Shown here piece after piece: positions 1 through 61,850 of a DNA stretch of 61,850 nt. Below the pieces are notes generated by a model, which ran no database searches, was not told the DNA's origin, and saw nothing but the letters and a program-made list of their open reading frames with translations. The translations under genes and the position numbers were made by a program. Positions within the stretch are counted from its first letter, which is position 1; each line of letters starts with the position of its first letter. Source of the DNA: Erysipelotrichaceae bacterium (GTDB taxonomy: Bacteria > Bacillota_I > Bacilli_A > Erysipelotrichales > Erysipelotrichaceae); the NCBI GenBank assembly GCA_030536265.1, contig JAUNQJ010000002.1, forward strand, positions 1 through 61,850, in the 5' to 3' direction.

Positions 1-401
<401 letters not shown>

Positions 402-414
402 GGAGGAAAACAAT

Positions 415-3400
415 ATGGCTAAAAGTAAATTTGAAGCAATTAAAGTTGGTTTAGCATCTCCTGAAAGAATTCTTGAATGGTCACACGGTGAAGTCACAAA
501 ACCAGAAACTATTAACTACCGTAGCCAAAAGCCAGAAAGAGATGGCTTATTCTGTGAAAGAATTTTTGGTCCATCAAAAGACTGGGAATGTTACTGTGGT
601 AAATACAAGAAAGTACGTTATAAAGGCGTAGTTTGTGACAGATGTGGTGTTGAGATCACTAAATCATCTGTAAGAAGAGAGCGTATGGGACATATCTCAT
701 TAGCTGCTCCTGTAGCTCATATTTGGTATCTAAAAGGTATACCTTCAAGAATGGGACTTGTATTAAATGTATCTCCTAAGACTCTTGAAGAAATCGTATA
801 CTTTGTAACTTGGATTGTTACAGATCCAGGAGAAACTGAACTTGAGTACAAACAAGCACTATCAGAAATGGAAGTTAGAAACTACCATGCTCTTTATGGT
901 GCTAATGCTTTCAAAGCTGCAACTGGTGCAGAAGCTATTAGAACATTACTTGAACAAGTTGATGTTGTAAAAGAAAAGAAAGCAATTAAGAAAGAACTTG
1001 AAAAAGCTCAAGGTGACAAACGTAAAAAATTAATTAAACGTTTAGAAACTATTAATGCATTTGTTGAATCAGATAATAAACCTGAGTGGATGGTACTTAC
1101 TGAGTTACCAGTTATTCCACCAGATTTAAGACCAATGCTACAACTTGATGGTGGTAGATTTGCTACATCTGATTTAAACGATTTATATCGTAGAGTTATC
1201 ACTCGTAACAATCGTTTAAGAAAGTTACTTGAGATTGGTACTCCAAACATTATCGTTCAAAACGAAAAACGTATGTTACAAGAAGCTGTTGATGCTTTAA
1301 TTGATAACGGTAGACGTGGAAATCCTGTTAAGGGTTCTGGTAACCGTCCTCTTAAATCTTTATCACACAGCTTAAAAGGTAAACAAGGTAGATTTAGACA
1401 AAACTTATTAGGTAAACGTGTCGACTTCTCAGGTCGTTCAGTTATCGCCGTTGGACCAGATCTAAAGATGTACCAATGTGGTATTCCTCGTGAAATGGCT
1501 ATTCAACTATATAAACCATTTGTTATTAATGAACTTGTTAACCAAAAGATTGCTCAATCACCTAAATTCGCTGAAAAGATGATTGAAAGATTAGATCCAC
1601 AAATCTGGGACATTCTAGAAGATTTAATGGATAACCATCCTGTATTCTTAAACCGTGCCCCAACATTACATAGATTAGGTATTCAAGCATTCAAACCTAA
1701 ACTAGTAGAAGGTAGAGCTATTCGTTTGCATCCATTAGTATGTACAGCATTCAACGCTGACTTCGATGGTGACCAAATGGCTGTCCATCTACCTCTATCA
1801 GAAAAGGCAAGAGCTGAAGCTGAAATCTTAATGTTAGCATCAAACAACATCTTAGGACCAAAAGATGGTAAACCAATCGTTACTCCATCTCAAGATATGG
1901 TTCTTGGTAACTTCTATCTAAACATGGAAGAAACTACTGATGAATTCTATGAAAAAGCAGATTTCATTGAAGCATTAGGTGATGCTGAAAAAGCTGCTAT
2001 GTGGAGAAGATTCGGTGATATGGAAGGCCATGTCTTCAAAGATTTCAATGAAGCATTAATGGCTTACCAAAATAAACAAGTGCACTTACATACAAGAGTT
2101 GCAGTACCTGCAAGAGCTTTACGTAAGACTTGTTTCAGCGACAAACAATTAGATATGTATCTAATCACAACAATCGGTAAGTTAATCTTTAACGATAAAT
2201 TCCCTAAAGATTTCCCTTACATCAACTATGTAACACCAGATACATTAAAGAATGTACCAGATGATTACTTTGTTCCTGTTGGATCAGATATTAAAGAAAT
2301 TATTAAGAATAGAAAGATCGCTCCTGAATTTAAGAAGAAAGATCTATCTAGTGTTATCGCAGAAGTATTCGCTAGATACCAAACTGAAGGTTCTAGTGCA
2401 GTATTAGATAACATCAAAGACTTAGGTTTCGAATACTCTACAGTTGCAGGTATGACTGTATCTCTAGCTGATATTAACGTTGCTCCTAATAAGGAAAAAT
2501 ATGTTACTGAAGCTAAAGCAAAAGCAGAAGTACTACAAAACTTATTACGTAGAGGTATGTTGACTCCACCTGAATGGGAAAAATTATTCTCAAAACTATG
2601 GGCAGATACTAAGGATGTTATTGGTGATGAAGTTATGAATAACTTACCAAGAAAATCTCCAATCAACATGATGGCTGTATCTGGTGCCAGAGGTAATAAA
2701 TCTCACTTTACTCAATTAGCTGGTATGCGTGGATTAATGGGTAGACCAACACAAGCTAAGTCAAAAGAATACCAACCTTCAATTATTGAGGTTCCTATTT
2801 ATTCATCATTCCGTGAGGGATTAAATGTATCAGAATTCTTCATTTCTTCTCACGGTGTTAGAAAAGGTCTTACAGATACTGCCTTAAAGACTGCTGGTTC
2901 AGGTTATTTAACTAGACGTCTTGTTGATGTATCTCAAGATGTAATCATCATGGAAGATGATTGCCAAACTGACCAAGGATTCTTTGTAGAAGCTATTATC
3001 GATAGAAAAGATAATAGTACAATCGAAAAATTCATTGATCGTATTATCGGTAGATATTCTGCTCAAGAAGTAGCTGATCCAAAGACTGGCGAAATCTTAG
3101 TAAGCAAGAACGAATATATTACTGAAGCTATTGCTGACAAGATTGTTAAAGCAGGCATCGAAGGTATGTCTATTAGAAATACTTTCACATGTCGTTGCAA
3201 AGATGGTATTTGTCGTAAGTGCTATGGACGTAACATGGCTACTGGTAAAGAGGTTGAAAACGGTGAAGCTGTAGGTATTATGGCTGCTCAATCAATCGGT
3301 GAACCAGGTACTCAGTTAACAATGCGTACATTCCATACAGGTGGTGTTGCCGCTGGTGATTCTGATATCACTCAAGGTCTTCCACGTGTTGAAGAACTAT

Positions 3401-4242
3401 TTGAAGCACGTTGTCCAAAACGTCCAGCTATTCTATCTAAGATAGATGGTGAAATCACAGCAATCAATGAAACAGAAGACCATACTTGGGTTGTTGAAGT
3501 AACTAGTGAAAAAGAAAAGATTGAACATAAGCTAGGCTTATCTCAAACTGTTCGTTCATGGTTAAAAGTTGGTACAAAAGTTAAAGCTGGTGACAAGTTA
3601 ACTGAAGGAAATATTGACCCTAAGGAATTACTTGAAATCGCTGGTGTACAAGAAGTTCAAAAATACATTATTAAAGAAGTTAAGAAAGTTTATGCTGCTG
3701 CTGGTATCGACATTTCTGATAAACACGTTGAAGTAGTTATTAGACAAATGTTGAAGAAGGTTGTTATCGTAGATCCAGGAGATAGTACATTCTCTGCAGG
3801 TCAAGGCGTTAACTTAAGAAAGCTAAACGAAATCAACAACAAACTTCTATTAAAAGGTAAAGCTCCAGCTAAGTTTGGACCATTACTACAAGGTATTTCT
3901 AAATCTTCTGTAGAAACTGAATCATTCTTATCAGCTGCATCATTCCAAGAAACAACAAAAGTTCTTACAGATGCTGCAGTAAACTCTAAGATAGATACAT
4001 TATTCGGTATTAAGGAAAACGTTATCATTGGTAAACTTATTCCTGCCGGAACTGGATCTCAATTCGAAAGAGAAACAACACGTTTAATTAATGAACGTGC
4101 TGCTGAGTTAGATGAAGAAAGAGAAATCAAAGCTGAAGAAGCAAGAGCTCTTGAACAGCTACCTCCAGAAGTTACAAATCTTCCTGAAGATGAAGATGAC
4201 TTCGATGATGAAACAGATTTAGTATTAAAAGAAGAAGAATAA
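415..4242 (+). CDS. rpoC: RNA polymerase beta' subunit
   Basis: This is the catalytic subunit of RNA polymerase (1275 aa, slightly longer than the ~1200 of other Bacillota). The N-terminal zinc site is C59, C61, C74, C77. The active-site NADFDGDQ motif at residues 447-454 places the Mg-binding aspartates at 449, 451 and 453. A second zinc site ([11 protein letters not shown]) lies near residue 925, followed by the trigger-loop region ([16 protein letters not shown]). The chosen ATG has AGGAGG at 401-406, 8 bases before it; the frame is open further upstream to 379, but that part overlaps rpoB and lacks a ribosome site. The C-terminus, like RpoB's, is an acidic tail ([11 protein letters not shown]). 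A strong terminator follows. Confidence 0.99.
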
Positions 4243-4252
4243 TTCTTGAATC

Positions 4253-4283
4253 AAAAGGCATGTAGAAATACATGCCTTTTTTA
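4253..4283 (+). terminator. Rho-independent terminator of rpoBC
   Basis: A 12-bp perfect stem (4253-4264 with 4269-4280) is closed by a GAAA tetraloop and runs into a T tract. It begins 10 bases after the rpoC stop and overlaps the promoter region of the next gene. Confidence 0.95.
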
Positions 4284-4289
4284 TTGGTG

Positions 4290-4295
4290 TATAAT
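4290..4295 (+). promoter_or_regulatory. -10 box of dapL, leaderless configuration
   Basis: A perfect TATAAT ends 6 bases before the ATG at 4302. No Shine-Dalgarno sequence is possible in that gap, so transcription should start at or next to the A of the ATG. The -35 position falls inside the rpoC terminator and has no good match. Confidence 0.6.
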
Positions 4296-4301
4296 TTTAT
4301 T

Positions 4302-5465
4302 ATGCTTAATAGAAGTTTATTAAATATAGAAAAAGAGAATACTTTCTCAAAATCAACAAGACTTGTTAAAGAATATAAATTAGCTCATCCTGATGCTGAT
4401 GTTATTTCACTTGGCATAGGTGATGTATCAATGCCTATTATTGAACCAGTTAGAAACGCTATGAAAAAAGCAGTTGATGATTTAGGGTCAATGGATACAT
4501 TTAAAGGCTATGGTTTATATTTTGGTCTAGAAGAATTAAGACAAACTATTTTAGATAATGAATATAAAGGATTAGGCTTATCTATTGATGAAATATATAT
4601 TGGTGATGGTACAAAATCTGATTCAACAAATATATTAGAATTGTTCGATAAAGATTCAAAAGTATTAATTGGCAACCCAATATATCCAATTTATGAAAAC
4701 GGTGCATATGCTTATCAAAGAGAATTACATTTTGGTGAAGTTGATGAAGAATTCAAATTAAAAATTCCAAAAGAAAAATACGACATTATTTATTTATGTT
4801 CACCAGCAAATCCGATAGGAAATGCTTTAACAAGAGAAGAACTAAAAGAGTGGATTGACTATGCAAATAAGAATAAGAGTGTAATTATTTTTGATAATGT
4901 ATATAAATCATTTGTTGAAAGTGATAATGTTCCATTAACTGCATATGAAGTTGAAGGAGCAAAGAAATGTATTATTGAAATGAGATCTTTCTCAAAAGAT
5001 TTATCATTCTCTTCTTCAAGATGTTCATATTATGTTATTCCAAATGAGATTGATGAAGATATCAATTATTACTGGAAAGAAAGAACTACAAATAGATTTA
5101 ATGGAACAAGCTATGTATCTCAAAAAGGCGCGATTGCCGCATTTTCTGATGAATCTAAAAAGCTAATTAAAGAGAATATTAAGAAGTATAAAGATAATAT
5201 TAAATACCTAAGGGAAGAACTAAACAAGCTAGGTTATAGTACTATTGGAGGCTATGATTCGCCTTATTTATGGGTAAAAACAAAGAATAATATGACTAGT
5301 TGGGAAGCCTTTGATTACTTCCTTACTAAGCTAAATATTGTTGTTGTACCAGGTGAAGTATTTGGTAGTAATGGTAAATATAACTTTAGAATAAGCGGTT
5401 TAGGCAGTATTGAAAACTCAAAAAGAGCAATTGAAAGAATAAAGAAATATGAAGAAAATATTTAA
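4302..5465 (+). CDS. dapL: LL-diaminopimelate aminotransferase-like enzyme
   Basis: This is a PLP-dependent fold-type I aminotransferase of 387 aa. DapL converts tetrahydrodipicolinate directly to LL-diaminopimelate for lysine and peptidoglycan, using glutamate. Visible family signs are SLGIGDVSMPI near the N-terminus, the NPIYPIYENGAYAY block, the CSPANPIGNALTREEL block, and the PLP lysine K232 within SFSKDLSFSSSRCSY. The open frame extends to 4272, but that extension lies inside the rpoC terminator; the ATG at 4302 fits the -10 box at 4290 and the family N-terminus. Its end overlaps the next gene by 17 bases. DapL is favoured over other class I/II aminotransferases by the overall motif set, but the substrate is an inference. 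Confidence 0.83.
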   Translation: MLNRSLLNIEKENTFSKSTRLVKEYKLAHPDADVISLGIGDVSMPIIEPVRNAMKKAVDDLGSMDTFKGYGLYFGLEELRQTILDNEYKGLGLSIDEIYIGDGTKSDSTNILELFDKDSKVLIGNPIYPIYENGAYAYQRELHFGEVDEEFKLKIPKEKYDIIYLCSPANPIGNALTREELKEWIDYANKNKSVIIFDNVYKSFVESDNVPLTAYEVEGAKKCIIEMRSFSKDLSFSSSRCSYYVIPNEIDEDINYYWKERTTNRFNGTSYVSQKGAIAAFSDESKKLIKENIKKYKDNIKYLREELNKLGYSTIGGYDSPYLWVKTKNNMTSWEAFDYFLTKLNIVVVPGEVFGSNGKYNFRISGLGSIENSKRAIERIKKYEENI

Positions 5466-6615
5466 CATCTTAACACTAGTAGGATTGCTACTAGGCGTTA
5501 TTGTTGGATTGAATATTAAAGAAATACCTTTAGTAATTGATTTAATTGGTACTTGGTATATAAAGATACTAAAGATTTTTATTACACCTGTTTTATTTAC
5601 TAGTATTGCAATAACAATATATGAAACAAGTAAAAAGAAAAATGGTTTAATAGGTAAATCAGTTTTATTATTTACTATCATGTATACAATAACTTTTATT
5701 ATTTCTAGTGTTGTAGTATTAATTATTAATCCTGCAAATGCTTTTATTTTTGAAGGTGTTGAATGGAGTGGTAATACAACAACATTTAATGTCACTAATG
5801 CTTTAACAAGTTTATTACCAAGTAGTTTAAGTGATATATTTGTTAATCCAAAAGTATTCTTTGTTATTGTTGTAGCATATTTGTTTGGAAAGATATGTTC
5901 TTTAATAAAGGGAACAGAAAAAATATTTAGTGCTTTAACAACATTTAAAAAGTATGTTAATAAAGTATTTGAATATTTTATGTATGTTACACCAATTGCA
6001 ACATTTGCTTTAATAACTTCAACAATTTCTAAGTATGGATATATATTACTTGGAATAGGAGCAAAATATATTTTAGTTGCTTATATTTGTGGAATTATTG
6101 CTTTAATACTTGTAATGATCTTACCTGTATATCTTGTTAAGAAAGTAAATCCTATTGAGTATATTAAAAAAGTATATAAAGTATGGATTATTACTTTATC
6201 AACATGTTCAAGTGCTGCAACACTTCCTTATACTGTAAAAGTATGTAAGGATGATTTTGGTATAGATAGTGAAGTAACAGATGTGGTAGTGCCACTAGGC
6301 TGTACTATCCATATGTGTGGTGGGGCAGTATCGTTTGCATTACTTGGATTATTCTGTTCAAAACTATATGGAGTAGAAATTAATCTAGGAATATACCTAT
6401 TGATGCTACTTTCATCACTTTTAATCAATATGGCAGCACCCGGCATTCCAGGGGGTGGCATAGTAATAGGGGCTACATACCTACAATTGCTAGGAATTCC
6501 GCTTGGTTTTATAGGTTTCTATAGTGGAATCTATAAATTCTTAGATATGTGCTATACAACGCTTAATGTAACGGGCGATATATCAGCTAATATTCTGTTA
6601 AATAAAAAAGCATAA
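5449..6615 (+). CDS. Dicarboxylate/amino-acid:cation symporter (SDF family)
   Basis: This is a polytopic membrane protein of 388 aa in the glutamate-transporter (SDF/DAACS) fold. Signature elements are the re-entrant-loop serines (TCSSAATLP, about residue 250), a modified cation site VPLGCTIHMCGGAV near residue 283 (GATINMDG in classical members), and AAPGIPGGG in the second hairpin. The classical MDG is changed to MCG, so the substrate or ion may differ from glutamate/Na+. The start overlaps dapL by 17 bases, so translation is probably coupled. Being joined to dapL hints at transport of an amino-acid precursor or product, but nothing in the sequence fixes the substrate. Confidence 0.88.
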   Translation: MKKIFNILTLVGLLLGVIVGLNIKEIPLVIDLIGTWYIKILKIFITPVLFTSIAITIYETSKKKNGLIGKSVLLFTIMYTITFIISSVVVLIINPANAFIFEGVEWSGNTTTFNVTNALTSLLPSSLSDIFVNPKVFFVIVVAYLFGKICSLIKGTEKIFSALTTFKKYVNKVFEYFMYVTPIATFALITSTISKYGYILLGIGAKYILVAYICGIIALILVMILPVYLVKKVNPIEYIKKVYKVWIITLSTCSSAATLPYTVKVCKDDFGIDSEVTDVVVPLGCTIHMCGGAVSFALLGLFCSKLYGVEINLGIYLLMLLSSLLINMAAPGIPGGGIVIGATYLQLLGIPLGFIGFYSGIYKFLDMCYTTLNVTGDISANILLNKKA

Positions 6616-6621
6616 TTATTA

Positions 6622-6648
6622 AAAAACGCCTTAAATAAAGGCGTTTTT
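6622..6648 (+). terminator. Terminator of the dapL-symporter operon
   Basis: An 11-bp stem (6622-6632 with 6638-6648, core ACGCCTT/AAGGCGT) has a 5-base loop and a T run, 6 bases after the stop. Confidence 0.93.
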
Positions 6649-6807
6649 ATATTATTTTCTAGGAAATATTTTCAAATAGCAATAATATTATATATAGAGA
6701 TAAGATAAAAAATCTGTTTTTACTATTTATGAAACAAAACACCGATAGGCGTTGAATTACATAATTTAAAAAATAATTAAAAATAGCCTATTTTTTGTAT
6801 TTTTTTA

Positions 6808-6836
6808 TTGAAAACTTTTTGTAATAAGACTATAAT
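6808..6836 (+). promoter_or_regulatory. Main promoter of the S10 ribosomal-protein operon
   Basis: TTGAAA (6808-6813), a 17-base spacer and a perfect TATAAT (6831-6836) give a near-consensus sigma-A promoter, with a predicted start near 6843. The AT-rich stretch 6650-6807 upstream holds no gene I can support; its T and A tracts could act as an UP element. Confidence 0.9.
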
Positions 6837-6842
6837 AATGGG

Positions 6843-6975
6843 GCACTCGCGGTGATATGGGAGATTGCTGGCACACTGAAACCTGTGTAATAGTGTGATA
6901 ACCAGGGAACTCACATGGAGCAAGTTACTAAGCCACTATTTGAGCTTAGTAGATGAATGTAAGGAGGAAAAATTC
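6843..6975 (+). ncRNA. Structured 5' leader of the S10 operon
   Basis: This is a leader of about 133 bases with at least two clear helices. Helix A is CTGG plus CACACT (6868-6877) pairing with AGTGTG (6892-6897) and CCAG (6902-6905), with an ATAA bulge at 6898-6901. Helix B is a perfect 8-bp stem TACTAAGC/GCTTAGTA (6926-6933 with 6944-6951), ending 9 bases before the AAGGAGG of rpsJ. A long, folded leader in front of a large ribosomal operon suggests autogenous control by one of its products. The open frame that crosses it from 6895 is an accidental extension of rpsJ. Confidence 0.6.
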
Positions 6976-7287
6976 ATGGCAAAGAACAACGTAAGAATTA
7001 AGTTAAAAGCTTACGAACACAGATCTTTAGACTTAGCAACTGAAAAGATTGTTAAAGCTGCTGAAGATGGTGGTGTAAAAAAGGTCATTGGACCTATCCC
7101 TCTTCCAACTGAGAAGCAGGTTGTAACAGTACTTAGAGCAGTTCATAAGTACAAAGATTCTCGTGAACAATTCGAGATCAGAACGCATAAGCGTTTAATC
7201 GAAATCATCGGCCCTAGCGCAAAGACAATTGATGCATTATCAAGACTTGAACTTCCTAGTGGCGTTGATATCGAAATCAAGTTATAG
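6976..7287 (+). CDS. rpsJ: Ribosomal protein S10
   Basis: This is the 30S head protein S10, 103 aa, the same length as in E. coli; the family member NusE also joins transcription antitermination complexes. Recognisable from its N-terminal [17 protein letters not shown] and the IGPIPLPT segment. The ATG at 6976 lies 8 bases after AAGGAGG; the frame is open upstream to 6895 but those codons lie in the structured leader. It is the first gene of a continuous operon that runs to rplQ. Confidence 0.98.
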
Positions 7288-7304
7288 AAAAGAAAGGTGA
7301 CATC

Positions 7305-7979
7305 ATGAAAGGAATACTTGGTAAAAAGCTTGGTATGACTCAAGTCTTCACTGAAGACGGTGCTCTTATTCCTGTAACTGTTGTAGAAGTTGAACCTAAT
7401 ACAGTTCTTCAAGTTAAAACAAAAGAAACTGATGGTTATGAAGCTTTACAACTTGGTTATGAAGAAAAGAAAGAAGCAAGAGCAACTAAGCCAGAATTAG
7501 GCCATGCTAAAAAAGCAGGCGTTAGCCCTAAGAACTTTGTTAGAGAAATCAAAGCTGATGAACTAATGAATTCTGAAGTTGGCTCACAAATTAAAGTCGA
7601 TATCTTTTCCGCTGGTGACATCGTAGATGTTACTGGTATCTCAAAAGGTAAAGGCTACACTGGTGTAATTAAGAGATACAACCATCACTTAATTAATGAA
7701 ACACACGGTGCTGGTCCAGTACATAGAAGTGTTGGATCTCTAGCAACAACTGGTAGAAACAATGGACGTATTGAAAAATTAACTCCAATGCCAGGACACG
7801 ATGGAACATACAAGACAACAAATCAAAATCTTGAAGTTATCAAAGTTGATGCTGAAAAGAATTACATGTTAATCAAAGGTAATGTTCCAGGACCTAAGAG
7901 AGGTCTTGTAGTTATCAAAACTACAGTTAAGAAAGTAAAACATGTTGAACCAAAAGTTTTACTTGCAAAGGAGGCGTAA
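7305..7979 (+). CDS. rplC: Ribosomal protein L3
   Basis: This is an early-assembly 50S protein whose long loop reaches the peptidyl transferase centre; 224 aa against ~209 usual. The N-terminus MKGILGKKLGMTQVF and the central MPGHDGT stretch are diagnostic. The extra length is partly a C-terminal lysine-rich extension (KKVKHVEPKVLLAKEA). It follows rpsJ by 17 bases, with ribosome site AGAAAGGTG, and precedes rplD by 5 bases; the rplD ribosome site (GGAGG) lies inside its last codons. Confidence 0.98.
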   Translation: MKGILGKKLGMTQVFTEDGALIPVTVVEVEPNTVLQVKTKETDGYEALQLGYEEKKEARATKPELGHAKKAGVSPKNFVREIKADELMNSEVGSQIKVDIFSAGDIVDVTGISKGKGYTGVIKRYNHHLINETHGAGPVHRSVGSLATTGRNNGRIEKLTPMPGHDGTYKTTNQNLEVIKVDAEKNYMLIKGNVPGPKRGLVVIKTTVKKVKHVEPKVLLAKEA

Positions 7980-7984
7980 TCTAG

Positions 7985-8620
7985 ATGGCAAATTATGATG
8001 TATTCGATCTAACTGCTAAAAAGGTTGGAACTATCGATTTAAAAGATAACGTCTTCGGTGTAGAAGTAAATACACAAGCTATATTCGATGCAGTACTTCG
8101 TCAACAATCTTCATTAAGACAAGGTACACATGCAGTTAAGACTAAAGGCTTAGTATCTGGTGGTGGTAAGAAACCATTCAGACAAAAAGGTACTGGTCGT
8201 GCTCGTCAAGGTTCAAGCCGTGCCGTTCAATACAAAGGTGGTGGCGTTGCATTTGGACCAGTCGTAAGAGACCATACATTCAAACTAAACAGAAAAGTTA
8301 GAAGACTTGCATTAAGAAGTGGTTTAACTCTTAAAGCTAAGAACGAAAACTTATTTGTATTAGATTCAATCAAATTTGATGCTATTAAAACTAAAGACTT
8401 TGCAAAAGTATTAGATGCATTCAAAGCTGATAGAAAATCATTATTCGTAGTAGATGTTAATGAAGAATTCGACAATGCTTATATGTCAGCAAGAAATATC
8501 CCAGGTGTTGTTATGACAACAGTTGAAGGATTAAATATCTACGATCTACAAAATGCCAACAAGTTATTTATGACTAAGGCAGCTGCAGAAAAGACACAGG
8601 AGGTATTAGGCAATGAGTAA
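7985..8620 (+). CDS. rplD: Ribosomal protein L4
   Basis: This is a 50S tunnel-wall protein of 211 aa, typical length. The tunnel loop is clear (KPFRQKGTGRARQGSSRAVQYKGGG, about residues 63-87). In gammaproteobacteria L4 represses its own S10 operon; whether it does here is unknown, but it makes L4 a candidate ligand for the leader at 6843-6975. Its end overlaps rplW by 8 bases. Confidence 0.98.
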   Translation: MANYDVFDLTAKKVGTIDLKDNVFGVEVNTQAIFDAVLRQQSSLRQGTHAVKTKGLVSGGGKKPFRQKGTGRARQGSSRAVQYKGGGVAFGPVVRDHTFKLNRKVRRLALRSGLTLKAKNENLFVLDSIKFDAIKTKDFAKVLDAFKADRKSLFVVDVNEEFDNAYMSARNIPGVVMTTVEGLNIYDLQNANKLFMTKAAAEKTQEVLGNE

Positions 8621-8912
8621 TATGCGTGATATCATCGTTCGTCCTCTAGTTACTGAAAAAACAATTAAGTCACAAGAAGAAAAGAACACTGTAGTATTCG
8701 AAGTTAAAAAGGGTGTTAACAAGACAGCCATTAAACAAGCTATCGAAGAAACATTCAATGTAAAAGTTGAAAAAGTAAACGTTGTAACATGCCCTACAAA
8801 AACTAAACGTATGGGTAAATATGGTCAATACCATTACACAACAAAAGCTATCAAGAAAGCTTACGTTAAGTTAGCTGAAGGTAGTGAAATTAAAATCTTA
8901 AGTGATAAATAG
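8613..8912 (+). CDS. rplW: Ribosomal protein L23
   Basis: This is a 50S tunnel-exit protein and docking site for trigger factor and SRP; 99 aa, close to the usual 95. The motif RDIIVRPLVTEKT is at the N-terminus. The start at 8613 is chosen because AGGAGG lies 9 bases upstream, inside rplD; a second in-frame ATG three codons later is possible. The stop is followed by the only sizeable gap in the early operon (64 bases), which contains a hairpin. Confidence 0.97.
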   Translation: MSNMRDIIVRPLVTEKTIKSQEEKNTVVFEVKKGVNKTAIKQAIEETFNVKVEKVNVVTCPTKTKRMGKYGQYHYTTKAIKKAYVKLAEGSEIKILSDK

Positions 8913-8923
8913 TTATCACAATA

Positions 8924-8952
8924 TATCGGAAGAAAAATGCTATTTCCGGATA
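8924..8952 (+). promoter_or_regulatory. Hairpin between rplW and rplB
   Basis: TATCGGAA (8924-8931) pairs with TTCCGGATA (8944-8952) with one bulged G and a 12-base loop. No T tract follows, so it is not a normal terminator. It may be an mRNA processing or stabilising element, or a binding site for a ribosomal protein. Confidence 0.4.
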
Positions 8953-8976
8953 ATTGCATAAAAGGAGAAAAATAAA

Positions 8977-9810
8977 ATGGCAATCAAAAAGTATAAGCCA
9001 ATTACTCCTGGTAGACGTGGAATGACTGGTCTTACTTTCGAGGAGATCACAAAGAAAACTCCTGAAAGAAGTTTAGTTGAAAATCTAAACAAAAAAGGCG
9101 GTCGTAACAATACAGGAAGAATTACAACAAGACATCATGGCGGCGGTCATAAACAACTATACCGTGTCATCGATTTCAAGAGAAACAAGGATGATATCGA
9201 AGCTACAGTTAAAGCTATCGAATATGATCCAAATAGAAATGCTAATATCGCGCTTCTATTCTATGCAGATGGTGAAAAGAGATATATCTTAGCACCTAAA
9301 GGATTAGAAGTTGGTATGAAAGTAGTTTCTGGTACAAACACTGATATTAAAGTTGGTAATGCACTAGAAATGAAGTACATCCCTGAAGGTACTGTAGTTC
9401 ATAACATTGAACTTCAACCTGGTAAGGGTGGCCAATTAGCAAGAGCTGCAGGTGTTAGTGCTCAAATCTTAGCAGTTGAAGATAAGTACGTAATCGTAAG
9501 ACTTGCAAGTGGCGAAATGAGAAAAATCCTAAGCAACTGCCGTGCAACAATCGGTGTTGTAGGAAATGAAGATTATAGCTTAATCAACTTCGGTAAAGCA
9601 GGACGTACAAGATGGTTAGGCGTTAAACCTACTGTCAGAGGTTCAGTTATGAACCCAGTAGATCACCCTCATGGTGGTGGTGAAGGAAGATCACCAGTTG
9701 GACGTAAGTCTCCAATGACTCCTTGGGGTAAGAAAGCTATGGGTGTTAAGACTCGTAAGCTTAAGAACAAATCTAACGCTCTAATCGTTAGAAGAAGAAA
9801 TGCGAAATAG
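8977..9810 (+). CDS. rplB: Ribosomal protein L2
   Basis: This is one of the most conserved 50S proteins, needed for subunit joining and peptidyl transferase assembly; 277 aa, the usual length. The C-terminal segment ([17 protein letters not shown]) includes the conserved histidine region, and the C-terminus is rich in Lys and Arg. AAAGGAG lies 10 bases before the ATG. Confidence 0.99.
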
Positions 9811-9828
9811 GAAAGGGGAAGAAAATAA

Positions 9829-10185
9829 ATGAGTCGTAGTTTAAAAAAGGGTCCATTCTGTGATGAATCCCTAATGAAAAAAGTTGAAGCATTAAATGCT
9901 AACAACAAAAAAGAAGTTATTAAAACTTGGTCTCGTAGATCAGTAATCTTCCCTAGCTTCGTAGAACATACATTCGCCGTATATAACGGTAAAGAACATG
10001 TTCCAGTTTATGTTACTGAAGATATGGTTGGACATAAACTTGGTGAATTCGTTGCTACTAGAAAATTTGGTGGTCACGGAACACATGCTGAAGAAGATAA
10101 GAAAGCAAGTACAGGATCAGCTCCAGCAGCATCTGCAGCACCAGCTGCAGCAGCTCCAGCAGCACCTGCACCAGCTGCAGAGTAA
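9829..10185 (+). CDS. rpsS: Ribosomal protein S19 with an Ala/Pro-rich C-terminal tail
   Basis: This is a 30S head protein next to S13 at the A-site finger bridge. Residues 1-~90 are a standard S19 ([15 protein letters not shown] at the start, [18 protein letters not shown] near residue 75). The family normally ends there at ~92 aa; this protein continues to 118 aa with a tail that is almost only Ala, Pro and Ser ([19 protein letters not shown]). The DNA of the tail (about 10110-10185) is a low-complexity run built from gca/gct/cca codons. The rplV ribosome site follows at once. Confidence 0.97.
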
Positions 10186-10201
10186 GGAGGTTTAATTAAA
10201 T

Positions 10202-10591
10202 ATGGCAAGAACTAAAAAAGTTGATGCTCCAGTTGAAGAAGTTAAACCTACTGAAGTAAAGCTTGTAAAAGCTACAGCTAAGACAATCAGACATCCTGCA
10301 AGAAAAGTTAGATATGTCTTAGATATGATTAGAGGAAAAGATGTAAATGAAGCATTAGGAATTCTAAAGTTCACTCCTAACCATGCTGCTGAAGATGTTA
10401 GCAAGGTTGTAAAGAGTGCAGCTGCTAATGCTAAAAACAATTTCAAATTAGATGAAGCAAAACTATACATTAAAGAATGTTATGCAAATGAAGGCTTTAC
10501 ATTAAAACGTTATATGCCTCGTGCAAAAGGTTCTGCAGGATCTATTATGAAGAGAACAAGCCACATTACAGTTGTGGTTGCTGAAAGATAA
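10202..10591 (+). CDS. rplV: Ribosomal protein L22 with an N-terminal extension
   Basis: This is a 50S exit-tunnel protein; the beta-hairpin residues that line the tunnel fall near [17 protein letters not shown] in the C-terminal third. It is 129 aa against ~113 usual: about 20 extra residues at the N-terminus ([19 protein letters not shown]), rich in Val, Lys, Glu and Pro, precede the core start at [23 protein letters not shown] lies 11 bases before the ATG at 10202 and no closer internal ATG has a ribosome site, so the extension is likely translated. Confidence 0.97.
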
Positions 10592-10602
10592 GGAGGGAAG
10601 TC

Positions 10603-11415
10603 ATGGGTCAAAAAGTTAGTCCAATTGGAATGAGAGTCGGCGTAATTCGTGATTGGGAATCTAGATGGTTCGCAAATAAAGAATATGGTGACTTATTACA
10701 AGAAGATATCAAGATTAGAAAATATATTGATAAGACTTGTAAAAAAGAATGCATGGTTTCTCGTACTGAAATCGAAAGAAGCAAAAATAAAGTAAATCTT
10801 ATTATCCGTACTGCTAGACCTGGTATGTTCGTCGGCGAAGACGGTAAGAAGATTGAAGAACTTAAAAAAGCACTAGTTAAATTAACTGGTGGTAAAGAAA
10901 TTAACATCAACATCGTTGAAGTTAATAATCCAGATTTAGATGCAAGACTTGTTGCTATGAAGATTGCTAAGATGCTAGAAGAAAGACAATCTTTCCGTAC
11001 AGCTCAAAAGAAAGCAATTCAATCAACAATGAGAGCTGGCGCTAAAGGTATCAAGACTTCTATTGGTGGAAGACTTGGTGGTGCTGATATCGCAAGATCT
11101 GAAGGATATTCTGAAGGTGTTGTACCTCTACATACTCTAAGATCAGATATCGACTTTGCTTGGGAAGAAGCAATGACAACATATGGTAAATTAGGCGTTA
11201 AGGTTTGGATCTGCCGTGGAGAAGTACTTCCTGGTGAAATGGTTCAAGAACCTGAAAAACCTAAGGGAACTATAAATCCTCGTGGTGCAAACCGTAGAGG
11301 AAACAGAAGAGCTCCTAAAGCTGAAGAAGCTGCAGCTAAGGCTGAAGCTCCAGTAGTTGAAGAAACTGCTAAGCAAGAAGAAGCTCCTGTAACTGAAGAA
11401 AAGGATGGTGAATAA
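10603..11415 (+). CDS. rpsC: Ribosomal protein S3 with a C-terminal extension
   Basis: This is a 30S mRNA-entry protein with helicase function. The core ([18 protein letters not shown], a type II KH domain with [16 protein letters not shown] near residue 72, and the C-terminal domain with [12 protein letters not shown]) ends near residue 225. The chain continues to 270 aa with basic RRGNRRAPK and then an Ala/Glu-rich tail ([20 protein letters not shown]) not found in the ~218-aa standard protein. AGGAGG lies 9 bases before the ATG. Confidence 0.98.
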
Positions 11416-11418
11416 TTT

Positions 11419-11829
11419 ATGTTAATGCCAAAAAGAACTAAATATCGTCGTCCTCATAGATTGAGTTACGAAGGTAAATCAAAAGCTGGTACTGAAATCG
11501 CTTTTGGTGAATATGGTCTTGTAGCTACAACTGGTGCATACATTTCTAGTAATCAAATAGAAGCTGCCCGTGTTGCCTTAACAAGATATATGAATCGTGG
11601 TGGAAATGTTTGGATTAAAATTTTCCCACAACTAGCAATAACTAAAAAACCTCTAGAAGTACGTATGGGTTCTGGTAAAGGTGCACCTGAAGGTTGGGTT
11701 GCCGTTGTACAAAAAGGAAGAATCTTATTCGAAGTTGGTGGCGTTGATGAAGCTACTGCTCGTGAAGCATTCAGACTTGCGTCAAACAAATTACCAGTTA
11801 AAACTAAATTTATAAAGAAAGGTGAGTAA
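11419..11829 (+). CDS. rplP: Ribosomal protein L16
   Basis: This is a 50S protein near the A-site tRNA elbow, 136 aa, normal length. The start [15 protein letters not shown] matches the family, so the ATG at 11419 is favoured over the one two codons on. The [15 protein letters not shown] stretch is diagnostic. It lies 3 bases after rpsC, and only a weak AAGGATGG is upstream, so translation probably depends on coupling to rpsC. Confidence 0.98.
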
Positions 11830-11831
11830 TT

Positions 11832-12032
11832 ATGAACGTTAAAGAAATTAGAGATAAGTCAAATGATGAACTTCTAAAAACTTTAGATGAATCAAAGAAA
11901 GAATTATTCGACCTTAGATTTGAAAGAGCAACTGGTTCAATTGATAATCCAATGCGCATCAGAGAATTAAGAAAAACAATTGCTAGAATCTTAACAGTAT
12001 TAAAAGAGAGAGAAATGGAGGGCAATAAATAA
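11832..12032 (+). CDS. rpmC: Ribosomal protein L29
   Basis: This is a 50S tunnel-exit protein of 66 aa, two antiparallel helices ([20 protein letters not shown] and the [20 protein letters not shown] turn). Two bases separate it from rplP, and its stop overlaps the start of rpsQ (TAATG). Confidence 0.96.
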
Positions 12033-12295
12033 TGGAAAGAACAAATACTAGACGCGTTCTTCGCGGTGTAGTTACATCTGATAAGATGGACAAAACTATT
12101 GTTGTTGAAATTATGGAGAAAAAAGCCCACGCATTATATGGTAAGAAAACTAAATTCTCTCGTAAATTCAAAGCTCATGATGAAAAAGGTGAAGCTCATA
12201 TCGGTGACACTGTAGACATCATTGAAACTAGAGCACTATCTAAAGATAAACACTTCCGTTTATTAAAGGTAGTAGAAAAAGCTGTAATTCTATAG
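12032..12295 (+). CDS. rpsQ: Ribosomal protein S17
   Basis: This is a 30S primary assembly protein of 87 aa with an OB fold. Signature near residues 7-25 ([20 protein letters not shown]) and central [15 protein letters not shown]. The first base overlaps the last base of the rpmC stop; GGAGG is 10 bases upstream inside rpmC. Confidence 0.97.
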
Positions 12296-12305
12296 GAGGT
12301 AAATC

Positions 12306-12674
12306 ATGGTACATAATGAGACAAGATTAAAAGTAGCTGATAACACCGGTGCTAAAGAATTACTAGTAATTAGATGCTTAGGTGGCTCTAACAGAAAGAC
12401 AGCTAATATCGGTGATATCGTTGTATGTTCTGTTAAAGACGCTACACCTGGTGGAGCAGTTAAAAAAGGCCAAGTAGTAAAAGCTGTAATCGTAAGAACT
12501 AAATATGGCCTATCAAGAGAAAATGGTTCTTACATTAAATTCGATGATAACGCTGCCGTTATTATTAAGGAAGACAATACGCCAACAGGTACACGTATCT
12601 TTGGCCCAGTAGCAAGAGAACTTCGTGATAAAGATTTCATGAAAATCATCTCTCTTGCACCAGAAGTATTATAA
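12306..12674 (+). CDS. rplN: Ribosomal protein L14
   Basis: This is a 50S protein at the subunit interface, also the docking site of the silencing factor RsfS; 122 aa, exactly the usual length. The [13 protein letters not shown] and C-terminal [15 protein letters not shown] blocks are diagnostic. AGGAGG lies directly after the rpsQ stop. Confidence 0.98.
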
Positions 12675-12688
12675 GGAGGATCTGAATT

Positions 12689-12964
12689 ATGAAAATTAAA
12701 AAAGGTGATAAAGTTCAGGTCATCACTGGACAAGATAAAGGTACTGTTGGAGAAGTATTAGCAGCATTCCCAAAGGCAGACAAGATTGTTGTAGAAGGCG
12801 TTAACATTCGCCGTAAACATCAAAAACCATCAAATGCAAATCCTGATGGTGGCATTATTGATAAAGAATGCCCAATTCATGTTTCTAATGTAAAACTTTC
12901 TGAAGGCAAAAAAGCTGGTAAGAAAGCTACAAAGAAAACAGATAAAAAGGGAGGTAAGAAATAA
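12689..12964 (+). CDS. rplX: Ribosomal protein L24
   Basis: This is a 50S assembly initiator with a KOW motif ([20 protein letters not shown] at the N-terminus). It is 91 aa, slightly short of the usual ~103, and ends in a Lys/Gly-rich basic tail ([18 protein letters not shown]) in place of the normal C-terminus. Its stop overlaps the rplE start by one base (TAATG). Confidence 0.97.
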
Positions 12965-13503
12965 TGAACCGCCTTCAAGAACGTTATACAAAAGAAGTTA
13001 AGCCTGCATTAATTAAGAAGTTCAATTATTCTTCTAGTATGCAAGCTCCTAAACTTGTAAAGATCGTTATTAACATGGGTGTTGGTGAAGCTGTAGCAAA
13101 CCCTAAATCATTAGATGATGCTGTAGCAGAATTAACACAAATCGCTGGTATGAAACCAGTAATCACTAAAGCAAAGAAATCAATTGCAAACTTCAAATTA
13201 AGAGAAGATACACCAATTGGTTGTAAAGTTACTTTACGTGGTGAAATGATGTATGAATTCTTAGATAAGTTAGTATCAATTTCACTTCCACGTGTTAGAG
13301 ATTTCCGTGGAGTAAGTGCTACTGCTTTCGATGGTAGAGGAAATTATACATTAGGTATTAAAGAACAAATCATCTTCCCAGAAATCCAATATGATAAGAT
13401 TTCAAAATTACGTGGAATGGATATTGTTATCGTAACAACTGCAAAATCAAATGAGGAAGCCAAGGCTCTATTAGAAGAACTTGGCATGCCATTTGCTAAG
13501 TAA
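12964..13503 (+). CDS. rplE: Ribosomal protein L5
   Basis: This is a 50S central-protuberance protein that carries 5S rRNA; 179 aa, normal. Motifs are [28 protein letters not shown] and [15 protein letters not shown] lies upstream inside the rplX tail codons. Confidence 0.98.
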
Positions 13504-13516
13504 GAAAGGAGAACTT

Positions 13517-13702
13517 ATGGCAAAGACATCATTAAAAGTTAAAGCACATCGTCCTGCTAAGTTCTCTTCAAGAGCTTACACAAGATGTGAAAGATGTGGT
13601 AGACCACATTCAGTATTAAGAAAATATAAACTATGTCGTATTTGCTTCAGAGAATTGGCTTATCAAGGTCAAATTCCTGGAGTTAAGAAGGCTAGTTGGT
13701 AA
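13517..13702 (+). CDS. rpsN: Ribosomal protein S14, zinc-binding type
   Basis: This is the short, zinc-dependent form (type Z, 61 aa) of the 30S head protein. Four cysteines at 24, 27, 40 and 43 form the zinc site (CERC and CRIC). Reading is open from 13481, but those 12 codons overlap rplE; the ATG at 13517 follows GAAAGGAG by 6 bases. The zinc-free paralogue common in Bacillota is not in this window. Confidence 0.98.
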
Positions 13703-13716
13703 AGGAGGATAGCACA

Positions 13717-14118
13717 ATGATGAATATGACAGATCCAGTAGCTGATATGCTTACTAGAATCAGAAATGGTTTACATGCTGGTCAAGAAACTTGCAGTATC
13801 CCATGTTCTAAAATCAAAGTTGAAATTGCTAAAATCCTAAAAGCCGAAGGTTACATCACTAACTATGCAGTAGCTGGTGAAGGTAAGGACAAGGCAATTA
13901 CAATCACATTAAAATACACTGCTGATGGTAGTAAAGCTATCACAGGTATTAAGAGAATTTCTAAACCTGGTTTAAAGGTTTATGCAAAATCTGATGCAAT
14001 CCCTAGAGTATTAAATGGCTTAGGTATTGCTATCATATCTACTTCACAAGGTTTAATGACTGACCGTGATGCTCGTAAGAAAGCATTAGGCGGCGAAGTT
14101 ATTGCCTATGTGTGGTAA
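13717..14118 (+). CDS. rpsH: Ribosomal protein S8
   Basis: This is a primary 16S rRNA-binding protein, 133 aa from the chosen start. Motifs are [15 protein letters not shown] at the N-terminus and [20 protein letters not shown] at the C-terminus. AAAGGAGG lies 7-8 bases before the ATG at 13717. In E. coli S8 represses the spc operon; no matching site could be checked here. Confidence 0.97.
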
Positions 14119-14138
14119 TAGTTAAAGGAGAAAACTAA

Positions 14139-14687
14139 ATGTCACGTATCGGAAATAAGACGATTACCATTCCTGCTGGTGTTGAAGTAACAGTATCAAG
14201 CAGTAATGAGGTGACTGTAAAGGGTCCTAAGGGAACTTTAACACGTCAATTCAGCCCACTAATTACAATAAAGGCTGAAAATGGAACAGTTGTTTGCACT
14301 AGAGCAAATGAAGAAAAACATACTAAACAACTTCATGGAACAACAAGAGCTCTAATCAACAATATGATTATTGGATGTAACGAATGCTATTCAAAAACTC
14401 TTGAAATTGAAGGTATTGGTTACAAAGCATCATTAGCTGGAAATAAACTAACATTAAACTTAGGTTATTCTCATGACATCGTATATGATGCAGAAGAAGG
14501 TATTAAATTAGAAGTTCCAGATCCAACAACAATTATTGTTTCTGGAATTGATAAACAAAGAGTTGGTGAAGTAGCTTCATTAATTAGAGGCTATCGTAAA
14601 CCAGAACCTTATAAGGGCAAAGGTATTCATTACAAAGGTGAATTCATTCGTCGTAAGGAAGGTAAGACAGCTGCTAAGGCTGCTTAA
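14139..14687 (+). CDS. rplF: Ribosomal protein L6
   Basis: This is a 50S protein at the factor-binding site; 182 aa, near the usual 179. It has two tandem alpha/beta repeats, the start MSRIGNKTITIPAGVEV, and the C-terminal signature PEPYKGKGIHYKGEFIRRKEGK. It ends in a short Ala-rich tail (TAAKAA). Confidence 0.98.
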   Translation: MSRIGNKTITIPAGVEVTVSSSNEVTVKGPKGTLTRQFSPLITIKAENGTVVCTRANEEKHTKQLHGTTRALINNMIIGCNECYSKTLEIEGIGYKASLAGNKLTLNLGYSHDIVYDAEEGIKLEVPDPTTIIVSGIDKQRVGEVASLIRGYRKPEPYKGKGIHYKGEFIRRKEGKTAAKAA

Positions 14688-14705
14688 TAGGGAAAGGAGT
14701 AACGT

Positions 14706-15062
14706 ATGATTAATAAAGTATCTAAAAATAAAGAACGTCAAAGACGTCATGAAAGAATTAGAACTAAAGTTATCGGTACTGCTGCTTGCCCTAGATTAAG
14801 CGTGTACAGATCAAATGCACATATTCATTGTCAAGTAATTGATGATGAAAAAGGAAACACTTTAGTAAGTTGTTCAAGTCTTGAAATGAAATTACCTCTT
14901 GGCAGTAATGTGGAAGCTGCAAAGAAGGTTGGAGAAGAATTAGCTAAGAGATGTTTAGCTAAGAAAATTGAAACTGTTGTATTCGACCGTGGTGGTTATA
15001 TTTATCACGGAAGAGTAAAAGCATTAGCAGAAGCAGCTCGTGAAGCTGGACTAAAATTCTAG
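14706..15062 (+). CDS. rplR: Ribosomal protein L18
   Basis: This 50S protein binds 5S rRNA together with L5 and L25; 118 aa, normal. Motifs are [35 protein letters not shown] and the C-terminal [30 protein letters not shown] lies upstream, and the rpsE start follows 10 bases after its stop. Confidence 0.98.
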
Positions 15063-15071
15063 GAGAAAACT

Positions 15072-15605
15072 ATGACACAAAAAGATAATCGTAGACCAAG
15101 AAAAAATAATATGCCACGCGAACAAAAAGAATTTGAAGAGCGTGTTGTAAAAATTAACCGTGTATCTAAAACTGTAAAAGGTGGACGTCGTATGCGTTTC
15201 TCAGCTCTAGTTGTCGTTGGTGACAAAAAGGGCAGAGTTGGTTTCGGACTAGGCAAGGCTAATGAAGTTCCAGATGCAATCAGAAAAGGCGTTGAAGCTG
15301 CTAAGAAAAATGTAATTAGAGTTCCTCTAGTTGACGGTTTCAGAACAATTCCACATGCTACTACAGGTATCTATGGTGCTGGTAACGTTGTAATGCGTCC
15401 AGCTGCTGAAGGTACAGGTGTTATCGCTGGTGGCGCAATAAGAGACGTATTCGAACTTGCAGGTGTAACAGACGTTGTTACTAAATGCGTTGGTTCTCGT
15501 ACATCAATCAACATGGTACGTGCTACATTCACAGGCTTAAAGTCATTAAAAACTGTTAATGGCGTAGCTAAGACTCGTGGCATCAAGGTTGAAGAAGTTA
15601 GATAG
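15072..15605 (+). CDS. rpsE: Ribosomal protein S5
   Basis: This is a 30S accuracy protein near the decoding site and mRNA entrance; 177 aa, with ~10 extra basic N-terminal residues ([18 protein letters not shown]) against the usual 166. The double-stranded-RNA-binding half contains [15 protein letters not shown]; the C-terminal half has [20 protein letters not shown]. The next gene is rplO; the L30 gene that normally sits between them is absent. Confidence 0.98.
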
Positions 15606-15617
15606 GAGGCCACATAA

Positions 15618-16058
15618 ATGAACTTAAATGAAATGAAATATAACGACGGCGCAAGACGTGATACAAAACGTTTAGGTCGTGGTCAAGGTTCTGGTCAAGG
15701 TAAGACTGCTGGCAAAGGCCATAAGGGTCAAAACTCTAGATCAGGCGGTGGCGTTGCTATCGGATTTGAAGGTGGTCAAACTCCATTCTTCAAGAGAATC
15801 CCTAAAAGAGGATTCACAAACTTCACTCGTAAAGAGTATGCTGTAATCAATCTTAAAGATTTAAATAAATTTGAAGATGGTGCAACAGTTACTCCAGAAA
15901 TCTTAAAGGAATCTGGTATTGTTAAAAAACAATTAGATGGTATTAAGGTTTTAGGTAACGGTACTCTTGAAAAGAAATTAACTGTTAAGTGTAACAAAAT
16001 ATCAGCTAGCGCTAAAGAAGCAATCGAAAAGGCAGGCGGAAGCGTAGAGGTATTATAA
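15618..16058 (+). CDS. rplO: Ribosomal protein L15
   Basis: This is a late-assembly 50S protein of 146 aa, normal. The Gly-rich N-terminus ([20 protein letters not shown], then [18 protein letters not shown]) is diagnostic. AGGAGG lies before the ATG. Its stop overlaps the secY start by one base (TAATG). Confidence 0.98.
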
Positions 16059-17335
16059 TGTTAAAAATATTTGGAGATTTCTTTAAAAATAAAGAAGTCA
16101 GAAAAAAGATTTTCTTTACATTATTAATTCTTCTAATCTATAGATTAGGCGCTGCTATTCCTGCTCCAGGTATCAACGATACAATCATTAAGTTGAGTGC
16201 AAACTCATTACTTACTATGATGTCTATCCTTGGTGGTGGATCAATTGAACAGATGTCTATCTTCTCACTAGGTGTTGGACCTTATATCACTGCAAGTATC
16301 ATTATTGAATTACTTGCTATGGATATCATTCCACCACTTGCTGAAATGGCAAAATCTGGTAAGAAGGGTAGAAAACAAATGGATATTATTACACGTTATG
16401 TTGCTGTAGTATTATCTCTTGTTCAAGGATACTTCATTGTTCAACTATTATCTAATTCATATGGTGTAGTTGATAATCCTGGATTCTTGTCTTATGCATA
16501 TATTGCTGTAATCTATACAGCTGGATCAATGTTCCTACTTTGGTTAGCTGATCAAATCACTACTAAAGGAATTGGAAATGGCGTATCTGTAATTATCTTC
16601 TCAGGTATTGTTGCTGATATGCCTACAAATTTCAAAACTGTATATTACACATTCTGCGGTGAAACTGCTACAAGTCCATTAGGCTGGTGGGGATTCGCAA
16701 TCTACTGCTTAATGTTTATCGCAATCATCGTACTAGTTGTTGTTATGCAAATTTCAGAAAGAAGAATCCCAATTCAAGGTTCTTCTAGCTATAGAACAAA
16801 TAAGACTAAGGGTGATCTTAACCATTTGCCATTAAAGATCAACTCAGCATCTGTTATTCCAGTAATCTTTGCTGGAGCATTAATTCAAGGTCCTCAAATT
16901 ATTGCATCTTGGGTTAATACTGATGCTTATAATTGGTTAGCTAAGATATGTGACTTCACATCTCCTTGGTTCTTAGCATTCTATGCATTGTTAATTATCC
17001 TATTTACTTTCTTCTATACAAACTTACAAGTTGATCCAAATAAGATTGCAGAAGATTTCGGTAAACAAGGTAATTATATTCCTGGTGTTAGACCTGGCAC
17101 TGAAACTAAGAATTATGTTTCTAAAGTATTAAATAGAATCACAGTTCTTGGTGCCCTATTACTAACATTTATTGCTCTTCTTCCTTATATAATATCTAAC
17201 CTAACTGGCTTACCTCAAAGAGCAGCAGTTGGTGGAACAGGTATTATTATCGTAGTAGGTGTTGCAATAGATACTATTAAGGGGCTTAAGGGTCAATTAA
17301 CAGCAAAACAATATAAAGGTTTTGTTGGTAAGTAG
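16058..17335 (+). CDS. secY: Preprotein translocase subunit SecY
   Basis: This is the channel of the Sec translocon in the cytoplasmic membrane, 425 aa with ten predicted membrane helices. The plug and first-helix region (LIYRLGAAIPAPGI), the S-L-G-V-G-P-Y-I segment after it, and the cytoplasmic loop RRIPIQGSSSYRTN are typical. Its position after rplO and before adk-map is the classical arrangement. AGGTATT gives only a weak ribosome site, so translational coupling to rplO is likely. Confidence 0.98.
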   Translation: MLKIFGDFFKNKEVRKKIFFTLLILLIYRLGAAIPAPGINDTIIKLSANSLLTMMSILGGGSIEQMSIFSLGVGPYITASIIIELLAMDIIPPLAEMAKSGKKGRKQMDIITRYVAVVLSLVQGYFIVQLLSNSYGVVDNPGFLSYAYIAVIYTAGSMFLLWLADQITTKGIGNGVSVIIFSGIVADMPTNFKTVYYTFCGETATSPLGWWGFAIYCLMFIAIIVLVVVMQISERRIPIQGSSSYRTNKTKGDLNHLPLKINSASVIPVIFAGALIQGPQIIASWVNTDAYNWLAKICDFTSPWFLAFYALLIILFTFFYTNLQVDPNKIAEDFGKQGNYIPGVRPGTETKNYVSKVLNRITVLGALLLTFIALLPYIISNLTGLPQRAAVGGTGIIIVVGVAIDTIKGLKGQLTAKQYKGFVGK

Positions 17336-17344
17336 GAGGTAAAC

Positions 17345-17995
17345 ATGAATCTTCTTATTATCGGTGCTCCCGGTGCTGGTAAAGGCACAATGTCTAAGAT
17401 GATTGTTGAAACATTCAATGTTGTTCATGTGTCAACAGGTGATATGTTAAGACAAGCTATTAAAGATGAAACAGAAATTGGTAAATTAGCCAAAGGCTAC
17501 ATCGATAAGGGTGACTTAGTACCCGATTCTGTAATTAATGACATTATTGTAGATCGATTAAACAAAGATGATATTAAAAATGGTTTCTTGTTTGATGGTT
17601 ATCCAAGAACAGTTAAACAAGCTGAATCATTAGCTGAAATCTTAAAAGGATTAGGCAAAGAAATCAATGCGGTCATCAATCTTGAAGTAAGTGATGATAT
17701 CTTAATTAAAAGAATTGAAGGAAGAAGATTATGTCCTAAATGCGGCGCAAGCTATAACGTATTCTTCAGTGCTCCTCAAGTTGAAGGACACTGTGATAAA
17801 TGCGGTAGCAGCTTGTATATCCGTGCTGACGATAATGCTGAAACTGTTAAAAACAGATTAGTAGAATTTCGTCAAAACACACAACCAGTTATTGAATACT
17901 ATGAAAAGTTAAATCTAGTTCATAACATCAGTGCTAATGCAGACCGCTATGTTGTGTTCGATGATATCAAAAAAACTTTAGAAGGTATTGAATAA
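17345..17995 (+). CDS. adk: Adenylate kinase (zinc-binding lid)
   Basis: It converts AMP + ATP to 2 ADP in the cytoplasm. It is 216 aa, the long form with a lid. P-loop GAPGAGKGT at residues 7-15, DGYPRT near 84-89, and a structural zinc site formed by C130, C133, C150 and C153 as in other Gram-positive enzymes. GTAGGAGG precedes the ATG. No gap separates its stop from map. Confidence 0.98.
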   Translation: MNLLIIGAPGAGKGTMSKMIVETFNVVHVSTGDMLRQAIKDETEIGKLAKGYIDKGDLVPDSVINDIIVDRLNKDDIKNGFLFDGYPRTVKQAESLAEILKGLGKEINAVINLEVSDDILIKRIEGRRLCPKCGASYNVFFSAPQVEGHCDKCGSSLYIRADDNAETVKNRLVEFRQNTQPVIEYYEKLNLVHNISANADRYVVFDDIKKTLEGIE

Positions 17996-18751
17996 ATGAT
18001 ATCAATCAAATCTCAAAGAGAAATAGAACTTATGGACAAGGCTGGCACAGTCGTAGCCTTAGTCCATAAGCATCTTAGAGAAAACTTAAAACCAGGTATG
18101 ACAACTTTAGATGTTGATAAGATGTGTGAAGAAGTTATACGTAATAATGGTTGTACACCATCATTCAAAGGGCTATATGGATTCCCAGGTTCTGTATGTA
18201 CAAGTGTTAACGAAATGCTAGTACATGGCATACCTGATTCAAAAACAGTTCTAAAAGATGGAGATATCATTACGGTTGATGTAGGTGCTTGTTATAAAGG
18301 ATATCATGGTGATAGCGCTTGGACTTTCCAAGTTGGTAAAGTTACTGATGAAAAAGTCTTAGATCTATTAAAGGTAACTGAAGAGTCTTTATACGAAGGC
18401 TTAAAACAAGCTAAACCTGGTAATCGAATTGGAGATATATCTAATGCGATTCAAACATATGTTGAAGCTCATGGATATAGCTTACCAATTGAATATACAG
18501 GTCATGGTATAGGTAAACAAGTACATGAAGATCCATATGTGCCAAATGTTGGAAAACCACACACAGGTCCAGTACTAAAAAAAGGAATGTGTATTGCGGT
18601 TGAACCAATGGTATTTATGGGAAAGCCACATTGTTATACATTAGATGATGGCTGGGGTGTGAAAGCTATAGATCATTCTATGGCAGCACACTACGAACAT
18701 ACTATAACTATCACAGATGATGGTTATAGAATTCTAACAAAGGAGGACTAG
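17996..18751 (+). CDS. map: Methionine aminopeptidase, type I
   Basis: It removes the initiator Met from nascent proteins. 251 aa, without an N-terminal zinc-finger extension. The dinuclear metal ligands are visible: D95, D106, H170, E203 and E234, with the substrate-contact histidine H78. The ATG begins one base after the adk stop and has no good ribosome site, so translation is probably coupled. Confidence 0.97.
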   Translation: MISIKSQREIELMDKAGTVVALVHKHLRENLKPGMTTLDVDKMCEEVIRNNGCTPSFKGLYGFPGSVCTSVNEMLVHGIPDSKTVLKDGDIITVDVGACYKGYHGDSAWTFQVGKVTDEKVLDLLKVTEESLYEGLKQAKPGNRIGDISNAIQTYVEAHGYSLPIEYTGHGIGKQVHEDPYVPNVGKPHTGPVLKKGMCIAVEPMVFMGKPHCYTLDDGWGVKAIDHSMAAHYEHTITITDDGYRILTKED

Positions 18752-18754
18752 CTT

Positions 18755-18979
18755 TTGGGAAAACAAGATGTTATTGAAATGGAAGGTTTGGTAACGGATA
18801 CTTTACCAAATGCTCAGTTCAAGGTGAAATTAAATAATGAAGCTGGAACAGAAATCATTGCTCACGTTTCTGGCAAAATCCGTATGCATTACATTCGCAT
18901 TTTACCAGGTGATAAGGTAACAGTTGAAATTTCACCCTACGATTTAACACGTGGGCGTATTACATTTAGACAAAAATAG
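18755..18979 (+). CDS. infA: Translation initiation factor IF-1
   Basis: This is an OB-fold factor that binds the 30S A site during initiation; 74 aa. The motif [19 protein letters not shown] is diagnostic. The start is TTG at 18755, with AAAGGAGG nine bases upstream inside the map stop region; no ATG fits the family N-terminus (KQDVIEMEG). Confidence 0.97.
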
Positions 18980-18998
18980 TCTATAGGGAGGAAATAAG

Positions 18999-19112
18999 AT
19001 GAAAGTAAGACCATCTGTAAAACCTATGTGCGACAAATGTCGTGTTATTAAACGTAAAGGTCGCGTTATGGTTATTTGTGAGAACCCTAAACACAAACAA
19101 AGACAAGGTTAA
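18999..19112 (+). CDS. rpmJ: Ribosomal protein L36 (zinc form)
   Basis: This is a 37-aa 50S protein, too short for most gene-length cut-offs. It reads [14 protein letters not shown] and onwards, with zinc ligands C11, C14, C27 and H32, so it is the zinc-dependent C+ type. GGGAGG lies 8 bases before the ATG. The position between infA and rpsM is the standard one. Confidence 0.97.
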
Positions 19113-19132
19113 AGAAGGGAGAAAAATAATAT

Positions 19133-19498
19133 ATGGCTCGTGTTGCTGGAGTAGATATTCCTGATAATAAAAGAGTAGTTATATCATTAACTTATGTTTA
19201 TGGCATTGGTTTACCAACTGCTAAAAAAGTATTAAAAGAAAATGGCATCTCTGAAGACATCCGTGTTAAAGATTTAACTGATGATCAATTAGCTGCTATT
19301 CGTAAAACTTTAGACTCTTATAAACTTGAAGGCGATCTTCGTAGAGAAACTCAATTAAACATCAAACGTTTAATGGAAGTTGCTTGCTATAGAGGTATTC
19401 GTCATAGAAAAGGCTTACCTGTAAGAGGCCAAAGAACAAAGACAAACGCTCGTACACGTAAAGGACCTCGTCGTACTGTAGCTAATAAGAAGAAGTAG
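19133..19498 (+). CDS. rpsM: Ribosomal protein S13
   Basis: This is a 30S head protein contacting tRNA and the L5 bridge; 121 aa, normal. Motifs are the N-terminal [15 protein letters not shown] and the C-terminal [26 protein letters not shown] region. AGAAGGGAG lies upstream. Confidence 0.98.
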
Positions 19499-19510
19499 GA
19501 GGTGTAAGTA

Positions 19511-19900
19511 ATGGCAGAGAAAAAAGTCGTTCGTAAGAAACGTGTAAAGAAGAATGTCGCAACTGGCGTTGCTCACGTTCATTCAACATTTAATAATACA
19601 ATCGTTACAATCACTGATGAAGCAGGAAACGTAGTATCTTGGTCAAGTGCTGGTGCACTTGGTTATAAAGGTTCTCGTAAATCAACACCATATGCAGCTC
19701 AATTAGTTTCTGAAGCTGCTGGAAAGACTGCTATTGATCATGGCATGAAGAAGATTGAAGTTAACGTTAAAGGACCTGGTCCAGGTAGAGAAGCTGCTGT
19801 TAGAGCATTAGCTACTGCAGGTTTAGAAATCACTGCAATCAATGACGTTACACCAATTCCACATAATGGTTGTCGTCCACCAAAGAAACCTAGAGGTTAA
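19511..19900 (+). CDS. rpsK: Ribosomal protein S11
   Basis: This is a 30S platform protein lining the E-site mRNA path; 129 aa, normal. Diagnostic stretches are [15 protein letters not shown] and the C-terminal [22 protein letters not shown] spans the rpsM stop and precedes the ATG by 8 bases. Confidence 0.98.
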
Positions 19901-19914
19901 TAAGGAGGAAACAC

Positions 19915-20874
19915 ATGCAAAAATTTGAACGTCCTAAATTTAAAATTAATGAATACGTTGAATCTGAAAACTATGGTAAATTTGTTGTTTCACCATTAGA
20001 AAGAGGATTTGGTACAACACTTGGAAACGCTTTAAGAAGAACAATGTTATCTTCTTTACCAGGTGGTGCAGTTTACTCTATTAAGGTTGACGGTGTATTC
20101 CATGAATTTTCATCTATTAAAGGTGTAAGAGAAGACGTTACAATGATTATCTTAAATATTAAGAATTTAATTCTTGATATTATTGATGATGATACTTATA
20201 CATTAAAAATCGCTGCTAAAGGACCATGCACAGTTACAGCTGGTGACATTATTTGTCCTGCAGGCGTTGAAATCTTAAACAAAGATTTAGAGATTGCTCA
20301 TCTTGAAAAAGGTGGTTCTCTAGATATCGAATTAATGGCTAAGAATGGTAGAGGTTATGTATCAGCTGATGAAAACAAACTTCTATATCAAGGTTCAAGC
20401 CAAGGTATTGGTACTATTTACACTGATGCTATTTATACACCAGTTGTAAAAGCAAACTTCGAAGTTGAACCAACTCGTGTTGGCCAATCTGCTAAGTTTG
20501 ATGAATTAACAGTTGAAGTATGGACTGATGGTTCTATCAATCCAAAAGAAGCATTTGCATTAGCTGCAAAGATTCTAATCTCTCATTTAGAACTATTAAC
20601 TGAAGTTGATCAATTAACTTCTGAATTAGGTTCATTAATGGAAGAAAATACTCATGAAAATATGGGTAACATAATTAACATGTCTATCGACGATTTAGAC
20701 TTAACAGTAAGATCTTATAATTGTTTAAAGAGAGCTAATATTAGCACTGTTGAAGAACTAATTAATAAGACTGAAGATGAAATGAGTAAAGTTCGTAACT
20801 TAGGTAAGAAATCACTTAAGGAAGTTAAAGAAAAACTTGCTGAACTTAATTTATCTTTCAAGCATTATGAGTAA
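19915..20874 (+). CDS. rpoA: RNA polymerase alpha subunit
   Basis: The alpha dimer nucleates polymerase assembly, and its C-terminal domain contacts UP elements and activators. 319 aa. The N-terminal domain (~1-228) includes LERGFGTTLGNALRRTMLSSLPG; a linker follows, and the C-terminal HhH domain (~250-315) has DLDLTVRSYNCLKRANI and RNLGKKSLKEV. AAGGAGG precedes the ATG by 6-7 bases. Confidence 0.99.
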   Translation: MQKFERPKFKINEYVESENYGKFVVSPLERGFGTTLGNALRRTMLSSLPGGAVYSIKVDGVFHEFSSIKGVREDVTMIILNIKNLILDIIDDDTYTLKIAAKGPCTVTAGDIICPAGVEILNKDLEIAHLEKGGSLDIELMAKNGRGYVSADENKLLYQGSSQGIGTIYTDAIYTPVVKANFEVEPTRVGQSAKFDELTVEVWTDGSINPKEAFALAAKILISHLELLTEVDQLTSELGSLMEENTHENMGNIINMSIDDLDLTVRSYNCLKRANISTVEELINKTEDEMSKVRNLGKKSLKEVKEKLAELNLSFKHYE

Positions 20875-20886
20875 GGAGAAAAAAGC

Positions 20887-21243
20887 ATGCATAATCGTAA
20901 ATTAGGTCGTACTGCTGACCATCGTAAAGCATTACTTAGAAATCTAGCTACTGAAGTAATCTTGAGAGGAAAAATTGAGACTACTGAAATGAAAGCTAAA
21001 GAATTAAGAAGCGTTGTTGATGGCTTAATCACTATCGCTAAAAAGAACACTTTAGCTGCTAGACGCCAAGCTGCTGCATACTTAAGACCAGTTACTAACA
21101 AAGCTGGAAAAACAGCTGTTCAAGTATTATTTGATGAAGTTGCACCAAAATATGCAGACAGAAAAGGTGGCTACACTAGAGTTACTAAGACTGATATCAG
21201 ACGTGGTGACCAAGCACCAATGGCAATTATCGAATTAGTATAA
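20887..21243 (+). CDS. rplQ: Ribosomal protein L17 (last gene of the operon; element inserted at its 3' end)
   Basis: This is a 50S exit-region protein, 118 aa, normal. Motifs are [20 protein letters not shown] and the terminal [11 protein letters not shown]. Its last codons and stop (21224-21248) form a 25-bp sequence found again at 36940-36964 with two differences, which marks it as the integration site of the element that follows. The reading frame is fully intact, so integration keeps the protein functional. Confidence 0.98.
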
Positions 21244-21248
21244 TTGAA
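21224..21248 (+). other. Left att site (core inside rplQ)
   Basis: AATTATC (21225-21231), GAATTAG (21232-21238) and TATAATT (21239-21245) form two inverted 7-mers around a 7-base centre, the layout of a tyrosine-recombinase core with a 7-bp crossover. Compared with the right copy it differs at 21231 and 21246 only. The stop codon of rplQ lies in the right half-site. Confidence 0.75.
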
Positions 21249-21256
21249 ACATCAAT

Positions 21257-21283
21257 AAAAGCCCTAGAAATAGGGCTTTTGTA
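21257..21283 (+). terminator. Terminator of the ribosomal operon (supplied by the element)
   Basis: A 10-bp perfect stem AAAAGCCCTA/TAGGGCTTTT with a GAAA loop lies 13 bases after the rplQ stop. It lies inside the left att edge; the equivalent position outside the right att has a different terminator (36967-36991), probably the original one. Confidence 0.93.
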
Positions 21284-21287
21284 ATGC

Positions 21288-21309
21288 TTTGACTAAAATT
21301 TGACTAAAA
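21288..21309 (+). repeat. Left arm-type repeat pair
   Basis: TTTGACTAAAA occurs twice without a gap (21288-21298 and 21299-21309), 43 bases inside the left core. A matching pair lies at 36825-36846. Such 11-bp direct repeats are the usual targets of the N-terminal arm-binding domain of integrases. Confidence 0.65.
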
Positions 21310-21341
21310 GAAATCATATTTTCATAACATTTAGGGTTATT

Positions 21342-22748
21342 TTAACCCTTTTTTTGATTGTTGCTGTTATGAATTTTAGAGTATTCTTTTTTATAAGCTT
21401 CTAATAACTGCTTAGATATATCTACAATTTCATCATTCTCGTTCATATCTAAGTTCTCAGTTATAATACAACTTTGTTGGCCTTCAATGCAAATGCTTAG
21501 AGGGTCATTTTGTTCCCTTGTGCTTATCTGTAGAGACATATGATCATGTACTTTAAGTTTGATATCATTGATGTTTTTGCTAATATTTGCTTCTTCGTTA
21601 ATTCTTGAATCATTACCAAACAGTTTATTAAGAGGATGATTTTGAATCTTTTTGTAGATGTTTAGTAGGAACTCTTCTGAACCATAGAATTTTCTATCGA
21701 GAGGTGCATTTGACATATCGTGCCCCATGACATATTGTATTTCAGTTTGGTCAAGTGATAAGTTATGGTACATTGTCGCTATATTTCTTCTCAGAATATA
21801 GGCTGTAGGAGTTTTCTCATCAATATCATATTCTTCATCTTTTTGTTCGAGTAAAGCGGAAATGGTTGAGTAATCTTCTTTTGAATAGCCTAGAATATCT
21901 TTAAGCATTGCTTTACCAGCTGCAGAGATTTCTTTGGCTGTACAATTTGTTATAAAATCTTTTTTGCAAGCAATTGGCAAATCATCAACATTATCTCGAT
22001 TTGTCATTTTCTTTACATATTCTTCTCTTTTTCTAAGGAATGTTAAAAGAAAATTTATTAATGGATTAGCTCTTGGACTATTACATGTTTTTGATCCAGA
22101 TTTTAGAACTCTTTTGCCATGAACTGTGCTGTTATATCCAGTTTCCATAAAATAGGCATCATAATCACCAATTTGTTTAATCGAACCAAACGTCATACCG
22201 ACAACTTCATTTTCTCTTGAAGGCAAAGCAAACATAATAGCTAGACCTATTTTCTCACCTTCTTCGCAAGGGTTGGTATACAAGTAATCGTATGCTTTGA
22301 TATTTTGATCAATTGATAGTGATTTAGGAATTTTGCTTAAAGCATCATTTAAATTATTTGTGTTATTTGATGCATAGAATTGAAGAGATGTACCCCATAG
22401 AGGATTTATACTTTCTTTTTCATTTCTTTTGTAGTAGTGATTTATTGCGTCAGTAAATAGATGACTATAATTCTTTCTCATGCTATCATCACTAGAACCT
22501 GTTTTATTTTGAATAACGTTCAAATATTTTTGGATTAATTCTTCATCAAATTTATCCATCGTTAACGCAATATTGATGATTGGAAAAATATCATCGTTAT
22601 ATCTACCGATATATGTATCTTTTGTCTCATCATTACAATTTGATTTAAAATCATCAAAATTTTGAATGACGTAGCCAATAAAATTTTGTTCTCCCTTAGG
22701 AGTTAGTTTCGGATATTTAATAGAAAATAGTCTTACGTTTTTATTCAT
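21342..22748 (-). CDS. Tyrosine recombinase (468 aa), third gene of the recombinase operon
   Basis: The catalytic centre of the tyrosine recombinase family is recognisable: R178 in LPSREN, a beta-strand lysine K216 or K220 (VLKSGSK followed by SPRANPL), R320/R321 in YILRRNIAT where the usual His is Tyr, H343 in MGHD, and Y355 in DRKFY. The ~150-residue N-terminal part would be the core-binding domain, and an unusual ~110-residue C-terminal tail follows the nucleophile. The start overlaps the 960-aa gene by 8 bases with GAGGAG upstream, so the two are translated together. The product probably cuts and rejoins DNA as a partner of the large protein. The exact family is not known to me. Confidence 0.75.
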   Translation of the reverse strand: MNKNVRLFSIKYPKLTPKGEQNFIGYVIQNFDDFKSNCNDETKDTYIGRYNDDIFPIINIALTMDKFDEELIQKYLNVIQNKTGSSDDSMRKNYSHLFTDAINHYYKRNEKESINPLWGTSLQFYASNNTNNLNDALSKIPKSLSIDQNIKAYDYLYTNPCEEGEKIGLAIMFALPSRENEVVGMTFGSIKQIGDYDAYFMETGYNSTVHGKRVLKSGSKTCNSPRANPLINFLLTFLRKREEYVKKMTNRDNVDDLPIACKKDFITNCTAKEISAAGKAMLKDILGYSKEDYSTISALLEQKDEEYDIDEKTPTAYILRRNIATMYHNLSLDQTEIQYVMGHDMSNAPLDRKFYGSEEFLLNIYKKIQNHPLNKLFGNDSRINEEANISKNINDIKLKVHDHMSLQISTREQNDPLSICIEGQQSCIITENLDMNENDEIVDISKQLLEAYKKEYSKIHNSNNQKKG

Positions 22749-25623
22749 TTTCGTTCTCCTCGTTATTTGTACGTATCATATCGAAACCATAATCGTTTGA
22801 TATGTTAATAGTTGCTTGTACATTGGCACAAACTTCAATATTCAAAATAGTTCTTGAAGAAATATTGTGTGATAAGTAATTAATAGTTTCATTATTGTGA
22901 GTTTGCTTATATGACAAATATTTCTTTTCATCAAAAATAAGCGATGAAAGCCTTTCTTGTTTAATAAGCATTTGATACATGCTTGGTTCGCTATCATAAT
23001 CGCAATAGTTGTTGGAAAAAACATCTGTTGCTATATTACCGCATGAATGTTCAAGCTCATCTTCGGTATATTTGCATTCCATGATGCTGTAATAACGGTA
23101 ATTATTCCTTAGTAGATCACTATGTGAATTACTCAAATTAACTTCCTCTTTACCATCTTTTGTATGTAAATATGTAATATCATCCTTAATGTTTAATTTT
23201 TTAAGTTCTTTTTTACACATTTTAGAAAGCTTATATGGTGATAAGATAGCATATTCTTTATTAGCTAGAATTAAGTCACCTTCAAATAATGGCGTTTCTT
23301 GTACTCTTAAGGCAGGAATATCTGTGTGACTTCTGACAATGATGTTTTTTAATGCTAGCAATAAGTCAGACAGAAATATTGGTAATACAATATTTCGATA
23401 TTTGTAACTGGTTGTTAACTGTTTGAAATGCCCACTGTCATCAACGAATCTTCTTATTTTCAGATAGTATATCTCTTTACCTTTGTATGTAAAGTGTTTG
23501 AATTTAAAAATGTCCATAATTCTTAGAGCACATATTTCTCTATATTCTAATGGAGTAAATATCTTAAGAAGAATTGCTACCATTATTGATAAGTTATGCT
23601 TGTAAGATGATTCTACATTCCTGACAAGAGTTTTAAATTGCTTAAGGTTTATTGATGCTTTATTTCTTGCATTTTTAACATCAATAATTCCTTGTCTATC
23701 CTTGTTGATGAATCTTAATTCACCTTTAATAGGATTGTTTTTTGCATGCCCTTTTGCAATAGCATAATCAAATAATTTTGATATAAGTCTTTTTGCAATT
23801 ATTTTGTTTTTATTATCTTCACTTTCTCTATAGTAATTATCAAGATAATCATTAATCAATTTTGAATTAAGATTTCTTGGAAGAATCCAACCAAGTTCGC
23901 CATCAAGTAGTTCTTTAATAATTGCACTTTCTTCTTTTGATAGACTGTTTTCAATATCTTCATAAAATAGAAATAAAGATTTGAAAGATATTTCTTCGCT
24001 ACTTAATACATTTTTGAATTCATTTGATACATCACTACGAATAGATAAGCCATCCATATTTGATCTTTTTGAAATGAAGAAGTATTTATCATTTATGAAA
24101 CTATCTAATTGAGAAAGTAAGATATTGGTAATTTGTTTTCTACTGCAATCCATTTTGTTTCCTTTATCTTTATTAATTGTTCCATTTCTATTTTTAATAG
24201 GTGTTTTAATATAAACATTAATCACAGGACAATTACTATTTTTCTGAGGTGATGCAGTGTAGCGAATACGTATTTCATTTGAATAATCAATGAATGACGA
24301 AATCTTTCTTTCTTGATTGGTAAGTAGCAAATGATTATCATATTCATGGTTATAATATGCCCTTAAGTTGCTATTCTTATATACTTCGCTTTGCATTGTA
24401 GCTTGATAAGGGATTAATTTAAGCAATTGATATTCACCAGAACGATTTAGAGAATATGAATTAATATTGATAGAACTTACTTTTTTTCTCGAAAAAATAA
24501 GCAATATCTTTCTTTCGGGTTTTGTGCAATTGTTTATTCCAGAAGGGAATAGTGTGGCAGAACAAACCGAATATTTATTATCAACAAGATATCTTTTAAT
24601 AGTTAATTTATCTGAATCAATTCTATTATCGGGGCCAAATATCAATACATTAGTAGTTTCGTCATGATAACTTTCAATCATTTCGATTATTGATATCAAA
24701 TTAGAATCGTTTTCATGAGAATTAGCAAAAAACAACATCGTTCCTACTAATTCAGAAGACATCATTGCATTAAACTCAAAATTTTCCATTGTAGTGAATT
24801 TAACATTTTTTTGTTTATATACTTGACTATATATAATAACCATATCCTCGTTATTTACAACAATGATATACTCGTTACTATTGATTAATGAATCATTTAG
24901 TAGTTTTTTCACAAAGAATGGAGAAGGGAATGCAATTATATGTCGCTTATTAACACTATTTAAAATGAATGAAGAATAGGCATAATAAACATTTTTATTT
25001 TCCACCTCGCAATCATTTGAATCTGGATTTGTAACTATTAGACTTGCAGCATCAAGGCATACTTTTTGCTTAAGTGTTCGTAAACATAACTTCACTCTTT
25101 TTCTTTGTTCCTTACTAATGTCTTTATCAAGATAATCAATTAGTTCATCTTCAGTTATGCCATTAGTAGATGATGAAAATGATAGAAAATGTACTATTTC
25201 ATTATCTGAAAAATTTAGTATTTTAAGAATGTTTACAAGTTCATATGCTTTTTCTACACAATCGATTTCTTTGCCCTTTAATGTAGTTGAGTTTATGTAA
25301 CTGTAGAATTTAATAAATTCATTAGAAGACAAATGCTTGTCCTTGTATATTTCACAAAATTTATCATATAACTCATTTTTGTTGTTTGCTGAATGACTTC
25401 TATATTTAATGAAATACTCGCTTGCTCTATGAAGAGCAGAAATTAGGTTATATTTCTGCTCTTCTGATTCCGAAGTAGATAGTAAGTACGTTTTTAAGCC
25501 ATCTATATCATTCACAAGTTCAGGAGCTTTGGTTCTAATAAACCCATATACTGTTGTGTGGCTTGTTGCTTTGTTAGCTACAATTTTCTTTAGCTCATTC
25601 AATTTGTCAATTATTAATTCCAT
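22741..25623 (-). CDS. Large tyrosine-recombinase-like protein with a methyltransferase-like central domain (960 aa)
   Basis: Three parts are visible. Residues 1-~215 are helical with no recognised motif. Residues ~225-380 resemble the Rossmann core of N6 DNA methyltransferases: a strand-loop FPSPFFVKKLL, an acidic strand end YIIVVNNEDM, VKFTTMENFEF, then VLIFGPDNRIDSDKLTIKRYL and a late LPSG-like turn (LFPSGINN), but the SAM loop and NPPY motif are lost (ANSHEND instead). Residues ~560-890 resemble a tyrosine recombinase: YREICALRIMDI with R695, SHSDLLRNNY with R839, H859 in EHSCGN, and tyrosines near 873-876. Key positions are degenerate, so it may be a structural or DNA-binding partner. 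It starts 2 bases after the upstream zinc-finger gene. Confidence 0.6.
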   Translation of the reverse strand: MELIIDKLNELKKIVANKATSHTTVYGFIRTKAPELVNDIDGLKTYLLSTSESEEQKYNLISALHRASEYFIKYRSHSANNKNELYDKFCEIYKDKHLSSNEFIKFYSYINSTTLKGKEIDCVEKAYELVNILKILNFSDNEIVHFLSFSSSTNGITEDELIDYLDKDISKEQRKRVKLCLRTLKQKVCLDAASLIVTNPDSNDCEVENKNVYYAYSSFILNSVNKRHIIAFPSPFFVKKLLNDSLINSNEYIIVVNNEDMVIIYSQVYKQKNVKFTTMENFEFNAMMSSELVGTMLFFANSHENDSNLISIIEMIESYHDETTNVLIFGPDNRIDSDKLTIKRYLVDNKYSVCSATLFPSGINNCTKPERKILLIFSRKKVSSININSYSLNRSGEYQLLKLIPYQATMQSEVYKNSNLRAYYNHEYDNHLLLTNQERKISSFIDYSNEIRIRYTASPQKNSNCPVINVYIKTPIKNRNGTINKDKGNKMDCSRKQITNILLSQLDSFINDKYFFISKRSNMDGLSIRSDVSNEFKNVLSSEEISFKSLFLFYEDIENSLSKEESAIIKELLDGELGWILPRNLNSKLINDYLDNYYRESEDNKNKIIAKRLISKLFDYAIAKGHAKNNPIKGELRFINKDRQGIIDVKNARNKASINLKQFKTLVRNVESSYKHNLSIMVAILLKIFTPLEYREICALRIMDIFKFKHFTYKGKEIYYLKIRRFVDDSGHFKQLTTSYKYRNIVLPIFLSDLLLALKNIIVRSHTDIPALRVQETPLFEGDLILANKEYAILSPYKLSKMCKKELKKLNIKDDITYLHTKDGKEEVNLSNSHSDLLRNNYRYYSIMECKYTEDELEHSCGNIATDVFSNNYCDYDSEPSMYQMLIKQERLSSLIFDEKKYLSYKQTHNNETINYLSHNISSRTILNIEVCANVQATINISNDYGFDMIRTNNEENENE

Positions 25624-25625
25624 GG

Positions 25626-26525
25626 CTAATCTTCCTCATAATTAACAAAACCAACAGATCCTTTATTGGTGACGATTTTATAACATGTTCTTTGATTGTT
25701 ACCAAGAATCCTTTTTAATTCTCCAAAGATAATAATATTCTTTTTTTTACTTCTTGGTATTTTTGTGTTATTACCAGTAACTTTTGCTTTGAATGATTCA
25801 TTTATTTTATCGTTATTAAGTTTTGTTGCGATATATACTTCTTTATCACCGCTAATTAAACTTGTTAGCCTAAACCATGTATAAGTATCATCAATACTTT
25901 TTATAGAAGTTCTAGGCATGCATCTTTCAGTAATGAAAAGCATAGGTCTATTAGCCAAACCCTCGTTTGTCATGATTGCAAATTTTTCAGCGTCAAGCAC
26001 GATATCATTTATTGATATTCCAAGATCTGTAATAGTACAACCAAGTCCTTGTTGATACAATTTATATATGCCCAAAGCAGTGTTAAAATTATCTGGTTTT
26101 TCAACTCTTTTTTTTGGTCGTCCATTGATTTCATCAATATCTAGATTGATATCAGGTGTTGGACCACCATCATCACCTTTTGGTCGCTCTTTTGGGTCTT
26201 TGTCAACATCAACAAGTAAATGAGCAATATTTGCAATTACATCACCGCTTTTCACCGTCTCTGTTCGTCTTTTCCCAATTGGGCATCCTTTCTTGTGACA
26301 ATTTGAATAGAAGCAGTTCTTCTTATTCTTGTTAATGCGAAGGTGTGCTTTTTCGCCACAAATAGGACAATAATAATCTTTATCCCTATCTTTTTCAGAT
26401 AAATCCTCTGCTTTAATAAGCGGAACGCTTTTATCTTTGCTTGGTCTTGCCATACTAAATGGCAAATGTTTCATTGGCTTATTAGCTAATAAACCAATTT
26501 CGTTTTCATATAATGTTTTATTCAT
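25626..26525 (-). CDS. Zinc-finger protein, first gene of the recombinase operon
   Basis: A 299-aa protein I cannot assign to a family. A cysteine cluster is clear: C53, C56, C71, C76, C81 (YYCPICGEKAHLR, then CFYSNCHKKGCPIG), like the zinc ribbons at the start of primases and recombination proteins. A charged, Pro/Asp-rich linker (about 95-140) follows. The C-terminal half has short strands, a basic RSKKKNIIIFGELKR segment and no enzymatic motif. AGGAG precedes the ATG. It is probably a DNA-recognition accessory to the two recombinases, as its stop is 2 bases from the 960-aa gene; this role is inferred from position and fingers alone. Confidence 0.6.
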   Translation of the reverse strand: MNKTLYENEIGLLANKPMKHLPFSMARPSKDKSVPLIKAEDLSEKDRDKDYYCPICGEKAHLRINKNKKNCFYSNCHKKGCPIGKRRTETVKSGDVIANIAHLLVDVDKDPKERPKGDDGGPTPDINLDIDEINGRPKKRVEKPDNFNTALGIYKLYQQGLGCTITDLGISINDIVLDAEKFAIMTNEGLANRPMLFITERCMPRTSIKSIDDTYTWFRLTSLISGDKEVYIATKLNNDKINESFKAKVTGNNTKIPRSKKKNIIIFGELKRILGNNQRTCYKIVTNKGSVGFVNYEED

Positions 26526-26666
26526 TTTGTTTTTCTCCTATAAATAATTAATGTGATTCATTATTGATTTATTTGTTATCAACTATTGATGATTAATAGC
26601 AAAAAAGATAGGATTTAAAAATCACTAAAATAAAAACTATCTTAAAATTATATTTATTAAAACAAC

Positions 26667-26691
26667 AAAAAAGGATGTTAATCCTTTTTTT
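26667..26691. terminator. Bidirectional terminator
   Basis: A 10-bp stem with GTTA loop; A run on the left and T run on the right, so it can stop transcription from either side. Confidence 0.75.
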
Positions 26692-26857
26692 CTTCTCTAA
26701 CCAGATATTTTATACACTATAAAAAGTGTTGTTTTGAGGTGCTTATTCAAGAAACTTACCTCTTTCTCCCTCTTTTACCCACATCAATAGGTGATAGATA
26801 TCATATTAAATAGAGCTTGAAATATTTAATATATAAATAATCACGTGAGTACAGTTT

Positions 26858-26881
26858 TACTCAACAATATAGTGTTGAGTA
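26858..26881. repeat. 9-bp inverted repeat with 6-bp centre
   Basis: TACTCAACA (26858-26866), ATATAG (26867-26872), TGTTGAGTA (26873-26881), perfect arms. The 9-6-9 layout is that of a tyrosine-recombinase core; it could equally be a weak terminator because TTTCTTCTT follows. Confidence 0.5.
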
Positions 26882-27065
26882 TTTCTTCTTTACTTAAAGC
26901 GTTATTTCATCTATATCTAGTATCAACGAAATCTTCTAAATGTGTTATTTTGTAAGTTGAGCATAGTGCTTCACTAGAATATGCAACAGTACTTCTTATT
27001 ACTTACATATCCATCATACTAATAAATATAAATATATTCAACTATCACAGACTATATGACGAGTA

Positions 27066-27092
27066 ATAAAAAAGCATAATTCATTTATGCTT
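27066..27092 (-). terminator. Terminator of the ribbon-helix-helix gene
   Basis: On the minus strand an 8-bp stem AAGCATAA/TTATGCTT with a 5-base loop runs into TTTTTTA. It overlaps the stop codon of the gene. Confidence 0.85.
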
Positions 27093-27278
27093 GTTTTTGA
27101 TTCTTTCGATCTCTTTATCAGTCAATCTATTTAACATTGAATTAACAGATTCACCATTTGCTACAGCACATTCATTAATTAATTCTTTTTTTCCTTTAGG
27201 CACACGAAAACGGATAGATTCCATATTGTTATCTTCCCATTTCTTACTAGCTCTTTTCTGTGCTTCTGATGCTTTCAT
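27081..27278 (-). CDS. Small ribbon-helix-helix DNA-binding protein
   Basis: A 65-aa protein of the Arc/CopG type: a basic N-terminus (ASEAQKRASKKWEDNN), a beta strand IRFRVPKGKKE at ~21-31, then helix ECAVANGES and helix VNSMLNRLTDKEIE. The ribosome site AAGGG is 7 bases before the ATG. Its own promoter overlaps the palindrome at 27298-27313, and the divergent int leader promoter overlaps a second copy at 27423-27438; it is therefore likely a repressor of itself and of xis-int. The stop codon is TGA, one of only two in the window. Confidence 0.8.
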   Translation of the reverse strand: MKASEAQKRASKKWEDNNMESIRFRVPKGKKELINECAVANGESVNSMLNRLTDKEIERIKNKHK

Positions 27279-27297
27279 ATTTTTCCCTTTTCTTAAT

Positions 27298-27313
27298 TAT
27301 ATGGTACCACATA
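27298..27313. promoter_or_regulatory. Operator 1, over the ribbon-helix-helix gene promoter
   Basis: TATATGGTACCACATA matches 15 of 16 bases of the perfect palindrome at 27423. A minus-strand TATAAT (27301-27296) overlaps its left edge, 20 bases before the gene's start codon. Confidence 0.65.
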
Positions 27314-27406
27314 AAATAAAAATGTAATATAAAACTTTAATTAAAATCTCTAAATTATAGCAATAAATGGACTTAAATATAAAATAACAAAGCTTATTAA
27401 AAACAC

Positions 27407-27440
27407 TTGCATTCCATAAAAATATATGGTACCATATACT
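27407..27440 (+). promoter_or_regulatory. Promoter of the xis-int leader, overlapped by operator 2
   Basis: Two overlapping promoter readings are possible: TTGCAT (27407) with TACCAT (27430), or TTCCAT (27412) with TATACT (27435), each with a 17-base spacer. The perfect 16-bp palindrome TATATGGTACCATATA (27423-27438) covers the -10 element in both cases, so a bound repressor would block the polymerase. Confidence 0.65.
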
Positions 27441-27444
27441 TAGA

Positions 27445-27671
27445 AAATAAAAGAACGGCAGTGTTGAAGGACGGCAATCCGACAACACCTGTATAGGTAG
27501 TCTCAGTACCTACACAACGACAAGCGCACCGTAACTATATTTTATCAAAGTATTGGATAAATGTAATTATGGAATTCTTGTCAGTTATCAAAGCTAGCAT
27601 GATAACACCGTGTAGTCTACTATGACCCACGGTGTTTTGTTTTCTCTAACTTAGTAAAGGAGAAAGAACCA
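27445..27671 (+). ncRNA. Structured leader RNA upstream of xis-int
   Basis: About 227 bases without a gene. ACGG (27455-27458) and CCGT (27529-27532) can close a junction containing two hairpins. One is GTGTTG/CAACAC (27461-27466 with 27483-27488), topped by GGA/TCC around CGGCAA and separated by an AA/GA internal loop. The other is TAGGTA/TACCTA (27494-27499 with 27507-27512). The leader ends in a strong terminator-like hairpin before the xis ribosome site. This looks like an attenuation or antitermination element rather than random sequence. Confidence 0.6.
27604..27643 (+). terminator. Leader terminator (possible attenuator) before xis
   Basis: A 9-bp perfect stem AACACCGTG (27604-27612) with CACGGTGTT (27628-27636) is followed by TTGTTTTCT. 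It sits 29 bases before the xis start, so readthrough must be permitted for int expression. Confidence 0.75.
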
Positions 27672-27884
27672 ATGTTAGATCAAAAACTATTTTTAACGGC
27701 ATCTGATGTATCTCTTTATATGTCAGTGTCAAAGCCCATGGCTTATAAGATTATTAAAAAGCTCAATGATGAACTTGATGCAAAAGGTTATTTAACAATA
27801 GCCGGTAAAGTTAATCGTAATTACTTTGAACAAAAAATTTATTGTAGTAATACTGCGATGGAGGTATCACATGCCAGCTTATAA
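27672..27884 (+). CDS. xis: Excisionase-like helix-turn-helix protein
   Basis: A 70-aa protein with the layout seen in front of integrases of Gram-positive elements: a winged-helix core LTASDVSLYMSVSKPMAYKI (about 9-28), then KKLNDELDAKGYLTIAGKVNRNYFEQK, where the last part is the usual wing. AAAGGAG lies 10 bases before the ATG. Its last 14 bases overlap the int start, and the int ribosome site (GGAGG) lies inside it, so the two are coupled. It probably bends the att arms to favour excision. Confidence 0.75.
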   Translation: MLDQKLFLTASDVSLYMSVSKPMAYKIIKKLNDELDAKGYLTIAGKVNRNYFEQKIYCSNTAMEVSHASL

Positions 27885-28950
27885 AGACAAGAATGGTAAG
27901 TGGATTGTTAAGTATTCCTATAAGGGACTTGATGGGAAATTCAAAGGTGTTACCAAAAGAGGATTTGAAACAAAAAGGGATGCTTTGAATTGGGAGACTG
28001 ATGCAAAGAAAAAAATTCATGGAATGTTGGATATTTCATTAGAGAGCTTTGCTAGTCAGTACTTAAAATTTATAAGCAACAGAATTAAATTTAGCACATA
28101 TGTTACTAAAGAAGCAATTATTAAAGCTCACATTATTCCATATCTTGGTAGATTCAAAGTTAATGAGATAACTGCAAGGGAAATTGTTGCTTGGCAAGAT
28201 GAAATGCTTAAATGCATAAACAAGAAAACAAATAAAAAATTTTCAAAAGCATACTTAAGGTTATTGCAAAACACGCTGAGTTCAATATTTGCTTATGCGA
28301 CAAGGTACTATAATTTACCAATCAATCCTGTTCATGTGTCTGGAAGCATTGGCGGTGGAAAAGACCGAGAAATGATGTTTTGGACTCAAGAGCAATACAA
28401 AAAGTTTTCAGAAGTGATGATGGATAAACCAATATTCTACTATGCATTCAATTGTCTATATTACCTAGGTATTAGAGAAGGGGAACTATTAGCACTTGAA
28501 GAAAGTGATATTGATTTTGAGAAAAAAGAACTTTCCATTACAAAAACTTACTTAAGAATTAATGGTAAAGATTATATTAATACTCCAAAAACAAAAAAGA
28601 GTATTAGAAAAGTTTCAATTCCAGATTTCTTATGTGAAGAATTAAAAGAGTATTTAAATCTTGAGTATACAAAAAACGAAAATAATAATCGCATATTTCT
28701 GATAGGTAAAACCGCTTTGACAAAAGCATTAATCAAAGGGGCAGATAAAGCAGGTTTGCCTCGAATAAGAGTTCACGACCTAAGACATTCACATGTTTCA
28801 TTGCTGATTGAACTTGGATATTCAGCTGTAGCAATCGCTGATAGAGTTGGACACGAAAGCATTGATATTACATATAGATATGCTCACTTGTTTCCAAACA
28901 AACAAAAGAGTATTGCCAATGATTTAAACAAAATTGCGGAGGATAAGTAA
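27871..28950 (+). CDS. int: Tyrosine-type integrase
   Basis: A 359-aa site-specific integrase. The N-terminal ~45 residues (MPAYKDKNGKWIVKYSYKG and KGFETKRDAL type) form an arm-binding domain of the AP2-like kind; a SAM-like core-binding domain follows to ~165. Catalytic residues: R202 (LGIREGELL), strand lysine in TPKTKKSIRKV, H302 and R305 (HDLRH), H328 (VGHES), and Y337 (YRYAHLF). The ATG at 27871 has TGGAGG 6-7 bases upstream; the frame is open to 27826 but lies over xis. It is the likely enzyme for the att sites at 21224 and 36940. Confidence 0.92.
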   Translation: MPAYKDKNGKWIVKYSYKGLDGKFKGVTKRGFETKRDALNWETDAKKKIHGMLDISLESFASQYLKFISNRIKFSTYVTKEAIIKAHIIPYLGRFKVNEITAREIVAWQDEMLKCINKKTNKKFSKAYLRLLQNTLSSIFAYATRYYNLPINPVHVSGSIGGGKDREMMFWTQEQYKKFSEVMMDKPIFYYAFNCLYYLGIREGELLALEESDIDFEKKELSITKTYLRINGKDYINTPKTKKSIRKVSIPDFLCEELKEYLNLEYTKNENNNRIFLIGKTALTKALIKGADKAGLPRIRVHDLRHSHVSLLIELGYSAVAIADRVGHESIDITYRYAHLFPNKQKSIANDLNKIAEDK

Positions 28951-28951
28951 A

Positions 28952-29293
28952 ATGTGTGAAAACAGAAAAAGAAAAATATTAGTTCGATTCAGAGTTGATG
29001 AGAAAGAAAAAGAATTACTTGACAAATATGTCTCTTTGTCTGGCCTTTCAAGGCAAGAATACTTACAATCCAACATGCTTCATCAACAAATTATTGTTAA
29101 AGGCAATCCGAGAGTATTTAAAGCTCTAAAAACTCAAATGGAAGAAATTCTTCTTGAGTTAAAAAGAATTGAAAATGCTTCTGAAGTAGACGAAGAGTTT
29201 CGAAGACTAATTAAATATGTAGAAGATATGGCTGTAATAATGGCTGAAGAAAACCAACAATTTAATTTAAAGAAGGAGAAAATATGTACTTAA
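28952..29293 (+). CDS. MobC-like ribbon-helix-helix protein
   Basis: A 113-aa protein starting one base after the int stop, with GCGGAGG inside the int tail as ribosome site. The N-terminal strand VRFRVDEKEKELLDKYVSLS and the helix LSRQEYLQSNML match relaxosome accessory proteins of the MobC type; the rest is helical (MEEILLELKRIENASEV). Such proteins help a relaxase open oriT, but no relaxase gene is visible in the element, so it may act on another element's machinery or serve as a regulator. Confidence 0.65.
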   Translation: MCENRKRKILVRFRVDEKEKELLDKYVSLSGLSRQEYLQSNMLHQQIIVKGNPRVFKALKTQMEEILLELKRIENASEVDEEFRRLIKYVEDMAVIMAEENQQFNLKKEKICT

Positions 29294-29640
29294 TTCAAGA
29301 TGAACTTAACGATTGTTCTATTAATCGTAACACCGATTGTGAATTGTGACTTCACTACGATGGCAAAAGAGAAGATAGTTTCTTAGCTGTCTTCTATACA
29401 ACCACAAATAAAATGATGGAGTGTTATAGAGATGATGAAATGTTTAGTCCTATAACACTTCCTCAAACTTCATCTTTATATAGAATCTTACAAATCGCAT
29501 GGAATATCGCAGATTTGCAAGGTCTAGATAAAACTGCAACAGTGATTATTCACTTTAGAGAATTAATTGATATCGATGAAGAAATTAAAGATTTCATTAA
29601 TGATCAAAACAATGAAAAAGGAGTAAAAATTTATGACTAA
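29284..29640 (+). CDS. Small protein gene with an in-frame TGA (codon 22)
   Basis: AAGGAG five bases before the ATG at 29284 gives a clear start, and the frame runs 118 codons to TAA at 29638, but codon 22 (29347-29349) is TGA in the context C-E-L-TGA. After it the frame continues as LHYDGKREDSFLAVFYTT and SSLYRILQIAWNIADLQGLD, with no other stop. Without recoding only 21 aa would be made, or the 75-aa part from ATG 29413. A TGC-to-TGA nonsense mutation is the simplest reading; selenocysteine at a C-x-x-U site is an alternative. The 3' end overlaps the DUF2130 gene by 8 bases. Function unknown; this small gene lies between the MobC-like and DUF2130 genes. Confidence 0.55.
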
Positions 29641-31153
29641 AAACGAAATTAAGTGCCCAAATTGTGGCACAGCAATTCAAATCGATGAGTCTACATATGA
29701 TTCAATCGTCAGCCAAGTTAGAGATGCTGAATTTAATAAAGAAATCTCTAAAAGAGAAGAATTAATGGCTAAAGAAAAACAAGACGCCATTAAGCTTGCT
29801 CAAACTCAAACTGAGTCTTCTATGAAGGATAAATTAGCAGAAAAAGACGCTAAAATTAACGAATTAGATAAGAAGTATGAAGAGTTAAGAGCTAAAGCAA
29901 ATGTTGAGTTCACAAAAAAGAAAAGTGAACATCAAGATGCTTTAAACGAAAAAGATAAGCAAATTAGTGATTTGCAGAATCAACTAAGTAATAGCGAATC
30001 AGCTAAGGAGCTTGCTATCAATGAAGCTACGGAAAGCTATAAGCAACAAATCTTTAAACTTGAAAACGAGTTAAACACTAACAACGAAAAGTTCAAGGCT
30101 TATCTAGATAAGGTTAATGCTGAAAATCAATTAAAACTATCTGATAAAGAAAAAGAAGTAATTGATTTACAAGTGAAATTAAAAGAAAAAGACTCTGAGA
30201 AAGCACTTGTCATCAGCGAACTTGAAAATAAAAGTAAAGAACAAGTAGCTAATCTAAACGCTAAAATCAATTCACTAAATGAAGATTATAGAAACAAAGA
30301 AAACAGTATTAAATCTTCATATGAAGCACAGCTAAAAACCAAGCAAGATGAAGTTGATTTCTATAAAAACTTCAAAGCTAAACAATCTACTAAAGCAATT
30401 GGCGAAGATCTTGAACATTATTGTAGTAATCAATATGACAAGACACTTCGTTCAGTATTCACTAATGCTTTCTTTGAAAAAGATAACGATGTTTCAAAGG
30501 AAACTGGTTCAAAAGGAGACTTCATCTTCAGAGATTATGATGAAGAAAATACTGAATTCATTAGCATCATGATTGAATGTAAGAACGAAGCTGACGAAAC
30601 CGAACACAAGCATAAGAATCAAGATTTCTTTAAAGAATTGGATAAAGATAGAACAGAGAAGAACTGTGAATACGCTGTTCTAGTAACAATGCTTGAACAA
30701 GATAACGACTTGTATGATGATGGCATTCTTGATGTATCACATCAATATCCAAAGATGTATATAGTAAGACCTCAATTCTTAATTCCACTTATTACTCTAC
30801 TAAGAAACGCAGCCTATAAGTCATTAGATTATAAGAAACAACTTGTAATTGCGCAAAACCAAAATTTAGATATTGCTCACTTTGAAGAGAATATGAATAA
30901 CTTTAGAGATACGTTTGGTAGAAATTATAAGTTAGCTTCAGATAAGTTCAAGAAAGCAATTGAAGAAATCGATAAGTCAATTGATCATCTTCAAAAGATT
31001 AAAGATTCTCTTCTATCAAGTGAGAATAATCTAAGACTAGCAAACAATAAAGCTCAGGATTTATCTATCAAAAAGCTAACCCACAATGCACCAAGTGTTG
31101 CAGAAAAGTTTGAAGACATTGCAACCGAGGAGGTACCGCCTGATGATGAATAA
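29633..31153 (+). CDS. DUF2130 protein: zinc ribbon, coiled coil and nuclease-like domain
   Basis: 506 aa. An N-terminal CPNC pair (IKCPNCGTAIQIDESTY) begins the protein, residues ~35-245 form a long Lys/Glu-rich coiled coil, and the DUF2130 domain spans ~250-390. In it GEDLEHYC, KGDFIFRDYD and ISIMIECKNE line up with the E...D...ExK pattern of restriction-endonuclease-like folds. A second helical part with LDKSIDHLQKIKDSL ends the chain. AAGGAG lies upstream of the ATG inside the preceding gene. DUF2130 proteins are of unknown function; the nuclease-like signature suggests DNA binding or cleavage. Confidence 0.8.
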   Translation: MTKNEIKCPNCGTAIQIDESTYDSIVSQVRDAEFNKEISKREELMAKEKQDAIKLAQTQTESSMKDKLAEKDAKINELDKKYEELRAKANVEFTKKKSEHQDALNEKDKQISDLQNQLSNSESAKELAINEATESYKQQIFKLENELNTNNEKFKAYLDKVNAENQLKLSDKEKEVIDLQVKLKEKDSEKALVISELENKSKEQVANLNAKINSLNEDYRNKENSIKSSYEAQLKTKQDEVDFYKNFKAKQSTKAIGEDLEHYCSNQYDKTLRSVFTNAFFEKDNDVSKETGSKGDFIFRDYDEENTEFISIMIECKNEADETEHKHKNQDFFKELDKDRTEKNCEYAVLVTMLEQDNDLYDDGILDVSHQYPKMYIVRPQFLIPLITLLRNAAYKSLDYKKQLVIAQNQNLDIAHFEENMNNFRDTFGRNYKLASDKFKKAIEEIDKSIDHLQKIKDSLLSSENNLRLANNKAQDLSIKKLTHNAPSVAEKFEDIATEEVPPDDE

Positions 31154-31286
31154 ATATCTAGTTCAAGATTGTGATGATGTTCTAGTTAAAGTGTTTGATC
31201 TAGAATCTGATGCACTCAGGTTTATTAAAGCTAAGGGTCAAAATGGGGATTATCATTTATTAGTAGATAGAATAATGGGATACTAG
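31143..31286 (+). CDS. Small hypothetical protein, 47 aa
   Basis: The ATG at 31143 overlaps the DUF2130 gene end by 11 bases and has GAGGAGG 9-10 bases upstream, a strong reason to accept it. The frame is open from 31086 but without a ribosome site. The protein reads MNKYLVQDCDDVLVKVFDLE and onwards, acidic, with no motif I recognise. It is probably translated together with DUF2130 as a partner or regulator. Confidence 0.6.
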   Translation: MMNKYLVQDCDDVLVKVFDLESDALRFIKAKGQNGDYHLLVDRIMGY

Positions 31287-31339
31287 TGCAAAGGATAAAG
31301 GCAATAATTTAACAAATGATTATATTTTTAATAAAAAGA

Positions 31340-31372
31340 AAAAACCAGGTTCATCATACACCTGGTTTTTAA
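31340..31372 (+). terminator. Terminator of the int-DUF2130 transcription unit
   Basis: An 11-bp stem (31340-31350 with 31360-31370, core ACCAGGT/ACCTGGT) with a 9-base loop; A run before and T run after, so it may work on both strands. Confidence 0.9.
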
Positions 31373-31425
31373 AAGAAAACAAGTTACAGTGGTATTCACA
31401 CCCATACTTATATTGATTTAAGTGA

Positions 31426-31453
31426 TGTCCATTAAATAACAATTTAACGGACA
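31426..31453. repeat. Imperfect inverted repeat in the 31287-31672 gap
   Basis: TGTCC-A-TTAAAT pairs with ATTTAA-C-GGACA around a 4-base centre (one mismatch in 12). It is followed by TTTTAATTCTT, so it may be a second terminator or an operator for the transporter promoter 150 bases downstream. The rest of this 386-base gap holds nothing else I can support besides the 31340 terminator and the 31606 promoter. Confidence 0.45.
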
Positions 31454-31605
31454 TTTTAATTCTTATTATTAAGAAAGCTAGAGGAGAAACTATATTGTTT
31501 GGTTATTTTATTAGTTAGGATTATTAAAATATTACTAATAGTCATAGTAATTAATACAAATTGTAAGGATAAGGGTGAAAAGTAACAAGTTCCATTAATA
31601 GTCTA

Positions 31606-31635
31606 TTGACATATATATATATATATATGTATAAT
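31606..31635 (+). promoter_or_regulatory. Promoter of the binding-protein transporter operon
   Basis: Perfect TTGACA (31606-31611), an 18-base spacer that is almost pure (TA)n, and perfect TATAAT (31630-31635). The start codon follows 37 bases later with AAAGGGG as ribosome site. Confidence 0.88.
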
Positions 31636-31672
31636 GAAATCGCTTACAAAGCAAAGAAAAGGGGATAATATT

Positions 31673-33019
31673 ATGAAGAAACTTCTAATGGTTATGCTAA
31701 CAGCATTATTAGCATTAACTGCTTTAGCTGGATGCTCTAACAATGATACACCAAATGATACACCAGTTGAAGAAAATTTATCTGAAGTTCAAAAGATTAT
31801 TGCTGAAGCAGAAGGCATGACTCTTGAAGAACTTGCAAAGAAAGCAATCGAAGAATCTAATGGTAAAACTTTCTATGGCGTTGGTAACTCATCACGTGGT
31901 AAGACAGCTCTTCCTTTATTCATTGATTACTTAAAGTCAATCGATTCTAGTTACTCTATGGATTTTGAATGGCAACAACCAAAGAACAATAAGATCTTCG
32001 AACAATTAACAGCTGATGGTCTTAAAGAAACTGGTACATTTGCTATGACATTAATCCAAGATGGTAACCAAATCGAATCTAAGATGGTTCAAACTGGTGT
32101 CTTAGATACATTCATTCCAAAAGAATGGGCAGAAGCAAATAACACTACTGCTGCTGATTACACTGGATATCTTCCATTACAAACTTTAAATAAGATATTC
32201 GAGTACAACTGCGTAAATCCAAACAAGACTTACACTAACTGTTGGGATTTCGTTGCTGAAGGTGAACATGGATTATTCATGGATATCAACTCAGAAATCG
32301 TTGGTAAGAACTTCTTATACATGTTAACAAAAGATGAATATGCAACTATGTTAAAAGAAGCTTATGACAAGCTTCCTGCTGACAAGCAAGCATATTTCAA
32401 AACTACTATTGACGCTGTAGCTGTTGATGCAACTGACTTAGGCTTAGGCGAAAATGGTAAATACGCTTTAGCATGGATTAAATTATGGGTTAACAGCTAT
32501 AATGCTGTAACTGATGATGGTCCTATCTGCAATACTTTAGTTACTAAATCTGCAGTAGACCAATTTGGTCTATTAGTTTACTCAAAAGTTCGTTCAGTTG
32601 AAGAAACAGACGAAGTATCAGTTAACAACATTAAAGTTGCTGCATATCAAGATGGTTATGAAGGTATGGGTGGATATGCTTACTGCCATTACTTATTCGT
32701 AACTGACAACTCACCACTTCCTTGGACAGCATGTGCATTCATCGCTTATATGACTGAAACAGTAGATGGATTCTCTGCTTGGGGTAAGGATATTGGTGGT
32801 TATTCTTCAAACCCAGTTGTTGCTGCAGGTACTGAAGAAAAATTCCATCACTCAACTGGTGAATCATCAACAGTTGCTTGTGAAACAACAATGGATAAAG
32901 GCTATGACTGGTGGACTACTACTGGTAAGCTAGTTGTTGAAGATCCTAAATATTGTGCTTCTGTAGCATTCACAGTTGGTTCTTGGATTGAAATGCTAGA
33001 CAAGTACACAGCTGAATAA
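31673..33019 (+). CDS. ABC transporter substrate-binding lipoprotein
   Basis: 448 aa. The N-terminus is a lipoprotein signal (MKKLLMVMLTALLALTALAGC) with the lipidated cysteine at position 21, followed by an Asn/Asp/Thr-rich linker. The rest is a two-lobed solute-binding fold with Trp-rich surface loops (WWTTTG, WAEANNTT). It is the first gene of a three-gene importer and would catch the substrate outside the membrane. The permease and ATPase partners resemble the iron(III)/polyamine/thiamine import group, but the ligand cannot be read from sequence. An upstream in-frame ATG at 31634 lies inside the promoter, so 31673 is the start. Confidence 0.85.
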   Translation: MKKLLMVMLTALLALTALAGCSNNDTPNDTPVEENLSEVQKIIAEAEGMTLEELAKKAIEESNGKTFYGVGNSSRGKTALPLFIDYLKSIDSSYSMDFEWQQPKNNKIFEQLTADGLKETGTFAMTLIQDGNQIESKMVQTGVLDTFIPKEWAEANNTTAADYTGYLPLQTLNKIFEYNCVNPNKTYTNCWDFVAEGEHGLFMDINSEIVGKNFLYMLTKDEYATMLKEAYDKLPADKQAYFKTTIDAVAVDATDLGLGENGKYALAWIKLWVNSYNAVTDDGPICNTLVTKSAVDQFGLLVYSKVRSVEETDEVSVNNIKVAAYQDGYEGMGGYAYCHYLFVTDNSPLPWTACAFIAYMTETVDGFSAWGKDIGGYSSNPVVAAGTEEKFHHSTGESSTVACETTMDKGYDWWTTTGKLVVEDPKYCASVAFTVGSWIEMLDKYTAE

Positions 33020-33058
33020 TCTAATTATTAAAATTTAATTATTTTAAAAAGCGATAGT

Positions 33059-33086
33059 GCCTTCGTAGTATTATCTACGAAGGCTC
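33059..33086 (+). promoter_or_regulatory. Hairpin between binding protein and permease
   Basis: A 10-bp perfect stem GCCTTCGTAG/CTACGAAGGC with a TATTAT loop, followed by TCTTTAAAA rather than a full T tract. Placed after a binding-protein gene, such hairpins usually act as leaky terminators or 3' protectors so that more binding protein is made than permease. Confidence 0.7.
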
Positions 33087-33110
33087 TTTAAAATTTTAAG
33101 AGGTATAAAT

Positions 33111-34919
33111 ATGTCAAAGAAGACAAAAATTAAATTAAATAGTATAAAAACATATCTAAGCAAACCTCAAAATGTAATTTTAATTCTTACAGGAATTTTA
33201 GTTACTTTTACAACATTATCTCCAATAATCGCAATAATTGAAGACACAATCAAAATTCATCCTGGAACAATTGATCAATATTTAACAGGAAAAGTAAGTG
33301 GTTATTCATTTATGAACTATATTGATTTGTTTACTAGTAAACTAGCTAAAACAAATCTATGGACACCACTATTAAATACGACAATTCTTGCTATTGGTTC
33401 TTGTAGTTTTGCAATTCTTTTTGGTGGTATTTTTGCATATCTAGTTACAAGAACTAATTTAGTTTTTAAAAAATATTTAAGTTCTATATTTATTTTTCCA
33501 TACATAATGCCTCAATGGACTTTGGCTGTTGTATGGCAAAATCTTTTTAATTCTAATGCGATAACTGGAACCGCAGATGGTTTACTTGCTTCACTATTTA
33601 ATATTCATATGCCTGCATGGTGGTGCGTTGGTTTATTCCCATGTATTATCGTATTAGGCATGCACTATGCACCATTTGCATATATTTTAATAGGTGGCAT
33701 TTTCAAAAATATGGATGCCAATTTAGAAGAAGCAGCAACTATTTTAGATACACCACGTTGGAAAATATTTGCTAGAGTTACTATTCCTATGGTTAAACCT
33801 GCAATACTTTCAACAGTATTATTAGTTACAGGAAGTACAATTGGTTCTTATCCAGTACCACATTATTTAAATTTAAGTACACTTGCTACAAAATATGTTT
33901 CAATGAATGATAAATATACAGGTGAAGCATCAATCATCGCAATTATTATGATGTTATTTGGTGTTGCCATAATGTATTTAAATCAAAGATCATTACATTC
34001 ACGTAAATCATACACAACTGTAACTGGTAAGTCAGGACAAATATCAAAAGTTAATTTAGGAAAAGTTGGCAAATATGTTATTGCAGCTGTATTTGTTGTA
34101 ATTACATTCTTCACATCAATTTTCCCAATTATATCTTTTGCGTTTGAAACATTCTTACCAAATCCTGGTGATTATTCATTCTTATATACAGGTGACACTA
34201 GAAACCTTACTACCAAGTGGTGGATAACAAGTGAAAACATTACCGAGAATGGTATGTATGGACAATTTGGTATTTTATACAATAAGACAATATGGACAGC
34301 ATTTAAAGGAACAATTACTGTTGCGATTGTATGTTGTTTAACCGCAGGTATTATCGGAACATTAATTGGTTATGCTGTAAGTAAAGATAGAAGAGGAAAA
34401 CTTGCAGGCTATGTTAACTCAATGGCATTCTTACCATACTTAATGCCATCAGTTGCAGTAGGTGCTGCATATTTCATCTTATTCTCTTCAGGCAAAATTA
34501 ATTTATTTAATACATATACCGCATTAATAATTGTTGGTACTGTTAAATATATTCCATTTGCATCTAGAAGCTCATTAAATTCTATGTTGCAATTATCAAA
34601 TGAAATTGAAGAGTCTGCGATTATTCAAGATGTACCTTGGATAAAAAGAATGACAAGAATTATTATTCCAATACAAAAAACATCAATTGTATCTGGATTC
34701 TTATTACCATTCATGACATGTTTAAGAGAATTATCATTATTCATGTTGATATGTGTGCAAGGATTTATCTTATCAACGACATTAGATTATTTTGATGAAA
34801 TGGGATTATATGCATTCTCAAGTGGTATCAACTTAATCTTAATCATAACAATTTTAATAAGTAATTTCTTAGTTAATAAGATAACAGGCGCTAGCCTAGA
34901 TGAAGGAATCGGAGGATAA
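33111..34919 (+). CDS. ABC transporter permease, two fused membrane domains
   Basis: 602 aa with about twelve predicted membrane helices. Two permease domains lie in one chain, each with a typical EAA loop for contact with the ATPase: EEAATILDTPRWKIFARVTIP (about 205-225) and EESAIIQDVPWIKRMTRIIIP (about 500-520). Fused permeases of this type occur in iron(III) and related importers (FbpB-like). AAGAGG lies before the ATG. The last codons overlap the region holding the ATPase ribosome site. Confidence 0.9.
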   Translation: MSKKTKIKLNSIKTYLSKPQNVILILTGILVTFTTLSPIIAIIEDTIKIHPGTIDQYLTGKVSGYSFMNYIDLFTSKLAKTNLWTPLLNTTILAIGSCSFAILFGGIFAYLVTRTNLVFKKYLSSIFIFPYIMPQWTLAVVWQNLFNSNAITGTADGLLASLFNIHMPAWWCVGLFPCIIVLGMHYAPFAYILIGGIFKNMDANLEEAATILDTPRWKIFARVTIPMVKPAILSTVLLVTGSTIGSYPVPHYLNLSTLATKYVSMNDKYTGEASIIAIIMMLFGVAIMYLNQRSLHSRKSYTTVTGKSGQISKVNLGKVGKYVIAAVFVVITFFTSIFPIISFAFETFLPNPGDYSFLYTGDTRNLTTKWWITSENITENGMYGQFGILYNKTIWTAFKGTITVAIVCCLTAGIIGTLIGYAVSKDRRGKLAGYVNSMAFLPYLMPSVAVGAAYFILFSSGKINLFNTYTALIIVGTVKYIPFASRSSLNSMLQLSNEIEESAIIQDVPWIKRMTRIIIPIQKTSIVSGFLLPFMTCLRELSLFMLICVQGFILSTTLDYFDEMGLYAFSSGINLILIITILISNFLVNKITGASLDEGIGG

Positions 34920-34923
34920 AAAA

Positions 34924-36567
34924 ATGCCAGTAATCAAATTAGAACACGTAACTAAAAGATGGGATAAATTTTATGCAGTAGATGATTTAAATTTAACAAT
35001 CGATGATAACGCATTTGTTACATTATTAGGACCTTCAGGCTGTGGTAAAACTACTACATTAAGAATGATTGCAGGTCTTGAAACTCCAACAAGTGGAAAG
35101 ATTACAATAGGCGATAGAGTAGTTTATGACTCAGAAGAAGGAATTAATATTCCAGCTAATAAACGTAAAGTTGGATTCTTATTCCAAAACTATGCATTAT
35201 GGCCAAATATGACAGTTTATGAAAATATTTCTTTTGGTTTAACAAATATTAAAGAAGAACTACCTGTGGTATATAGTGATGCTAAAGCAGCTACAGCTAT
35301 GATTAATGCATTAAATAAAGCAAGTGATATTGTAAAAACTATTAATGAATGTGTTGATAAAAAAGGAAAAATAGATTCTAATAAAGCAATGATCAAACTA
35401 ATTGATCGTTATGAAATATCTCAATATTCTGCTAAAAAAATATTGAGTTATAAATTAGAAAATAGTTCTGATATTCAAAGTGAAGCTAATAAACATATTA
35501 CAGAGCTTCAAAAAGTAATAGACAGTGCCAATGAAACTGCAAAATCTAAAGGATATTCAATAGACGATAATTTCCAAGCAACACAAAACGGAAGCGTTGT
35601 TAAAGAAGTTAGAAAACTATCTAAAGAAGAGATAGATTTATCTGTAAGAAGAGTTTCTCGAATTGTAAAAATCGGCATGTTTATGGATAGGTATCCAGCT
35701 GAATTATCAGGTGGTCAACAACAAAGAGTTGCTATTGCAAGAACATTAGCACCTGAGCCAACAGTATTATTTATGGATGAGCCACTTTCAAACTTAGATG
35801 CAAAACTAAGACTTGAAATGAGATCTGAACTTCAACGTTTACATTTAGAAACTGGTTCGACATTTGTATATGTAACACATGATCAAATGGAAGCCATGAC
35901 ATTAGCTACAAGAATTTGTTTAATAGATAATGGTTTATTACAACAATACGATGCTCCATTAGATGTTTATAATAGACCAAATAATTTATTTGTTGCAGAT
36001 TTCGTAGGTAATCCAGCAATTAATTTTATTGATGCTAAAGGTAGCCAATCTGGTAAAAATATTGAATTAAGTATCTTTGATGGAAAGAAAGTTGTATTTA
36101 AACCAAATGAAGAAATTAACATTGATGATTGGCATAAACAACTTGATGATGCTATTGCCAAAGAAAATGCATTGTATCATGAAAAACTAAATACTAAAGG
36201 TTTTGTAGAAAAAACAAATAAAGAAACTAATTTCAAATATCATATTGCTCAAATTGATGAAGAAGAAGATTATGATGATGAAATTCAATTATCTAATGAA
36301 GACTTCGTAATTGGAATTAGACCTGAATTTATTGAAGTTGGAAAAGATGAAAAATTAGCAGGTGAAGTATATTCTTCAATGCCTACTGGTATGGAAACAA
36401 CTGTAAGAATTGCCATTGGCAATTATCTATTAACTAGCGTTATGTTTGGTGGAGTTGTTTACAATCTAGGTGACGAGGTAAATGTTGGATTTAAAGGAAA
36501 TAACGCTATTTTATTTGATAGAAAATCCGGTAAATTCATTTGCCAAGGTAAGATTGAAATTAAATAA
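34924..36567 (+). CDS. ABC importer ATPase with a large insertion
   Basis: 547 aa, longer than the usual ~350. Walker A GPSGCGKTT at 36-44, Q-loop Q88, signature LSGGQQQR at 261-268, Walker B VLFMDEP at 281-287 and the switch histidine H319. The distance from Q-loop to signature is ~173 residues against ~52 in MalK-type ATPases: residues ~110-237 are a charged helical insertion. After ~345 come regulatory OB/TOBE-like domains with an acidic insert (DEEEDYDDE). GGAGG precedes the ATG at 34924; the longer frame from 34900 overlaps the permease. Confidence 0.9.
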   Translation: MPVIKLEHVTKRWDKFYAVDDLNLTIDDNAFVTLLGPSGCGKTTTLRMIAGLETPTSGKITIGDRVVYDSEEGINIPANKRKVGFLFQNYALWPNMTVYENISFGLTNIKEELPVVYSDAKAATAMINALNKASDIVKTINECVDKKGKIDSNKAMIKLIDRYEISQYSAKKILSYKLENSSDIQSEANKHITELQKVIDSANETAKSKGYSIDDNFQATQNGSVVKEVRKLSKEEIDLSVRRVSRIVKIGMFMDRYPAELSGGQQQRVAIARTLAPEPTVLFMDEPLSNLDAKLRLEMRSELQRLHLETGSTFVYVTHDQMEAMTLATRICLIDNGLLQQYDAPLDVYNRPNNLFVADFVGNPAINFIDAKGSQSGKNIELSIFDGKKVVFKPNEEINIDDWHKQLDDAIAKENALYHEKLNTKGFVEKTNKETNFKYHIAQIDEEEDYDDEIQLSNEDFVIGIRPEFIEVGKDEKLAGEVYSSMPTGMETTVRIAIGNYLLTSVMFGGVVYNLGDEVNVGFKGNNAILFDRKSGKFICQGKIEIK

Positions 36568-36600
36568 TCAATATTATAAAGGAAAAGTACTTTTTATTAG

Positions 36601-36774
36601 AGAAATCATAATGGAGTGTTCACTATTTTGGGCGCTGTATATGATAGTGACAATAAAACAGTTACTATCCTATCTAATAAATTATCAAGTTATGCTTTAA
36701 CATACAAGGATACAACTACAGAACCTTTTAGTGAGCCAGAAGATTATCATTCACCAAAGACAGGCGTTGAATAG
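36601..36774 (+). pseudogene. Fossil C-terminus of a sortase-type surface protein
   Basis: A frame with no start codon (a stop lies at 36598) reads NGVFTILGAVYDSDNKTVTI, then LSNKLSSYALTYKDTTTEP and ends SPKTGVE-stop. The SxYALTYKD stretch is the typical end of the last repeat of large cell-surface proteins in gut Bacillota, and SPKTG resembles a sortase motif. The membrane anchor that should follow is cut off by TAG. It lies 33 bases after the ATPase gene and looks like the remnant of a deleted gene. Confidence 0.6.
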
Positions 36775-36824
36775 TAGAAACATTCAAATAGAATGGGAAT
36801 AGCATATATTTTATGTTGTTATAA

Positions 36825-36846
36825 TTTGACTAAAAAATGACTAAAA
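36825..36846 (+). repeat. Right arm-type repeat pair
   Basis: TTTGACTAAAA (36825-36835) directly followed by AATGACTAAAA (36836-36846), the same orientation and spacing as the pair at 21288-21309, and 94 bases inside the right core. Confidence 0.65.
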
Positions 36847-36939
36847 AAGTTTTGGTAAATGTATATAATGTGTATAATTTGGATAAAATAACGAATAAAA
36901 CCACACCAGATATACTGATTATTACACTATTTACTATAT

Positions 36940-36964
36940 CAATTATAGAATTAGTATAATTCAA
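36940..36964 (+). other. Right att site
   Basis: AATTATA (36941-36947), GAATTAG (36948-36954), TATAATT (36955-36961): a perfect inverted pair around the same 7-base centre as the left core. Sequence similarity to the rplQ end stops at the edges of these 25 bases, as expected for recombination and not for gene duplication. Confidence 0.75.
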
Positions 36965-36966
36965 TC

Positions 36967-36992
36967 AAAGCTCTTCGAAAGAAGAGCTTTTA
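36967..36992 (+). terminator. Terminator next to the right att (probable original rplQ terminator)
   Basis: A 10-bp perfect stem AAAGCTCTTC/GAAGAGCTTT with GAAA loop and T run, 2 bases outside the right att core. Before integration it would have followed the rplQ stop. Confidence 0.88.
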
Positions 36993-37035
36993 TTATGTCT
37001 TTTTAACTTGTTAAAAAATAATTTTTTAGAACAAA

Positions 37036-37058
37036 TGAAAATATTAATATTATTTTCA
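37036..37058. promoter_or_regulatory. Candidate operator upstream of pckA
   Basis: TGAAAATA (37036-37043), 7-base centre, TATTTTCA (37051-37058): perfect 8-bp arms, 72 bases before the pckA -10 box. It does not match a CcpA site. The AT richness makes a chance origin possible. Confidence 0.35.
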
Positions 37059-37129
37059 ATAAAAAAATATTATTTTTAAAAGTTAATAATAATCATGAAA
37101 AATCCATATAAATGAAAAGAGAATTGTAA

Positions 37130-37199
37130 TATAATGAGACTTGAATTTGGGAAAAATATCACAAGTCCCAAATGGAGTTTAGAAAGAGGGAAAAGTATT
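37130..37199 (+). promoter_or_regulatory. pckA -10 box and leader with alternative hairpins
   Basis: TATAAT at 37130-37135 (no clear -35). The leader can form GACTTG/CAAGTC (37138-37143 with 37162-37167) or the stronger ATTTGGGA/TCCCAAAT (37145-37152 with 37166-37173); both use 37166-37167, so they exclude each other. A purine-rich ribosome site (AAAGAGGG) follows. Confidence 0.55.
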
Positions 37200-38804
37200 A
37201 TGAAAAATGTTGATTTAAGTATTTATGGAATCACTGGTGCTACAGAGATAATCCATAACCCTTCTTATGAGTTCCTTCATGATGAAGAAATGAACCCAGC
37301 TTTAGAAGGATACGATAAAGGAGTAAACACTGAACTTGATGCTATCAATGTTATGACCGGTGTTTATACTGGTCGTTCTCCTAAAGATAAATATATTGTA
37401 ATGGATGCAAACTCAAAGGATACTGTATGGTGGACTACTCCTGATTATCCTAACGATAACCATCCAATGAACGAAGATGTTTGGAATAATGTTAAAGAAT
37501 TAGCAAAGAAAGAATTATGCAACAAGAAATTATATGTTGTTGATGCATTCTGTGGTGCTAACAAAGATACAAGAATGGCTGTTAGATTTATCATGGAAGT
37601 TGCTTGGCAAGCTCACTTTGTTAAGAACATGTTTATTAAGCCAACTGATGAAGAATTAGAAAACTTCGAACCTGATTTTGTAGTTTATAATGCTTCAAAA
37701 GCAAAAGTTGAAAATTATAAAGAATTAGGTTTAAATTCTGAAACATGCGTAGCATTCAATATTACTTCTCGTGAACAAGTTATTATTAACACTTGGTATG
37801 GTGGCGAAATGAAGAAAGGTATGTTCTCTATGATGAACTACTATCTTCCATTAAAAGGTATTGCTTCTATGCACTGTTCAGCTAATACTGATATGAACAA
37901 AGAAAATACTGCTATCTTCTTTGGCTTATCAGGAACTGGTAAAACTACATTATCTACTGATCCAAAACGTTTATTAATTGGTGATGATGAACACGGATGG
38001 GATGATCAAGGTGTATTTAACTTTGAAGGTGGATGCTATGCTAAAGTTATTAACCTAGATAAAGAATCAGAACCAGATATTTATAACGCAATTAGAAGAA
38101 ACGCATTATTAGAAAATGTTACTGTTGATGCAAATGGCAAGATTGATTTTGCTGATAAATCAGTAACTGAAAATACACGTGTTTCTTATCCTATTAATCA
38201 TATTGAAAAGATTGTTACTCCTGTATCTAGTGCTCCAGCTGCAAAGAATGTTATCTTCTTATCTGCTGATGCATTCGGAGTACTTCCTCCAGTATCAATC
38301 TTAACTCCTGAACAAACTCAATATTACTTCTTATCAGGATTTACTGCTAAATTAGCAGGAACTGAAAGAGGTATTACAGAACCAACTCCAACATTCTCTG
38401 CATGCTTCGGACAAGCATTCTTAGAATTACATCCAACTAAATATGCTGAAGAATTAGTAAAGAAGATGCAAAAATCTGGTGCTAAAGCATATCTAGTAAA
38501 TACTGGATGGAACGGAACTGGTAAGAGAATTTCTATTAAAGATACTCGTGGTATCATTGATGGTATTTTATCTGGTGCTATTAATTCTAGCGAAACTAAG
38601 AAGATTCCTTATTTCGATTTTGAAGTTCCAACTTCTCTTGAAGGTGTAGATACAAACATCTTAGATCCTAGAAACACTTATGCTAATCCAGCTGAATGGG
38701 ATACAAAAGCAAAAGATTTAGCTTCTAGATTTATTAAGAACTTCAAGAAATATGAAAGCAATGAAGCTGGTAAAGCATTAGTCAATGCTGGTCCAAAACT
38801 ATAA
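37200..38804 (+). CDS. pckA: Phosphoenolpyruvate carboxykinase (ATP)
   Basis: It interconverts oxaloacetate + ATP and PEP + CO2 + ADP. 534 aa, standard for the ATP-dependent type. The P-loop [12 protein letters not shown] lies at about 240-251, preceded by [12 protein letters not shown] and followed by the metal site [21 protein letters not shown]. The ATG at 37200 follows AGAGGG; the upstream frame to 37134 contains the leader hairpins and is not coding. With the oxaloacetate decarboxylase genes next to it, it may work in the CO2-fixing direction to make ATP from PEP in an anaerobe. Confidence 0.97.
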
Positions 38805-38809
38805 TTTTT

Positions 38810-38834
38810 AAAGGTCACTTTTTGTGGCCTTTAT
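38810..38834 (+). terminator. Terminator of pckA
   Basis: Stem AAAGGTCAC (38810-38818) with GTGGCCTTT (38824-38832), one G-U pair, 5-T loop and a short T run. Confidence 0.8.
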
Positions 38835-38858
38835 TTTATCTTTTAGAAAGGAAATCAT

Positions 38859-40235
38859 ATGGTAAGAATAGTTGAAACATCTGTTCGTGATGGTCATCAA
38901 TCATTATTCGCAACTAGAATGAATACTGAAGAAGTGTTATCAATTTGTAAAGAACTTGATAATGCTGGCTATTACGCAATAGAAGTATGGGGTGGCGCTA
39001 CATTTGATTCATGTATGCGTTTCCTAAACGAAGATCCATGGGAAAGATTAAGACAAGTAAGAGCAGTTTGTAAGAAAACTAAACTTCAAATGTTATTCCG
39101 TGGTCAAAACATCTTAGGTTACAGACATTATTCAGACGATGTTGTTGATATGTTCTGTAAGAAATCAATTGAAAATGGTATCGATATTATTAGAGTATTT
39201 GATGCTTTAAATGATGTAAGAAATTTAAAAGCAGCAGTTACTTCTACTAAGAAATATGGGGGAGAATGCCAAATCGCATTATCTTATACAACATCTCCAG
39301 TACACACTATCGATTATTATGTAAATCTTGCAAAAGAAATCGAAACAATGGGTGCTGATTCAATTTGTATTAAAGATATGGCTGGAGTTCTTACTCCTGA
39401 AGATGCTACTAAATTAATAGGAGCATTAAAGAAAGGTGTTAAGATTCCAATTGAGCTTCACTCACATTGCACAGGCGGTATATGTGAAATGACTTATATG
39501 GCAGCAATTAAAGCTGGTGTAGATATCATTGATACATCATTATCACCTCTATCAAATGGAACAGCTCAACCATCTACTCAAGCTATGAATACAGCTTTAA
39601 AAGGAACTGAATATGATCCTAAGCTAAATGTAGATGCGCTTCATAAGGCTGAGCCAATTATGAGTAATATTGTAGCTAAGTACTTAAAGAATGGTCTATT
39701 AAATCCTAAATCATTCCAAGTTAACCCTAATATCTTAACTTATCAAGTACCTGGTGGAATGTTATCAAATTTATTAAAGCAATTAACTGATCAAGGTGCT
39801 GCTGATAAATTTGATGAAGTATTAAAAGAAGTACCTAATGTTAGAAAAGAAATGGGTTATCCACCACTTGTTACACCATTATCACAAATGGTTGGAACTC
39901 AAGCAGTGTTAAATATTATTTCTGGCGAAAGATATAAGATGGTAGCTAAAGAAATAAAGGACTATCTACATGGTAAATATGGAAAAGCTCCAGCACCAGT
40001 AGATGAAGCTATCAAGAAAAAGATAATTGGTGACGATGAAGTAATTACTTGTCGTCCAGCTGATCTTCTTGAACCTGAATTTGAAAAACTAAAAGAGAAA
40101 TATAAGGATATCGCAAGAAGCGATGAAGATGTATTGTCTCTAGCTTTATTTGAACAAGTTGCGACTGAATTCTTACAAAAGAAATACAATCCTCAAAGCG
40201 CAAATGAAGTTGAAGAATTTGAAATGTATATTTAG
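38859..40235 (+). CDS. oadA: Oxaloacetate decarboxylase alpha subunit (carboxyltransferase)
   Basis: It moves CO2 from oxaloacetate to biotin. 458 aa: an HMGL-like TIM barrel (ETSVRDGHQSLFATRM at the start with the metal aspartate; EVWGGATFD; FDALNDVRN; ELHSHCTGG near 200 with metal histidines) and a C-terminal PYC/OADA helical domain. The biotin carrier domain that ends many OadA proteins is absent; a separate carrier gene lies two genes downstream. AAAGGA precedes the ATG. Confidence 0.95.
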   Translation: MVRIVETSVRDGHQSLFATRMNTEEVLSICKELDNAGYYAIEVWGGATFDSCMRFLNEDPWERLRQVRAVCKKTKLQMLFRGQNILGYRHYSDDVVDMFCKKSIENGIDIIRVFDALNDVRNLKAAVTSTKKYGGECQIALSYTTSPVHTIDYYVNLAKEIETMGADSICIKDMAGVLTPEDATKLIGALKKGVKIPIELHSHCTGGICEMTYMAAIKAGVDIIDTSLSPLSNGTAQPSTQAMNTALKGTEYDPKLNVDALHKAEPIMSNIVAKYLKNGLLNPKSFQVNPNILTYQVPGGMLSNLLKQLTDQGAADKFDEVLKEVPNVRKEMGYPPLVTPLSQMVGTQAVLNIISGERYKMVAKEIKDYLHGKYGKAPAPVDEAIKKKIIGDDEVITCRPADLLEPEFEKLKEKYKDIARSDEDVLSLALFEQVATEFLQKKYNPQSANEVEEFEMYI

Positions 40236-40246
40236 GAGAGTAAGGC

Positions 40247-40558
40247 ATGAAAAGTTATCTAGTAGACGGAATGCAATATGCAAACTATAAAGATGGTGCA
40301 GTAATTGCTCTTCTAGCAATAGTAATGGTATTCGCTATATTGCTTCTAATTATCTTCTTAACTGATTTAATTACTAAATTAGCAGGAAAAGAAACAGAAG
40401 CGAAAGAAAATGTAGTTGTATCAAATACAAATACAGTAGCAAATCCATTAAATGTTAATGATGAAGATGCGGTTATAGCAAGCTTAATAGCTTCTATTGA
40501 TTATAGAAACGAAACAAAAAAGAATATTCAAGTAGTTAGTGTAAGAGAGGTTAAATAA
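40247..40558 (+). CDS. oadG: Oxaloacetate decarboxylase gamma chain-like subunit
   Basis: 103 aa with one membrane helix (about 18-44, GAVIALLAIVMVFAILLLII) and a soluble, charged C-terminal part. OadG-type subunits anchor alpha to the beta pump and stabilise the complex. Assignment rests on size, topology and position between oadA and the biotin carrier, and not on a strong motif. GGAG lies 9 bases before the ATG. Confidence 0.8.
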   Translation: MKSYLVDGMQYANYKDGAVIALLAIVMVFAILLLIIFLTDLITKLAGKETEAKENVVVSNTNTVANPLNVNDEDAVIASLIASIDYRNETKKNIQVVSVREVK

Positions 40559-40560
40559 TT

Positions 40561-40899
40561 ATGAAAGTATATAAAGTAAAAGTAAATGGAAAAGTATATG
40601 AAGTAGAACTTGAAGCAGTTGAAGAAAGAAAAGAAACTATCAAAGCAGAAGCTGCTCCAGCAACAAGTGCTCCAGTAAGTGCTGGTGCAAACACAATATT
40701 AGCTCCAATTGCTGGTAAAGTAGTTGATGTAAAAGTTAATGTTGGTGATGTTGTTAAAAAAGGTCAAACAGTAGCTATTATTGAAGCTATGAAACTTGAG
40801 AACGAAATTCAATCTCAATTTGATGGAAAAGTTGTTGAAATCAAAGTAACTAAGGGTGCATCAGTAAATAATAAGGACGTACTAGTAGTACTAGGTTAA
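40561..40899 (+). CDS. Biotin carboxyl carrier protein of the decarboxylase
   Basis: 112 aa. An N-terminal ~25-residue strand region, an Ala/Pro linker (AEAAPATSAPVSAGA), and a biotinyl domain with EAMKLENE, so the biotinylated lysine is K78. It carries CO2 from OadA to OadB. Two bases separate it from oadG. It needs a ligase, and birA closes the operon. Confidence 0.95.
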   Translation: MKVYKVKVNGKVYEVELEAVEERKETIKAEAAPATSAPVSAGANTILAPIAGKVVDVKVNVGDVVKKGQTVAIIEAMKLENEIQSQFDGKVVEIKVTKGASVNNKDVLVVLG

Positions 40900-40903
40900 T
40901 TCT

Positions 40904-42082
40904 ATGAATATTAAAGAATTTTTAATTCAATTCTTTAATTCAACAGGTATCGCAAATTTCTTTAAAGATACTGGTTGGATGAACCTACTAATGGTTGTTG
41001 TTGGATTAGTATTCCTATATCTAGCAATTAAGAAAGATTTTGAACCTTATTTACTTATTCCTATTTCATTCGGAATAATACTTGTTAATTTATTCCCTGA
41101 AATATATATCACTTATAACGAAGCAGGCGAAGTTGTTTCTAGAGGATTATTAGGATGGCTTCATGTTGGCGTTGAATGTGAATTATATCCATGTCTTATT
41201 TTCTTAGGCATTGGTGCAACAACTGACTTTGGACCATTAATTGCTAATAAGAAAACTATGTTATTAGGTGCTGCTGCACAAATCGGTATTTTCGTAGCAT
41301 TCTTCTTAGCTCTATTCTTAGGCTTTAATTTCTATGAAGCGGGTTCTATTGGTATTATCGGTGGAGCTGACGGTCCAACCGCAATCTTAACTTCAAATAG
41401 GTTGTTATCATTATCTACAGATCCTACAAGTAAGGATTTACTTGCTCCAATTGCTCTAGCTGCATATTCTTACATGGCACTAGTTCCAATTATTTTCCCT
41501 CCAGTAATTAGATTATTTACTACTAAGAAGGAAAGACTAATTAAGATGGAACAATTAAGAGAAGTATCAAAGAAAGAGAAAATCTTATTCCCAATCATTG
41601 TTACTTTAATCGTTTCAATTATTGTTCCAAGTGCTACACCTTTAATTGGTTGCTTAATGCTAGGTAATTTAATTAAAGAATCAGGAGTAGTTCCTAATTT
41701 AGCTTCAACTACTGCTAACGCACTATTATATATTTGTACAATTTGTTTAGGATTATCTGTTGGCGCTACAGCTAATGGTTCAACATTCTTAACATTATCT
41801 ACATTAAAGATTTTCGCATTAGGTATTACAGCATTCATCGTAGCTGCAATATTTGGTATCTTAGGTGGAAAGGTAATGTGCGTGTTAAGCCATGGCAAAG
41901 TAAACCCAATGATTGGTGCTGCTGGTGTATCAGCTGTTCCAATGGCTGCAAGAGTTGTTCAAAAAGAAGGCCAAAGAGAAGATCCATCAAACTTCTTATT
42001 AATGCATGCTATGGGACCTAACGTTGCAGGTGTTATTGGTTCTGCCATCGCTGCAGGCATCTTACTAACTATATTTGCTTAA
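40904..42082 (+). CDS. oadB: Sodium-pumping oxaloacetate decarboxylase beta subunit
   Basis: An integral membrane protein of 392 aa that decarboxylates carboxybiotin and exports Na+. The family motif GGADGPTAILTSNRL near residue 155 includes the key Asp; a second repeat region (LGLSVGATANGSTFL) and C-terminal HAMGPNVAGVIGSAIAAG are typical. It begins 5 bases after the carrier gene with no clear ribosome site. Its stop overlaps the birA start by one base (TAATG). Confidence 0.95.
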   Translation: MNIKEFLIQFFNSTGIANFFKDTGWMNLLMVVVGLVFLYLAIKKDFEPYLLIPISFGIILVNLFPEIYITYNEAGEVVSRGLLGWLHVGVECELYPCLIFLGIGATTDFGPLIANKKTMLLGAAAQIGIFVAFFLALFLGFNFYEAGSIGIIGGADGPTAILTSNRLLSLSTDPTSKDLLAPIALAAYSYMALVPIIFPPVIRLFTTKKERLIKMEQLREVSKKEKILFPIIVTLIVSIIVPSATPLIGCLMLGNLIKESGVVPNLASTTANALLYICTICLGLSVGATANGSTFLTLSTLKIFALGITAFIVAAIFGILGGKVMCVLSHGKVNPMIGAAGVSAVPMAARVVQKEGQREDPSNFLLMHAMGPNVAGVIGSAIAAGILLTIFA

Positions 42083-42795
42083 TGAAAAAGATTCATCTAT
42101 CATCTGTTGATTCTACAAATGCTTATATAAAATCAAATTATAAAGAATTAGATAATTATACTTTTGTAAGCAGTGATAATCAAACAAATGGTAGAGGAAG
42201 AAATAATCGACAATGGAAAAGTGAAAATGGTAAAAACTTACTGTTTTCACTTTTAATTTTGGATAAAGAACTAATAAAACATTTTAAAGAAATTTCTATT
42301 ATTTCTGCATTAACTATTGTTGAGATTCTAGAAGAAATGGATATTAAAGATGTATCTATTAAATGGCCAAACGATGTTTATGTAGGCTCTAATAAAATAT
42401 CTGGAATACTGCTTGAAGCAGTAACAAGAGATGAAGTTGAATGTTTAATAGTAGGGGTAGGTATTAATGTAAACCAGAAGGAGTTTGTTGGCGATTATTT
42501 AACGAAGCCTATTTCCATATTAAATATTATTAATAGGGAAATAGACATTAATAGCTTTAAAGAAGTTGTTTATGGAAGATTAATAGATAATCTAGAAAGT
42601 CTATTAAAAGGGCACGATTTCTATCCTTATATATATAGTCATGATTATCTAAAAGGAAAACAAGCTTATGCTTCAATAAACAATATAAACGAATTAGTTC
42701 AAATCCACGGAATAAATAATGACTATTCCTTAAAAATTAGCGTTAATAATAAGGAAAAAAATATAGATTCTGGTGAAATAACATTCCATATATAA
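42082..42795 (+). CDS. birA: Biotin-protein ligase
   Basis: 237 aa, the short form without the N-terminal DNA-binding domain, so it is a ligase and not the biotin repressor. Motifs: SSVDSTNAYIK at the start, GRGRNNRQW with the biotinyl-AMP loop (~45-55), KWPNDVYVGSNKISGILLE (~93-111). Being the last gene of the oad operon, it most likely charges K78 of the carrier encoded upstream. Confidence 0.95.
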   Translation: MKKIHLSSVDSTNAYIKSNYKELDNYTFVSSDNQTNGRGRNNRQWKSENGKNLLFSLLILDKELIKHFKEISIISALTIVEILEEMDIKDVSIKWPNDVYVGSNKISGILLEAVTRDEVECLIVGVGINVNQKEFVGDYLTKPISILNIINREIDINSFKEVVYGRLIDNLESLLKGHDFYPYIYSHDYLKGKQAYASINNINELVQIHGINNDYSLKISVNNKEKNIDSGEITFHI

Positions 42796-42821
42796 ACCGC
42801 CAATTATTATGGCGGTTTTAT
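42794..42821 (+). terminator. Terminator of the oad-birA operon
   Basis: A 9-bp stem AAACCGCCA/TGGCGGTTT (42794-42802 with 42810-42818) with a 7-base loop and T run; it starts inside the birA stop codon. Confidence 0.9.
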
Positions 42822-42833
42822 TATATTTATTGA

Positions 42834-42839
42834 TAAAAT
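42834..42839 (+). promoter_or_regulatory. -10 box of the YhhN gene, leaderless configuration
   Basis: TAAAAT ends 6 bases before the ATG at 42846; there is no room for a ribosome site. Confidence 0.45.
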
Positions 42840-42845
42840 AGTACT

Positions 42846-43496
42846 ATGAAATATGCGATGTTAGTAATATTTGTTATTACGACAGGTATTCATTTATATG
42901 CATCATTAAAACAAAACAAGCCTTTAAGAGATAAGACTAAACCTTTTATCTTGTTATCGTTATTAGGCTTTTACGTATATAGCGTAGATAAAATTGTTCC
43001 AACTGTAGTATTAGCTTTAATCTTTAGTTGGATAGGCGATATGTTCTTAATATTAAAAGGAGTAAAATGGTTTGCTGTTGGTGGCGTAGCATTTATGATT
43101 AGCCATTTCTTCTTTATCTTAAGTTATATTCCTAATATTGTATTTGCCAATATTAATGTTGGCATAATAGTTGCTCTTGGAATATTCTTCTTTATTGTTG
43201 TTTCAATTATATTTAAGAATCTTAAACCACATTTGCCAAAAGCTATATTTTATCCAATGTATTTATATTTATTAATAAATGGAGCAATGAACTGCTTTGC
43301 AATTTTTAGATTTTTAAGTAATATAGAACTAGCAAGTATTATTACTGCTATTGGTGCAATCTTGTTCTTTATCTCTGACTGTTCATTGTTCTTTGTTAGA
43401 TTTAAAAAAGATTGTTTATTAAAAACACATTTCTTAGTTATGTTAACTTACTCAATTGGTGAGTTATTAATAGTAATAGGACTAATATTAGGATAG
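42846..43496 (+). CDS. YhhN-family membrane protein
   Basis: 216 aa with about eight predicted membrane helices. The region RDKTKPFILLSLLGFYVY and the following ALIFSWIGDMFLIL match the YhhN/TMEM86 family, whose animal members hydrolyse the vinyl-ether bond of lysoplasmalogens. In bacteria the role is not settled. It appears to start from a leaderless promoter and is followed 11 bases later by a lipid-kinase gene, which fits a common link to membrane lipids. Confidence 0.8.
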   Translation: MKYAMLVIFVITTGIHLYASLKQNKPLRDKTKPFILLSLLGFYVYSVDKIVPTVVLALIFSWIGDMFLILKGVKWFAVGGVAFMISHFFFILSYIPNIVFANINVGIIVALGIFFFIVVSIIFKNLKPHLPKAIFYPMYLYLLINGAMNCFAIFRFLSNIELASIITAIGAILFFISDCSLFFVRFKKDCLLKTHFLVMLTYSIGELLIVIGLILG

Positions 43497-43507
43497 GGAG
43501 GAATATT

Positions 43508-44317
43508 ATGAAATACTATTTATACAATCCTTTAGCAAACAATGGTATTGCACCTAGAATTGAAGGTGTAGATCTAAAATCAGTAGTTGGCTTAGACTAT
43601 AAGAAATTCTTTGATAGTTTAAACAAAGAAGATGAAGTTGTCTTAATTGGCGGTGATGGAACTATCTCTCATTTACTATTTGAATTAGAAGACTACCAAA
43701 TTAAAAACAATATTTATTTATTAGCTAATGGTACTGGCAATGATTTCATGAATGATATTAACCAGCCTTTAGATAGAATAGTGTTATTAAATCCATATTT
43801 AAAGAATCTACCTATCGTAAAAGTAAATGGTATTGAAAGAAGATTTATTAACAATATGGGATTTGGCATTGATGGATATTGTTGTGAAGAGGCTGATAGG
43901 ATTAAAGCTAAAACTCCTAACAAGAAAATTAACTATACAGGCATAGCTATTAAAGGGTTATTGATGTTCTTTAAACCTAGACATGCAGACATCGAAATTG
44001 ATGGACAACATTATGAATTTGATAATGTATGGCTTGCTCCTACAATGAAGGGTAGATATTATGGTGGTGGTATGATGATTGCACCTGACCAAGATCGTAA
44101 TTCAGACAAATTAACGGTGGTTGTATATGCATGTAAGTCAAAGTTAAAATCATTAATAGCATTCCCATCAATCTTTGAAGGAAAACATGTTGAAAAAACT
44201 GACATGGTGCATGTGTTTACCGGTAATAAGGTACATGTTAAATTCTCAAAGCCATGTGCAGCTCAAATTGATGGTGATACAGTATTAAATGTTTCTGAAT
44301 ACAGTGCCGAATTATAA
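43508..44317 (+). CDS. Diacylglycerol-kinase-family lipid kinase
   Basis: 269 aa with the DAGK catalytic fold: the nucleotide motif IGGDGTISH near residues 48-56, NGTGNDFM near 74-81, and a C-terminal beta domain ending in CAAQIDGDTVL. Members phosphorylate diacylglycerol or related lipids (DgkB/YegS type). GGGAGG lies 9 bases before the ATG. It is co-transcribed with the YhhN gene. Confidence 0.88.
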   Translation: MKYYLYNPLANNGIAPRIEGVDLKSVVGLDYKKFFDSLNKEDEVVLIGGDGTISHLLFELEDYQIKNNIYLLANGTGNDFMNDINQPLDRIVLLNPYLKNLPIVKVNGIERRFINNMGFGIDGYCCEEADRIKAKTPNKKINYTGIAIKGLLMFFKPRHADIEIDGQHYEFDNVWLAPTMKGRYYGGGMMIAPDQDRNSDKLTVVVYACKSKLKSLIAFPSIFEGKHVEKTDMVHVFTGNKVHVKFSKPCAAQIDGDTVLNVSEYSAEL

Positions 44318-44337
44318 TTCTTATTAAAAATAATAGT

Positions 44338-44366
44338 AAAAAGGTCTTAAATAAGACCTTTTTAAT
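44338..44366 (+). terminator. Terminator of the YhhN-lipid kinase pair
   Basis: AAAAAGGTCTTA (44338-44349) with TAAGACCTTTTT (44352-44363); symmetrical, so usable in both directions. Confidence 0.9.
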
Positions 44367-44426
44367 TGCTTAAGGAATGCTAATTTAATAAAATAAAGAT
44401 AATTATTATTAAGGGGGAATTAACAT

Positions 44427-45149
44427 ATGGGATTTAATGTTAATCATCCAGTCTTATATATACTTGCAGGTTTATGCATAGTAGTTGTAATAGTTCAATC
44501 TGCAGTATTCTTAAAAAAGGCTTGGAAACACTCTTTAGAACTAGGAATTTCTAAAGAAAAATTAAAAGAAATTGCTAAATCATCAATTGTCTTTACTATT
44601 GCTCCAGCAATTGGTATTGGCATTGGTATTATTACTTTAGCACCAACATTAGGTATACCACTACCTTGGCTAAGATTATCAGTTGTTGGTTCAATTGTAT
44701 ATGAATTATCTGCAGCTAATACTGCAGCAGGTGCAATGGGTTTAACTTTAGGAGCAAGTTCATTAACTGCTCAACAATTTACAACAATTGCATTTACTAT
44801 GACTATTGGCATTATTACTGGTCTTATATTGATTCCTGCATTCTGCAAAAAGACTGTTAGCGGTTTATCAAGTGTTGGTATGAAAGATAAAAAGTGGGGA
44901 GAACATTTCTCTAATGCTTTATTCTATGGATTGATTGCAACATTTGTTGGACAAGGTTTATCTGGTGTAACAGTAAATGCAGCAGGTAGAGTACAAGCTT
45001 TAGTGTTACTTGTATCTGCTATTGTTATGGGTTTATGTGGTTTCTTAAGAGGAAAGTTCAAATTGAAGTGGATTAATGACTATGCACTTCCAATTTGTAT
45101 GATAGTATCAATGGCTGCTGCCATTCCACTATCAATATGGTTAGCGTAA
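44427..45149 (+). CDS. DUF5058 membrane protein
   Basis: 240 aa with about seven membrane helices. The N-terminus is followed by LKKAWKHSLELGISKEKLKEIAKSS, a cytoplasmic helix; later helices carry Gly/Ala/Thr-rich stretches (AIGIGIGIITL, SAANTAAGAMGLTLGA) of the kind seen in transporters. I recognise it as DUF5058, a family without known function. AAGGGGG precedes the ATG. It forms an operon with the next membrane protein and an M20 peptidase, and is probably one half of a transporter. Confidence 0.75.
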   Translation: MGFNVNHPVLYILAGLCIVVVIVQSAVFLKKAWKHSLELGISKEKLKEIAKSSIVFTIAPAIGIGIGIITLAPTLGIPLPWLRLSVVGSIVYELSAANTAAGAMGLTLGASSLTAQQFTTIAFTMTIGIITGLILIPAFCKKTVSGLSSVGMKDKKWGEHFSNALFYGLIATFVGQGLSGVTVNAAGRVQALVLLVSAIVMGLCGFLRGKFKLKWINDYALPICMIVSMAAAIPLSIWLA

Positions 45150-45163
45150 GGAGGTAATGAAAA

Positions 45164-45841
45164 ATGTCTAAAGAAAAAATTATATTAAGCGAATACGAAG
45201 AAGACATTCATAGAACTGGTAAACGTTGGTTCTTCTTTGCTTATTTATTCATTATCTTATTTCCAATTGGTGCTGCTATTTATTTTAATGCATGGCCAAA
45301 TCCATCTGAATTATTAAATGCTGCAATCGGTGTTGTTCCAATTTATTGGGCAACAGGATTTATTGAAGCATTCACTTACATGCCTATGCTTGGTGCTGGC
45401 GGATCTTATTTAGGTTTTATTACAGGCAATATGTCTAACTTAAAAGTTCCAGTAGCTATTCAAGCAATGGATCAAGCAAATGTAAAGCAAGGAACAGAAG
45501 AAGGAGACTGTATCTCAACAATAGCAATTGCTATTTCTTCGATTGTTACAGTTGTTATCATTATTATATTTGTTGTATTAATGGTACCTCTATCTCCAAT
45601 TTTCTCTAATCCTGTTTTAACTCCTGCATTTAATAACGTTGTTCCATCTTTATTTGGTGGTTTAATGGTTGCATATTTAATGAAGGATCCAAAAGTTGGT
45701 GTTCCTATTATATTATTAGGCGCAGCATTATTTATTGCATTCCCAGTATTAGCCGGAATATATCCAGTAGTACTACCAGTATTAGCTGGTCTAGCTATGG
45801 GCCTTGCTAGAATCTTATATAAGAAAGGAAAACTAAATTAG
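45164..45841 (+). CDS. Membrane protein, partner of DUF5058
   Basis: 225 aa with about six membrane helices. A soluble N-terminus (SEYEEDIHRTGKRWFFF) leads into the membrane; loops PMLGAGGSYLGFITGNMSN and AFNNVVPSLFGGLM are glycine-rich. A family name is not known to me. AGGAGG lies 9 bases before the ATG and 15 bases separate it from DUF5058, so both are likely made in equal amounts as a two-subunit permease. Confidence 0.7.
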   Translation: MSKEKIILSEYEEDIHRTGKRWFFFAYLFIILFPIGAAIYFNAWPNPSELLNAAIGVVPIYWATGFIEAFTYMPMLGAGGSYLGFITGNMSNLKVPVAIQAMDQANVKQGTEEGDCISTIAIAISSIVTVVIIIIFVVLMVPLSPIFSNPVLTPAFNNVVPSLFGGLMVAYLMKDPKVGVPIILLGAALFIAFPVLAGIYPVVLPVLAGLAMGLARILYKKGKLN

Positions 45842-45842
45842 T

Positions 45843-47279
45843 ATGATTTTGTTGGTTATTCTTGCTATTATATTAATTCTTGCAGCTATAGTATTTATTA
45901 GAACTAAGAATTTTAATCCTATTGAAGAAGCTCCAAGAAAATATGAAAAGATAAAATTTGATGAAAAAGCTGCTGTTAAATCATTAGCTGAACTTGTAAA
46001 GTGTAAAACAGTATCTTATTACGATCATTCAAAAGAGGATAATAAAGAATTCAAGAAGTTAATTGCACTTCTTCCAAAACTTTATCCTAATGTTTGCAAA
46101 ACTTTAACTTTAAAGAAATTTAAAGGTGATAGAGCATTATTGTTCCATTGGAAAGGTAAAGTAAAAGGTGATGCTGCTGTATTTATGGCTCACTTTGATG
46201 TAGTTCCAGTTGTTGAAGATGAGTGGACTAAACCTGCATTTAAAGCACTAATTGAAGATGGTGTTATGTGGGGAAGAGGAACACTTGATACTAAAGTAAC
46301 ATTTAATGGTATTATGTCTGCTGCTGAAAACTTAATTAAACAAGGCTTTAAACCTGATAGTGATGTATACTTTGCTTTCTCTGGTGGTGAAGAAGTATCT
46401 GGTCCAGGCGCTCAAATGATTGTCGATTATTTCAAGAAAAACAACATTAATTTATCAATGGTTATTGATGAAGGTGGTGCTGTAGTAAAAGATATTTTCC
46501 CTGGCGTTAAAGAAGAATGTGGCTTAATCGGTATAGCTGAAAAAGGATTATTAAATCTTAAATATGATGTTAAATCTTCTGGTGGACACGCAAGTGCACC
46601 AGCTCCTCATACTCCAGTAGGTATTTTATCTAGAGCATGTGCAGCTGTTGAAGATCATCCATTCAAAATGCATCTTGAAGGTCCTGCCGCATTAATGTTT
46701 GATACATTAGGCAGAAGATCAACTACTTTATATAAAATGATATTTGCTAACCTATGGTTATTTAAACCAGTGTTAGATATTATCTGTAAAAAATCTGGTG
46801 GTGAATTAAATGCGCTAGTAAGAACTACTTCAGCATTTACTCAAATGGAAGGTTCACTTGCGCCAAACGTTGTTCCACCAACTGCTTCAATGGTTGCTAA
46901 CTTAAGATTAAATCCAAGTGACACAATTGAAAGTGCAGTTGAATATATAAACTCAGTTGTTAAAAATCCAGATGTTAAAGTATCAGTTCTAGAAGGTGAA
47001 AATCCAAGTAGAGTATCAAGAATTGATGTTAATGGTTATAAATGGATTAAAGAAGCTGTTGAAGATACTTGGAGAGGATGCGTTGTTGCACCATACTTAA
47101 TGGTTCAATGTTCTGATTCAAGACATTACTCTGAAATTTCAGATCGTGTATATCGTTTCTCAGCAATGGATTTAACTGCTGAAGAAAGAAAAACAATTCA
47201 CGGAAATGATGAACATATTAGAATAGAAACAATTCATCATGCTGTAGAATTCTTCATGAGAGTAATGAAAAATTGCTAA
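45843..47279 (+). CDS. M20-family metallopeptidase with an N-terminal membrane anchor
   Basis: 478 aa. Residues 1-~21 form a membrane helix. The dinuclear zinc site is visible: AHFDVVP (H), GRGTLDTK (D), SGGEEVSG (catalytic and metal Glu), DEGGAV, and a late His near the C-terminus (KTIHGNDEH). The layout resembles the PM20D1/carboxypeptidase branch that cuts or forms N-acyl amino acids and dipeptides. It follows the DUF5058 pair by one base, so its substrate may be what that pair transports. Confidence 0.88.
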   Translation: MILLVILAIILILAAIVFIRTKNFNPIEEAPRKYEKIKFDEKAAVKSLAELVKCKTVSYYDHSKEDNKEFKKLIALLPKLYPNVCKTLTLKKFKGDRALLFHWKGKVKGDAAVFMAHFDVVPVVEDEWTKPAFKALIEDGVMWGRGTLDTKVTFNGIMSAAENLIKQGFKPDSDVYFAFSGGEEVSGPGAQMIVDYFKKNNINLSMVIDEGGAVVKDIFPGVKEECGLIGIAEKGLLNLKYDVKSSGGHASAPAPHTPVGILSRACAAVEDHPFKMHLEGPAALMFDTLGRRSTTLYKMIFANLWLFKPVLDIICKKSGGELNALVRTTSAFTQMEGSLAPNVVPPTASMVANLRLNPSDTIESAVEYINSVVKNPDVKVSVLEGENPSRVSRIDVNGYKWIKEAVEDTWRGCVVAPYLMVQCSDSRHYSEISDRVYRFSAMDLTAEERKTIHGNDEHIRIETIHHAVEFFMRVMKNC

Positions 47280-47285
47280 TACAAT

Positions 47286-47315
47286 AAAAAAGGTTCTGAA
47301 AACGAACCTTTTTTC
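47286..47315 (+). terminator. Terminator of the DUF5058-M20 operon
   Basis: An 11-bp stem AAAAAAGGTTC/GAACCTTTTTT with a 7-base loop. Confidence 0.92.
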
Positions 47316-47330
47316 ATGTTCTAATTGAGT

Positions 47331-47336
47331 TATAAT
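47331..47336 (+). promoter_or_regulatory. -10 box of the ABC exporter operon, leaderless configuration
   Basis: Perfect TATAAT, 7 bases before the ATG at 47344, with no ribosome site between. Confidence 0.6.
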
Positions 47337-47343
47337 TGAATAG

Positions 47344-49080
47344 ATGTTTAGATTATTAAGAAAATATACTCAAGATGGTTGGTGGGCCGCAATACTCGGT
47401 CCAGTTTTTACAATTATTGAAGTAATATTTGATGCAGTAATTCCTTATGTAATGTCTTTAATAATAGATGAGGGAATTACAGCAAGAGGCGGAGATGTAG
47501 ACTATATTTTTAAGATGGGATTAATAATGGTAGTTCTTGCTTTCTTTGGAGCTATCTCTGGAGCATTGTCTGGTTTATTCTCATCTATTTCTTCAACGAG
47601 ATTTGTTACAAACATTAGAAAAGCTATTCTTGAAAAGATTCAAACATACGATTTTGCTAATATAGAAAAATTTCCAGTACCTACAGTAGTAATGAGAGTG
47701 ACTACTGATATGCGTATGATGAGAATGGCATATGTATCAATTATTAGATTGCTTGTTCGTGCACCATTCAATTTAGCTATATCAGCATACATGATTTTTA
47801 GAATTAACAATGTGCTTGCGGGAATATTTGCAATTGCCATTCCTGTTTTGGGACTTGGTATGTATTTAATAGTAATGAAAGCTCATCCAAGATTCCGTCA
47901 AATGATGTTAAGATTTGATGAAATGGATGCTACTTTAGAAGAAAACATAGATGGTATTAGAGTAGTAAAAACTTTCGTAAGAGAAAAATTTGAGAGAAAT
48001 AAATTTAATAAATCATCATCAAGTGTAACAAAAGCTCAAAGATTTGCTGAAAGCTTAGTTATTTTAAATAGACCATTCTTTGAACTAGTAATGTATACTT
48101 GCATGATCTTAGTATCTTGGTTTGGTGGCAAATTCATAATTGCTGGAAGTATGACAACTGGTCAATTTATGTCATATTTAGCATATTTAAAAGCTATTAT
48201 GTTCTCTTTATTAATGTTCTCAAATGTTGTTATGCAAGTTACAATGGCTTCTGCATCTGTAGATAGAGCAAACGAATTATTAGATGAAGAACCATCTATC
48301 AAAGATGATGATGCTGATGAAAATTTAGAAGTTGAAAATGGAAACGTTGAATTTAAAAACGTTTCATTTAAATACTCAGAAACTGCTGAAAAATATGTAT
48401 TAAGTGATGTAAACTTAAAGATTGAATCAGGAGAAGTAATAGGAATATTGGGGACAACAGGTTCTTCAAAGACAACTTTAGTTCAATTGATTCCAAGATT
48501 ATATGATTCTTCTGTTGGCGAAGTATATGTTTCTGGCAGAAATGTAAAAGAATATAAGTTGGACAAATTAAGAGATGCTGTAGCTATGGTTCTTCAAAAA
48601 AACACCTTATTTTCAGGAACAATTGAAGAAAACTTAAAATGGGGTAATCCAAATGCTACTCATGAAGAAGTAGTTGAGGCTTGTAAATGTGCTCAAGCAG
48701 AAGATTTTATTGAAAGAATGCCTGAAAAATATAACACTGATTTAGGCCAAGGTGGAGTTAATGTTTCAGGTGGCCAAAAACAAAGATTATGTATAGCTAG
48801 AGCTTTATTAAAGAAACCGAAGATTATTATTTTAGATGATTCAACAAGCGCTGTAGATACTGATACAGACCACAGAATCCAATTAGCATTAAAAGAAAAA
48901 TTATCTAATATGACAACAATTATTATTGCTCAACGTGTATCTAGTGTTAAAGAAGCTAATCGTATTGTCATTATGGATGATGGTAAGATTATTGATATTG
49001 GTAAACATGATGAATTAATGAAGAGAAACGAAGTGTATCGTGATCTTTATAATACACAGATGGAAGGAGTGTCTGAATAA
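47344..49080 (+). CDS. ABC exporter half-transporter A (degenerate catalytic site)
   Basis: 578 aa: six membrane helices (1-~315) and a nucleotide-binding domain. Walker A is GTTGSSKTT, signature VSGGQKQR, and Walker B ends ILDDSTSAVD, where the catalytic Glu is replaced by Asp. This is the mark of the non-catalytic half of heterodimeric exporters such as BmrCD or LmrCD. The gene starts directly at its promoter, without a leader, and its stop overlaps the partner start (TAATG). Substrates of such pairs are usually lipophilic compounds or lipids. Confidence 0.92.
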   Translation: MFRLLRKYTQDGWWAAILGPVFTIIEVIFDAVIPYVMSLIIDEGITARGGDVDYIFKMGLIMVVLAFFGAISGALSGLFSSISSTRFVTNIRKAILEKIQTYDFANIEKFPVPTVVMRVTTDMRMMRMAYVSIIRLLVRAPFNLAISAYMIFRINNVLAGIFAIAIPVLGLGMYLIVMKAHPRFRQMMLRFDEMDATLEENIDGIRVVKTFVREKFERNKFNKSSSSVTKAQRFAESLVILNRPFFELVMYTCMILVSWFGGKFIIAGSMTTGQFMSYLAYLKAIMFSLLMFSNVVMQVTMASASVDRANELLDEEPSIKDDDADENLEVENGNVEFKNVSFKYSETAEKYVLSDVNLKIESGEVIGILGTTGSSKTTLVQLIPRLYDSSVGEVYVSGRNVKEYKLDKLRDAVAMVLQKNTLFSGTIEENLKWGNPNATHEEVVEACKCAQAEDFIERMPEKYNTDLGQGGVNVSGGQKQRLCIARALLKKPKIIILDDSTSAVDTDTDHRIQLALKEKLSNMTTIIIAQRVSSVKEANRIVIMDDGKIIDIGKHDELMKRNEVYRDLYNTQMEGVSE

Positions 49081-50975
49081 TGGCTAATACAAAATATAGA
49101 GACATTCGTACATCTAGAGCAAACGATGTTCTTGGAACAATTAAAAGAACATTCTCTTATATTGGAATTCATTATAAGGGAAGATTTATTCTTGCTATAA
49201 TATTCATCTTATTATCTTCGTTAGCTGGTGTTGTATCTTCTTATTTATTCACACCTATTATTAATGATCATATTATTCCTCATATTGGCGAAACAAATCC
49301 TGATTTGTCCGGTTTTGTTAATATGATTGCTATTTTGATTGTTGTATATGTTATTGGTGTAATATCTTCATATGTATTCCAAAAATTAATCTCTATTGTT
49401 TCTACAGGAATGTTAGATGATATGAGACAAGATTTATTTAGAATAATGGAAAAGATGCCTGTAAGATTCTTTGATAGAAGAACACATGGCGAAGTAATGA
49501 ATTATTATACTAATGATATTGATACTATTAGGCCAATGATAGCTGATGGTTTCCCAACATTAGTAACAACAGTATTTACTTTGGTATCTTGTTTTGCTTT
49601 AATGTTTACTTTAAATGTTAAACTAACATTTATAGTACTTGCAGCATTAGCTGTTATGCTTGTTGTAACATTCGCATTAGCAAAATCGTCTAGAAAAACA
49701 TTTGCTGATTTACAAAGACAAGTATCAAATATTAATGGTTATACTCAAGAGATGTTCTCAGGACAAAAAGTAATAAAAGTATTTAATCATGAAAAGGCTA
49801 CATTGGATGGCTTTATGGTATTTAATGATTCATTATATGAAGCGGCCGTTAGAACTAATGCTTATGCATCTATGTTGATGCCCATTAATGGAAACTTATC
49901 TTATATAACATATGCTGTTGTTGCTGTTATTGGTGGCGGGATGGTTATTAAACAAGAATTATCAATAGGTGCTTTAGCCTCTTTCCTATTATATGTAAGG
50001 CAATTTGCAGGCCCTATTTCTAACTTATCTCAACAATTTAATGGCATTATGATGTCTTTAGCTGGTGCTGAAAGAGTATTTAACTTAATGGAATCTGATC
50101 CAGAAAGTGATGAAGGCCAAATCAGACTTGTTAGAGCATATCGTGATGGTGATAATTGGGTTGAGTCAAATGATTCAAAAGTACATAATTGGGCATGGAA
50201 AATTCCTGTTGGTGATGAGTTTAAGTATCTAGAACTTCAAGGTGATGTTCGACTAAACCATGTTACATTCTCTTATAATCCAAATAAAGTCATATTAAAA
50301 GATGTGTCATTATATGCTAAACCAGGACAAAAGATTGCGTTCGTAGGCTCTACTGGTGCAGGCAAAACAACAATCACAAACTTATTAAATAGATTCTATG
50401 ATATAGATGATGATAAAGGTAATATTACTTTTGATGGCATTCCAATTAAAGAGATTAAAAAAGATGATCTTAGAAGTTCTATAGGTATGGTTCTTCAAGA
50501 TACAAATTTATTCTCTGGAACTGTTATGGATAATATTAGATATGGAAGATTAGATGCAACAGATGAAGAATGTATTGCTGCAGCTAAACGTTGTAATGCT
50601 GATTCATTTATTTCAAGACTTCCAAATGGATATAACACCGTATTATCTGCAAATGGATCTAATTTATCACAAGGTCAAAGACAATTATTAAATATTGCTA
50701 GATGCGCTGTTATGGATCCACCTGTTATGATATTAGATGAAGCTACTTCTTCTATCGATACACATACTGAAAAGTTAATTGAAAAAGGTATGGATGAATT
50801 AATGAAGGGTAGAACAACATTTGTAATTGCTCATAGATTATCTACAGTAAGAAATTCAAATGCAATTATTGTTCTTGAGCATGGTGAAATAGTTGAAAGA
50901 GGAGATCATAATCAACTGTTGGAACAAAAAGGTAGATACTATAAGTTGTATACGGGAAAAGCTGAATTAGATTAA
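49080..50975 (+). CDS. ABC exporter half-transporter B (catalytic)
   Basis: 631 aa: six membrane helices and a full nucleotide-binding domain with Walker A GSTGAGKTT, Walker B MILDEATSSID with the catalytic Glu, and switch His in IAHRLST. The signature is LSQGQRQ, with Gln in place of the second Gly, as usual for the catalytic partner. A ~45-residue charged insert (VRAYRDGDNWVESNDSKVHN) sits between the membrane and ATPase domains, also typical for this half. GGAG precedes the ATG inside gene A. Confidence 0.92.
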   Translation: MANTKYRDIRTSRANDVLGTIKRTFSYIGIHYKGRFILAIIFILLSSLAGVVSSYLFTPIINDHIIPHIGETNPDLSGFVNMIAILIVVYVIGVISSYVFQKLISIVSTGMLDDMRQDLFRIMEKMPVRFFDRRTHGEVMNYYTNDIDTIRPMIADGFPTLVTTVFTLVSCFALMFTLNVKLTFIVLAALAVMLVVTFALAKSSRKTFADLQRQVSNINGYTQEMFSGQKVIKVFNHEKATLDGFMVFNDSLYEAAVRTNAYASMLMPINGNLSYITYAVVAVIGGGMVIKQELSIGALASFLLYVRQFAGPISNLSQQFNGIMMSLAGAERVFNLMESDPESDEGQIRLVRAYRDGDNWVESNDSKVHNWAWKIPVGDEFKYLELQGDVRLNHVTFSYNPNKVILKDVSLYAKPGQKIAFVGSTGAGKTTITNLLNRFYDIDDDKGNITFDGIPIKEIKKDDLRSSIGMVLQDTNLFSGTVMDNIRYGRLDATDEECIAAAKRCNADSFISRLPNGYNTVLSANGSNLSQGQRQLLNIARCAVMDPPVMILDEATSSIDTHTEKLIEKGMDELMKGRTTFVIAHRLSTVRNSNAIIVLEHGEIVERGDHNQLLEQKGRYYKLYTGKAELD

Positions 50976-51003
50976 AAAAAGTTCTCTATGAGAACTTTTT
51001 ATA
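50976..51003. terminator. Shared convergent terminator (ABC exporter and darA)
   Basis: Stem AAAAAGTTCTC/GAGAACTTTTT with a 3-base apex (50976-50986 with 50990-51000); A and T runs on the two sides serve the exporter genes and the convergent darA. Confidence 0.88.
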
Positions 51004-51322
51004 TTTTATAGAATTGATCAACATTTAATACAAATACTGTAGCACCACCAACTGTTACTTCAATTGGTGCTGCGATTAATTCGTTTGCATCAAATGGTCC
51101 TGTGCCAGGTACTAATTCGGTACGTTTCTTAGATTGAGTACCAATAATATCAATTACCTTTTGAACATCTTCATCTTCGCAACCAGTGATTAAAGTCGAA
51201 TTTCCTTTAGATAAGAATCCACCAGTAGTTGCAAGCTTAGTTGTTTGGAATCTTTCTTTTGCTAAAGCTTTTATTACAGAGTTAGTATCATCAGTAGATA
51301 CGATAGCTAATACAAGTTTCAT
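50999..51322 (-). CDS. darA: Cyclic di-AMP receptor of the DarA/PstA type
   Basis: 107 aa with the PII-like fold: MKLVLAIVSTDDTNSVIKAL at the N-terminus, TTGGFLSKGNSTLITGCEDE with the ligand-binding Gly/Thr loop, and the C-terminal VTVGGATVFVLNVDQF. It binds c-di-AMP in many Bacillota; the output is not known. The minus-strand frame has a GTG three codons further up, but AGGAGAGG sits 8 bases before the ATG at 51322. A TATAAT on the minus strand lies just upstream of the ribosome site. Confidence 0.92.
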   Translation of the reverse strand: MKLVLAIVSTDDTNSVIKALAKERFQTTKLATTGGFLSKGNSTLITGCEDEDVQKVIDIIGTQSKKRTELVPGTGPFDANELIAAPIEVTVGGATVFVLNVDQFYKI

Positions 51323-51383
51323 ATTTATCACCTCTCCTTAATTATAGCCATTTTTCCTTATTTAATCTAACATATAACTATTG

Positions 51384-51389
51384 TATAAT
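51384..51389 (+). promoter_or_regulatory. -10 box of ftsE, leaderless configuration
   Basis: TATAAT, 8 bases before the ATG at 51398; the gap (51390-51397) has no ribosome site. Confidence 0.55.
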
Positions 51390-51397
51390 TATAAAGT

Positions 51398-52192
51398 ATG
51401 ATTAAACTTTCAAATGTTTCTTATAGATATTCTGATGGCACACATGCTTTACATGATATCAATTTAGAGATTAATGATGGTGAATTTGTTTATATTACTG
51501 GAACTACAGGTTCTGGTAAATCGACATTAATTAAACTTTTAGATACTGAAGTTGTTCCTACAAAAGGTACCGTTGAAGTAAATGGCGTGAATGTAGGAAA
51601 ACTAAGATATTCTAAGGTTCCACTATATAGAAGAACAATAGGCGTAGTATTCCAAGAATATAGACTTCTTGAAAAGAAGACTGTTTTTGAAAATATTGCT
51701 TTTGCCTTAGAAGCAGTAGATACACCAAAAGTTAAACTTAGAAAAAGAGTAAGGGAAGTACTAAAGCTTGTAGATTTATCTGATAAATATTCATCAATGG
51801 CTAAAAAAATATCAGGTGGTCAACAACAACGTACTGCCATTGCTAGAGCTATAGCGAATAAACCAAAGATTTTAATTGCTGATGAACCTACTGGTAACTT
51901 AGATCCAACAACATCGGATGAGATTATTTCTTTATTTGAAAAGATAAACAAAGAAGAGGGTACTACTATATTAATTGTTACCCATGATGCAGATGTTGTT
52001 AGAAATCATCCTAAACGTACAATAAAGATTGAACAAGGACATATCGTTGATGACCGTTTTGGTGCAACAATTGATGATATTGCTAAGGCTGAAATGGAAG
52101 AAACTCAACAATTAGAACTAACTCGTCAAGAGCAAATTATTAAAGAGGAAGAAGAAAGTGCTAAGAAGATAGAGGCTGAATACAATGTTTAG
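51398..52192 (+). CDS. ftsE: Cell-division ATP-binding protein FtsE
   Basis: 264 aa; the ATPase of the FtsEX complex that controls peptidoglycan hydrolases at the septum or side wall. Walker A GTTGSGKST, Q-loop VFQEYRLL, signature ISGGQQQR, Walker B LIADEPTGNLD. The family normally ends at ~228 aa; about 35 extra residues (KAEMEETQQLELTRQEQIIK and more) form a charged helical tail. The stop overlaps ftsX by 8 bases. Confidence 0.95.
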   Translation: MIKLSNVSYRYSDGTHALHDINLEINDGEFVYITGTTGSGKSTLIKLLDTEVVPTKGTVEVNGVNVGKLRYSKVPLYRRTIGVVFQEYRLLEKKTVFENIAFALEAVDTPKVKLRKRVREVLKLVDLSDKYSSMAKKISGGQQQRTAIARAIANKPKILIADEPTGNLDPTTSDEIISLFEKINKEEGTTILIVTHDADVVRNHPKRTIKIEQGHIVDDRFGATIDDIAKAEMEETQQLELTRQEQIIKEEEESAKKIEAEYNV

Positions 52193-53081
52193 AAGATTTG
52201 GTAGACATATTAAAGAGGGCTTCATTGGAATTGGTAGACATTTCTCAATGGCTTTATCAAGTATCGCTTCAGTTACTATTACATTATTATTAATAGGATT
52301 ATTTTTAGTACTTGTTGTTAACCTAAACGTATTAACTACAGAAGTTGAATCATCTATTTCTTTAAGTGCATTAGTATCTTATGATGTTACTAGTTCAAGT
52401 GAATTAGATAATATTAAAACTTCTATTGAAAGAATTGAAGGCGTAAAAGAAGCTAATTATCAATCAAAAGATGATGAATTTACTTTCTATGTAAATCAAT
52501 ATCCTGATTTGTCTGATTTCTATGAATTATATAGATCTGATAATCCATTCCACGATGTATTTTTAGTAAGTGTTGATGATGGAAGTAAATTAGAGAGTGT
52601 CAAAGTATCCCTTGAAAGAGTAAATGGTATAGATTCAGTACATGATGGCGGATCAAATACGTATGTATTAATCAGTGCTTTAAATAAAATTAGAATTTTT
52701 GGTGGTATTTTAGTTCTTGGCTTAACACTATTAGCAGTATATTTAATTTATAATACTATTCATATTACTATTGAAGCTCGTGAAACAGAAATATGGATTA
52801 TGAGAAATGTTGGAGCTAAAAATGGTTTTATTAGAGCCCCATTCCTTGTTGAAGGAGTTATCATTGGCATCTTAGGTTCTATTATTCCGATTGGAATTAT
52901 CATTGGTGGTTATTTATATGCTTTCGATATTTCTGGTGGAATTATTCTAGGTGTATTTGATTTATTACAACCTTATCCATTCTTACTATATTTAAGTTGT
53001 ACACTATTATGCATAGGAGTGGTAGTAGGCTTTATTGGATCTTACTTCTCTGTAACTAGATCATTAAGGAGAACAAGATAA
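52185..53081 (+). CDS. ftsX: Cell-division membrane protein FtsX
   Basis: 298 aa, four membrane helices: one near 25-48, then an extracellular domain (~50-165) that binds the hydrolase or its activator, and three at the C-terminal half. RHIKEGFIGIGRHFSMALSSIASVTITL at the N-terminus and WIMRNVGAKNGFIRAPFLVEG in the cytoplasmic loop are diagnostic. Its stop overlaps the M23 gene by one base, and that product is its probable partner. Confidence 0.94.
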   Translation: MFRRFGRHIKEGFIGIGRHFSMALSSIASVTITLLLIGLFLVLVVNLNVLTTEVESSISLSALVSYDVTSSSELDNIKTSIERIEGVKEANYQSKDDEFTFYVNQYPDLSDFYELYRSDNPFHDVFLVSVDDGSKLESVKVSLERVNGIDSVHDGGSNTYVLISALNKIRIFGGILVLGLTLLAVYLIYNTIHITIEARETEIWIMRNVGAKNGFIRAPFLVEGVIIGILGSIIPIGIIIGGYLYAFDISGGIILGVFDLLQPYPFLLYLSCTLLCIGVVVGFIGSYFSVTRSLRRTR

Positions 53082-54454
53082 TGACTAAAAAAGTCATTAT
53101 TGTTACTTTATCTATATTAATGTGTGCTCTTAGCTTTGTTAAGAGCTCAACTTTTATATATGCTGATGATAGTAATGGTGTTTGTGATTTCCAAAACAAA
53201 GAAACTTATGATAAAGAAAAATGTAGTGAATATCAAGAATCAGAAATAGAAAGAATTGAAGCTGAAATAGAAGAGAAGAGTAAAAATTTAGAAGAAGCTC
53301 AAGCCCTAGCTAATGAATATGGAGAGCAAATCGCAGGACTAAGAGAACAAATTAATGAATTAATTCCTCAAATTGAAGAACTAGAAGCAAAGATTGAAGA
53401 ATTAGAAATAAAGATAGAAGAAAACGAGAAGAAAGTTGAAGAATTAAAAGTTCGTATTTTAAGAAGAATGGCTTCAGCTCAAACAACAATGCATTTTAAT
53501 CCATACCTAGATTTTATTTTAGGATCTAATGGTTTTGCTGATATGCTAAGAAGAAGTTATGGTGTTGAAGCTATTACCGCTAAAGAAGAAGCTGACCGTA
53601 ATGAACTAATTGATATTTTGAATCAATTAAATGCTGATAAAGAAGAATTTAAGAATGCTAAATTTGAATTAGATGCTAAGAAAGAGAACTTAGAAGCTGA
53701 TGAGAAATTAGCTGAAACGATGCAAGTTTATTTTAATGAAATTGTTGAAAGAACTAATGAAGAATTAGAAGAATTAAGAGAAGAATCATTATCTCATAAA
53801 ATGATTATTAGCCAAATCTCTTTTGATCTTGAAGATTTACTATCTTGGGATGTTAGAGATGGCTTTATTCATCCTGTAAGTAGCTCTGTTATTTCTGCTG
53901 GTATGCCTTATTATCCTGCTGATTTTGGCGGTGGTATGCATATTGGTATTGACTATGCTGCTAGTTATGGAACTAATATTTTAGCTCCTTCTGATGGTGT
54001 TATTATTGCTTCAGTTAATGGCTGCTCTAATGATAGAGGATATAACTTAGGAAATAGGTGTGGCTATGTTGAAGGTAAAGGCATGGCTGCTGGTGGTAAC
54101 CAATTAAGCATGATTATGTCTGTTAATGGCTATATGTATGGCTTAATTGCTTTCCATATGTTAGATGGTTCAGTTCACGCAGAAGGAAGTGTAAAAGCTG
54201 GAACAGTAATTGGCCAAGTTGGTTCTTCTGGTAACTCTACTGGAGCACATTGTCATATTGAGTTATTCTATCTTGGTGAAGGTGATCCCGAGGATATCGT
54301 TGATTATTTAAATAAAGGATATAGAGTAGGTTTTAACTTAAGTTATACACTTGATTCATTATGTAGTAGAAGAGGATATGCTCCTTGTAGATTGGATGGT
54401 TCTGATTATTTTGGCTATGGAGACGTGTATCCTTATAGTTATTTACTTGATTAA
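53081..54454 (+). CDS. M23 metallopeptidase with coiled coil (EnvC/PcsB-like partner of FtsEX)
   Basis: 457 aa. Signal peptide (~1-29, MTKKVIIVTLSILMCALSFV and cut near YADD), two long coiled coils (~45-130 and ~165-250), and a C-terminal M23 domain with HIGIDYAAS and HCHIELF (zinc ligands H, D, H). Proteins with this build dock on FtsX through the coiled coil and open peptidoglycan cross-links. All the zinc ligands I can identify are present, so it may be an active endopeptidase and not only an activator. Confidence 0.92.
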   Translation: MTKKVIIVTLSILMCALSFVKSSTFIYADDSNGVCDFQNKETYDKEKCSEYQESEIERIEAEIEEKSKNLEEAQALANEYGEQIAGLREQINELIPQIEELEAKIEELEIKIEENEKKVEELKVRILRRMASAQTTMHFNPYLDFILGSNGFADMLRRSYGVEAITAKEEADRNELIDILNQLNADKEEFKNAKFELDAKKENLEADEKLAETMQVYFNEIVERTNEELEELREESLSHKMIISQISFDLEDLLSWDVRDGFIHPVSSSVISAGMPYYPADFGGGMHIGIDYAASYGTNILAPSDGVIIASVNGCSNDRGYNLGNRCGYVEGKGMAAGGNQLSMIMSVNGYMYGLIAFHMLDGSVHAEGSVKAGTVIGQVGSSGNSTGAHCHIELFYLGEGDPEDIVDYLNKGYRVGFNLSYTLDSLCSRRGYAPCRLDGSDYFGYGDVYPYSYLLD

Positions 54455-54456
54455 TT

Positions 54457-55932
54457 ATGGAAGAAGAGAAAGTAAGAGTTAAGGTTCATAAAGTATTACT
54501 TGAATCTGAAAGAGAAGAATTAAGAGCAAAAAGAAGAAGAAAATTTTTAATTTCTCTTCTATGTGTTCTTTTCTTAATAATAGGTTTAGGAATTGGCTTT
54601 GCAGCAACAAGTTTATTACGTGGCCAAAGCATTGCGGCTTTTAAAACTAATAAATTAGATAAGATTAGTTCTTATTTTAATTCTGTTTGGTTATATAAAG
54701 ATAATTATGAAGATTTAGAAGGTACTATGGAAGACAAAGCATTCTATGGTATGACTAATTTTGAAGAAGATAAATATTCTTCATATATGTCAAAAAAAGA
54801 AATAGAAGACTTTGCTGCTAATATAAATAAAAATTATGTTGGTATTGGTGCCCAATATTCTTATGTTGATAATATAGGAACTATTACTCGTGTATTTAAA
54901 GAATCCCCAGCTGAAAAAGGTGGTCTATTGCCTGGTGATATTATTTTAAAAGTTGATGGAAATACTGTTGAGAATCTTACTTCTGATGAAATAAAAGATA
55001 GAATTACTGGTGAGGCTGGTACTAAAGTAGATGTAACGGTATTAAGAAGTGGAAAAGAAGTTGAATTAACATTTATAAGAAATGCAATTGAATATACCGC
55101 TTATGCTGAAACTATTAATGATTTAGTATATTTGAATATAATGAGTTTTGGTGAATCAACAATTGATGAATGCGTTAAGTATTTAGATCCTTATTCAGAT
55201 TATTCAAAAATTATCATTGATTTAAGAGATAACACAGGTGGTTACCAAGGCTCTGTTCAAGGCGTTGCAGGATTATTCTTAGGTAAAAATGTTGTTGTAT
55301 TAAACGAAACAGATAATACTGGAAAAACTATAAGTTATGAAACAACAGTTGAAAAATATTATGATAATTTTAAAGATATTGTTGTATTAGTTAATGAAAA
55401 TACAGCTAGCGCTGCTGAAGTATTATCTATTTGTTTAAAAGAACAACATCCTAATGCTACTTTAGTTGGAACAACAACATATGGAAAAGGCGTTGTACAA
55501 ACTTCTTATTATTTAGAAGATGGCAGTGCAATTAAAATTACTACATCTGATTGGACTTCTCCAAATGGAACTTCAATACACGGTGTTGGTGTTAAACCTG
55601 ATGTAGAAGTGTATTTAGATGATATTATGTACGAAACAATATATGCAATGAACGAAGAAACTTATGAATATGATTCTGTTTCAAATTTTGTTAGAATAGC
55701 TGAAATGGGATTAAGATTCTTAGGATATGATTTAGACAGAACAGATGGATATTTTGATAATTCTTTTGCTGAAGCATTATCTAAATACAAGATTGATAAT
55801 GAATTAACTGAAAACGAAGTGCTTGATAAAGAAACGTATGAAGCCATTATATCTAGTGTTATACGTGAGAATAGTATTAATGAAGAAAAAGATCTGCAAC
55901 TACAAAAAGCCATTGAGATCTTGGGAGACTAA
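54457..55932 (+). CDS. S41 C-terminal processing peptidase
   Basis: 491 aa. A cytoplasmic basic N-terminus (RAKRRRKFLI), one membrane helix (~30-50), a PDZ domain (~130-200, with SPAEKGGLLPGDIILKVDG), and the S41 protease core with catalytic S318 (NTASAAEVL) and K344 (TYGKGVVQT). The last ~75 residues (LGYDLDRTDGYFDNSFAEAL) form a peptidoglycan-binding domain. Such enzymes trim or degrade cell-wall hydrolases, matching the FtsEX-M23 genes before it. It begins 2 bases after the M23 stop. Confidence 0.94.
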   Translation: MEEEKVRVKVHKVLLESEREELRAKRRRKFLISLLCVLFLIIGLGIGFAATSLLRGQSIAAFKTNKLDKISSYFNSVWLYKDNYEDLEGTMEDKAFYGMTNFEEDKYSSYMSKKEIEDFAANINKNYVGIGAQYSYVDNIGTITRVFKESPAEKGGLLPGDIILKVDGNTVENLTSDEIKDRITGEAGTKVDVTVLRSGKEVELTFIRNAIEYTAYAETINDLVYLNIMSFGESTIDECVKYLDPYSDYSKIIIDLRDNTGGYQGSVQGVAGLFLGKNVVVLNETDNTGKTISYETTVEKYYDNFKDIVVLVNENTASAAEVLSICLKEQHPNATLVGTTTYGKGVVQTSYYLEDGSAIKITTSDWTSPNGTSIHGVGVKPDVEVYLDDIMYETIYAMNEETYEYDSVSNFVRIAEMGLRFLGYDLDRTDGYFDNSFAEALSKYKIDNELTENEVLDKETYEAIISSVIRENSINEEKDLQLQKAIEILGD

Positions 55933-55934
55933 TT

Positions 55935-57299
55935 ATGGAAGTGTTTAATAATGTTGTTTCTTGGTTAAATGATGTTTTATGGGGTGTACCAATGATTATC
56001 TTTTTACTTGGTACTCATATTATTCTTACTGTCGCGACAAAAGGCGTTCAAAGAAAAGTATTTAAAGGTATTAAATTATCTGTAGAAAAGAATAATGGAA
56101 AAGGTGATGTTTCAGTATTTGGTGCTTTAACAACGGCTTTAGCTAGTACTGTTGGAACAGGCAATATCATTGGTGTTGGAACTGCTATCACTATTGGTGG
56201 CCCTGGGGCTGTATTATGGACTTGGCTTACTGGTATTCTTGGTATTGCAACTAAATATTGTGAAACTTTTATTGCTGTAAAGCATCGTAAAAAGATGGAT
56301 GATGGCAGTTATATTGGCGGAGCAATGACTGCTTTAGATGATTTAAAGAAGCCGTTTTTAGCTAAACTGTTCTCAATCTTTACAATGCTGGCTGCATTTG
56401 GAATTGGCTGTGGTGTTCAATCAAATGCTATTGCCTCTATGCTCGATGAAAACTTTAGTTTCCCAACATATATTACAGGAATTGTGCTTGCTGTTTTAAC
56501 ATTTATTGTAATATTTGGTGGTATTAAATCTATATCTAATGTATGCACAAAATTAGTTCCAATTATGTCTATACTATATTCTATTGGATGCATTGTTATA
56601 TTGTGCATTAATATATCATATGTACCTGAAACAATATTATTAATTGTTAAGAGTGCATTCTCTGCAAGAGCTATGGCTGGAGGTTTTGTTGGATCTACTA
56701 TATTAATAGCTATGCGTTATGGAATGGCTAGAGGTTTGTTTTCTAATGAATCTGGTATGGGCAGTGCTCCAATTGCTAGTGCAGCAGGAAACGCAGAAAA
56801 TGCAGTTAAACCTGCTATTGTTGGTTCAACTGGTGTGTTCTGGGATACAGTTGTCATTTGTTTATTAACAGGACTAGTACTATGTACTTGTGTTGTAGCA
56901 AATCCAAACATTGATGCAGTACTATTAAATAATGGCAGTAAGTTATGTTCTGCATGTTTTGCTTCTATTCCATATATAGGAACACCAATTCTTGTATTTG
57001 GTGTAATAACATTTGCTTACTCAACCATATTAGGTTGGAACTATTATGCAACTCAATGTGTTAAATATTTATTTAATAAAAAAGCAGTTAAAGTATATTT
57101 ATTCATTTGGGTAGTTGTAATATTTGTAGGTTCTGTAATGGACTTAACAGCTGTATGGAATTTAGCTGATGTCTTAAATGCTTTAATGGTAATACCAAAT
57201 GTAATCGCTGTATTATTGTTAATAAAAGAAATCAAAAAAGATACAAATTATTATCTATACGAAAATCATCTTGATGAAGTAGACAAAGAATTAATTTAA
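55935..57299 (+). CDS. Alanine/glycine:cation symporter (AGCS family)
   Basis: 454 aa, about eleven membrane helices. Family motifs: ALTTALASTVGTGNIIGVGTAI near residue 60, GPGAVLWTWLTG, KYCETFIAVKHRKK and GLFSNESGMGSAPIASAA near residue 275. It imports Ala, Gly or related amino acids with Na+. It follows the S41 gene by 2 bases in the same operon, perhaps to recover amino acids released from the wall. Confidence 0.93.
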   Translation: MEVFNNVVSWLNDVLWGVPMIIFLLGTHIILTVATKGVQRKVFKGIKLSVEKNNGKGDVSVFGALTTALASTVGTGNIIGVGTAITIGGPGAVLWTWLTGILGIATKYCETFIAVKHRKKMDDGSYIGGAMTALDDLKKPFLAKLFSIFTMLAAFGIGCGVQSNAIASMLDENFSFPTYITGIVLAVLTFIVIFGGIKSISNVCTKLVPIMSILYSIGCIVILCINISYVPETILLIVKSAFSARAMAGGFVGSTILIAMRYGMARGLFSNESGMGSAPIASAAGNAENAVKPAIVGSTGVFWDTVVICLLTGLVLCTCVVANPNIDAVLLNNGSKLCSACFASIPYIGTPILVFGVITFAYSTILGWNYYATQCVKYLFNKKAVKVYLFIWVVVIFVGSVMDLTAVWNLADVLNALMVIPNVIAVLLLIKEIKKDTNYYLYENHLDEVDKELI

Positions 57300-57322
57300 G
57301 GCCTAATTAATAGGCCTTTTTA
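57298..57322 (+). terminator. Terminator of the ftsE-AGCS operon
   Basis: An 8-bp stem AAGGCCTA/TAGGCCTT (57298-57305 with 57311-57318) and T run; it starts inside the stop codon of the symporter gene. Confidence 0.9.
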
Positions 57323-57348
57323 AATACTAAAAAAGTTCATATCTACGA

Positions 57349-57354
57349 TATAAT
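57349..57354 (+). promoter_or_regulatory. -10 box of the DUF975 gene, leaderless configuration
   Basis: TATAAT, 9 bases before the ATG at 57364; only A and T fill the gap. Confidence 0.5.
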
Positions 57355-57363
57355 ATATTTATT

Positions 57364-59199
57364 ATGTTTGATAGAAAAAGTGCAAAACAAAGAGCAAAAG
57401 TGACGCTAAAAAAACATTATGTTGTTTTTGTTGTCGCTTGTTTGCTAGCTGCCATAATAGGGGCAGATTACACTAGCACATTAGCTAGTGCTGAAACTAA
57501 AACTACTGAAGCTAATATCGTAGAAAATTTAGCTGAAAATGGATCAACTTCAATTGGTATGATTACTGCCGATGAAGTACTGAGTTCACTTCTTGAGGGA
57601 GATGAGGAAAGGGCTGTTAAAGCATCTGATGCTATCAGTCAAACACAAAATGAAGTGAAGATTGGTGCTTTATCATTAGGTGCTGGTAAAGGTATCTTAT
57701 CTGGTGTGATTAATAAAATTGGATCAGGTGGATTGTTAATAACAATATTTCAAACTATTAAATCAGTAAGTAATTCTAAAAGTGTTGCTACTGCAATCTT
57801 TATTGTTTTAGCTGCGTTAGTTTATTTATCTGTTACAGTATTTGTTACCAATACTTATAAAGTTGCATTTAGAAGAATTTTCTTAGAAGGATATAACTAT
57901 GATCATGTTAAGACTTCAAGATTCTTATTCTTATTTAGAGTAAATAAGTTTATTCATGCAGCTATCACTATATTTGTAACTAGTTTATTTGAACTATTAT
58001 GGGATTTAACTATCGTAGGTGGTGTTATTAAGCATTATTCTTACTATCTAGTTCCATATATTATTGCTGAAAATCCTGGAATTAAGACATTAGATGCAAT
58101 CACTTTATCTCGTAAGATGATGGATGGTCATAAATGGGAATGCTTTAAATTAGAACTATCATTTATTGGCTGGGAGATTTTAGGCGCTGTTACATTTGGC
58201 GTTTCTCAAGTTTTCTATTCTAATCCTTACCAAGAATGTACATATGTTAATTATTATGTATGGCTAAGACAACTAGCATATGATAATAAAATCGAAAATA
58301 TCGAATTATTAAATGATGAATATTTATATAAGAAGGCTAGTGAAGATCAAATTAAAGAATTATACTCTGATGTATATGAAATAATGTATGATGACATTCA
58401 TTTAGAAGATTGTAAACATACAGGCATAAGGGGATTCTTTGAAGATAATTTTGGTGTTATTTCTAAATATGATAAAGATGAAGATAAGTTTAATACTGCT
58501 ATCGAACAAGAAGTGAAGATTAATGAATTTAAACATATCTTAGCTTTAAACGCATATCCTGGAAGATTATTCCCAATCAAAGAAGATGAAAAGAACCCAC
58601 GTTTAGAAAACGTACACTATTTAAGACATTATTCTATTTGGTCTATTGTTGCGTTGTTCTTTATTTTCTCATTTATTGGTTGGTCATGGGAAGTATTACT
58701 TCATATCGTAAAAGATGGAGTGTTTGTAAATAGAGGAGTCAATCATGGGCCTTGGCTTCCAATATATGGTTGTGGTGGAGCATTAATATTATTGTTCTTA
58801 TATCGTTTAAGAAGAAAACCAGCAGCTCATATTGTAGCTACTATTGCTGTGTGTGGGGTTGTTGAATACTTTACTTCTTGGATTCTTGAATTAACTAAGA
58901 ACACTAAGTGGTGGGATTATTCAGGTTATTTTTTAAATCTAAATGGAAGAATTTGTGCTGAAGGATTACTAGTATTTGCTCTTGGTGGAACTGCTATTGT
59001 TTATGCATTAGGACCAATTATTGATAATAATTTAAGAAAAGTTAATCAAAAAGTATTAAAAGTAATATGTATAGTGCTTTTAGTAATATTTGCTGTTGAT
59101 GTTGTATATTCTAATGAACATCCAAACGTTGGAAAAGGCATAACAGACTATGGTGATAATACTGCTGTAGTGTTAGTAGATGAAAGGTATAATTCGTGA
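57364..59199 (+). CDS. Membrane fusion protein: DUF975 part and CmpB-type part
   Basis: 611 aa. The N-terminal half begins FDRKSAKQRAKVTLKKHYVV as DUF975 proteins do, and contains several membrane helices and the DAITLSRKMMDGHKWECFKLELSFIGW block. The C-terminal ~180 residues (FSFIGWSWEVLLHIV, GVNHGPWLPIYGCGG, VEYFTSWILE) match the putative ABC-transporter type IV/CmpB family. I know the two domains as separate proteins; fusion in one chain is less usual. Function unknown, probably membrane-bound. Its stop is TGA and overlaps the GTG start of the next gene. Confidence 0.8.
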   Translation: MFDRKSAKQRAKVTLKKHYVVFVVACLLAAIIGADYTSTLASAETKTTEANIVENLAENGSTSIGMITADEVLSSLLEGDEERAVKASDAISQTQNEVKIGALSLGAGKGILSGVINKIGSGGLLITIFQTIKSVSNSKSVATAIFIVLAALVYLSVTVFVTNTYKVAFRRIFLEGYNYDHVKTSRFLFLFRVNKFIHAAITIFVTSLFELLWDLTIVGGVIKHYSYYLVPYIIAENPGIKTLDAITLSRKMMDGHKWECFKLELSFIGWEILGAVTFGVSQVFYSNPYQECTYVNYYVWLRQLAYDNKIENIELLNDEYLYKKASEDQIKELYSDVYEIMYDDIHLEDCKHTGIRGFFEDNFGVISKYDKDEDKFNTAIEQEVKINEFKHILALNAYPGRLFPIKEDEKNPRLENVHYLRHYSIWSIVALFFIFSFIGWSWEVLLHIVKDGVFVNRGVNHGPWLPIYGCGGALILLFLYRLRRKPAAHIVATIAVCGVVEYFTSWILELTKNTKWWDYSGYFLNLNGRICAEGLLVFALGGTAIVYALGPIIDNNLRKVNQKVLKVICIVLLVIFAVDVVYSNEHPNVGKGITDYGDNTAVVLVDERYNS

Positions 59200-60404
59200 T
59201 TGCTTTATTTATTGCACCATTATATTTTGGACTTTTAATAATATTGCTTATTAAAAGTATTAAGTATTTTAAAAATAGAAAGAAGGTAGTATTTACCTTC
59301 TTTACTATAATGTCTTTTATTGTGCTAATTTTAACGCCTTTAACTATTGTAATTGGCTTTTTGCTTCCAACAGGAACTGCGAAAAGGATATTTACTTCTG
59401 TAGGTAATTATTGGCTAGGCATTTCATTATATATGCTTATTGCGGTTGGCATATGCGACCTTATTAGATTGATTCTTAAAATAGTATTGAAAGACAAGTA
59501 TATGAGTATTGATAAGATGTGCAAGAAGATATCTAATGTAATCGTAGTACTATTTACATTAATGATGAGCATATATGGCATTAGTAACGCCCATAATTTA
59601 CAGATTAGCAAATACGACATAGAGACTGATAAAATATCAGCTGTTCAAGATATTAATGTTGTCTTAATTTCTGATTTACATCTTGGATATAATGTTGGGA
59701 CTAAAGAGATGATTAATATGGTTGATAAGATAAACTCTTTAAATCCAGATGTTGTTGTTATGGCAGGAGATTTATTCGATAACGAATATGAAGCCTTAGA
59801 TAATCCAGAAGAATTGTCTACTATATTATCAGGTATTAAATCGAAGTATGGCAATTACGCTGTTTATGGAAATCATGATATTCAAGAAAAAATATTATGT
59901 GGATTTACTTTTTCTTGGGGGAAGAATAAAGGCGAGGTTGTATCAACAAAAGAAATGGATGAATTCGTAACTAAATCAGGATTTACTTTCTTATATGATG
60001 ATTACATTAAAATTAATGACGAAAATGGCGAAACAGTTGCTTATATATATGGAAGACCTGATTATGAAAAACCAAACTTTGGTAATAGCACTAGAAAAGA
60101 ACCTAAATATATTACTAAAGAAATAAATAACGATAATTATATTATTTGTGTAGACCACGAACCAAGAGAATTAAACGAACTTGCAGAAGCTGGAGTCGAT
60201 CTAGATCTTAATGGTCATACACACAATGGGCAAGTATGGCCAGGGACATATACAATTAATCTATTTTGGGATAATGCATATGGTTTAAAGTATTATGGTG
60301 ATATGGCTGATATAGTTACTTCAGGTGTTGGATTATTTGGCCCAAATATGCGAACAGGATGTAAAGCTGAAATCGCAGAAATATTTATACATTTTAATAA
60401 ATAA
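59196..60404 (+). CDS. Membrane-anchored metallophosphoesterase
   Basis: 402 aa, with a GTG start that overlaps the TGA stop of the previous gene; AAAGGT upstream. Four N-terminal membrane helices (~1-130) precede a calcineurin-like phosphoesterase domain with SDLHLGYN, GDLFDNEYE, YGNHD and GHTHNGQ, giving all metal ligands. Relatives include YaeI/YkuE-type enzymes that act on lipid or nucleotide phosphates outside the membrane. Confidence 0.9.
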   Translation: MIALFIAPLYFGLLIILLIKSIKYFKNRKKVVFTFFTIMSFIVLILTPLTIVIGFLLPTGTAKRIFTSVGNYWLGISLYMLIAVGICDLIRLILKIVLKDKYMSIDKMCKKISNVIVVLFTLMMSIYGISNAHNLQISKYDIETDKISAVQDINVVLISDLHLGYNVGTKEMINMVDKINSLNPDVVVMAGDLFDNEYEALDNPEELSTILSGIKSKYGNYAVYGNHDIQEKILCGFTFSWGKNKGEVVSTKEMDEFVTKSGFTFLYDDYIKINDENGETVAYIYGRPDYEKPNFGNSTRKEPKYITKEINNDNYIICVDHEPRELNELAEAGVDLDLNGHTHNGQVWPGTYTINLFWDNAYGLKYYGDMADIVTSGVGLFGPNMRTGCKAEIAEIFIHFNK

Positions 60405-60434
60405 AGCAAACTCTAATATAGAGTTTGTTTTTTA
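60405..60434. terminator. Convergent terminator (phosphoesterase and rlmA-like genes)
   Basis: Stem AGCAAACTCTA/(T)AGAGTTTGTTT near 60407-60429 with a T run on the plus strand; the minus-strand reading ends in GCTTTATTTA. It overlaps the 3' end of the minus-strand gene. Confidence 0.8.
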
Positions 60435-61213
60435 TAAATATCAATATTAAATTCACACGTTACACTCAACTTGTCTAAAGTTTTAAGCTTTTCCTTAGAT
60501 TCTAAACTTGTATGATGTGAATATGGGGTCATCATAAATAGATTTACAATGTCCTCATTTGAATCTAATTCAATATTAAATGAAATAACAAGTGAATCTA
60601 ATAGTTCTAATCTATCATCCTTTATTGGTTCGTTATCATTTAAATAAACTTCATCATATATTGCTTGCTTTAGTTCTATTAAATGATTTTTGCCAACTTT
60701 AGTTGTTATTAGAATTCCGTTTTTTCCTAGAACTCTAGTTATTTCATTAACATCTAGAGGAGTAAAGTTATTTATTACTAAGTCTACTGATTTATCAAAT
60801 AATGGTATATCTTGGACACTTCCTACTATATAATTAACATTTCTATTTTGTTTAGAAGCAATTCTAACAGCTTCTTTTGCTATATCGATGCCTACTATAT
60901 CAGCATCGATTTTATCTTTGAAATAATTTGTGTAATATCCTTCGCCAGACCCTAAATCTAATATAGAAGAGGGGCTATAATTCTTAATAAGCTCTGTAAG
61001 TTTAATTTTTAGTGGATGGTAATAGTCTTTTGAGAAAAAAGCTCTTCTTGCCTTTACCATATCAGGAGAATCACCGAAGTCTTTTCCTCCTTGTTTTCTT
61101 AATAGATTAATATATCCTTCTTTAGCAATATCATAATTATGTCTATTTAAACATCTATAGACATTATCGATTTTAACTAATTCTTCATTACATATTGGGC
61201 ATTTAATTTTCAT
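60413..61213 (-). CDS. RlmA-like 23S rRNA (guanine-N1) methyltransferase
   Basis: 266 aa. An N-terminal zinc site (MKIKCPICNEELVKI, then CLNRHNYD: C5, C8, C21, H25) is followed by NLLRKQGGKDFGDSPDMVKAR, typical of the RlmA family, and a SAM domain with ILDLGSGEGYYT and VGIDIAKEAV. Family members methylate G745 or G748 in helix 35 of 23S rRNA and can alter macrolide response. It begins 2 bases after the XRE gene, in one operon. Confidence 0.85.
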   Translation of the reverse strand: MKIKCPICNEELVKIDNVYRCLNRHNYDIAKEGYINLLRKQGGKDFGDSPDMVKARRAFFSKDYYHPLKIKLTELIKNYSPSSILDLGSGEGYYTNYFKDKIDADIVGIDIAKEAVRIASKQNRNVNYIVGSVQDIPLFDKSVDLVINNFTPLDVNEITRVLGKNGILITTKVGKNHLIELKQAIYDEVYLNDNEPIKDDRLELLDSLVISFNIELDSNEDIVNLFMMTPYSHHTSLESKEKLKTLDKLSVTCEFNIDIYKKQTLY

Positions 61214-61215
61214 AA

Positions 61216-61473
61216 TTATTTAAATTTAATTTCTAATTTCTTATTCATAGCTAAAGCTAATGCGGATAGAGTATGAATAGTAGGTGAACAAGCACCACTT
61301 TCTATTCTACTAATATTTGATTGTCTAATACCAGATAATTTAGATAATTCTTTTTGAGTAATACCAAGTTCTGTTCTAGCTTCATATAGATTTAAGATGG
61401 CTTGGTATTCGGGTTCTATTAAAAGCACTTTTTTAATAGATTCTTCGTTTTTAACTTTAAATTTCTCTTTCAT
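61216..61473 (-). CDS. XRE-family helix-turn-helix regulator
   Basis: 85 aa. Residues ~34-80 form the five-helix DNA-binding domain (ELGITQKELSKLSGIRQSN, ISRIESGACSPTIHTLSALA). The N-terminal part (FKVKNEESIKKVLLIEPEYQ) resembles HigA-type antitoxins, but no toxin gene is next to it. The start has no ribosome site; TATAAT on the minus strand lies 7 bases upstream and inside a palindrome, so self-repression is likely. Confidence 0.85.
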   Translation of the reverse strand: MKEKFKVKNEESIKKVLLIEPEYQAILNLYEARTELGITQKELSKLSGIRQSNISRIESGACSPTIHTLSALALAMNKKLEIKFK

Positions 61474-61480
61474 ATATATT

Positions 61481-61503
61481 ATTATATTCCTTAAAAGGAA
61501 TAT
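61481..61503 (-). promoter_or_regulatory. Promoter -10 and palindromic operator of the XRE gene
   Basis: ATATTCCTT (61484-61492) and AAGGAATAT (61495-61503) form perfect 9-bp arms with a 2-base centre. The minus-strand TATAAT (61486-61481) overlaps one arm. A dimer of the XRE protein bound here would cover the promoter. Confidence 0.65.
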
Positions 61504-61538
61504 TCGTCAAAAAAGTGTCATTTTTCTATTGCTATAGC

Positions 61539-61614
61539 AATAATAATAGGTTATTATTAATAAGCCTTATATTTTGTAGCCCCGGAAACTACAAATATTA
61601 AGAAGGAGAAAATT
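61539..61614 (+). ncRNA. Leader of rplM (L13 leader candidate)
   Basis: Two hairpins: AATAATAA/TTATTATT with loop TAGG (61539-61558), and TTTGTAG/CTACAAA with loop CCCCGGAAA (61573-61595). AAGGAG follows 9-10 bases before the ATG. Bacillota often carry an autoregulatory L13 leader in this place; I could not compare with its model. Confidence 0.5.
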
Positions 61615-61850
61615 ATGCGTCAAACAACAATTTTAAAAGCTGAAGACGTAAAGAAAAATTGGTATGTAATTGATGCTAGCGAAAAGAATCTTGGTAGATT
61701 AGCAACTCAATGTGCTACTATCCTAAGAGGAAAGAACAAGCCTACATTTACACCAAACGTCGACTGCGGTGACAACGTAATCGTTATCAACGCTGCAAAG
61801 ATTGTCTACACAGGCGATCAAGAAGAAAAGAAGATCTACTACCACCACAC
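61615..61850 (+). CDS. rplM: Ribosomal protein L13, N-terminal part (partial)
   Basis: The first 78 codons of the 50S assembly protein L13; the gene leaves the window. [39 protein letters not shown] and [15 protein letters not shown] are typical. AAGGAG precedes the ATG. In many Bacillota rplM-rpsI follows rplQ within a few genes; here ~40 kb separates them. Confidence 0.97.

Follow-up and report, generated by a model that had tools for sequence, protein, structure and literature searches.

The window, i.e. the whole stretch of 61,850 nucleotides that was analysed, belongs to a single MAG (79% complete) and carries one copy of an apparent integrated element, which occupies 15.7 kb between two copies of a short repeat, the first of them at the 3′ end of rplQ. 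The genes and other features of the locus are as follows.

20887-21243 (+), rplQ (ribosomal protein L17), the target gene; an ORF with its own stop intact
21224-21248 (+), attL core; the last codons and stop of rplQ plus 5 bases, matching 36940-36964 at 23/25
21257-21280 (+), terminator hairpin inside the left end; hairpins also lie 3′ of guaA in guaA elements
21288-21309 (+), left arm-type sites; two tandem copies of TTTGACTAAAA
21342-22748 (-), trio gene 1; 468-aa tyrosine-recombinase-like protein (weak NCBIfam XerA match, PHROG integrase match and alignments)
22741-25623 (-), trio gene 2; 960-aa protein with a recombinase-like domain (PHROG integrase match and alignment)
25626-26525 (-), trio gene 3; 299-aa protein (weak CoiA_N match below the cut-off; same position in loci L305 and L306)
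27081-27278 (-), Arc-like DNA-binding protein (Pfam Arc; same position in L305 and L306)
27672-27884 (+), xis, excisionase (ICEBs1 Xis-like, below the curated cut-off)
27871-28950 (+), int, tyrosine integrase with an arm-binding domain (359 aa from ATG 27871)
28934-29293 (+), NikA-like mobilisation accessory protein (Pfam NikA-like)
29413-29640 (+), small ORF of 75 aa with no family match
29633-31153 (+), DUF2130 protein, cargo (family scan)
31634-36567 (+), ABC transporter operon (binding protein, fused permease and ATPase); genus-native, either captured cargo or a later arrival
36825-36846 (+), right arm-type sites; TTTGACTAAAA and AATGACTAAAA, with TG 130 and 119 bases before the core TAA
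36940-36964 (+), attR core; 23/25 to the attL core
36967-36990 (+), terminator after attR, presumed to be the original rplQ terminator (flank comparison mixed)

A sequence-only reading of this DNA had proposed a 25-base repeat with 23 identities, and this was borne out: 21224-21248 and 36940-36964 are identical at 23/25 bases, the best match to the core in 200 dinucleotide-preserving shuffles (whole window, either strand) reached 20/25, and the second-best real match to the rplQ core in the window is also 20/25, at 55112. The longest exact run common to the two copies is 14 bp (GAATTAGTATAATT). The core layout proposed by the same reading stood in part. Inverted 7-mers (CAATTAT/ATAATTG) are present in the rplQ copy, where they flank 9 bases (CGAATTAGT) rather than the 7 previously counted, and the right-hand 7-mer of the far copy is ATAATTC instead. 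The tandem 11-mers described just inside both cores were found again, with TTTGACTAAAA in tandem, twice, at 21288-21309 and TTTGACTAAAA followed by AATGACTAAAA at 36825-36846; both end zones score 11/11, and in 20,000 random 55-bp stretches of the window a similarity of at least 9/11 between tandem 11-mers was reached 71 times. rplQ, whose protein shares up to 90% identity with those of same-genus genomes, retains its own codons and stop, in agreement with the earlier view that integration left it intact.

The flanks of rplQ were compared among same-genus regions. The terminators are non-discriminating, as some rplQ genes of the genus resemble the element side and others the far side. In G001 and G029, which have no visible element, rplQ is followed by a hairpin similar to that at 21257-21280; neither a second core of at least 15/17 nor a match to the window integrase was found in the stretches covered (68.6 and 64.5 kb). 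pckA lies 3′ of rplQ in 0 of 17 same-genus regions, for which 1.6 to about 19 kb downstream was covered. Two core-pattern matches (G015:C14 and G002:C62) look like chance and were rejected, the frames that they terminate being 10 and 6 aa long. In G002, another species of the genus, a 281-aa recombinase-looking ORF was seen by eye directly 3′ of rplQ (L036; G002:C2, reverse complement 1439-2284), with no direct repeat detected by the repeat search. Some genomes contain two rplQ matches each, namely G055 (L135 and L136, G055:C39), G040, G036, and G045; both matches of G055 adjoin an rpoA homologue, and their alignment with the window rplQ is limited to the last 28 codons.

The integrase gene between the cores proved to be intact and to encode an arm-binding domain, as previously described, together with SAM-like and catalytic domains. 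ATG 27871 is the start favoured by the alignment, in which R202, K240, H302, R305, H328, and Y337, numbered from that ATG and taken here to be the catalytic residues of Int, are conserved. Like an IME, the locus contains an integrase of its own and att sites. The element is probably mobilisable; no relaxase was detected among the proteins given to Pfam and NCBIfam, the NikA-like accessory protein being the only transfer-related gene product. A prophage was rejected because no phage structural family was found when nine proteins, a set to which the ABC genes do not belong, were compared with PHROGs; their matches fell into integration, regulation, other, or unknown categories. A viral collection yielded four weak matches to the integrase (24-33% identity) and none to rplQ or the arm pattern.

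The three genes nearest to the left end (the trio) encode two recombinase-like proteins with altered motifs and a 299-aa partner. The 468-aa-like proteins retain Arg, Lys, RR, and GH motifs, and carry an invariant Arg nine residues past the His of GH, at the position of the integrase's Tyr, and the 960-aa-like proteins have Glu at the expected first catalytic Arg. Here, the positions of the nucleophile Tyr and the first Arg are those expected from the general motif, set against the integrase alignment. A Tn554-like transposon, the family and motif that we took as the comparison for the trio, was rejected because these key residues are not conserved. The predicted structure of the 468-aa protein has a mean pLDDT of 47, and PADLOC gave no convincing match for 21342-26525. 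Judged from these residues, the trio proteins are unlikely to be the recombinases of this element; perhaps they are cargo, such as defence genes. The module recurs in guaA-type elements. In a close species, a decayed copy of the 468-aa gene was observed (L277, G001:C18, at about 6.5-7.3 kb; and L160), which lies about 10 kb from a guaA-like gene and is perhaps the remnant of an element at guaA.

To place the integrase, a profile of 16 integrases was run over one genome per species, matching at least 590 relatives, of which the best 80 were retained together with flanks of up to 10 kb at either end. Among these 80, int has the 3′ end of guaA upstream of it and co-oriented with it at 58 loci, at 55 of them within 2.5 kb, and rplQ was found at none. 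The 22 loci with no guaA in the stretch covered were counted as misses; four of them have at most 1.3 kb upstream of int, and by eye some have a second int-like ORF upstream. Homologues of xis and of the nikA-like gene occur somewhere in 79 and 77 of the same 80 loci, respectively. At 18 further loci from the family search, guaA was present in 15 (11 in the same and 4 in the opposite orientation) and rplQ in none. Twelve other genomes have both an rplQ position and a strong integrase, but the two are on one contig only in G085, some 658 kb apart. Two integrases in series were noted at L118 and L127, which have guaA near, and at L196 and L207, where none was seen; these may represent tandem accretion of family elements. 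In the source genome, guaA was without a match at E 1e-50; this is uninformative because rplL likewise went undetected.

In a tree of 110 integrases (75 with guaA as the target and 34 with an unknown target), the window integrase is nested among integrases known to target guaA and is sister to the guaA integrase of G226, with support of 100/99. L173, L180, L212, G226, and the window, all of which have trio homologues, form one integrase clade (99/98); G013 and G034 are outside that tree. In G013 and G034, both of the same genus as the source, the order is guaA - trio(-) - arc(-) - xis - int - nikA, which is the order and orientation of the window. G226, which belongs to another genus, carries guaA followed by a hairpin, TTTGACTAAAA-ATTGACTAAAA, and core genes as in the window, and its contig ends ahead of any far core. 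The integrases of these three share 52-56% identity with that of the window; in the comparison of gene order, the values for G013 and G034 were 52% and 51%. G013 has a far core matching at 11/12 bases, 14.5 kb from guaA, and left arms of TTTGAGTAAAA twice, one base off TTTGACTAAAA of the window; in G034, the stretch searched yielded no convincing far end. Thus, the three elements have their core genes in common with the window element, and in G013 and G034 the trio belongs to the shared order, whereas in G226 its order and strand are different; all three are located at guaA instead of rplQ and, where cargo is seen, carry other cargo.

Arm geometry was compared with nine guaA elements picked for a visible far core from 72 guaA ends examined, 40 of which were listed; distances were taken from the stop codon to the TG in the arm motif. 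The left arms of the nine start 58-59 and 69-70 bases past the guaA stop, and their right arms are at -130/-119 from the far stop in L118, L237, and L229 and at -128/-117 in the other six; in L229, the right arms differ in sequence from the left arms. The arms of G013 are at 57/68 (left) and 130/119 (right), and those of the window at 46/57 and 130/119. The right-arm positions of the window are therefore exactly those of G013, and they match 4 of 10 guaA elements exactly and differ by 2 bases in six. In contrast, the left arms of the window are about 11-13 bases nearer the stop than those of guaA elements, i.e. by about one helical turn. Most of the nine far cores read GAGT(GGG, TTC or TTT)GAAT(A/G)(A/G), encoding E-(W/F)-E-stop, and the window core GAATTAGTATAA encodes E-L-V-stop in the same register.

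These comparisons show that the element has much of what characterises the guaA-type family: an integrase in the guaA clade, xis and nikA-like genes accompanying int, and tandem 11-bp arms at a fixed distance from both cores, with the left pair nearer. Its site is the 3′ end of rplQ and not that of guaA, so it is a variant rather than a standard member. Because same-genus guaA elements have the same gene order, because core and arm geometry are shared, and because of the integrase tree, the earlier claim of an integrated tyrosine-recombinase element at the 3′ end of rplQ is supported as the best reading; membership of the guaA-type family, which the sequence-only reading had missed, is an addition to it. 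We consider it quite probable that the 15.7-kb element in the 3′ end of rplQ comes from the widespread guaA-targeting xis-int-nikA family and has moved from guaA to rplQ. Int, together with Xis, would carry out recombination between the two GAATTAG-centred cores, using the 11-mers as arm sites, and the full coding sequence of rplQ would survive the insertion. The ends, the arms, the family, the guaA copies within the genus, and the likeness of the two gene-end words are evident from sequence; the direction of the shift in this lineage, from guaA to rplQ, and the activity, excision, and transfer of the element are inferred. Several observations count against this explanation, namely that it concerns one element in one MAG, that the left arms lie nearer the stop, and that no relaxase was found in the Pfam and NCBIfam scans. 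The non-discriminating terminators, the rank of L035 and the poor far-core score (both given below), the 22 of the best 80 of at least 590 relatives without guaA, and the count for pckA (0/17) are further points of this kind.

The ABC operon bears most directly on the main rival. Its permease shares 89-91% protein identity with copies in 19 of 35 other same-genus genomes (partial copies counted), and its gene order is conserved in 12 of 12 stretches. The DNA identities of the permease and of rpoA-rplQ are almost equal, at 80.6 and 80.5% in G001 and 71.4 and 71.3% in G014. No neighbour of the operon is common to G001 and G002 (20 kb compared), and the 66 pairs of relatives include 7 that do share neighbours, mostly among G012, G022, G029, and G034. 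The source assembly, 79% complete, has one copy. As the divergence follows the host, foreign cargo was rejected: the operon is host-lineage DNA, either taken up by the element or a later arrival, and its agreement with host phylogeny speaks against a simple foreign insert. Capture of a host operon as cargo is likely. By eye, a surface-protein-like C-terminal fragment with its beginning missing lies at 36625-36775, to the left of the right arm sites.

It is possible instead that the locus is a composite of two insertions, in which an element of ~10 kb (21249 to about 31.5 kb) integrated at rplQ lost its right end, the attR-like site at 36.8-37.0 kb is left over from a second copy, and the ABC operon lies between them. 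This main rival, which we regard as improbable, would account for a genus-native operon with a divergence equal to that of rpoA-rplQ and for the C-terminal fragment at about 36625-36775 seen by eye, and integrases in series do occur within the family. However, the same 11-mer arms are found at both ends and their spacing on the right side is that of the family. No third core was seen, the best further match between the element ends being 19/25 at 33014, near which a search allowing up to one mismatch found no arm motif, and the flank past attR is rplQ-like in several relatives. A second alternative, which appears very improbable, is that the trio, and not Int, performed the insertion by a Tn554-like mechanism. 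The trio is indeed nearest to attL, but a match to a trio protein is found in only 3 of the 80 integrase loci (best 80 of at least 590 relatives), of which 58 have guaA; the 468-aa-like proteins have Arg for Tyr and the 960-aa-like proteins Glu for the first Arg; and in G226 the trio differs in order and strand while the left arms are retained. Moreover, since siblings bearing the trio sit at guaA, the trio does not account for the move to rplQ. Least probable of all is a chance repeat or assembly artefact with no element end at 36940, which the single MAG contig would allow but against which stand the 23/25 match (shuffled maximum, 20), the tandem arms, right-arm positions identical to those of a same-genus guaA element, and a longest exact shared run of 14 bp, less than a k-mer misjoin would usually involve.

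The preferred reading, an element of guaA type now residing at rplQ, raises the matter of why rplQ should serve as a site, and the ends of the two genes suggest an answer. The 58 guaA genes (from the best 80 of at least 590 relatives) end in TIEWE (36), TVEWE (8), TIEFE (7), TVEFE (3), TIELE (2), TIEYE (1), and TVEYE (1), so that TIE(W/F)E-stop of guaA is to be compared with (T/I)IELV-stop of rplQ. A weight matrix was built from the 53 distinct 18-base ends of these genes and used to score gene ends, the ORFs behind which are mechanical calls. rplQ ranks first of 58 gene ends in the window. Among 310 gene ends from the window and 17 same-genus regions chosen around rplQ, comprising 18 rplQ ends and no added guaA, places 1-17 are all rplQ, with that of the window 17th, and the 18th rplQ (L035) takes place 19, behind the window's ATPase gene. 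Of 876 gene ends outside the guaA set at the 80 loci (best of at least 590), two score as high, one of which is a second guaA. The far core of the window scores poorly on the matrix (-13.3). rplL, already a target in a related case, also ranks well: of its 20 ends in the genus, 11 are TVEIK and 4 are TVDIK, and 14 outscore rplQ of the window.

On these scores, the element is apparently a guaA type that switched to rplQ via a shared C-terminal word. The last codons of guaA (T-I-E-W/F-E) and of rplQ (T/I-I-E-L-V) would give near-equal core words, and the near identity of the terminal peptides of GuaA and L17, at an equal distance from the stop, would have made the move to rplQ possible. We lean slightly towards a broader rule, by which the DNA word recognised by integrases of this clade is set by the C-terminal peptide (T/I)-(I/V)-E-hydrophobic-x-stop, making them movable among unrelated essential genes with such an end (guaA, rplL, and rplQ), the overlap adopting the new codons, and by which a host operon can travel with the element. 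If so, gene ends alone would predict future attachment sites, and gene 3′ ends could be ranked by their chance of becoming such sites. In our judgement, few intermediate cases bear on the open question of how site-specific integrases gain new targets. Here, two species of one genus have the element backbone at guaA and a third has it at rplQ, and the sequences offer a simple reason for the target chosen, which suggests how such elements find new homes. The element is a real one of an ordinary kind, at a new place for a clear reason.

No report of rplQ as an attachment site was found among the open-licence papers listed, which leaves the earlier statement that rplQ was not known as a target uncontradicted, and the word rplQ is absent from the main text of PMC5357655, PMC4701971, PMC9376610, and PMC8138268. 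rplQ joins the ribosomal-gene targets. Among known systems, GIsul2 and related islands are described at guaA with the core GAGTGGGA, and their integration and excision are reported there to have been demonstrated experimentally (PMC9376610). They resemble the present family in using the 3′ end of guaA and an integrase of their own, and their core word is common to many of the guaA elements found here; they differ in being proteobacterial islands with other gene content and in their location at guaA as against rplQ. The streptococcal Tyr_3 integrases are described as one family with guaA and rplL as targets, for which an evolution from guaA to rplL specificity was inferred (PMC5357655). The likeness lies in the targets, one integrase family using two genes, rather than in a comparison of proteins; unlike Tyr_3, the target here is rplQ and the host lineage is different. 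In the accessible part of the Tyr_3 account, a shared C-terminal word is not given as the reason (PMC5357655). Such a word can account for both this switch and the published one, and the streptococcal change from guaA to rplL may well have had that cause: in the genus studied here, 15 of 20 rplL ends read T-V-E-I-K or T-V-D-I-K, close to the end of GuaA.

Follow-up and report, generated by a model that had tools for sequence, protein, structure and literature searches.

The three coupled minus-strand genes at 21342-26525 of the window (the whole 61,850-nucleotide stretch that was analysed) form a conserved accessory module at one end of an integrative element in a gut bacterium. Two of them, the central (large) and small subunit genes, encode tyrosine-recombinase-fold proteins from which opposite parts of the active site are missing, and one polar inverted repeat of 51 bp lies beside them. 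The pair is read here, with a probability of roughly 40%, as a heteromeric recombinase-like complex that would act at this repeat, possibly cleaving it by a composite active site.

Coordinates, sizes, the 2-base gap and the 8-base overlap of the three reading frames given by the first-pass annotation were all reproduced (Table 1). Its proposal of an undescribed coupled recombinase-like module also stands: the module is conserved, and HMM searches matched no described family. Nothing above cut-off was obtained in Pfam or NCBIfam for any of the three window proteins. Below cut-off, NCBIfam gave a weak XerA-type match for the small subunit and a weak helicase match for the zinc-finger protein. 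PHROGs gave a weak integrase match over central residues 541-780 (E 5e-7) and one for the small subunit (E 1.5e-4). The genes are taken as real because near-full-length homologs of the pair occur elsewhere and because a pair 91% identical between two loci (L004 and L012) is under purifying selection (dN/dS 0.14 for central, 0.064 for small). The small and central genes share a short overlap, of a few bases, in the loci examined. Of the three genes, the zinc-finger gene varies most among the loci compared: none lies next to the pair in Faecalitalea, an HTH gene is found instead in Aristaeella, and in Lactimicrobium it is on the opposite strand. Its finger, described earlier as having five cysteines, is read as C53-x2-C56, H77 and usually C81, and the protein weakly matches Pfam CoiA_N / DUF7830.

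Table 1. Positions of the module, the candidate site and the surrounding element in the window.
Feature	Position	Strand	Remarks
attL core, rplQ 3' end	21224-21245	+	CAATTATCGAATTAGTATAATT; 22 bp, 21/22 identical to 36940-36961
Two tandem copies of TTTGACTAAAA, probable Int arm-binding repeats	21288-21309	+	direct reading
51-bp polar inverted repeat, candidate target site of the pair	21322-21372	+	TCATAACA...TGTTATGA
Small subunit gene	21342-22748	minus	468 aa, tyrosine-recombinase-like; R-I/K/R-II/H conserved, nucleophile not conserved
Central (large) subunit gene	22741-25623	minus	960 aa; helical N-terminus, HsdM-like fold ~140-430, recombinase-like domains ~544-897 with Y873
Zinc-finger protein gene	25626-26525	minus	299 aa, CoiA_N/DUF7830-like N-terminus
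Arc-like ribbon-helix-helix protein, divergent from xis	27081-27278	minus	65 aa; Pfam Arc E 6.5e-5
Excisionase, ICEBs1 Xis-like	27672-27884	+	NCBIfam NF047858 E 8.6e-16, below cut-off
Ordinary tyrosine integrase of the element	27826-28950	+	Pfam PF00589, PF14659, PF14657
MbpA/NikA-like mobilisation accessory protein	28934-29293	+	Pfam NikA-like E 1.5e-10
DUF2130 protein	29633-31153	+	Pfam PF09903 E 2.6e-81
Cargo, putative ABC transporter: 461-aa protein without family match, permease, ATPase	31634-36567	+	
attR core, then native-type rplQ terminator	36940-36961	+	terminator resembles that after rplQ in genus relatives

The AlphaFold model of the central subunit was of moderate confidence (pLDDT 64). 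Its residues ~545-897 matched recombinases (XerA, 4a8e, Z 17.2; Tn1549 Int, 6emz, Z 14.5), so that structure comparison bore out the tyrosine-recombinase fold proposed for the 960-residue protein. Residues ~140-430 matched HsdM-type methyltransferases (7vs4, Z 13.3; 3lkd, Z 13.2; range Z 12-13), with Foldseek E-values of 7e-6 to 1e-5 for this region (3lkd, 9e-6). Compared with the HsdM proteins of a relative, the central subunit gave no signal at the sequence level, and the methyltransferase assignment therefore rests on the fold. In an alignment read by eye, neither the SAM-binding glycine-rich loop nor NPPY was present; xxPSPFF-like and xGNH-like residues were found in their places. The fused central domain, which had been said to fit neither Tn554 nor recombinase-in-trio elements, is on this model a degenerate HsdM-like methyltransferase fold.

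The model of the small subunit was poor (pLDDT 52), and only its N-terminal core-binding domain found a match (Tn1549 Int, Z 8.8). For this reason its catalytic domain was assigned by profile alignment to the Int of the element, which includes the catalytic region (hhalign E 6e-8). The central subunit aligned to Int at E 8e-11, and the two subunits aligned to each other over the recombinase region at E 9.5e-13. Profile searches of the 960- and 468-residue proteins, as first suggested, thus relate both to Int and to each other. Both have the core-binding and catalytic domains of the superfamily, the catalytic part of the small subunit being placed by hhalign, and the two are paralogous tyrosine-recombinase-fold proteins.

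The complete R-K-H-R-(H/W)-Y set was found in neither chain. In the small subunit R178, E181, K216, K220, R320, R321, G342 and H343 are invariant in all eight members, which agrees with the earlier choice of R178, R320 and H343 as motif residues. R178 is R-I, K220 the beta-hairpin lysine by alignment to Int, and R320 R-II; Y317 replaces the first H. Y355, which had been taken for the catalytic tyrosine, lies 12 residues past H343, not ~9, and is F in six of the eight; the canonical tyrosine position (+9) is R or K. The reading of the 468-residue protein as a nearly complete recombinase is therefore not supported, its tyrosine being variable among the eight members. The central subunit, earlier called degenerate, has the reverse pattern. 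Only 14 columns across the 960 residues are invariant, and Y873 (+10 from the H-equivalent), the same in 7/7 members, is among them. R-I, K and H are lost (R-I E/E/E/E/E/D/S across the seven; K-equivalent T/S/A; H-equivalent N/R/I). This reciprocal loss persists down to 14% identity, overall identity being 14-33%. This is the pattern that a heteromer sharing one site would require, and Flp, in which the tyrosine is donated in trans, is a precedent for a shared active site (PMC4499138).

The trio lies inside a 15.7-kb integrative element inserted at the 3' end of rplQ. The left att reported beside the trio proved to be a core that recurs at the far end, where a native-type rplQ terminator follows, and the separate, ordinary int reported from the middle was found there. 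PEPCK immediately past rplQ in relatives was sought as empty-site proof and was not found within 1.5 kb; attR is supported by the terminator match in place of that comparison. The attL-type arrangement is also seen at guaA in other elements of the family, and sibling elements, both with and without the trio, have a similar repeat pair past the terminator of the host gene. Small proteins similar to the Arc-like one occupy the equivalent place in L005, L012 and L066. No relaxase was recognised among the scanned element proteins despite the MbpA/NikA-like protein; mobilisation of the window element would need a helper.

The first-pass annotation treated the genes as a set, and the pair does recur in other Bacillota elements. 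Homologs were found in G034 (L005), G013 (L066), Lactimicrobium massiliense (L010), an Erysipelotrichaceae MAG (L012), Faecalitalea (L004) and a Clostridia MAG (L008). A more distant pair is carried by a circular Aristaeella lactis element (NZ_CP069422, L016/L087), and fragments or decayed copies occur in G001, G032 and a second Faecalitalea contig. The small gene is present in 8 of the 273 genomes of the family, decayed copies counted. Apart from Aristaeella, copies with a readable flank lie directly past the end of a host gene, which is guaA in L005, L066, L008, L010 and L012, with a guaA-like core in L004, and rplQ in the window. Both element ends were identified in the window, in L066, where a second core stands at 141, and in L010, where 36 kb separate the core copies; an attR was sought for the G034 element and none was found. 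Trio orientation differs between loci: the genes run away from attL in L004, L010 and L012 and toward it in the window, L005, L066 and L008.

The central gene of L. massiliense is interrupted by an opposite-strand transposase gene, apparently of the ISL3 family (L010:11550-13043). In a Faecalitalea relic (L100:1862-3379) a zinc-finger gene faces a truncated small gene, with PTS genes adjoining. The A. lactis record (NZ_CP069422.1, L087), named a 'linear plasmid', has a terminal redundancy of 5.2 kb at 94.7% identity and is for that reason probably a circle of ~38.7 kb; it contains int, xis, DUF2130, kinases and the recombinase-like pair.

Sibling elements were located by search with the Int of the window. 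Nine lack the trio (L068, L069, L071, L072, L075, L076, L077, L079 and L080), and in all nine an XRE-type regulator stands past guaA and diverges from xis; xis, int and an MbpA-like gene come next. This guaA element family is widespread, and the XRE repressor slot of the nine siblings, between attL and xis, is the trio slot in others. Since these nine xis-int-MbpA elements have no trio, Int and Xis appear sufficient for the family; the trio is accessory and is not the integration enzyme of the element. Entry into guaA or rplQ 3' ends by the family's own Int and Xis is the best explanation of the insertions. One further integrase of 455 residues (L007:1231-2598) has an apparent XRE-like HTH segment inserted mid-protein.

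Each trio element carries one inverted repeat, always exactly 51 bp long, in the stretch from attL to the trio. The arms are TGACAACT in L005, TGACAACG in L066, TGACGTCA in L008 and TGGCGTTT in L010, and L004 and L012 have TGGCAACT in common. The repeat starts 71-106 nt past the host stop codon in all six measured loci. Its trio-side half is always followed inward by GC and its attL-side half by A/T-rich sequence, mostly AAT; this polarity is constant relative to attL and independent of trio gene direction. In L005 (13186-13415) a 27-bp sequence with probable Int arm repeats is present twice, flanking the site on both sides.

A shuffle test of the repeat span gave 6/6 loci versus a maximum of 5, reached in 6 of 300 shuffles, which is suggestive only. 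A leave-one-out matrix was the stronger test. The true site ranked first, with correct polarity, in five of six loci; the site of the window ranked only 48th of 123,600, which counts against the favoured reading. No 51-bp repeat with TGxC arms was found in the nine trio-less siblings. Short inverted repeats of that span, without restriction of the arms, occur in six of the nine trio-less slots and are common by chance. The signal is carried by arm sequence, distance and polarity. A blind matrix scan of G001 found the same site adjoining a decayed small gene, past the second att core of a tandem element. G001 also has a remnant element, the first of the tandem, in which the site stands past guaA without trio or int, which is also a point against the favoured reading. 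The tandem guaA elements of G001 (L017:7200-17400) have their second att core, with its own repeats, at 7425. The Aristaeella circle yielded no convincing site, which likewise counts against that reading. Genome scans gave one exact site in the genome of the window and one in G034 at the expected place; in G013 one extra match elsewhere is apparently due to chance. With a single site per genome there is no intramolecular partner, a further point against it.

In the favoured recombinase reading, the central and small subunits would bind as a heteromer to the two unlike halves of the repeat. The small subunit would supply the phosphate-activating pocket (R178, K220, R320, H343) and the central subunit the nucleophilic tyrosine (Y873). 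The resulting composite, Flp-like shared active site would cut and rejoin DNA at the repeat. One site per element makes an intermolecular or dimer-type substrate the natural guess, and the likeliest would be two element copies (a circular dimer, a tandem or an incoming copy), in a Xer/dif-like role. At 51 bp the repeat would be a long core site for a recombinase, which weighs against this reading.

Nearly as likely is that the pair is a pseudo-recombinase regulator, which would bind the repeat uncut, control access of Int/Xis to attL or expression of xis-int, and replace the divergent XRE repressor of the siblings. Such a role would suit two proteins of which neither has a full active site, and a methyltransferase-like domain in which alignment and fold likewise suggest no recognisable SAM or NPPY motifs. 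The polarity of the site is tied to attL and not to the genes, and a divergent XRE gene fills the slot in 9/9 trio-less siblings. However, the four pocket residues of the small subunit and the central tyrosine are invariant at 14-33% identity, which plain DNA binding would not demand, and trio elements retain small regulators of their own (Arc-like in the window, L005, L012 and L066, and XRE also in L066).

It was also considered whether the pair and its accessory protein are a nested mobile unit, a Tn554/SE/GInt-like transposon that inserts here in other elements. The overlapping multi-recombinase operon resembles one, the block stands in both orientations at the same place, and the near-identical pair DNA of L004 and L012 extends 127 nt past the small gene and then diverges. 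This explanation is nonetheless improbable. Direct or inverted terminal repeats common to the two trio sides were not found, one copy of the site is present per genome, neither protein has a full RHRY set, and where ends are known the trio is always within int-driven elements. On the absence of repeats shared across the trio sides and the single site per genome, an autonomous transposon with its own ends was rejected. Its setting does not support an autonomous multi-recombinase transposon either: the element around the trio is driven by int, and siblings with an int of the same kind have no trio.

Ordinary cargo with another role, such as a defence system that uses recombinase and methyltransferase folds for DNA binding, is unlikely, and like the nested transposon less likely than the recombinase or regulator readings. 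Elements of the family do carry defence genes (BREX-like in L010, by eye; type I RM in L017), and kinase, FHA and AAA genes surround the Aristaeella pair. Against this, the constant position at attL, together with the polar DNA site linked to it, points to a function connected with the element end. A known defence system was rejected, PADLOC giving no match of meaningful score. A phage origin was likewise rejected, with no relatives found in phage records or viral contigs.

It is a doubtful, more specific proposition that the pair is a natural recombinase with an obligatorily split active site, the pocket coming from one protein and the tyrosine from a partner fused to a dead methyltransferase, at a polar 51-bp site with unlike halves. 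In Cre- and Xer-type tyrosine recombinases each subunit has the complete residue set, and in Flp the tyrosine comes from a neighbour. If the proposition is true, this two-protein system would be an evolutionary end point of Flp-style tyrosine sharing and a direct demonstration of active-site assembly in trans. The recombinase would be inactive until two gene products meet, and the 51-bp candidate site is defined for testing. If the pair does not cut, it would still be a new end-bound, recombinase-derived complex in a common guaA element family.

Among known systems, SE, GInt, Tn554, RIT and Gamma-Mobile-Trio come closest. Gamma-Mobile-Trio (GmtX, GmtY, GmtZ) is, like the trio, a three-gene recombinase-bearing module, found in defence-gene-rich islands. 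Membership was rejected: the NCBIfam GmtY model (NF040693) did not match the trio proteins, and in the genome of the window it matched only two other loci, below cut-off. SE elements (IntA, Tfp, IntB, Srap), which are strand-biased circularizing integrative elements, likewise have a coupled recombinase-fold operon near the left end, with a large member, one member without catalytic residues (Tfp) and a small accessory protein. However, they have four genes (intA-tfp-intB-srap) and two complete RHRY recombinases, whereas the trio has three genes, two of them recombinase-like, and no complete recombinase. SE elements move themselves in gammaproteobacterial hosts (PMC10214605), while the trio element has a separate Int and Xis. 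Trio profiles did not match single SE-6945 proteins in hhalign, where the use of single sequences limits sensitivity.

In GInt islands (GinA, GinB, GinC, GinD) the operon is at one island end, and GinC lacks the first arginine, as does the central subunit. GinA and GinB have the full motif, and all four genes are required for recombination (PMC5385486). The trio in contrast has only two recombinase-like genes, neither of them complete, and a separate int drives its element. Two or three coupled recombinase-type genes are likewise found in the Tn554 family (TnpA, TnpB, TnpC; a large and an ordinary recombinase) and in RIT, and their recombinases carry the catalytic motif (PMC10214605). These are autonomous elements, for which no zinc finger or methyltransferase-like fusion is described and whose complete recombinases are their own mobility genes; the mobility of the trio element is assigned to the separate Int. 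By published descriptions at least two complete recombinases are present in each of SE, GInt, Tn554 and RIT, which move their own elements; the trio, with none, is thereby set apart. With the modification subunit of type I RM systems the central subunit shares the HsdM-like fold, but not the SAM-binding and NPPY motifs.

The proposed mode of action has a likeness in other systems. XerC, XerD and Flp each hold the complete residue set, and their core sites, of 28-34 bp, are shorter than 51 bp. In XerC/XerD-dif two different subunits act on unlike half-sites of one dyad site, as is proposed for the pair, and in Flp/FRT the active site is shared in trans (PMC4499138), as the pair would share its own.
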